A stretch of DNA of 20,365 nucleotides from a virus: positions 22,528 to 42,892 of the IMG/VR virus record IMGVR_UViG_3300030109_003790. The stretch is one strand, 5' to 3'. The position numbers and the translations under genes were made by a program. Of the stretch, positions 1 to 20,365 are shown in pieces; within the stretch, counting starts at the first letter, position 1, and every line of letters starts with the position of its first letter. The notes under the pieces are model-generated. The model searched no databases, was not told the origin of the DNA, and saw only the letters and a list, made by a program, of their open reading frames with translations.

Positions 1-1058
1 TTAAGGGAGAAAATAAAGAAGCGTTGACTAAAAGTATTGAGACATTAATTAATGCTTATTCATCTCATTTAGATAATTGTATTAAGTCTATTTATTGGTT
101 ATCTAAATATGAATACCCTCTAAAACAAATGTCATTTAATGAAATGGATTTGAAAAAAATTCATTCAGTTAAGGATTATGATAGAAGGTCAGAATTAGTT
201 GATATTTTATGTAAATATTGGGAAGCCGATTTAGAATTAAAAAATACTACTTATTCTACACAATATTCTAAACTAAATAAAGAGCGCACTTCTAATAAAA
301 AAGATTTTAGAAAATTCATTAAAGCAATTAATCCCCAAATGTTTAAGAAGTCTGTTTCAGAACAAGTTAACGATTATATTTTGAAATCTGTTTGTGAAAG
401 GCCCGGTATTTCTGCTAGACAAATTTATGATAACATGGAGAATAAGTTACATAAAAGAACATCGCCCCAAATTATTTCTAAAATGGTAAATAGATTGGGA
501 ATTACTAGTGTAGATGGTGCTTATTATAAATTGTCAGATAATATTAAAAAGGACTTATATTCATATACTGCGTCATTTATTGATTCTGATGGCTATATTA
601 CTATTGATAAAAATTATAACCCAAGAGTAGGATTAGTAGCGACAGGGGATAGAGGTAAAGCCTTTATGATTGAAATACAAAAGGAATTAGGAATAGGTAA
701 ATTACATCTTGACCAAAAATCCCCACAAGGCACGCGACCAGTTAATAGATTAAATTTCTATTCACAATCTGATATTCATGAATTACTTACTAAGTGTCGC
801 CCTCATTTTAGAATGAAAGGTAGAAATGCAGATTTGCTTTTGGAATTAGTTCGTATGAAAAAATCTTACAAGAAAGCAGATTGGTATAAGAATCGTTGTG
901 AAGAAATTTTTAAACTTATGAAATATGAAAATCACAAAGACCATGTTGGGTACGATTTTACAAAATATGGTATTGATTTTGAAACAGTTGCTAAGTTGCA
1001 TGACAATTGTAAAATGGGAATTATGGATGATTTAGAAGCGATTGTTAAAGAGGACTAG
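1..1058 (+). CDS. LAGLIDADG endonuclease-like protein with winged-helix region (5' partial)
   Basis: The reading frame is open to the left edge, so the true start lies upstream. A TTG at 24 is possible but has no convincing ribosome binding site. Numbering from that TTG, residues 1-110 are helical and unrecognised. Residues 115-170 look like a winged helix-turn-helix (SARQIYDNM, then PQIISKMVNRLG). Residues 182-190 (TASFIDSDG) match a LAGLIDADG helix, and the fold continues with strand YITI, the helix KAFMIEIQKELGIGKL and a distal PHFRMKGRNADLLLEL segment typical of LAGLIDADG_1 domains. Only one LAGLIDADG motif is visible, so a nuclease would need to dimerise or have a second motif upstream. 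Genes just before a portal gene often encode terminase, so this could be the tail of an intein-bearing or HEN-interrupted terminase, or a free-standing homing endonuclease or regulator. The LAGLIDADG fold call is fairly firm; nuclease activity is not shown. Confidence 0.6.
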   Translation, partial: KGENKEALTKSIETLINAYSSHLDNCIKSIYWLSKYEYPLKQMSFNEMDLKKIHSVKDYDRRSELVDILCKYWEADLELKNTTYSTQYSKLNKERTSNKKDFRKFIKAINPQMFKKSVSEQVNDYILKSVCERPGISARQIYDNMENKLHKRTSPQIISKMVNRLGITSVDGAYYKLSDNIKKDLYSYTASFIDSDGYITIDKNYNPRVGLVATGDRGKAFMIEIQKELGIGKLHLDQKSPQGTRPVNRLNFYSQSDIHELLTKCRPHFRMKGRNADLLLELVRMKKSYKKADWYKNRCEEIFKLMKYENHKDHVGYDFTKYGIDFETVAKLHDNCKMGIMDDLEAIVKED

Positions 1059-1060
1059 TT

Positions 1061-1186
1061 ATGGCTCTTAATGAATGTGAAATGGTAGATTTGAATATAA
1101 CTAAATTAAAATGTAGTGAAAGAACTCATAGAATTGCAGATTGGTGTCATGTTTGTAGAATTAGACAATTACAAAAGGAGGTATGA
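1061..1186 (+). CDS. 41-residue Cys/His-containing miniprotein
   Basis: This short frame begins 2 bases after the preceding stop and ends with TGA at 1184-1186. It encodes 41 residues with a CSERTH and a C-H-V-C cluster near the end (DWCHVCRIRQ), so four or more Cys/His residues could bind one zinc ion. The upstream AGAGGAC is a weak ribosome binding site. The AGGAGGT of the next gene lies inside its last codons, which fits translational coupling. It is unlike any family I recognise. Support is its exact fit between two genes and the Cys/His pattern. It could be a chance frame, but otherwise an unusually long gap would remain in a very compact region. Confidence 0.55.
   Translation: MALNECEMVDLNITKLKCSERTHRIADWCHVCRIRQLQKEV
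1176..1182 (+). promoter_or_regulatory. Ribosome binding site that fixes the start at 1189
   Basis: AGGAGGT lies 6 bases before the ATG at 1189 and directly abuts the in-frame ATG at 1183. Normal spacing therefore selects 1189, which also gives the N-terminus MWFDVLKK expected for this protein type. Confidence 0.75.
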
Positions 1187-1188
1187 TT

Positions 1189-1599
1189 ATGTGGTTCGAT
1201 GTTCTTAAAAAGGAAAAAGATGCTTGTTATCATAAGGTTCGTTCAAGATATAAGAAATGGCCTTCTGCTTATGCTTCAGGGGCATTGGTTCAATGTAGAA
1301 AAAAGGGTGCTGCTAATTGGGGTAATAAATCTAAAAAGGTTAAGAAATCAATTGGTGATGGTGTTTTAAAGGATTGGGTATCATGCGCTTCATGTACTGA
1401 TGATAAAAAGGGTACAGAACCTTGTGGTAGAAAAGACGCCTCAAAGGGTACAAAACGTAGATGTAGACCAACTTGTTCTGCCTGTAAAGATTACAAAAGA
1501 AGAGCCGGAGATTCTGGAAAGAAAAAGAAAAGAAAGGCCGGAACATTTTCAAAGGAAAAAGATAAGGGATTACATGGATGGTTTGAAAGGAGAGGATAA
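1189..1599 (+). CDS. Small basic Cys-rich protein, DUF5872-like
   Basis: The protein has 136 residues from the ATG chosen by ribosome binding site spacing. Residues 12-50 (ACYHKVRSRYKKWPSAYASG, then LVQCRKKGAANWGNK) match a small domain common in marine phages and algal viruses, which I recall as DUF5872; that name is from memory. The second half has Cys at 66, 69, 79, 92, 96 and 99, a likely zinc site, and a very Lys/Arg-rich tail suggesting nucleic acid contact. The first residues, WFDVLKK, carry the W-x-x-[IV]-[LI]-K motif shared with six other proteins here. Its stop is followed 3 bases later by the next start, with the Shine-Dalgarno inside its 3' end. Function is unknown. A structural or DNA-associated virion protein is an inference from position and charge. 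Confidence 0.8.
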   Translation: MWFDVLKKEKDACYHKVRSRYKKWPSAYASGALVQCRKKGAANWGNKSKKVKKSIGDGVLKDWVSCASCTDDKKGTEPCGRKDASKGTKRRCRPTCSACKDYKRRAGDSGKKKKRKAGTFSKEKDKGLHGWFERRG

Positions 1600-1601
1600 T
1601 T

Positions 1602-1988
1602 ATGAGTTGGGAAATTATATTGAAAGAATTGGCTTGCCCTAGAGCAACACAAGATTTAAAACTAAATACTAAGAATAGAAATATGGCTATTCAAGCAGAA
1701 CATATTAAATATGGTCCGCTTAATTTATCAGATGACCAATATTGGGTAGATGCCGCAGACCATTGGAACACTACACCCGAGGTTGCTAAACAATCTAATT
1801 GTAGTAATTGTATCGCATTTGATATTTCTCCTAGAATGGAAAAATGTATGCCGCTTGAAGGTGATTTAGGTTATTGTTGGATGCACCATTTTAAGTGCCA
1901 TAAAGATAGGACTTGTTATACTTGGGCCGCTGGTGGACCAATTGATGACGATAAGACTTCAAAGGAAAATCAACAGAAAGGTGAATAG
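1602..1988 (+). CDS. Small Cys/His-rich metal- or Fe-S-binding-like protein
   Basis: The protein has 128 residues. It begins MSWEIILKELACPRAT, the shared W-x-x-I-L-K motif extended to W-x-x-I-L-K-x(3)-C-x-R-A-T, which the next gene also has. Residues 67-105 hold C67-x2-C70, C82, C92-W-M-H-H-F-K-C99-H and C105-Y-T-W. I recall this pattern, with NCxNCxAFDIS and GYCWMHHFKC, from small marine phage proteins. It suggests a zinc or iron-sulfur site; a HiPIP-like cluster is one possibility, unproven. The segment is conserved-looking and folded, while the last 15 residues are charged and probably flexible. The ribosome binding site GGAGAGG overlaps the upstream stop. The role in the virion or host is unknown. 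Confidence 0.8.
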   Translation: MSWEIILKELACPRATQDLKLNTKNRNMAIQAEHIKYGPLNLSDDQYWVDAADHWNTTPEVAKQSNCSNCIAFDISPRMEKCMPLEGDLGYCWMHHFKCHKDRTCYTWAAGGPIDDDKTSKENQQKGE

Positions 1989-1989
1989 A

Positions 1990-2256
1990 ATGGAAGAATG
2001 GTTTGGTATATTAAAAGGCGGCCAATGCACTAGAGCGACAAAGAAAACGTCATCTACTGCTAAAGGTAAAAAATGGATGAAGTGTGTTTCTGATGGAAAG
2101 GGTGGATATAAACGAGTTCATTGGGGTCAAAGAGGTGTAACTGTTTCTGGTAAAAGAAGTGGTAAACGCAGAAAATCATTTAGAGCAAGACATAAATGTT
2201 CCTCATGTAAAGGTGGAGATAATTCCCCAAGATGCATGGCTTGTAGAGATTGGTGA
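1990..2256 (+). CDS. Small basic zinc-finger-like protein
   Basis: The protein has 88 residues. The frame is open further upstream to 1933, but the ATG at 1990 follows AGGTGAA with proper spacing and comes right after the previous stop (1986-1988), so it is chosen. The N-terminus MEEWFGILKGGQCTRATKK has the shared W-x-x-I-L-K motif and resembles that of the gene at 1602. The middle (KGKKWMKCVSDG, YKRVHWGQRGV) and the end (SFRARHKCSSCK, RCMACRDW) form C70-x2-C73-x8-C82-x2-C85, a probable zinc finger. The protein is strongly basic, so DNA or RNA binding is plausible. It is similar in style to the gene at 1189, and the pair may be distant paralogues. The type seems familiar from marine phages; no function is known to me. 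Confidence 0.8.
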   Translation: MEEWFGILKGGQCTRATKKTSSTAKGKKWMKCVSDGKGGYKRVHWGQRGVTVSGKRSGKRRKSFRARHKCSSCKGGDNSPRCMACRDW

Positions 2257-2260
2257 TATT

Positions 2261-2356
2261 ATGGTAAAAAAGAAATATACTAAAACTAAAATGTTCTTAG
2301 ATTGTTTAGATGAGATATTTGGTGTAAATGGTGAAAAACTAAAAGGTGATGAATAA
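2261..2356 (+). CDS. 31-residue miniprotein before the portal gene
   Basis: The ATG at 2261 follows GGTGAT at normal distance, and the stop TAA shares its last base with the portal ATG (TAATG). The frame is open back to 2159, but that part overlaps the previous gene and lacks a ribosome binding site. The peptide starts MVKKKYTKTKMFLDC and ends acidic (GEKLKGDE). No family is recognised. Its coupling to the portal gene suggests it may mainly aid portal translation, or encode a short accessory peptide. Confidence 0.55.
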   Translation: MVKKKYTKTKMFLDCLDEIFGVNGEKLKGDE

Positions 2357-3981
2357 TGGTAGAAGAAAAGCGTAGGTTTTCTATTCGTAATTTGTTCCGA
2401 AGAACAACTCCTAAACCTGCGGATAGAAAGGTATTCAATATTGGTATTCAAGAAAAAAGACAAGGATTGATGATGACAACTCCTATTCTTTATGAAATTG
2501 CTAATCAATCTGTTATTACTAGGACTTGTACCACCCAATTAAAAAATGAAGTATTTAGAAGAGGTTATGATTGGAAGAAAAATTTCTCAGAAAAATGTGT
2601 ATCTTGTGGTAAAGAAAATGAAAACCCTGTTGATAAATGTCCTGAATGTGGAAGTTTACAATTAGTTAGACCTGACACTAACCAATTAAAATATGCTAAA
2701 GATTTCTTAAATGGTTATGTTAATAAATCCAACCAATTATTTATTGATGTCCTTAAAGAATTAGAAGATGATTTAAATATTGTAGATGATGCTTATATAA
2801 TTTTGGTTAAAGAGTATTTCTTAGATAATAATGGTGAAATTAGAATGCACCGAATTAAAGAAATTTATAGGGGCGACCCAATTACTATGGCTATTTATTC
2901 TGATGATGTGGGAGAAAGGGGAACAAAGGGTTTTACATCATTAAATGATAGAACATTTATTTCTGAAGACCCTAATGAATGTCATCCTGAAACAGCAGAA
3001 ACATTACATCCTGTCCATTATGTAAATCGTGCAAAGGGGGAAGAACAATATTTTATTGAGGGTGAAGTGTTACACTTTAGTAAATATTCTCCTTCGAGAT
3101 TATATGGTCAATCCCCTGTTCTAACTTTATTTAGTCACATTACAACTCTTATTGCTATGGAAAGTTATGTTAATACTTCATACACTAAGAGTCGTATGCC
3201 AAGAGGATTGCTTGCTGTTCAAACTCGTAATATGGAGTCAATGAGAACATTTTGGCGTTCTGTTAAAGAAAAGATGGAGGAAGACCAACACTTTATCCCT
3301 GTTATGGGTATTGAGGCAGATAATGGAAAAGGTTCTGTTGAGTGGATTAAGTTTATGGATTCTCTTAAAGAGATGGATTATGTTGCGGTTAAGGAAGATT
3401 TACGAGATAGAATTGCGGCTTTCTATGGTGTAAGTAAAATCTTTATGGCAGATAATTCTGCAAGTGGTGGATTAAATAACGAAGGTATGCAAATTCTTGT
3501 TACTAATCGTGCAGTAGAAATGGCACAGAATGTATACAATCTTTATGTATTTCCTTGGTTAGTTAATGAGTTTGGAATTACCGATTGGAAATTAATATTA
3601 CCCCCATCAGAAGAAGAGGATGAGATTGCTGTAATGCGAAAAAGGGAGATTGAAGTTAATATTGCCGCTTCAATTAAGAATCTTGGTTTTGATATTGATA
3701 TGAATGAAGATGGTGAATTTACTTTTAAAAAGATAGAAAAGGAACCAGAGCAACCTAAAGGTGAAGATAAACCTGCTGAAAAAGACCCTTATGCTGGAAC
3801 AAATATTGATGCTAGTCAATTAGGTCAATTACAAGAACAAGCATTACAGGGAGGTAAAGATTCTCCTGAAGGTGGGGGTTCAAATAGAAACAAACCTCGT
3901 ATGAGTGTGGGGCCGCCGAATAGAAATACGGGATTACCGCAAGAAGCGGCAAATAACAATGTTGATAGAAGAACCGAATAA
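2356..3981 (+). CDS. Portal protein (HK97/SPP1-type) with inserted zinc ribbon
   Basis: Portal proteins form the dodecameric ring at one capsid vertex through which DNA is pumped. This 541-residue product has the usual length. The stem and wing part is recognisable in the centre: a helix with MESYVNTSYTKSRMPRG, a strand leading to a helix with RTFWRSVKEKM, and the hallmark DLRDRIAAFYGVSKIFM followed by a Gly/Asn-rich loop and a long helix ending in FPWLVNEFG. Residues 81-98 form C-x2-C-x10-C-x2-C (CVSCGKE, then CPECGS), a zinc ribbon inserted in the N-terminal part, which classic phage portals lack. The last 80 residues are low-complexity, rich in Pro, Gly, Gln and Asn. GGTGAT lies 5 bases before the ATG. 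Placement upstream of protease and capsid genes fits. Confidence in the portal call is high; the role of the ribbon is unknown. Confidence 0.88.
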   Translation: MVEEKRRFSIRNLFRRTTPKPADRKVFNIGIQEKRQGLMMTTPILYEIANQSVITRTCTTQLKNEVFRRGYDWKKNFSEKCVSCGKENENPVDKCPECGSLQLVRPDTNQLKYAKDFLNGYVNKSNQLFIDVLKELEDDLNIVDDAYIILVKEYFLDNNGEIRMHRIKEIYRGDPITMAIYSDDVGERGTKGFTSLNDRTFISEDPNECHPETAETLHPVHYVNRAKGEEQYFIEGEVLHFSKYSPSRLYGQSPVLTLFSHITTLIAMESYVNTSYTKSRMPRGLLAVQTRNMESMRTFWRSVKEKMEEDQHFIPVMGIEADNGKGSVEWIKFMDSLKEMDYVAVKEDLRDRIAAFYGVSKIFMADNSASGGLNNEGMQILVTNRAVEMAQNVYNLYVFPWLVNEFGITDWKLILPPSEEEDEIAVMRKREIEVNIAASIKNLGFDIDMNEDGEFTFKKIEKEPEQPKGEDKPAEKDPYAGTNIDASQLGQLQEQALQGGKDSPEGGGSNRNKPRMSVGPPNRNTGLPQEAANNNVDRRTE

Positions 3982-3992
3982 GGTGATTTTAG

Positions 3993-4592
3993 ATGAATTG
4001 GTGGAGTATTATTAAAAGAAGTCCTTATTTAGACCAAGCATCTTTAAATTATCAGGAAAATTTAATGGGTAGAGGGACCGGTCAAACTACATTTCAAACT
4101 GAACAGAATGTTGGTCCTAATCCAATTCCTCAACAAACATCAACCCAAACGCAAGTAACTCAACCTAAATTACGTTCCGGTCAACAACAATTAGATTTAG
4201 TAAATGTATCAAATCAACAAATCAATGCCCCAAGTGTACAAACATATCAACCATCACAAGCACAACAATTAGATATACAAGAATTGCCTAAAGACCAAAA
4301 AACTTTGCAAGAGTATGAAAGGGAAGAAAATCAAATTAGTAATATAACGCAAAATATTTCTCAACCGACTACGGCAGATAGTGGAACTGATGATTCAGAT
4401 GTTGGTGAAATTAGAGAAAATGTTAATCGTGCAAAACAAAATTTATCTCAATTACCAAGAGGGCCAAAAGCAAAGGTTTTAACTCAAGTATTAACTGATT
4501 TATCAGCCGCAGCAATTGACCCTGTTAATCAAAAAGATACTGCAATAGCAGCAAAAAAGAAATTACAAGAAGCATTCCCACAAGTATCATAG
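3993..4592 (+). CDS. Gln/Asn/Thr-rich low-complexity protein with N-terminal W motif
   Basis: The protein has 199 residues and starts MNWWSIIKRSPYLDQ, the shared W-x-x-I-I-K motif. Residues 25-110 are low-complexity, very rich in Gln, Thr, Asn and Pro, and probably unstructured. The final 70 residues look helical and Ala-rich (ENVNRAKQNLSQL, then VLTDLSAAAIDP and TAIAAKKKLQEAF). No enzyme motif is present. TAAGGTGATT at the junction fuses the portal stop to the ribosome binding site. It may be an internal head protein delivered through the W motif, or a flexible scaffold-associated factor; both are inference. Confidence 0.75.
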   Translation: MNWWSIIKRSPYLDQASLNYQENLMGRGTGQTTFQTEQNVGPNPIPQQTSTQTQVTQPKLRSGQQQLDLVNVSNQQINAPSVQTYQPSQAQQLDIQELPKDQKTLQEYEREENQISNITQNISQPTTADSGTDDSDVGEIRENVNRAKQNLSQLPRGPKAKVLTQVLTDLSAAAIDPVNQKDTAIAAKKKLQEAFPQVS

Positions 4593-4604
4593 GGAGGAAT
4601 TATT

Positions 4605-4829
4605 ATGACAAGTAGACAAGAATTAGCAAAAATTCGTAAAGAATTGCAAGCAGCCGAAAGAGCGGTTGCTATGAAAGAAAGAAATGAAGTTAAACAGAGT
4701 AGAAATATGGGACCGGTTGGATTACCGAGTGCTGAAACCCATCATAATCCTAGAACTCAAACTAAGGACTTAGATTATGTAATTCATTTACCACCGAAGC
4801 AAGGTAAGAGAGCCGAAAATAAGTGGTGA
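4605..4829 (+). CDS. Small charged helical protein, unknown function
   Basis: The protein has 74 residues with a good ribosome binding site (GGGAGG, 6-8 bases before ATG). Residues 3-32 are an uninterrupted charged helix (RQELAKIRKELQAAERAVAM), likely coiled-coil. The rest is polar with HHNPRTQTKDLDYVIHLPP. The stop TGA lies inside the GGTGAT that serves the next gene, so the two are probably translationally coupled. I do not recognise the family. Confidence 0.7.
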   Translation: MTSRQELAKIRKELQAAERAVAMKERNEVKQSRNMGPVGLPSAETHHNPRTQTKDLDYVIHLPPKQGKRAENKW

Positions 4830-4833
4830 TTTT

Positions 4834-7392
4834 ATGAGTTTGCTTAAGGCTTACTTAAAGGGTCATACTGACCCTGTTTTGTTAGCCAAGGCATACTATG
4901 AAGATATGGTGTATAAATCTGTTGAGGCGGTTGAAAAACTTATTGCTGAAGAACTTACCTTTGATATGGATAAGGATATGAAAGTTTGGAATCAGGAAAT
5001 TAAAGAAACTCAAGATGAAATTAAATTTTGGAAGGGTTTGTATAATGATGTTAGTAATTCAGACGCACTTAAAATATTATTTGGAATAGACCCTGTTATG
5101 GAAAGAACCACACAAGCGATGAGTGAAGAAGAAGGTACACCGGAAGAAGTAGAAACAATTCCTTATTCAGAAATACCTCCTTATATTAAAGAATTAGAGG
5201 GACATATTAAAAATGTTCAGGCTAATATTAATGACGCTATCGAAGAATATAATGAAACAGTTAAACGAATTACTGAAATGGATGCAGATGAATTTAAAGA
5301 AGGTAAAAGAAAATGGCCAGAAGAAGTTTATATTAGAATCCATGAATTAGGCTTAAATTACATTGAATCTAAATTAGATAGTTATAAGGAAAGATTTGAA
5401 ATTCTTAAGGAATCTGGTGAAATACCACAAATTAGACCTAAGAAATTAAATACTATTGATAAAAAGGTTGAGACGCAACTAAAGCGTTGGAAAAAATTAG
5501 GTAGAGATAAAAGACCTTCTAATAAGGATAGGCAAGAAATATTATATGGGATTACAAATACGCTAAGTATTGATTCTCCAGAATGGAGATATAAATATTA
5601 TGAGGATTTAATTAATGAGTGGGAAGTTAAAAAGAAGCGTAGTATAAAAGAGTTAGATGAGTATAAGCGTAAAGATGAAAAAGAACCCTATGTTTCTGAA
5701 ACTCCTAAGGAAAGAAAAGATTCTAAAACAGATAGGTCTAAATTAGATAGTAAATCTAAGGGTAATTTATTTTATTCAGATGAAGAATGGTGGAAACAAT
5801 TATCTAACCAATCTAAAAACGTATCCTCTAGAAAAGTATTTCAAGAGGCTTTAGGTAAATATTTTAAAGACTCTCCTTCCTCCTTTGATGTGCCTGTAAT
5901 TGCTGGTAATAAAACTAAAACTGGTATAGGTGAAATACAAGTAGAAGGTGGAGAGGCTAAGTATATTAAAGAGACTCCTGCAACAAAATTAGCAAACCTT
6001 AAAAAATTATATGCTATTTTTGAAAAATTACCTGAAGGGGATAGAGATAGAAATGTTAAAATTATTATGGATGGTTTACAGGAAGAAATAGAACAGTTAG
6101 ATTTAACTGTCAGTTCTGGTAAAGAAGATAAATTAACATTTAAAGAACAAGGTAAAAAAATACTTAAGTTATTAGTTACTGAATTAGATAAATTTTATAA
6201 TTCAATTAGGGACGCTGAGGAATCTAAACCCCAAAGAGCAATTTCTGCATTAAATGCGATTAAAGGTACAGGTCTTAAATTAAATGAATTAAAAACATTT
6301 GCTATGGGAAAGGTAACTATTAAGTCATTAGTAGATTCTAATGATAGGGATGTTAGAGATAGGGCAGTTAGATTATTACAGACATTTGATGGCGGTAGTC
6401 CGGATTTTAGAAAGGTAGTAGAAAAATTAACTAGACCAATTAAAAGTCAGGATGATACAGTTATTGTTAGGCTAGAAAACCATTGGGATGATGATGATAT
6501 TCAGTCCTTATCTGGTAAAAGTAAAGAGGAACAACAAGCATTAAATAGAATTTATGATGATTTGTTGGGTAGATTTGAAGGGGTTCTTGATGAAATAGAA
6601 GGTGCTGATGTTAAAATTGCAGAACCAGATTTAGATAATAAAATTGAAGAAACTTTAGAACAAATGCAAATGGCATTAGAAAGCATTCAAGAAAGCCTGA
6701 AGCAAACTGAAATGGAATTTGAAGGAACAGCATTAGAAATTAAAGATAATATTGATAATGTTGATGAAGAGACTTTTGAAGATATGGTTACAGAAGATGC
6801 TTTGGATTGGTTTATTGATACATATGAGAAATTTCAAGAACAATCTTGGGAAGTATTAAGAAGATTAAATAGAGATGATGAAGACTTTATTGAAATTCAA
6901 ACACTTAGAAGAAAAATCATGGATGAGATTAAAAAATTACCTCAGTTACAAGGGTTAATTGAACTTGACGATAAGGCTTGGAAAAAATCACATGGTGGAA
7001 TTATGACAGAAAGGCGTCTAATTTCTGAAAGATTGCAGGGCCAAATCGCTATGGCCGGTATAGAAGGAAGTCAATATAGTAAGTTAAAAGATGCAGAATA
7101 CGCTAGTAAATATGTTGATGCATCTTTACCTATGGCTACTACCCAAAGGGGAATTACTAAACGGAAAAGACTTATTAAGAAAATTTTAGATAACAAAGAA
7201 TTAAAAAATTCAGATTTTGATTGGGATGTTAAACAGACTTCTGATAGACGTAGACAAATGATTAAAGAAATTGATGAAGAATACGATGAAGCAGATGTTG
7301 GTCAAAGAGAAACTGAAGAACTAATTGAAGGTGGGGAAGAGGAAGAATTTGATATTGGTGAATTATCTGGTAGATATGAGTCAGAGAGGTGA
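4834..7392 (+). CDS. Large charged coiled-coil-rich protein (852 residues), unknown function
   Basis: This is the largest protein in the window. It is rich in Glu, Asp and Lys, has almost no Cys, and shows no signal peptide or membrane segment. Long helical stretches occur at about 50-290 (KVWNQEIKETQDEIKFWK and others) and again at about 585-690 (EETLEQMQMALESIQESL). Between them residues 345-380 are strand-like (DVPVIAGNKTKTGIGEIQV). The end is acidic (ELIEGGEEEEFDIGELSG). Arginine is coded almost only by AGA/AGG, as in most of the window. Size, composition and place between portal and protease fit a minor head, inner-core or scaffolding protein. A DNA-ejection or internal virion protein is also possible. 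No homologue is recognised. Confidence 0.75.
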   Translation: MSLLKAYLKGHTDPVLLAKAYYEDMVYKSVEAVEKLIAEELTFDMDKDMKVWNQEIKETQDEIKFWKGLYNDVSNSDALKILFGIDPVMERTTQAMSEEEGTPEEVETIPYSEIPPYIKELEGHIKNVQANINDAIEEYNETVKRITEMDADEFKEGKRKWPEEVYIRIHELGLNYIESKLDSYKERFEILKESGEIPQIRPKKLNTIDKKVETQLKRWKKLGRDKRPSNKDRQEILYGITNTLSIDSPEWRYKYYEDLINEWEVKKKRSIKELDEYKRKDEKEPYVSETPKERKDSKTDRSKLDSKSKGNLFYSDEEWWKQLSNQSKNVSSRKVFQEALGKYFKDSPSSFDVPVIAGNKTKTGIGEIQVEGGEAKYIKETPATKLANLKKLYAIFEKLPEGDRDRNVKIIMDGLQEEIEQLDLTVSSGKEDKLTFKEQGKKILKLLVTELDKFYNSIRDAEESKPQRAISALNAIKGTGLKLNELKTFAMGKVTIKSLVDSNDRDVRDRAVRLLQTFDGGSPDFRKVVEKLTRPIKSQDDTVIVRLENHWDDDDIQSLSGKSKEEQQALNRIYDDLLGRFEGVLDEIEGADVKIAEPDLDNKIEETLEQMQMALESIQESLKQTEMEFEGTALEIKDNIDNVDEETFEDMVTEDALDWFIDTYEKFQEQSWEVLRRLNRDDEDFIEIQTLRRKIMDEIKKLPQLQGLIELDDKAWKKSHGGIMTERRLISERLQGQIAMAGIEGSQYSKLKDAEYASKYVDASLPMATTQRGITKRKRLIKKILDNKELKNSDFDWDVKQTSDRRRQMIKEIDEEYDEADVGQRETEELIEGGEEEEFDIGELSGRYESER

Positions 7393-7396
7393 TTAA

Positions 7397-7732
7397 ATGG
7401 AAGAATGGAAAGAAATTTTAAAGGAAGATAAAGGGTTACTAGTTAGTCTTGATGCTAAACAAAAAAAGAAACTCAAAAAGATTTTACAATCTGCTGAACC
7501 TTCAGAATATTTTGGTCAAGATTTTGCCAAAATGGGTGAATTAGTAGATATGTTGAGAGAATTAGACTTAATTAAAAGTGACAAGAAAATGACAAAAAGA
7601 ATGAAAACATTATCAGAAAAAAATGTTGACATTGTTGCTACTGCTGCTAAATTAAGAAAAGAATATGAAGATACTTATAGAGAACTAAGAGAAATTGTAT
7701 ATCCTAAAAGTAAGGGGATGAGAAAGAAATGA
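7397..7732 (+). CDS. Small basic helical protein with N-terminal W motif
   Basis: The protein has 111 residues and begins MEEWKEILKEDKGLLVS, a clear instance of the shared W-x-x-I-L-K motif. The rest is Lys/Glu-rich and helical, ending in a basic tail (YPKSKGMRKK). No domain is recognised. GAGGTGATTAA before the ATG contains the upstream TGA, and the stop overlaps the next start as ATGA. Position in the scaffold-like block plus the motif suggests a core or cargo protein of the prohead. Confidence 0.75.
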   Translation: MEEWKEILKEDKGLLVSLDAKQKKKLKKILQSAEPSEYFGQDFAKMGELVDMLRELDLIKSDKKMTKRMKTLSEKNVDIVATAAKLRKEYEDTYRELREIVYPKSKGMRKK

Positions 7733-7965
7733 ATGAGAAAGATGAAACATTAGAAATTTTGAAACTACTAGTTAGTAAAATTCAAAAACTAGAAGAAACA
7801 GTGTATGACAAGGAAAATATATTAATGAAGTCGGGTTTTGTTGTTGCAAACACCCCCGTTCCTACGATGGATAATGGTACAGGAGTTATTCCTGATTCAA
7901 ATACTATTGCTAAAATGAGTTGGGATGACATTAATAAATTAGTGGCGAAAATGGAGGGATATTAA
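7729..7965 (+). CDS. 78-residue coiled-coil protein with scaffold-like C-terminal helix
   Basis: An N-terminal helix (LEILKLLVSKIQKLEETVYD) with heptad-like hydrophobics is followed by a Gly/Pro linker. The C-terminal 25 residues run IPDSNTIAKMSWDDINKLV and on to the end. That tail matches the last 27 residues of the protease-scaffold fusion at 11240 (IPSYEDIAKMDWNEIHLTM...): nine positions are identical, including IAKM and W. The start overlaps the upstream stop (ATGA), and the stop overlaps the next start (TAATG). I infer a stand-alone mini-scaffold or adaptor that uses the same docking helix. No named family is recognised. Confidence 0.72.
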   Translation: MNEKDETLEILKLLVSKIQKLEETVYDKENILMKSGFVVANTPVPTMDNGTGVIPDSNTIAKMSWDDINKLVAKMEGY

Positions 7966-8669
7966 TGAATACTGATGAGTTACTTAAAAAATTAAAAGAT
8001 ATCAAAGCAAGTGCTTATAATAATGTACATAGTTCTGAAGAAGAAAGTCCTCTTCAGGTATATGATGGAACTTGGGGTAGATTACCACTTGACGAAGATA
8101 GTAAAGGGGAAGATGTAAAAATTGAGAGAACAAAAGGTAAAGATTATAAATTGCCTGATACTCTTAGTAGGACTACTCCTATGGCTGGCCCAACAAAGCA
8201 TAACCCATCTAAAGATGTTTATACAACTGACGGTACATTGAAATCAACTAGAGAAAAACTTAACGATTTTAAACAATTTTTAGAAGTTCGTAAAGTAAAA
8301 GATTACTATGGTTCAGGAAGAACCCCTGATGAGTCTAGCATTTTAGCAGCCATGCAAGTTATTGAAGACCATATGGAAAAATTAGAAAATATGGATGAAG
8401 AAACTCGATTAAAAGATTGGTGGTTTGCAGAAATGGAACACGCTAAGAATGAGTTGAAACAGTTAGAGGATATGTTGGCTAATGTTAATAATCCAAATTA
8501 CAAACCATTTGGAAAAAATGACCCTATGGCTCAAGCACGAATGATTTTAGAAGAAGGCCCAAAAAATGATAAAGAGTCTGAAGTGCATTTAATGTTAAGA
8601 GATGCTCACACTAAAGGCGATGCTAACGCGGTTCGTCAAATTTTGACAATGTTACCTCAAGGTATGTAG
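7965..8669 (+). CDS. 234-residue helical protein, unknown function
   Basis: The ATG overlaps the previous stop and follows GGAGGG. Residues 1-90 are polar and probably flexible (LPDTLSRTTPMAGPTKHNP). Residues 95-185 are helical (STREKLNDFKQFLEV, then AMQVIEDHMEKLENMDEET and EMEHAKNELKQLEDML), and the end has two short helices (EVHLMLRDAHTKGD, NAVRQILTMLPQG). No Cys cluster, membrane segment or catalytic motif is visible. It sits in the block between portal and protease, so a head assembly role is likely but unproven. Confidence 0.7.
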   Translation: MNTDELLKKLKDIKASAYNNVHSSEEESPLQVYDGTWGRLPLDEDSKGEDVKIERTKGKDYKLPDTLSRTTPMAGPTKHNPSKDVYTTDGTLKSTREKLNDFKQFLEVRKVKDYYGSGRTPDESSILAAMQVIEDHMEKLENMDEETRLKDWWFAEMEHAKNELKQLEDMLANVNNPNYKPFGKNDPMAQARMILEEGPKNDKESEVHLMLRDAHTKGDANAVRQILTMLPQGM

Positions 8670-8674
8670 ATAAA

Positions 8675-11203
8675 ATGTCATCTGGCGGGTTGTTGTTTGA
8701 AAAGGATATAAATCCTGTTTCAAGGCGTATTCAGCGTCTTTTTGAAGGCGTTAGAGCAGCCTATCTATCTGCAAAACAAGACCCAAAGGAATACAGTAAG
8801 GCATGGAAAAAAGAAGTTGATGCCTTATATGAAGATTACAACGCTACTGATGATTTAGCATCAGCACTACGGGAAGTAATTAATGACGATGATATAGAAT
8901 CTTCTGATGTAAAAAATCCTGAATCTAATACTGCTTCAAAAATATACGAAGCAATTAAAGAACTACGATATGAGTCTGAACACGTAAAAGACCCATTTGT
9001 AAAGAAATTTAAAGACCAAACATTAGAATCTTTAATGAAGGATAAAGGTATTCTTGCATCATTTATTCATTGGGTTATGAGAAGAAGCAAAAATGCTCTT
9101 CCAATTGAAGTTTGGGAAAAGTACCTACCTAGAGGCGACCAAATTACAGACGGGTATGTGGGTCTTGACCTACATAGTAAGGACATACCCCTCTACATTA
9201 TGGAGCATTACGGTGAAAAGAAAGACACACAAGCAGTTAAAGCAAAAGTTAAGGCTGCTATGGGCTTATTAGAGCGTATATACAAAGAACATTACAGTGA
9301 GTCGAAGTGGAAGTTGTTGCTTGGCGTAGAGATATTGAAAGAAGAAAAAGAAGATATTGATTTTATTAAACCAAATAAACCCATGTATAGAATTTTTGAA
9401 TTGGATGATATAAATGAATTACGAGGCTTTACCGGTGAATGGTTGGTTCAAGAAAAATATGACGGAATGAGAGTTCAACTACATAAGATTGATGATAAAG
9501 TAAAAATTTATTCTTTTAACGGTAAAGACATTACTGATAAATGTCCAAAACAAGTAGAGATTCTTGAGCAAAAAAAGTTCGGTGAATGTATTTTAGATGC
9601 TGAATTAATGTTGTTTGAGAAAGATAGGCCTTTACATAGAGCAAAGGTTGTTTCTCATGTTTTTAAAGGAGTAGAAACTGAAGGTGATTTAAAGGTTCAT
9701 GTGTTTGATATTATGAGGCATAATGAGAGGGATATGACAGAAGAACCTTTACAAGATAGAATTCAAATTTTATTCCAAAATTACTCCATGCATTCTGATG
9801 AGTTATTGGCATTCCCTTCAAAAAAGGATACTAGAATTGCTGATAGCATTAAAGATATTGGTGAATATGCTAAAGAAATAATGAAGATACCAACAGCCGA
9901 AGGTGTGGTTATTAAAGATTTAACTTCTACTTATATTAGAGGAGCAAGAAAAAACCCTAAGTGGATTAAATGGAAGAAATTTGTAGACTTAGATTTAGTT
10001 GTGTTAGATAAGAGTTCAACTAAGTCAAATATGTTTTCTTATACTTTAGGCGCAGGACCATTAACAATTGAGGAATCTAGAAAAATGGATTCTATGAAAG
10101 TAGATGATAGGTATTATCTAAATGTTGGTAAAGCGTTAAATACTAAAGTTGATGTTGACATAGGTTCTATTATTCGAGTTAAGGTTGACGAAGTTAGAAA
10201 GAATAAAAAGGGTCAATTTAGAGTTTATACTGCACAGTTTGTTGAAATACCCGAAGTTAATATGCCTGATAAGGTAATTACTTTAGAGTTTTTAGCAGAC
10301 TCAAAGGATGGTAAATCAACTGAGTATAAAACCTCAGCACTAACTAAAGCAATCTTAATTACTGATAATGTTCATGGTGAGGCTGAAGTTATTTGTAAAG
10401 AAGATTTAGATGGTTTTACTATTTATGGATTTAAGGAAGATAACTTAATGGCTAAAAATGCTATGTTAGATATTGATTTATGGAAAGAACAAATTGGTGA
10501 AATTTATAAAGAAAGAAAGGGCAAATTTAGAGTTGGCATCAAAAACTTCCTAGAAGAGCAACCTGAAAATACTGCTACTCTTGATGAGATTTTAGATTAC
10601 ATTAGTAAAAATAAAGGTTTATTACAATTGTATGAAGATATATTTAATAGTAAATCTAGAGAATTAAAAGAATTCTTAACAAACCAAGCAGATGAAATTA
10701 CTTATTCAACTAATAATAAATTTGTTGCAGATGATTCAATAATTGAAAAAGATGATTCTGATTACAAGACACCTAAAAATTATAGAAATGGTAAATTTAA
10801 ATTATATCTAAGAAAAGATGAAAATTTATCTTTAACCTTTATGTTAGATGATGCTAAATTGGGTTGGGAAATAGATATTAAATCAGTTGATGATGTATTT
10901 GATTTATTTGGCAAAGCGGGTAAATATCCTGCTCAAGTCCAAAGAACGGTATCTAAGGAAAAGTTAATTGATGAAGGTGATGTTGAATTAGGTGTTCAAA
11001 GACATGGTTATCATGAATATTTTATTAAGGGTGATAAATTTGATACAAAGTTACATTTGAGAGTAATACCTTTAAAGGGCCAAAAACAATGGTTAGCCTT
11101 TACTAGTTTTGAAGATGAACCTGTTGACCCTAAATCAGATGATGGAATATGGGATATTCGGGAGGACAAGAACAAAGATTTGTCCTTCTCGACCCTTGAT
11201 TGA
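8675..11203 (+). CDS. ATP-dependent DNA ligase-like multidomain protein
   Basis: The protein has 842 residues. Residues 1-235 are helical and unrecognised. Residues about 235-450 form a nucleotidyltransferase core. Motif I is QEKYDGMRVQ, with K261 as the expected AMP-accepting lysine. CILDAELMLF is motif III-like, EGVVIKD (E409) is motif IV and KWIKWKK (from K429) is motif V. Residues about 460-560 look like an OB fold (DIGSIIRVKVDEVRKNKKGQ). The C-terminal 130 residues contain GVQRHGYHEYFIKGDKF and LHLRVIPLKG, then QWLAF; this vaguely recalls the 3'-phosphoesterase domain of LigD, but only weakly. Family knowledge predicts sealing of nicked duplex DNA with ATP. Its place just before the prohead protease is odd for a ligase and suggests a virion-linked role. 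The start has only a weak AAGGTAT ribosome binding site. Ligase fold confidence is high; the terminal domains are unassigned. Confidence 0.82.
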   Translation: MSSGGLLFEKDINPVSRRIQRLFEGVRAAYLSAKQDPKEYSKAWKKEVDALYEDYNATDDLASALREVINDDDIESSDVKNPESNTASKIYEAIKELRYESEHVKDPFVKKFKDQTLESLMKDKGILASFIHWVMRRSKNALPIEVWEKYLPRGDQITDGYVGLDLHSKDIPLYIMEHYGEKKDTQAVKAKVKAAMGLLERIYKEHYSESKWKLLLGVEILKEEKEDIDFIKPNKPMYRIFELDDINELRGFTGEWLVQEKYDGMRVQLHKIDDKVKIYSFNGKDITDKCPKQVEILEQKKFGECILDAELMLFEKDRPLHRAKVVSHVFKGVETEGDLKVHVFDIMRHNERDMTEEPLQDRIQILFQNYSMHSDELLAFPSKKDTRIADSIKDIGEYAKEIMKIPTAEGVVIKDLTSTYIRGARKNPKWIKWKKFVDLDLVVLDKSSTKSNMFSYTLGAGPLTIEESRKMDSMKVDDRYYLNVGKALNTKVDVDIGSIIRVKVDEVRKNKKGQFRVYTAQFVEIPEVNMPDKVITLEFLADSKDGKSTEYKTSALTKAILITDNVHGEAEVICKEDLDGFTIYGFKEDNLMAKNAMLDIDLWKEQIGEIYKERKGKFRVGIKNFLEEQPENTATLDEILDYISKNKGLLQLYEDIFNSKSRELKEFLTNQADEITYSTNNKFVADDSIIEKDDSDYKTPKNYRNGKFKLYLRKDENLSLTFMLDDAKLGWEIDIKSVDDVFDLFGKAGKYPAQVQRTVSKEKLIDEGDVELGVQRHGYHEYFIKGDKFDTKLHLRVIPLKGQKQWLAFTSFEDEPVDPKSDDGIWDIREDKNKDLSFSTLD
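11163..11186 (+). other. Hairpin at the 3' end of the ligase-like gene
   Basis: AGGACAA (11163-11169) pairs with TTGTCCT (11180-11186) around a 10-base loop. It lies inside the last codons of the ligase-like gene, 17 bases before its stop. It could slow transcription or protect RNA ends ahead of the protease/capsid block, but there is no clear U-run and it may be chance. Confidence 0.3.
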
Positions 11204-11210
11204 CCTTTCC

Positions 11211-11218
11211 TTAATATA
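11211..11218 (+). promoter_or_regulatory. Possible archaeal TATA box before protease and capsid genes
   Basis: TTAATATA lies about 22-29 bases before the ATG at 11240, in one of the few real gaps (36 bases). That ATG lacks the AGGTGAT seen elsewhere, having only GTGGTAAT. An archaeal promoter here would start RNA at or next to the ATG, giving a leaderless transcript. No BRE was recognised, and an AT-rich genome gives such matches by chance. Confidence 0.3.
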
Positions 11219-11239
11219 GTAATCTCGGGATGTGGTAAT

Positions 11240-12724
11240 ATGTCGGCGGCGTCTATGCTTAAGACTGTAAATATGAATCCAATGGATTTTACAATAATAA
11301 AGTCAGATGATTTACATATTGGTGGATATGCGTCTATTGAGATTGTTGATAAGCAAAATGATTTGATTACACTTGAAGCATTAGGTGAGGCAGTAACTAA
11401 GTTTATGGTCGATACAAAATATAGAAATGTAATGACAAACCATTCTAATGTTCAGGTCGGAGAAGTAATTAAAGAATACCGAGATACAACAGGAAGATTG
11501 TGGAAAACTGGCGTAGATGATGTTGGCTTTTTTGTTGTAATTAAATTAAGAGATGATATTGAAAAGGCTAAAGAAGTTAGTCGAGAAATTAGAAAGGGTA
11601 CTTTACGTTCATTTAGTATTGGAGGCCAAGCATTAGAAAAGCGAAAGCGAAATAATGAAGAATTGGGCGACTACAATGAGATTAGTAAACTAGAATTACA
11701 TGAAGTTACTATTTGTGAAAAAGGTATTAACCCTGAAGCAAAGTTTGATATTCTAAAACAGGATGTGGGCGGCATGACAAATATTGAAGATGCAATTAAA
11801 GAATTAAATAGTCTATTGAAGGCTATTGGTGAAGGTGGAGAAACACCTGATGATGTAGAGGCTAGATTACTTGGATTAGCCGCAGAAGGTTCAGCAAGAT
11901 TTGGACCTGAAGATACTACTGGTGCATCATTACCATTAGATACTCCTTCAGAACAAGAAATGGAAAGAGGCAGATTACAAGCAGAAGAAGATGATATTTC
12001 TGCAAAAAGAGAAGATATGGATAAGGCCCATTGTGGCACAAATAAATTAGATAGTGAAGAAAAAGGTTCCGATAACACGGAGGAATTGAAAATGAAAGAA
12101 GAAGAAATGGACAAAGGGGAATATATGGATTCCTCCGATGACGAAGAAAAGTTGATGGATGAAGACAAAATGGCTCATAAAGGGGCTGGCGACGATGAAG
12201 AAATGAAGGGAGAAACTGATTTACCAACAGGTTATCTTGAAAGAGGCGAACAGTCTGAAGTTGTTGTTGAAGGCGGTAAGCCACGAAACAAGCACCAGCA
12301 GATTTCTGTACCTACAAATGCAAATCCAACTGATGTCGGTAAATCAACATGGACTGGCGAAACACATGGTCTTGACCTAAGCCACGAAAATCTTGAAAAA
12401 GCCTATCAACAGTTTAAGGCAGAGCAAATGGAAAAACTTGCTTATGAAGATATTAAGCGAAGTTTCTCTGACCGACTTACCTCAGAATTGGCTGTTAAGA
12501 AGGCTAATGTTGAGCGAAATGAATATGACGCTCAGGCTGAAGTTAGCGAACTAAAGAAGCAATTTAGCGAATTACTTGATACTCTCAAGAATGATGCTGA
12601 AATGACAATTGCAAAGCAGCAAAAAGTTGTTGCTGATTTAAATATTCCATCTTACGAGGACATCGCAAAGATGGATTGGAATGAAATTCACCTAACAATG
12701 CAGCGTTTGGAGGAACAACGCTGA
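11240..12724 (+). CDS. Prohead protease (XkdF/S78-type) fused to scaffold-like tail
   Basis: The protein has 494 residues. Residues 15-172 match the prohead serine protease fold: GGYASIEIVDKQNDLI, then TNHSNVQVGEVI (H68), LRSFSIGG (S126) and LELHEVTICEKG (E155) as the probable catalytic set by analogy with phage proteases of the XkdF/S78 group. Residues about 180-370 are acidic and low-complexity. Residues 380-465 are a coiled coil (AEVSELKKQFSELLDTLK). The final 27 residues form a helix with IAKMDWNEI that recurs in the gene at 7729. In tailed viruses such a protease removes scaffold and capsid delta regions during head maturation. The fusion suggests that protease and scaffold come from one polypeptide, freed by self-cleavage (inference). 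No separate scaffold gene lies between it and the capsid gene. Arg codons change to CGA near its end. Confidence 0.85.
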   Translation: MSAASMLKTVNMNPMDFTIIKSDDLHIGGYASIEIVDKQNDLITLEALGEAVTKFMVDTKYRNVMTNHSNVQVGEVIKEYRDTTGRLWKTGVDDVGFFVVIKLRDDIEKAKEVSREIRKGTLRSFSIGGQALEKRKRNNEELGDYNEISKLELHEVTICEKGINPEAKFDILKQDVGGMTNIEDAIKELNSLLKAIGEGGETPDDVEARLLGLAAEGSARFGPEDTTGASLPLDTPSEQEMERGRLQAEEDDISAKREDMDKAHCGTNKLDSEEKGSDNTEELKMKEEEMDKGEYMDSSDDEEKLMDEDKMAHKGAGDDEEMKGETDLPTGYLERGEQSEVVVEGGKPRNKHQQISVPTNANPTDVGKSTWTGETHGLDLSHENLEKAYQQFKAEQMEKLAYEDIKRSFSDRLTSELAVKKANVERNEYDAQAEVSELKKQFSELLDTLKNDAEMTIAKQQKVVADLNIPSYEDIAKMDWNEIHLTMQRLEEQR

Positions 12725-12745
12725 ATTTAGAGTGACAGAAATAAA

Positions 12746-12752
12746 AGGTGAG
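12746..12752 (+). promoter_or_regulatory. Ribosome binding site that fixes the capsid start at 12757
   Basis: AGGTGAG lies 4 bases before the ATG at 12757. A GTG at 12748 is in frame but sits inside this site, so it cannot be served by it. The ATG is therefore the start. Confidence 0.8.
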
Positions 12753-12756
12753 AAAA

Positions 12757-14091
12757 ATGACAAAATATATTAACACTTTGAAAGACTTGGAAGCCGCAAC
12801 ATACGGTAACTTTGGAAATAACAATATTCTAAAGGGTGCTGGACTTGTTGCTGGACTTCACACAGGACACGATGACGCAACTGCATTGAATGGTACGGCT
12901 GGACCGGGATTAAACCTATACAATGTAATTTACGGCCAAAAGGTTTGGTCTATGCTAAATCAGGAAATTAATCCTCTTAGTATTTTACCAAAGCGACCTT
13001 ACACTTCAAGTGGATGGCGTGTAATGACCCAAAGACCCGCTGGTGGTTCTGACCCTGCATTTGGAATTGGCGATACGGCTTATTCTGCTGGTTCTCAACT
13101 ATTAGCACCTAAAGCAGACCGAATTGGTGGTGTAGATGAAAATCACGCATTAGGAACTGCTGGATTACAAGCACTAGCACCAGAATATACCACACTATTT
13201 ATGAGTCCTAAGACTATTGCTCATATGTTCGATTATTCGGAACTTGCAGCAGAAATGGCAAAGATTGATGATGGTGTTGGAGATATTCGCGCAATTATTC
13301 GAGAAGATATGGGTAAATTCCATGCTGAGGTTCAGTCTAAAATGCTAGTTATGGAACTAGAGCGATATGACCATGCTTCAGTTGCAGCAAACAATTTAGA
13401 GCGAAATTACACTTCTTTAAACAAGATTGTTGCTTCTGCTCTTGAATTGCAAGCATTAAAGGGTGCTAGTTTAATTGCTGGTACTGTTGGTTCACTACCT
13501 GACCAAATTGCAAAGATTTACGGTAATGATGACCGAGATACTTCATCAGGTGTAACTGCTGGATTTATGGATGCAACAGTTAACTTTGGTGCAGGTTACG
13601 GTTCAAGCCAAGTACGAGCATTGACAACAACTCTCTTGAATACTCTAATTCAAGAATTGCGAACTGCTGGTGGTACTCCAAAGGTTATCTTAACTGGATA
13701 TGATACTATTCAGACTATTGCTGACCTATTGCAGAGCCAAGAGCGATTCCTTGAGCGAAAAGAAATTATTCCTACACATGGCGGAGTAAAGGGTGTAAAG
13801 GGCCGAGAAGTCGGTTTCCGAGTAGCGACATATTTCGATATTCCGCTAATTCCTGCTAAGGATATGCCAAATACAGGAGCAGCAACTACTCAAGTTAGTG
13901 ACCTGCTTTTCCTTGATACTGACCATTTGTGGCTTTCAGTCATGAAACCAACTCAATACTTTGAAGATGGTATTAATCATGGAAACCCATTCGGTATCGG
14001 AACTCTTGGAAATCGAGGTATGTTCCGAACAATGGGCGAAACAGGATGCAGTTTCTTTAAGGGACAAGGCAAATTGACAAATGTACAGTGA
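12757..14091 (+). CDS. Major capsid protein (HK97-fold, inferred)
   Basis: The protein has 444 residues from the ATG set by the ribosome binding site. It directly follows the protease-scaffold gene, the usual order. An N-terminal Gly/Ala-rich arm of about 60 residues precedes ILPKRPYTSSGWRV, then a long spine-like helical region (DDGVGDIRAIIREDMGKFHA) and a nucleic-acid-free beta-rich C-terminal half with LDTDHLWLSVMKPTQYF. No catalytic motif is seen. Codon use is distinctive: 14 of 17 Arg codons are CGA, against about 1 of 45 in the large gene at 4834, and Leu uses more CTA/CTT. That fits strong expression or a separate origin. Assignment rests on order, size and composition; the HK97 fold itself was not verified. 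No obvious delta domain is present, so the scaffold function is probably in the protease fusion. Confidence 0.82.
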   Translation: MTKYINTLKDLEAATYGNFGNNNILKGAGLVAGLHTGHDDATALNGTAGPGLNLYNVIYGQKVWSMLNQEINPLSILPKRPYTSSGWRVMTQRPAGGSDPAFGIGDTAYSAGSQLLAPKADRIGGVDENHALGTAGLQALAPEYTTLFMSPKTIAHMFDYSELAAEMAKIDDGVGDIRAIIREDMGKFHAEVQSKMLVMELERYDHASVAANNLERNYTSLNKIVASALELQALKGASLIAGTVGSLPDQIAKIYGNDDRDTSSGVTAGFMDATVNFGAGYGSSQVRALTTTLLNTLIQELRTAGGTPKVILTGYDTIQTIADLLQSQERFLERKEIIPTHGGVKGVKGREVGFRVATYFDIPLIPAKDMPNTGAATTQVSDLLFLDTDHLWLSVMKPTQYFEDGINHGNPFGIGTLGNRGMFRTMGETGCSFFKGQGKLTNVQ

Positions 14092-14130
14092 TTGGTGTCA
14101 CTTTAAATTAAAATAAAAAGGTGATTTAAA

Positions 14131-14493
14131 ATGACAGCAACAGTTACATTATTGGCAAACCACAAAGGAGTTACCACGCCTAGAGTTATGGGTGACGAAT
14201 ATGTTGTTGATGCAGTAGTAGATATTACTTCATATACCGCAAATGGTGAACAATTTACAGCAAGTGAATTTGGTCTAAGCACAGTTACTTGTGTATCAGT
14301 CACAGGAATTTCTGTTGATACCATTAGTGGAGGATATGCAATTTCAATGATTGCACCTGAAGTATTATCAGGGGCGGCAACCGGAGGAAAATACGCGGCG
14401 GCTAGTTCTGCTGATTTCCAAATTCATGCCCCTGCTGCATCAAACACAGACAATATCGGAGAAATTCGATTAAGAATTTGGGGACAAATTTGA
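14131..14493 (+). CDS. Probable capsid decoration protein, beta-rich
   Basis: The protein has 120 residues, rich in Ala, Thr, Ser, Val and Gly, with alternating hydrophobics typical of a beta sandwich (YVVDAVVDITSYTANGEQFT, then SEFGLSTVTCVSVTGISV). The end IGEIRLRIWGQI is also strand-like. The pattern VDITSYTxxGE followed by FGLS resembles small phage head or tail structural proteins. It comes first after the capsid gene, behind AGGTGATTTAAA, which fits a decoration or cement protein. A tail or fibre component cannot be excluded. Confidence 0.65.
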   Translation: MTATVTLLANHKGVTTPRVMGDEYVVDAVVDITSYTANGEQFTASEFGLSTVTCVSVTGISVDTISGGYAISMIAPEVLSGAATGGKYAAASSADFQIHAPAASNTDNIGEIRLRIWGQI

Positions 14494-14502
14494 GGTGATT
14501 AA

Positions 14503-14892
14503 ATGGCAAAGATGACATTAGTAAATAACCAACATCCAAAAGGTCAATGTACCATTACGGGTTACGGGGATGACGAGTCATATTTGTTGCTTTATGATGT
14601 TGAAACAGAGGTTCATGTCAAACGAGCATTAACTTACTTGGGCGACTCGAACTTTAAATTGGCTTTTGATGCCGAGGAATTAAATAGTTTGGAAGAAGAT
14701 GACTTCTTACTTGCTACTCAATTATTAAAATTGACCTCGGCATCAGATGTCAAAAAGACATTATTGCCAAAAAAGAAAACAACTACCCAAAAGGTAAAAG
14801 AAGTAGTATCAACAGTTACTTCGACAGTAACACCAACCACCACAAACGACCAATCAACGGATGAGGCTGATTCAGCCAATGATTCTGCGTGA
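14503..14892 (+). CDS. Small protein with Thr/Lys-rich tail, unknown function
   Basis: The protein has 129 residues. Residues 1-85 look folded (KGQCTITGYGDDESYLLLYD, then VHVKRALTYLGDSNFKLAF). The tail has a basic patch (LLPKKKTTTQKVKEVV), then Ser/Thr/Val repeats and an acidic end. TGAGGTGATTAAATG joins it to the preceding gene. No family is recognised. Position among decoration-type genes suggests a head or neck structural protein. Confidence 0.65.
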   Translation: MAKMTLVNNQHPKGQCTITGYGDDESYLLLYDVETEVHVKRALTYLGDSNFKLAFDAEELNSLEEDDFLLATQLLKLTSASDVKKTLLPKKKTTTQKVKEVVSTVTSTVTPTTTNDQSTDEADSANDSA

Positions 14893-14915
14893 TTGCGTCA
14901 AGGTTATATGGTTGG

Positions 14916-14937
14916 GCCTCTCTCGGTAGAATGAGGC
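14916..14937 (+). other. Short intergenic hairpin
   Basis: In the 72-base gap 14893-14964, GCCTC (14916-14920) pairs with GAGGC (14933-14937) around a 12-base loop. The gap is locally GC-richer than its surroundings. It could be an RNA stability or weak termination element between the decoration block and the next gene. No U-run follows. The rest of the gap holds TAAATTAAATTA and an AGGTGAA ribosome binding site. Confidence 0.3.
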
Positions 14938-14964
14938 AACTCTAAATTAAATTAGGTGAAAATA

Positions 14965-15312
14965 ATGACTCAAGGTTGTAGAAGTAGTAGATTAATTACG
15001 GCAGATACGCTCGTTCATTCGGGCAGATGTAAATTAGTTAGTGTTCATGGTTATAATAACCACGCGACAACAAGTTGCACAGTTAAAATTTATGATAATA
15101 CTGCTGCTGGAACAGCGGCAAATCAAGTAGCAGAATTAATTTTACCTCCGCATTTATCAATGATAACCGATGATACTTCAGGTGGCGACCAAGATGCAAC
15201 ACAAAATACTACTATTCAAATAGAAGCCGATTATCACGGCGTAATATGTTTGACAGGACTTTATGTTGATGTTACCGGCGGAACACCTAGATTAACAGTT
15301 GAGTTTGCATAA
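14965..15312 (+). CDS. Beta-sandwich structural protein (decoration or fibre), probable
   Basis: The protein has 115 residues from ATG 14965, which follows AGGTGAA at 5 bases. An in-frame GTG at 14956 lies inside that site and is rejected. The sequence is strand-rich: SGRCKLVSVHGYNN, CTVKIYDNTAAGT, VAELILPP, then HGVICLTGLYVDVTGG and RLTVEF at the end. This layout, with the YDN turn and the closing GLYVDVTGG strand pair, is typical of small phage head-fibre or tail beta-sandwich proteins. Exact role is unknown. Confidence 0.65.
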   Translation: MTQGCRSSRLITADTLVHSGRCKLVSVHGYNNHATTSCTVKIYDNTAAGTAANQVAELILPPHLSMITDDTSGGDQDATQNTTIQIEADYHGVICLTGLYVDVTGGTPRLTVEFA

Positions 15313-15321
15313 GGTGGTTAA

Positions 15322-15702
15322 ATGGCAGCAATTAATAAAGACACAAGATTGGTTATGACAATTTTATTTGTCGGTGCAGTAAGTGGAATGAATGTGTATT
15401 TCTACGCTAATTATGGCGCAGATTTACCTTGGACAAAATTATCTCATGCAGTTCTCTTTTCGTTATTAACGATTGGGGGAATCATGGGTATTAAGGCGTT
15501 CTTTGATTTAATTATGAATGACCGAATGGAACTTTGGTTATTGGATAGAAAAATCAAAACCTATTGGGAAAAGAAAGCGCGTGAAGAACAGCAAAAGCAG
15601 AAAGTTATGGAAAGTATGCGGTCGCAAGGTTATTTCAATAATAATAGCCCATACCAACAACCTCAAGAAATTGGGATTGAATTCTTAGAACAAAATATGT
15701 GA
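15322..15702 (+). CDS. Small protein with two membrane segments
   Basis: The protein has 126 residues. Residues about 10-29 (LVMTILFVGAVSGMNVYFYA) and 42-64 (AVLFSLLTIGGIMGIKAFF) are hydrophobic membrane spans. A charged helix follows (LDRKIKTYWEKKAREEQQKQ), then a Gln/Asn/Pro-rich tail. Two spans plus a charged tail are compatible with a holin, but also with a membrane anchor for another protein. The gene is followed within 1.3 kb by another membrane protein and a membrane-anchored GTPase. GGTGG is the ribosome binding site, fused to the previous stop (TAAGGTGG). Confidence 0.7.
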   Translation: MAAINKDTRLVMTILFVGAVSGMNVYFYANYGADLPWTKLSHAVLFSLLTIGGIMGIKAFFDLIMNDRMELWLLDRKIKTYWEKKAREEQQKQKVMESMRSQGYFNNNSPYQQPQEIGIEFLEQNM

Positions 15703-15711
15703 TGTGGTTAA

Positions 15712-15930
15712 ATGGGATGGTTTTTCCCCGATATTTTTGGTGTTGATGAGCAAAATTTGGCTTATGATATGAGTCGCGCCCATTCAGCAGATGTTTGGTT
15801 TTTAAAAGTGAGGTTTTGGTGTTGGGGCATTGTTGCTTCAACTGCTTCTTTACTTATTGGTAATATAGCAGGTTCTTTAGGTTTTAATATTTTTGGTGGA
15901 TTATTCGACTTAATAAAAGAATTATTATAG
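15712..15930 (+). CDS. 72-residue membrane protein
   Basis: The sequence starts MGWFFPDIFGVDEQNLAYDM and has a strongly hydrophobic second half, residues about 33-68 (VRFWCWGIVASTASLLIGN, then AGSLGFNIFGGLFDLI), making one or two spans. The last residues (KELL) are amphipathic. The W in position 3 is not followed by the I-L-K of the shared motif, so it is not counted with those proteins. It could be a holin partner or part of a membrane complex with neighbours. Start: ATG after ATGTGGTTAA, with the upstream stop TGA inside the same junction. Confidence 0.65.
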   Translation: MGWFFPDIFGVDEQNLAYDMSRAHSADVWFLKVRFWCWGIVASTASLLIGNIAGSLGFNIFGGLFDLIKELL

Positions 15931-15938
15931 GTGATTAA

Positions 15939-16109
15939 ATGAAATGGAAAGATATTTTAAAAAATAAGAAACAAGGTATTACACGCCAATTAAGAAAGCC
16001 TGATTACATAGATTTAGACAAAGATGGTGACAAAGAGGAACCAATGGCTGAAGCAGCAAAAGATGCTAAAAAGCATGGAATTAAACATCAAATAAAGCGT
16101 GGTGATTAA
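15939..16109 (+). CDS. 56-residue protein with W motif and EF-hand-like loop
   Basis: The ATG at 15939 follows TAGGTGATTAA, which contains the previous stop. The frame ends with TAA at 16107-16109, one base before the next ATG. It starts MKWKDILKNKKQ, the shared motif. Residues 25-36 (DLDKDGDKEEPM) look like a calcium-binding loop of EF-hand or dockerin type (D-x-D-x-D-G), but the usual Glu in position 12 is Met, so binding is uncertain. The rest is basic and helical (AKDAKKHGIKHQIKRGD). Similar DxDxDGxKKEPM proteins are familiar to me from marine phages. Confidence 0.75.
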   Translation: MKWKDILKNKKQGITRQLRKPDYIDLDKDGDKEEPMAEAAKDAKKHGIKHQIKRGD

Positions 16110-16110
16110 T

Positions 16111-16434
16111 ATGAGTTGGAAGGATATAATTAAGCAGAATCCTGTTCCATTCGCCAACCAATTGGGGGCGGGTCAACAAGGTCAAAGAGATGGGAAAATA
16201 TTTGCAATTATGCAACAATTACCTAATGATTTACAAGAATTACAGAAAGGGGTTACTAATAAACAAAATGGTATTAGAACTGCTGAACAAATGAAAACTA
16301 GATTAGATGAATTAATTAGATTATTTAATGAACCGGATACAATGCCACAACCCGGTGGTATGACTCCACCTAATCCCTCACTTCAAGGTATGACTCCACC
16401 CCAAACTATGACTCCCCCTCAAACTCAACAATAG
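16111..16434 (+). CDS. 107-residue protein with W motif and Pro-rich MTPP repeats
   Basis: The start ATG 16111 follows GGTGATTA. In-frame GTG codons at 16099 and 16102 overlap the previous gene and its ribosome binding site, so they are rejected. The N-terminus MSWKDIIKQNPVPFANQL has the shared motif. A helical centre (IFAIMQQLPNDLQELQKG, then EQMKTRLDELIRLF) precedes a Pro/Gln/Thr-rich tail with three MTPP units. No family is recognised. The motif suggests cargo or scaffold contact; the tail is probably flexible. Confidence 0.75.
   Translation: MSWKDIIKQNPVPFANQLGAGQQGQRDGKIFAIMQQLPNDLQELQKGVTNKQNGIRTAEQMKTRLDELIRLFNEPDTMPQPGGMTPPNPSLQGMTPPQTMTPPQTQQ
16360..16419 (+). repeat. Degenerate repeat encoding MTPP units
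   Basis: ATGACTCC(A/C)CC occurs at 16360, 16390 and 16408 within the gene at 16111, giving (G)MTPPNPS, (G)MTPPQT and MTPPQT. Copies differ at one base and in spacing, so the number of units may vary between relatives. Confidence 0.6.
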
Positions 16435-16439
16435 GTGAT
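16433..16439 (+). promoter_or_regulatory. Ribosome binding site for the GTG start at 16445
   Basis: AGGTGAT lies 5 bases before GTG 16445. An ATG at 16443 is out of frame and meets TAG after 14 codons, so GTG is taken as the GTPase start. The overlapping ATGTG could reduce expression of the GTPase. Confidence 0.65.
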
Positions 16440-16444
16440 TTCAT

Positions 16445-17107
16445 GTGTCATTACTCGCAGGTTTTGCAGTATTCTTTGCTGAAATAGGTATTGCCATTTA
16501 CAATAGATTACACGCTTACCCATTTGGAATTTATGGAGCAGAAAGAGTAGGTAAAACTACATTAGCAAGACAATTACAAACTAGGGGAGAAGTACCTGAT
16601 ATTAGGAAAAGAACAGATGGTATTCAAAGTCCAACAAGAAAAATGATTAAAATTGATGGGGATGTTAGAACCATTAAAAGTAGTGATGTTGGAGGACAAG
16701 CAGTATATTGGAAAGAATGGGAAGGCGATATGCGAAAAAGAGGAGTAGAATATATTATTTTTATGATTGACCATAGGCATTTAGAAAGTAATATGAATTT
16801 AGATAATCAACTAGCATGGAGATATTTAGTGGATGTTATTCTAAATAAAAGATGGTCAAATGGTAAAAAGAAAAAGGATAAAGATTACCCGAAAGCAATT
16901 GGTATATGGGCAAATAAATTTGATTTATGGGGGAAAGAACTTGACTTTAGAGAAGAACTTAACAACCATGAAATATTTGAACCGTTCAAGATGGGCATTC
17001 AACAACTCAATGAAATTGGAATACCTTGCTACAAATACGTCGTGTCTGCCAAAACAGACTCAAAAATGGTTTACAGAGGAATAACCACAATGATTGATGA
17101 TTATTAG
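16445..17107 (+). CDS. Arf-like small GTPase with N-terminal membrane segment
   Basis: The protein has 220 residues from a GTG start. Residues 3-19 (LLAGFAVFFAEIGIAIY) are a membrane span. The G motifs follow in order: G1 GAERVGKTT (31-39), a G2 candidate PT (63-64) in SPTRKMIKIDGD, G3 DVGGQ (81-85), then the strand EYIIFMIDHRH, G4 ANKFDLW (N157, K158, D160) and G5 VVSAKT (199-204). The spacing and DVGGQ, rather than DTAGQ, match the Arf/Gα/SRPRB branch, where GTP-driven switching controls membrane binding. Here a membrane span replaces the myristoylated Arf helix. The Gln of DVGGQ, needed for hydrolysis in Arf, is present. Neighbours include two small membrane proteins upstream. Family knowledge supports GTP binding; a role in virus assembly, entry or lysis at the host membrane is inference. 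MglA-like or other archaeal GTPases are alternatives. Confidence 0.85.
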   Translation: MSLLAGFAVFFAEIGIAIYNRLHAYPFGIYGAERVGKTTLARQLQTRGEVPDIRKRTDGIQSPTRKMIKIDGDVRTIKSSDVGGQAVYWKEWEGDMRKRGVEYIIFMIDHRHLESNMNLDNQLAWRYLVDVILNKRWSNGKKKKDKDYPKAIGIWANKFDLWGKELDFREELNNHEIFEPFKMGIQQLNEIGIPCYKYVVSAKTDSKMVYRGITTMIDDY

Positions 17108-17116
17108 GTGATTTAA

Positions 17117-17761
17117 ATGGTAGTTGGTTTTAATCCGGGTTTGTTGGGTAATCCTGCGGGAACATTTGGTTCTCCAATTGATAGCCTAAACGCTAGAAAT
17201 CCCGGTCCTGTAATTGAATACAAATATAAAAGTGCTAAACCAAAAAAACAACTTAAGGAAATACGTAAGATTTTATTACCCGAAAAGAAAAAATTCTTAT
17301 TCTTAAAATATGGTTTTAAATTTAATATGCGTCACCGATGCGTAGTATGTGGTTCATTACATGAATGGGAAATGTCTGACCCAATGCGGCCACCTTTACC
17401 ATTATCATTAGTAAATAAAGGCAGACCATTACAAGGTAATTATTGCCCAAAACACGCAGCATTTTTTAAACAAATGGAGATGCTTGAGCAGAAAATTTTA
17501 GCAGAAGAGAATGGATTAGAATTTAGAAATTTTATTCCAAAACCTAAGATGCCAATTATTAAAAGTGGCCCTACTACTAATCTTAATCAATCAGATATTG
17601 CTTCCTTAATTTCACTTGGATGGGTTATTGAACCGCCAAGGGGAACTAAAGAAGGTGCTTATGAACAATATACAAGATTAATGTTAGATGTTCAAGGAAA
17701 ACTAGCACAAATGCAAAAAATAATTCCAATGATGGAGGTTGAAAATAATGGTGAGGAGTAG
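17117..17761 (+). CDS. 214-residue protein with CxxC/CxxH zinc site, unknown function
   Basis: The N-terminal 35 residues are Gly/Pro/Asn-rich and flexible. A basic segment (KPKKQLKEIRKILLPEKKKF) leads to RHRCVVCGSLHEWE, with C75, C78 and H82, and then YCPKHAAFF with C110 and H113, probably one zinc ion. A helix (KQMEMLEQKILAEENGLEF) follows, and then SDIASLISLGWVIEPP, which recalls a small helical end-binding segment. The C-terminus is helical. TTAGGTGATTTAA fuses the GTPase stop to the ribosome binding site. It overlaps the next gene by 14 bases. I do not recognise a family; neck or tail structural roles are possible from position. Confidence 0.7.
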   Translation: MVVGFNPGLLGNPAGTFGSPIDSLNARNPGPVIEYKYKSAKPKKQLKEIRKILLPEKKKFLFLKYGFKFNMRHRCVVCGSLHEWEMSDPMRPPLPLSLVNKGRPLQGNYCPKHAAFFKQMEMLEQKILAEENGLEFRNFIPKPKMPIIKSGPTTNLNQSDIASLISLGWVIEPPRGTKEGAYEQYTRLMLDVQGKLAQMQKIIPMMEVENNGEE

Positions 17762-18407
17762 TACACTAAACAATGCGTTGGCAAGTAGCCAACAACAAAA
17801 TTTTAAGACGGTAAATAATCTCTTGACGCTTCAAGAGAATCATGTAGAAGAATTCTTTCAATATCACGGTGAAGAATTTATGCAAGCGTTTGAGAAACTA
17901 ATGGAAGATACTATTAAAAGAACAGTATCTGAAATGTTATCACAATTAGAGTTTTCATTAGATGCAGGTAATGGTAGCATCAAACTAATTGATAAGTGCC
18001 TTTTAAACTATCAAAGAGTTACTCAAGAAAATATCGACTTAGATATTCAATCTTTACTTAACACCGCAGTTAATTCAGAAGTAATTATGCAGCGTAAAAT
18101 GGCTAAACAGCAATATCTCGAAAGTCAAGGATTTAACCCTTCAACGAGCGGCCAAAATAGCCAAATGACGGTCCAGCAGGGGGTCGGCATGGGTGCGGCT
18201 CAAGGAGGCTACGGAGGGGCGGCTATGGGCATCAATCAGGGCTTACAGAGCGGCTACCCAATCCCCCCTAATGGGTATGACCAAATGAATAACCCATATT
18301 GGCTTGACCCCAATACAGGGCAAATAACTTATTCTCCACCAAATAGCGGTTTAGGCTTAGGAAACAAATTAGTCAAGGCCGCATCATGGGCTAAATGGCT
18401 CGCTTGA
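17748..18407 (+). CDS. 219-residue protein with helical head and Gly/Gln/Pro-rich tail
   Basis: The ATG at 17748 follows GGAGGTT at good distance. An in-frame TTG at 17739 lies within that site and is rejected. Residues 10-115 are helical and charged (EEFMQAFEKLMEDTIKRTV, then NIDLDIQSLLNTAVNSEV). From about 130 on the sequence is Gly/Gln/Ala-rich (GVGMGAAQGGYGGAAMGINQ), then Pro/Asn-rich with NNPYWLDPNTGQITYSPP, and ends with a short basic helix. The tail is encoded by an unusually GC-rich stretch (about 65% in 18171-18270). The gene overlaps its upstream neighbour by 14 bases. No family is recognised; a flexible head-tail or tail protein fits. Confidence 0.7.
   Translation: MVRSSTLNNALASSQQQNFKTVNNLLTLQENHVEEFFQYHGEEFMQAFEKLMEDTIKRTVSEMLSQLEFSLDAGNGSIKLIDKCLLNYQRVTQENIDLDIQSLLNTAVNSEVIMQRKMAKQQYLESQGFNPSTSGQNSQMTVQQGVGMGAAQGGYGGAAMGINQGLQSGYPIPPNGYDQMNNPYWLDPNTGQITYSPPNSGLGLGNKLVKAASWAKWLA
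18171..18270 (+). other. GC-rich island inside the gene at 17748
   Basis: By hand count 65 of 100 bases are G or C, far above the flanking DNA. It encodes the Gly/Gln-rich tail with GGC, GGG, GCG and CAG codons that are rare elsewhere in the window. Confidence 0.75.
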
Positions 18408-18429
18408 TTTAAATGAGGGGGTATAATGA

Positions 18430-20169
18430 ATGGTAAACAACGAGTATTATTGGTATGAAATTGATGATACTAATAAAGTTGGCAACCAAGTTATTATTCC
18501 TTTAGAATTAAGTGATGTAAAAAAGGCCATTGGTCTTTATTTAGTTAACCCTATTGAAAGGAGTAAAATTAAAGATTTAGATAAATTGATAAGAAATATT
18601 GAACGCAACACAAAAGTCAATATGATTTCAGACGATGATAATGAAAAGTGGTCTGATGACAAAATGGGTTTCTTTAGAGAGGATTTATTGAATCCTGCTT
18701 ATCAAGATATTATGAATTCTAGATTGAAGGAATTACTTCAAACTTATGTACCTAATGAAGAAAAAAGAAAATGGGAATCATTTGAAGATTTTAAAACTAC
18801 GGATATAGATTCTAAATTAACATTGGGTGACTTATTAGATTCTAATGAAGAAAAAGAATTCATTGGTGAAACTATTGTTGTTGGTCGTTCTGATAAATCA
18901 ACAACTCAAAAAAAATTATTAGATAATGAGCGAATGCTCACTAATGATGAATTTTTTGGTTTAAAGCCAAGAGATGATGCCGTATTAAGTAGTATTAATG
19001 TTAAATATACTGATGCAGGTATTGATGTAAAATTTACAGTAGACCAAACTAGTGGTAAAATTCCTAGAAAAATATTTGAAGATGCTGGATTTAAAAAGGT
19101 TGTTTTTAAGGATGACCCGACTAGTTATGGTGGGTCAATTAGGGATAAATATTCTCCTAATTGGAACGATATGACTACTGAAAGTACCTTTTCCCAATCA
19201 AGGGACCAAGGAACATTTGACCCGTTATCTATTTGGGTCGGTGAAGGTAAAAGAAAACAAAAATCCAGAGAAGAATATACTGAAAAATTAGAAGGTAGAT
19301 TTAAAGAATGGAAAGACAAGGCTTTAGAAATGCTTGCTGGTTTAAAAGGTAGAATAGATGGTCCTAAAAAGAAGTTAGAAAAACTTAAGGAAGAATTAAA
19401 AACTGCTGGTTCTACAAAAGAAAATATGTACGGTGTAGAATTAGGAACAAAAAGAGATAAGGATATTGGTAAAGAAATTAAAGACCTTGAGGAATTTTTA
19501 AATTACATTGAAAACAATCACAAAAGACTTTGGGAAGGTAATACTACATTTGCTCAAGAAAGAAGAAGAATCAAAAGACTTACAGGTAAAGTTCTTGCAG
19601 AATATATTTCTGGTCAGGCGCAATCAGTAGGTTCTGCAAAAGAAGGTTTTCAAAGTGATAGAGTAATCGAATTAGAAAATGATGAAATTACAACAATAAA
19701 GGAATCTTGGACTACTTTTAAGGATGAAGAAATAGAAGATAAAAATGATATTAGAAAAATTGTAGAAGAAATGATTAAAGATGGTAGAATGCTACAATTC
19801 TTAAAGGGTAGGTCAAATAGAAGCCCTTGGTTTTTACATCGCTCAACAATTACATTAATTATTCACCCTGATAATCTAAGGGGTCAAAGTATATATGTAC
19901 CATCTAAAGGTAAAATAGATACTACTAAAATGATTAGTAAAGAAATATTAACACAACCTGCTCAAATGAAAACACAAAGGCAGAGAAAACAGGCTAATTT
20001 ACCTGTTAGTCGTAGAGCAGGTGGAGGGGCAACTAAAGTTACTCAAGATTCAGAAACTGCAAAACTAGGAGTTAATGCTGCTAGAAAATGGTGGTTTAGA
20101 AAGTTTAATATTAGGCACAATAAATTAAAAAGAGCGGCACAATCAATAGGTGCTAATTTGGAGGCATAA
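18430..20169 (+). CDS. Large charged protein (579 residues), unknown function
   Basis: The ATG at 18430 follows GAGGGGGT by 8 bases. An ATG at 18426 in another frame stops after ten codons. Residues 1-250 are mixed alpha/beta and acidic, with strand-like VLSSINVKYTDAGIDVKFTV. Residues 280-380 are a Lys/Glu-rich coiled coil (EEYTEKLEGRFKEWKDKALE, then KKKLEKLKEELK). Residues 460-500 contain RSNRSPWFLHRSTITLIIHP, and the last 70 are strongly basic (KWWFRKFNIRHNKLKRA). No enzyme motif or membrane span is visible. The basic end could touch DNA or RNA. Location just before a connector-like gene suggests a neck, tail or internal virion protein. No family is recognised. Confidence 0.7.
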   Translation: MVNNEYYWYEIDDTNKVGNQVIIPLELSDVKKAIGLYLVNPIERSKIKDLDKLIRNIERNTKVNMISDDDNEKWSDDKMGFFREDLLNPAYQDIMNSRLKELLQTYVPNEEKRKWESFEDFKTTDIDSKLTLGDLLDSNEEKEFIGETIVVGRSDKSTTQKKLLDNERMLTNDEFFGLKPRDDAVLSSINVKYTDAGIDVKFTVDQTSGKIPRKIFEDAGFKKVVFKDDPTSYGGSIRDKYSPNWNDMTTESTFSQSRDQGTFDPLSIWVGEGKRKQKSREEYTEKLEGRFKEWKDKALEMLAGLKGRIDGPKKKLEKLKEELKTAGSTKENMYGVELGTKRDKDIGKEIKDLEEFLNYIENNHKRLWEGNTTFAQERRRIKRLTGKVLAEYISGQAQSVGSAKEGFQSDRVIELENDEITTIKESWTTFKDEEIEDKNDIRKIVEEMIKDGRMLQFLKGRSNRSPWFLHRSTITLIIHPDNLRGQSIYVPSKGKIDTTKMISKEILTQPAQMKTQRQRKQANLPVSRRAGGGATKVTQDSETAKLGVNAARKWWFRKFNIRHNKLKRAAQSIGANLEA

Positions 20170-20171
20170 AT

Positions 20172-20365
20172 ATGAGTAAGTCAAGTTCACCATCAGATTA
20201 TGATTTTTTAAATAGTGGCGGTTCATCATTATACAGTCCTGATTATAACACAGGACAAGGGTACTATACAAGTGTAGAAATGGTTAGTGATTTACTACAA
20301 ATTCCATCTTTTACAGGCTCATCAAACCCAACAGAATCTCAAGTTGGGGCTTATATTAAAAGAGT
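20172..20365 (+). CDS. Probable head-tail connector/adaptor (3' partial)
   Basis: The ATG at 20172 follows GGAGG, which overlaps the previous stop region, and 64 full codons run off the right edge. After a Ser/Gly-rich lead, the segment YYTSVEMVSDLLQIPSFTGS and TESQVGAYIKR resembles the start of phage head-tail connector proteins of the gp6 type, where a short strand leads to V-x-x-L-L-x-I/L-P and a helix. The rest is outside the window, so this is tentative. Confidence 0.55.
   Translation, partial: MSKSSSPSDYDFLNSGGSSLYSPDYNTGQGYYTSVEMVSDLLQIPSFTGSSNPTESQVGAYIKR

Follow-up and report, generated by a model that had tools for sequence, protein, structure and literature searches.

In bacteriophage T4, the internal proteins IPI, IPII and IPIII carry about ten common N-terminal residues on different bodies, and within this targeting sequence residues 4 and 7 serve targeting and residues 8 and 10 serve processing (PMC9026906). 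In bacteriophage P1, the N-terminal residues of the large DarB protein send a reporter into the head (PMC9024508). The protease of HK97 cleaves after a lysine (K103/S104; PMC10275583). Viruses of the order Magrovirales are associated with marine Poseidoniales archaea and are distant kin of the Druskaviridae; these magroviruses (Aoguangviridae) encode a capsid protein, an S78 protease, a portal, a terminase and a ligase, in genomes with opposed gene clusters (PMC10768690, PMC10160649).

Here, we analysed a stretch of 20,365 nucleotides (the window) of a virus record. The window encodes a portal protein (Phage_portal, E=6e-11), an ATP-dependent DNA ligase, an S78 prohead protease (Peptidase_S78, E=4.7e-9) with a long helical C-terminal extension, and a capsid protein (SU10_MCP, E=2.5e-8), to which the capsid protein of the haloarchaeal virus HCTV-1 is 24% identical. 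Among viral contigs, 392 stretches are related to the capsid protein of the window, and the relatives of the window have two opposed gene clusters, one for replication and one for morphogenesis. Because of the capsid relationship, the ligase and the two opposed clusters in relatives, the source of the window fits a magrovirus-like tailed virus of the order Magrovirales; the HK97-fold capsid related to Druskaviridae, the S78 protease, the portal, the ligase and the opposed replication and morphogenesis clusters were all found. The 43-kb record itself covers mainly the morphogenesis side.

The original prediction, made from the letters of the window, had noticed that seven otherwise different proteins open with W-x-x-[IV]-[LI]-K and had proposed that this peptide (the tag) is a capsid-targeting signal. 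All seven N-termini were found (Table 1), with the tryptophan at residue 2 (gene 1189), residue 3 (genes 1602, 3993, 15939 and 16111) or residue 4 (genes 1990 and 7397). The C-x-R-A-T reported as common to genes 1602 and 1990 is indeed there, and in an alignment of tagged proteins on the tryptophan the sequences part ways past the lysine, as had been described for the seven. Each of the seven ATGs lies close to its upstream gene and follows a purine-rich, Shine-Dalgarno-like sequence, mostly of the GGTGATT type, and the starts are credible for these two reasons. The large genes said to lack the tag (portal, ligase, capsid and GTPase) do lack it, as does the protease gene; however, the bearers are not small proteins only, with tagged proteins of 262, 386, 617 and 782 amino acids in the same record. 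Elsewhere in this record there are at least 14 further tagged genes (12 in the first 20 kb and 2 before the terminase), which brings the total to at least 21.

Table 1. Features of the window; positions are counted from its first letter, except in the last line.
Feature	Position	Strand	Remarks
Tag MWFDVLK	1189..1209	+	N-terminal, 136-aa protein 1189-1599; body resembles DUF5872, strongly basic
Tag MSWEIILK	1602..1625	+	N-terminal, 128-aa protein 1602-1988
Tag MEEWFGILK	1990..2016	+	N-terminal, 88-aa protein 1990-2256
Portal protein, untagged	2356..3981	+	Phage_portal match
Tag MNWWSIIK	3993..4016	+	N-terminal, 199-aa protein 3993-4592
Tag MEEWKEILK	7397..7423	+	N-terminal, 111-aa protein 7397-7732
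C-terminal motif MSWDDI... of gp7729	7915..7962	+	78-aa protein 7729-7965 with helical, coiled-coil-like start; motif resembles tag core
F-T-I-I-K before protease domain	11288..11302	+	Candidate protease site
F-D-I-L-K at protease/scaffold junction	11744..11758	+	Invariant in 42 sequences; candidate protease site
C-terminal motif MDWNEI... of protease-scaffold protein	12671..12721	+	Protein 11240-12724
Major capsid protein, untagged	12748..14091	+	SU10_MCP match; suspected docking partner
Tag MKWKDILK	15939..15962	+	N-terminal, 56-aa protein 15939-16109; D-x-D-x-D-G module after tag
Tag MSWKDIIK	16111..16134	+	N-terminal, 107-aa protein 16111-16434
Window	22528-42892 of the 42,892-base virus record

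In order to assess how common the tag is, we searched 82 related loci for W..[ILVM][ILVMF]K starting at residues 2-5. The pattern was found in 145 of 1522 predicted proteins, the genes having been called with our own simple predictor on metagenomic genomes that are related to each other. After shuffling of residues 2-30 (200 shuffles) the mean was 0.5 and the maximum 3, thus the enrichment over shuffled N-termini, which a targeting signal was expected to display, is far beyond chance. The tryptophan is residue 3 in 119 of these 145 tagged proteins. Aligned on it, the consensus runs S/T, W, E/K/F/Q, D/N/E, I/V/T, L, K, so that the typical peptide is M-[ST]-W-[EKQF]-[DNE]-[IV]-L-K, and past the tag lysine the alignment gives no clear consensus. 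I-L-K without the tryptophan is not enriched at N-termini (28/563 vs 31/717), and I-L-K alone was for this reason dropped as a motif. Each genome encodes 10-24 tagged proteins.

The tag is also informative about who carries it. One DNA form of it, with no other gene as bait, retrieved 115 stretches from 2.9 million viral contigs; of 50 contigs from this blind scan, 42 carry the magrovirus capsid gene and 3 more the terminase (45/50 together), and 4 of the remaining 5 carry several tagged genes. When 257 Gb of bacterial and archaeal genomes were scanned with a looser form, 30 hits came up and no archaeal title was among them, and the notion of a host feature found no support in that scan. In HCTV-1 (Druskaviridae), no such tag occurs within 41 kb around the capsid gene. 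From the scans of viral contigs, cellular genomes and HCTV-1 it can be concluded that the tag belongs to this virus group and is not a cellular trait, and it offers a simple marker for placing contig fragments in the group. The two Magrovirales papers compared (PMC10768690, PMC10160649) make no mention of it; the original description of 2017 may do so.

The position of the tagged genes was followed in 12 near-complete genomes, read as overlapping stretches. On the capsid-gene (morphogenesis) strand 178 of 760 genes are tagged, in comparison to 0 of 737 on the opposite strand (Fisher p=5e-58, a nominal value since the genomes are related), and the opposite strand has zero in every genome. Along the capsid strand, the tag is found on 170 of 482 genes upstream of the capsid gene vs 8 of 278 downstream, and beyond 6 kb downstream the count is 2/162; by analogy with HCTV-1, the tail genes would lie downstream of the capsid gene. 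This is the distribution of late, head-proximal genes, and it is also compatible with other late assembly roles.

We grouped 323 tagged proteins by similarity of their bodies and obtained 182 families, 133 of them singletons; the view that common descent of whole proteins does not account for the tag was thereby borne out. Inside the tag all six leucine codons and all three isoleucine codons are used, and this free variation, taken together with the 182 body families, indicates that the peptide itself is under selection. Copies of the motif stand at C-termini and in linkers as well, 9 on the capsid strand vs 0 on the other strand (12 genomes). Among the orthologs of one protein, the tag is N-terminal in G002 and L082 and C-terminal in G032 (NWKDILKREMIC), and it is degenerate in G042 (SWQDILRW) and G015 (KWDEVLRV).

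In the gp7397 family, the tryptophan is invariant in 36 sequences and the spacing between it and I-L-K varies. In the AlphaFold2 model of gp7397, from the one tagged family modelled, the first ten residues have a mean pLDDT of 57 beside a confident core (pLDDT 86-95 for residues 21-100), thus here the motif peptide lies outside the folded core, as a loading tag should. With this model as query, a fold search found nothing at E<=0.001. The gene-1189 body (KDACYHKV...) is common among marine phages (369 records). At magrovirus-type loci, 13 of 13 distinct copies of this body have the W-tag or a degenerate form upstream, seven being recognized by regular expression and the others, namely WFEELK, WFEEVK and one lying at a distance, judged by eye, in a comparison that was not fully blind since several loci came from the tag scan. 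In a wider scan, the copies either have M-A or M-P as their first residues or are parts of long proteins without the tag. We also considered whether a T4-type targeting sequence is general on phage homologs of this body (S-B68), and dropped the idea as it was seen in two cyanophages only.

What is new here is that the tag core, M-[SD]-W-x-[DE]-I, also forms the C-terminal end of the protease-scaffold protein and of gp7729. The protease-scaffold C-terminus reads M-[DS]-W-x-[DE]-[IVL] in 64/64 distinct relatives (one with E before W), that of gp7729 has the same motif in 47 of 50 relatives, and both proteins have it in 12/12 genomes. When 39 conserved internal tryptophan columns of the core families were scored with a tag profile that ignores the methionine, these two termini were the most tag-like, and they are the only ones with methionine at position -2 of the tryptophan. 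Since the two termini could share an origin, we count them as roughly a single independent coincidence. The scaffold motif has no L-K half and its +1 and +4 positions are unlike the tag. A start methionine followed by S/T reproduces the scaffold M-[SD]-W, which would explain why the tryptophan sits at residue 3 of the tag. The model of the protease-scaffold protein (pTM 0.26, read for local helices and disorder only) has long helices, the final one starting at the motif tryptophan. The I-L-K of the tag resembles the invariant F-x-I-[LI]-K and F-D-I-L-K sites on either side of the protease domain; these sites are unstructured in this weak model (pTM 0.26) and could simply be part of the protease fold.

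From the strand exclusivity, the mostly head-proximal genes, the modularity, the selection at the protein level and the likeness to the scaffold terminus, we infer packaging: the tag is probably a modular procapsid-loading signal. Its core M-x-W-x-[DEN]-I would repeat the C-terminal end of the protease-scaffold protein of the same virus, the motif by which the scaffold would bind the capsid shell or another common partner. Scaffold and cargo would then dock on one site, for which the inner face of the capsid shell is the likeliest candidate, and tagged proteins would be enclosed as the procapsid forms. It is about an even call that the loading signal is a repeat of the scaffold docking motif in this sense. 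The [LI]-K half, missing from the scaffold copy, may be a later cut point of the prohead protease, and the cut would release the cargo, to be delivered together with the DNA. That the cut falls after the tag lysine is plausible, if rather tentative, because I-L-K resembles the protease-flanking sites and the HK97 protease cuts after lysine. Scaffold and cargo of the whole virus order might follow one position-independent docking code, marking 10-24 proteins per genome and about 180 candidate delivered families, and we would put this generalization neither above nor below an even chance. The original reading of a modular head-cargo signal, recognized by scaffold, protease or shell, thus stays the best explanation of the strand bias, the head-proximal bias, the 182 families and the scaffold core, but its strictly N-terminal placement has to be given up.

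Other explanations should be weighed against procapsid loading. One alternative is that the tag directs proteins to a late assembly site, be it the portal, the packaging motor or an assembly focus, and leaves them unpackaged, and tagged genes do cluster around and upstream of the terminase and the portal; however, the same core motif closes both the scaffold and gp7729, and a set of assembly factors would hardly be as large and as varied as the tagged bodies are (182 families). We regard this role as unlikely, though it deserves some weight. It is improbable that the tag is mainly a recognition and cutting site of the prohead protease with no loading role of its own. Such a site would agree with the likeness of I-L-K to the invariant F-x-I-[LI]-K sites on either side of the protease domain and with HK97 cleavage after K103 (PMC10275583), but the residue that varies least is the tryptophan, N-termini show no enrichment of I-L-K in its absence, W-x-x-I at the scaffold end comes with no L-K, and the mere removal of eight residues has no obvious purpose.

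Duplication does contribute to the pattern, since there are tandem arrays of tagged paralogs sharing an extension of about 20 residues. Nevertheless, the 182 body families, the free synonymous variation and the C-terminal and internal copies make it very improbable that the tagged genes derive from a single gene, or from a single 5' segment of a gene, and carry a functionless tag. Hardly any credence is left for a translation-initiation or mRNA element that encodes the tag residues incidentally: most copies open a gene right after a ribosome-binding-like sequence, but synonymous codons vary freely, copies stand at C-termini and in linkers, and the replication strand has none.

As a procapsid-loading signal, the tag would work like the T4 capsid-targeting sequence; this is an analogy, for which we found no evidence of homology and claim none. 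In both cases a short N-terminal peptide is carried by unrelated bodies in a virus that encodes a prohead protease (S78-like or gp21-like) and an internal scaffold. The T4 peptides (MKTYQEFIAE, MKTFKEFTST) follow MK[TS][YF].EF, in contrast to the consensus M-[ST]-W-x-x-[IV]-L-K seen here, yet MKTYQEFI and MSWEDILK both have an aromatic residue and then a hydrophobic one three residues later, so that key residues are similarly spaced. No conserved L/I-x-E, the motif at which the T4 prohead protease cuts, follows the aligned tags. Unlike T4, this is an archaeal virus with 10-24 tagged proteins per genome instead of a few, its tag is also found C-terminally and internally, and the core is repeated at the scaffold C-terminus. 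Encapsulin cargo-loading peptides are likewise short and transferable and load diverse cargo into an HK97-fold shell, as proposed for the tag; by description, they are set apart by being usually C-terminal, by serving one or a few enzymes and by working with no scaffold. No common consensus was found among the P1 Dar proteins (PMC9024508), whereas here one motif runs across 182 body families.

The tagged bodies resemble little that is described, as out of 120 tagged representatives no more than six have a match in Pfam, and no more than six in PHROGs; the known families include PAP2, pentapeptide repeats, DUF5754 and DUF6943. Several tagged proteins have HExxH-like motifs, and a peptidase identity for these, a guess at the level of the motif, received no sequence support from Pfam or PDB. 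A net charge above +0.08 per residue was found in 21% of tagged proteins in comparison to 7% of untagged proteins on the same strand and 4% on the opposite strand. In the tandem arrays upstream of the terminase, the tag and a lineage-specific extension (about 20 residues) are shared and different bodies follow, which looks like diversification behind a constant address label.

If the proposal is true, sequence alone would reveal what abundant archaeal viruses that are uncultured carry in their virions. The tagged proteins, hypervariable and with pentapeptide-repeat, PAP2, strongly basic and HExxH-bearing members, would then form a defined list of candidates for delivery into archaeal cells, in which, to our knowledge, takeover and counter-defence are almost unknown. 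The repeat of the scaffold docking end would provide a concrete mechanism of cargo choice, and the tag would be a second, independent capsid-targeting system to set beside that of T4.

Tagged genes, which carry the short W-x-x-[IV]-[LI]-K peptide, were found in a tandem run of at least five in the compared viral stretches (L082:17612-20000 and L083:840-2820). The genes of this array have ILKVQVLDTSTxLSSINEPM in common and differ in the bodies beyond it; in the 408-aa gene ahead of the array the same segment is internal. Similar tagged arrays are present in other genomes, each with an extension of its own.

In the protein encoded at 15939-16109, the tag is followed by a D-x-D-x-D-G module, PDYIDLDKDGDKEEPM, which resembles a Ca-binding loop and, by alignment, recurs in an S-SCSM1 cyanophage protein annotated as a virion protein. 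Three further tagged proteins, judged by their HExxH-like motifs, are possibly zinc peptidases; no profile support for these three as peptidases was found.

The DNA ligase gene lies inside the head cluster and not in the replication cluster, and the capsid gene was located 3.7-4.2 kb downstream of it in 12 of the 12 genomes compared. The GTPase-like protein also belongs to the capsid cluster and was found in 57 relatives. A zinc-ribbon-like stretch, CVSCGKENENPVDKCPECG, is predicted at residues ~54-100 of the portal (2356-3981), with weak Pfam matches. Since the viral record G010 (184,733 bases) contains two capsid genes ~91 kb apart, it looks like two magrovirus genomes fused during assembly.

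Features and their coordinates
Feature	Location	Remarks
ATP-dependent DNA ligase	window 8675-11203	842 aa, long N-terminal extension
Small GTPase-like protein	window 16445-17107	weak Roc/MMR_HSR1 matches
Tagged proteins with HExxH-like motifs	L268:8906-9541, L269:4294-4935, L251:18689-19549	HESTH, HEVTH, HETIH
T4-like cyanophage proteins with T4-type targeting-like segment	L294:2030-2653, L297:1877-2659, L298:4527-4736	

In these T4-like cyanophage proteins, the targeting-like segment of the T4 type is internal (KTFSDFIEE, KTFQDFIEE) or C-terminal (RTFKEFLEYIE). This hints that position-independence may extend to signals of the T4 type.

What the first reader, a model, noticed from the sequence alone, without database searches (positions are those of the whole stretch)
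15322..17107. Membrane-protein cluster around the GTPase: possible GTP-driven membrane module
Two small membrane proteins (15322, 15712) and a membrane-anchored GTPase (16445) occur within 1.8 kb, with two W-motif proteins between them, in one tightly coupled gene run. This could be a lysis/egress, entry or membrane-tethered assembly device. A simple holin set is the plain alternative, but it would not explain the GTPase.
Basis: inference. Interest (0 to 1): 0.7.

Follow-up and report, generated by a model that had tools for sequence, protein, structure and literature searches.

The report
Arf-like GTPase module of archaeal viruses
Tailed viruses that probably infect abundant marine archaea carry a small Arf-type molecular switch that is always encoded next to two small membrane proteins, a combination we know from no other tailed virus, and it may be how they reshape or leave the cell.

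Summary
The genes are real. The window is the late/structural region of a magrovirus-like archaeal Caudoviricetes record. TMa (2 TM helices), TMb (1 TM helix) and a GTPase form a conserved unit: 46 of 46 relatives found by capsid protein alone, with room to tell, carry all three in order. The GTPase has intact G1, G3, G4 and G5, an N-terminal hydrophobic helix, and stronger purifying selection than the capsid protein. By fold and by its DxGG(Q/E)+Trp signature it is Arf/Arl-like. A second clade (GTPase ~35% identical) keeps TM-TM-GTPase-g25-g26 although the block sits ~20 kb upstream of the capsid gene instead of just behind it, so the module itself is conserved. The two W-motif proteins are not part of it: 148 of 161 distinct relatives have nothing there, and other inserts are unrelated proteins sharing a virus-wide MWxxILK N-terminal tag. 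No holin, endolysin or ArvB/ArvC homology was found. Best reading: a GTP-switched membrane module acting late, most likely in membrane remodelling for assembly or egress. Module and GTPase identity are well supported; the function is inference.

The parts
15322..15702 (+). TMa: 126-aa membrane protein, two TM helices then a charged cytosolic helix; conserved C-terminal 'FL' motif in clade 1
   Evidence: homologues in 381 IMG/VR stretches; dN/dS 0.067; the clade-1 homologue used in the fused model matches an unnamed 133-aa viral protein, A0A516M0F4, at 99%
15712..15930 (+). TMb: 72-aa membrane protein, conserved N-terminus (AYDxxRAHSAD), one TM helix, amphipathic C-terminus
   Evidence: directly follows TMa in 252 of 252 loci
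15939..16109 (+). W1: accessory insert, 56 aa, starts MKWKDILK; EF-hand-like loop DLDKDGDKEEP; not part of the conserved unit
16111..16434 (+). W2: accessory insert, 107 aa, starts MSWKDIIK; not part of the conserved unit
16445..17107 (+). Arf-like small GTPase, 220 aa, N-terminal hydrophobic helix then G domain (G1 YGAERVGKTT, G3 DVGGQ, G4 NKFD, G5 SAK)
17117..17761 (+). g25: 214-aa protein with conserved CxxC...YCxxH, probable metal site; conserved downstream of the GTPase in both clades
   Evidence: (profile-profile E 1e-7 between clades)
17748..18407 (+). g26: ~220-aa protein with Q/G/P-rich tail; conserved downstream of g25 in both clades
   Evidence: (E 3e-4, weak); ATG 17748 preferred over TTG 17739
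12748..14091 (+). major capsid protein (HK97 type), context
   Evidence: tblastn to HCTV-1 major capsid protein E 9e-13
11240..12724 (+). prohead protease (Peptidase_S78), context
   Evidence: Pfam E 5e-9

Best explanation
TMa, TMb and an Arf-like small GTPase form a virus-encoded, GTP-switched membrane module, with g25 and g26 as probable effectors. Shown: a conserved gene unit across two divergent clades, intact GTPase motifs, an Arf/Arl-type fold match, predicted membrane helices. Inferred: the GTPase sits on the cytosolic face of the host membrane through its N-terminal helix; TMa and TMb, whose conserved soluble parts are predicted cytosolic, dock it there; on GTP binding the complex recruits g25/g26 and remodels the membrane late in infection, most likely so that virions can assemble at, or leave through, the membrane. 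Split confidence: real conserved module with an Arf-like GTPase 0.95; role in membrane remodelling for assembly or egress about 0.4.
For: Order MCP-TMa-TMb-GTPase-g25-g26 in 41 of 41 capsid-anchored loci with over 6 kb behind the capsid gene, triad in 46 of 46 with over 4.5 kb. Single GTPase copy in 20 of 20 large (86-115 kb) records of both clades. Module kept with a ~35%-identical GTPase in a different genomic position. Pairwise distances of the five genes correlate with each other at r 0.76-0.89, GTPase with MCP 0.73. VIA-align: all 50 listed rows are Arf/Arl (Asgard ArfR included) or G-alpha type, best Z 14.3 with rmsd 3.2 over 157 residues. Best PDB sequence match of the two-clade profile is 8oun, E 6e-5, with DxGGQ and the Trp seven residues on aligned; that Trp is invariant in 213 of 213 viral proteins. 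Late-gene location. Precedent: an archaeal Arf-like GTPase, ArvA, drives vesiculation with two operon partners (PMC10927574).
Against: No direct evidence for membrane localisation, nucleotide binding or any role. TMa and TMb of the two clades share no detectable sequence homology, only size class, topology and order. ArvB/ArvC homologues are absent. Foldseek alone ranks Ras/Rab above Arf. The GTPase model is only moderate (pLDDT 68) and no complex is shown.
Confidence: 0.45

Rival explanations
1. Timed lysis device: TMa and/or TMb form a pore (a holin without homology to known holins) and the GTPase is its gate or clock.
For: Two small 1-2 TM proteins among late genes, no recognised lysis gene in this window; TMa of clade 2 has a very weak similarity to the SLATT 2-TM domain (E 0.043, far below cut-off).
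Against: No holin/endolysin similarity; holins are not known to be chained to an enzyme more conserved than the capsid protein; the SLATT similarity is not significant.
Confidence: 0.2
2. Membrane-tethered assembly or packaging platform: the module anchors procapsid, portal or terminase at the membrane and GTP licenses a head-assembly step.
For: The block lies just behind the head genes in clade 1 and just upstream of a zinc-finger (TerS-like) gene and the large terminase in clade 2.
Against: Haloarchaeal relatives with related capsid proteins (HCTV-1 and hypersaline records) lack the GTPase, so head assembly of this type does not need it; the block can move away from the capsid gene.
Confidence: 0.2
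3. Host takeover: the viral GTPase mimics or competes with a host Arf/ArvA-type GTPase to block vesiculation, division or superinfection.
For: Arf-like kinship; the euryarchaeal Arf-like GTPase ArvA controls vesicle output (PMC10927574).
Against: Host-takeover genes are usually early and patchy; this one is universal in the records tested, lies among late genes and is as conserved as the capsid protein. Whether the host encodes ArvA was not tested.
Confidence: 0.12
4. Virion component acting at entry: the membrane proteins ride in the particle and help DNA cross the membrane.
For: Location within the structural gene block.
Against: The HFTV1 head-to-tail structure paper (PMC12494034), searched for transmembrane, membrane protein, GTPase, lysis and holin, has none of these terms; a GTP switch in an extracellular particle would have no obvious use.
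Confidence: 0.08

Closest known systems
ArvA-ArvB-ArvC vesiculation operon of Haloferax volcanii and other archaea (PMC10927574)
   Same: Small Arf-like GTPase with an N-terminal membrane-binding helix, in a conserved operon with dedicated partners, one of which (ArvC) is a zinc-ribbon protein; g25 here also has a Cys/His metal-type motif.
Arf/Arl/Sar and SRP-receptor-beta branch of the Ras-like small GTPases (incl. Asgard ArfR)
   Same: Fold, DxGG(Q/E) G3, Trp at G3 Gln+7, N-terminal membrane helix.
   Different: Only weak sequence similarity (Pfam best E 2e-5 and weaker); Glu commoner than Gln at the catalytic position in clade 1 (117 of 141); clade 2 has MATR instead of SAK.
Rab/Ras GTPases of giant viruses (mimi-, pitho-, klosneuviruses)
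   Same: Virus-encoded Ras-like GTPases; the named GTPase matches in the viral structure library are of this kind.
   Different: Rab/Ras/Ran-type, eukaryotic hosts; not known to be linked to two membrane genes in a tailed-virus late block.
Holin/endolysin cassettes of tailed phages
   Same: Small 1-2 TM proteins among late genes.
   Different: No homology; constant GTPase partner; no endolysin gene recognised nearby.

Membership tests
Ras-like small GTPases, Arf/Arl-like branch | G1 GxxxxGK[ST], G3 DxxG, G4 NKxD | tested here: met
   141 of 141 clade-1 and 70-72 of 72 clade-2 proteins
Ras-like small GTPases, Arf/Arl-like branch | Arf-type G3: DxGG followed by Trp seven residues after the Gln position | tested here: met
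   213 of 213; same spacing in the aligned chain 8oun
Ras-like small GTPases, Arf/Arl-like branch | Fold of the G domain | tested here: met
   predicted model: all 50 listed VIA-align rows Arf/Arl or G-alpha type, Z 14.3 to 12.4, best rmsd 3.2 over 157; Foldseek hits Ras/Rab/Arl; model pLDDT 68
Ras-like small GTPases, Arf/Arl-like branch | GTP binding and hydrolysis | not testable with these tools
   needs protein
Ras-like small GTPases, Arf/Arl-like branch | Placement on a tree with Arf rather than Ras/Rab | not tested
   no reference set at hand; Pfam counts are mixed (MMR_HSR1 31, Ras 28, SRPRB 28, Arf 7 of 31)
ArvABC archaeal vesiculation operon | ArvB (OapB, PF09846) partner | tested here: not met
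   0 of 12 viral records, Haloferax control rings
ArvABC archaeal vesiculation operon | ArvC (OapC, PF09845) zinc-ribbon partner | tested here: not met
   0 of 12 viral records, Haloferax control rings
ArvABC archaeal vesiculation operon | GTPase orthologous to ArvA | tested here: inconclusive
Holin/endolysin lysis cassette | Homology to known holins or endolysins | tested here: not met
   PHROGs, Pfam, NCBIfam without such hits
Holin/endolysin lysis cassette | Membrane permeabilisation | not testable with these tools
   needs an expression assay
Magrovirales (the virus) | Caudoviricetes structural module related to Druskaviridae | tested here: met
   capsid protein similar to HCTV-1, E 9e-13; prohead protease and ligase
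Magrovirales (the virus) | 90-110 kb genome with own family-B polymerase (split in Aoguangviridae) | tested here: met
   in relatives of 80-96 kb: two PolB pieces in 5; clade 2 a single PolB in 9 of 9. The window's own record is a 42.9-kb fragment and was not tested
Magrovirales (the virus) | Match to a named magrovirus genome | tested here: inconclusive
   ON649702, OR863078 and PP497039 are not in the collections

The most novel reading that the evidence does not exclude
Magroviruses, among the commonest viruses in the surface ocean, leave or remodel their archaeal host with a dedicated Arf-type GTPase machine (TMa-TMb-GTPase-g25-g26): a GTP-driven membrane-remodelling or non-lytic exit not known for any tailed virus.
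Probability: 0.25. Interest if true: 0.9.

Novelty: new variant of a known kind. Interest (0 to 1): 0.62.

Why it matters
How tailed viruses of archaea leave their hosts is largely unknown, and the magrovirus papers that could be read here name no lysis gene. A universal, strongly conserved Arf-like GTPase tied to two membrane proteins is a concrete, testable candidate. It would extend Arf-type membrane switching from eukaryotes and archaeal vesicles to tailed viruses.

Tried and rejected
GTPase against annotated phages (INPHARED): no match for either clade, so no annotated relative to borrow from. Pfam, NCBIfam and PHROGs: nothing over cut-off for TMa, TMb, g25, g26. g25 against PDB sequences: none. 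HCTV-1 genes between head and neck: one small TM protein (gp116) in the equivalent place but no P-loop, so at most a distant analogue. Papers on magroviruses: the GTPase is not mentioned where searched; Philosof 2017 and Prabhu 2025 are not held and Zhou 2023 was not looked up, so an earlier annotation cannot be excluded. Fused TMa-TMb-GTPase chain as a stand-in for a co-fold: TM helices and G domain come out, but pTM is 0.54 and contacts are not given, so it was not used. Bacterial origin (three contigs in a Maricaulis MAG): rejected, misbinned virus contigs. Structural matches whose titles name toxin complexes are to the Arf chains in them.

Full report
What the window is. The window is positions 22528-42892 of a 42,892-base virus record. 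It runs from behind the large terminase through portal-like genes, a DNA ligase, a prohead protease (Peptidase_S78, E 5e-9) and an HK97-type major capsid protein (MCP) related to that of HCTV-1, a Druskaviridae member (E 9e-13). Close relatives have 80-96 kb records with a family-B polymerase in two pieces, as described for Aoguangviridae, order Magrovirales (PMC10768690). Named magrovirus genomes were not in the collections, so 'magrovirus-like' rests on these features, and the Poseidoniales host is inferred from the literature on that order.

Check of the observation. All five ORFs are there, 1-10 nt apart, with GGTG-type ribosome sites. TMa has two hydrophobic segments, TMb one, and the GTPase a hydrophobic N-terminal helix. 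Codon-level selection between close pairs is purifying for every member: median dN/dS 0.047 GTPase, 0.067 TMa, 0.119 TMb, 0.061 g25, 0.142 g26, against 0.111 for the MCP.

Is the set conserved? IMG/VR holds 369 stretches encoding the GTPase, 381 for TMa and 557 for the MCP (pattern-limited counts). The test that is not biased by the query is the MCP-anchored one: of 80 loci, 34 end within 4.5 kb of the MCP; the other 46 all hold TMa, TMb and GTPase, and in the 41 with over 6 kb the order is MCP-TMa-TMb-GTPase-g25-g26 without exception. Over all 284 loci then held, 200 with room carry the triad and only HCTV-1 lacks it; TMb directly follows TMa in 252 of 252. Loci with TMa but no GTPase all stop within 311 nt of TMa.

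The W-motif pair is accessory. In 148 of 161 distinct clade-1 loci the GTPase starts within 60 nt of TMb. Of the 13 with more, 12 hold ORFs here; these are unrelated in sequence (two weakly acetyltransferase-like), but every one begins with the same tag, M(S)WxxILK. The tag is virus-wide: 3.3 hits per 1000 residues in the first 20 residues of genes against 0.21 elsewhere, and by my count nineteen proteins of the record's own 42.9 kb begin with it. The W genes therefore say something about the tag, not about the GTPase module.

A second, distant clade. A scan of bacterial and archaeal genomes with the GTPase profile found three contigs, all in one Maricaulis MAG and clearly virus contigs. One, L287, carries a GTPase 35% identical, preceded by a 210-aa two-TM protein and a 90-aa one-TM protein, and followed by a small AbrB-like gene, a g25-like and a g26-like gene. 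IMG/VR holds 170 relatives; 62 of 62 clade-2 loci with at least 2.5 kb upstream have both membrane genes. Profile-profile comparison between clades: GTPase E 6e-37, g25 E 1e-7, g26 E 3e-4 (weak), TMa and TMb not detectable. In this clade the block does not follow the MCP: it lies about 20 kb upstream, ahead of a zinc-finger gene and the large terminase, and the genes behind the MCP are other head and neck genes. Of 15 further marine records found by a distant MCP query, 10 have the GTPase at that distance; the five without it end less than 20 kb upstream of their MCP (the comparison of coordinates is mine). HCTV-1, the hypersaline relatives and three shorter non-marine records have none. So the block TM-TM-GTPase-g25-g26 is what is conserved, in two genomic settings. 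Twenty of 20 large records of both clades have exactly one copy. In clade 1 the pairwise distances of the five genes track each other (r 0.76-0.89), GTPase-MCP 0.73; physical linkage may contribute.

What the GTPase is. G1 (YGxxxVGKTT), G3 (DxGG) and G4 (NKxD) are present in nearly all 213 sequences; SAK (G5) in clade 1, MATR in clade 2. The residue after DxGG is mostly Glu or Gln, with a Trp invariably seven residues further, the arrangement of Arf and G-alpha proteins (Arf1 from my own knowledge; 8oun). Pfam scores are weak and mixed: MMR_HSR1, Ras, SRPRB, Roc, Arf. The two-clade profile's best PDB match is 8oun, named GTP-binding protein (E 6e-5); the neighbouring entries 8oum and 8ouk are titled Asgard Arf GTPases. 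Structure prediction (pLDDT 68) followed by VIA-align gives Arf/Arl or G-alpha type proteins in every one of 50 rows, Z 14.3-12.4, while Foldseek puts Ras/Rab first. I conclude Arf-like within the Ras-like superfamily, exact branch unresolved. In the viral structure library the named Ras-like GTPases that match come from giant viruses.

How it probably works (inference). By the positive-inside rule TMa has both ends in the cytosol, TMb its conserved N-terminus in the cytosol, and the GTPase its G domain in the cytosol. All conserved soluble parts thus face the same side, as a docked membrane switch needs. Arf-type proteins recruit effectors and bend membranes when GTP-bound; in Haloferax the Arf-like ArvA, with two operon partners, drives vesicle release (PMC10927574). 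A late viral module of this make is best explained as a membrane-remodelling device for assembly at, or exit through, the membrane. Membership in the ArvABC system is not met: OapB and OapC families are absent from 12 viral records while the Haloferax control rings. A holin set is not excluded mechanistically but has no homology support and leaves the GTPase unexplained. The fused-chain prediction did not settle contacts.

Novelty. No annotated phage record holds this GTPase, and the papers searched do not mention it; key magrovirus papers could not be read. The fold is known; the viral use and the company it keeps appear new.

Noticed in passing
virus-wide; in window 15939-16434, 1602-1988, 1990-2256, 3993-4592; inserts in L087, L089, L100, L125, L143, L006, L194, L202, L062, L004: Short N-terminal tag M(S)WxxILK on many otherwise unrelated proteins of clade 1 (15-fold enriched in the first 20 residues), including acetyltransferase-like cargo; clade 2 has its own version, MNPFDxAWxLLK. 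Looks like a docking or capsid-targeting signal comparable to T4 internal-protein leaders.
   Followed up: partly
L058:8179 and 9605; L059 (record position 17581): Internal and C-terminal copies of the same W tag (KKSWWDTLK, KKSWEDILK, ITWFSILKEE at a protein's end), as if the tag could sit at a junction or end.
   Followed up: no
L059:3832-5828 (record ~18832-20828, upstream of the window): Five tandem paralogous genes, each with the W tag followed by VQ(V/I)LDT(S/T)xxLSSINEPM and a diverged remainder.
   Followed up: no
window 8675-11203: ATP-dependent DNA ligase domain (Pfam E 3e-29) inside an 842-aa protein placed in the head gene block just before the protease, an unusual place and size.
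   Followed up: no
window 3-1058: ORF with LAGLIDADG-like YTASFIDSDGYI motif just behind the large terminase: probable homing endonuclease.
   Followed up: no
L285, L286, L287 (NZMJ01000024, NZMJ01000101, NZMJ01000140): Three magrovirus-like contigs of two clades are binned in one Maricaulis sp. IN14 MAG: contamination of a bacterial reference genome.
   Followed up: partly
L287:4013-4687 and L058:10201-10866: Similar zinc-finger proteins with paired CxxC units upstream of the large terminase in both clades: candidate small terminase or DNA-binding packaging factor.
   Followed up: no
L061:17203-17532 (HCTV-1 gp116): The haloarchaeal relative has a single small TM-plus-coil protein at the place between head and neck genes where clade 1 has the module.
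   Followed up: partly
L287:1951-2145: A small AbrB/MazE-like protein sits between GTPase and g25 in most clade-2 members, not seen in clade 1.
   Followed up: no
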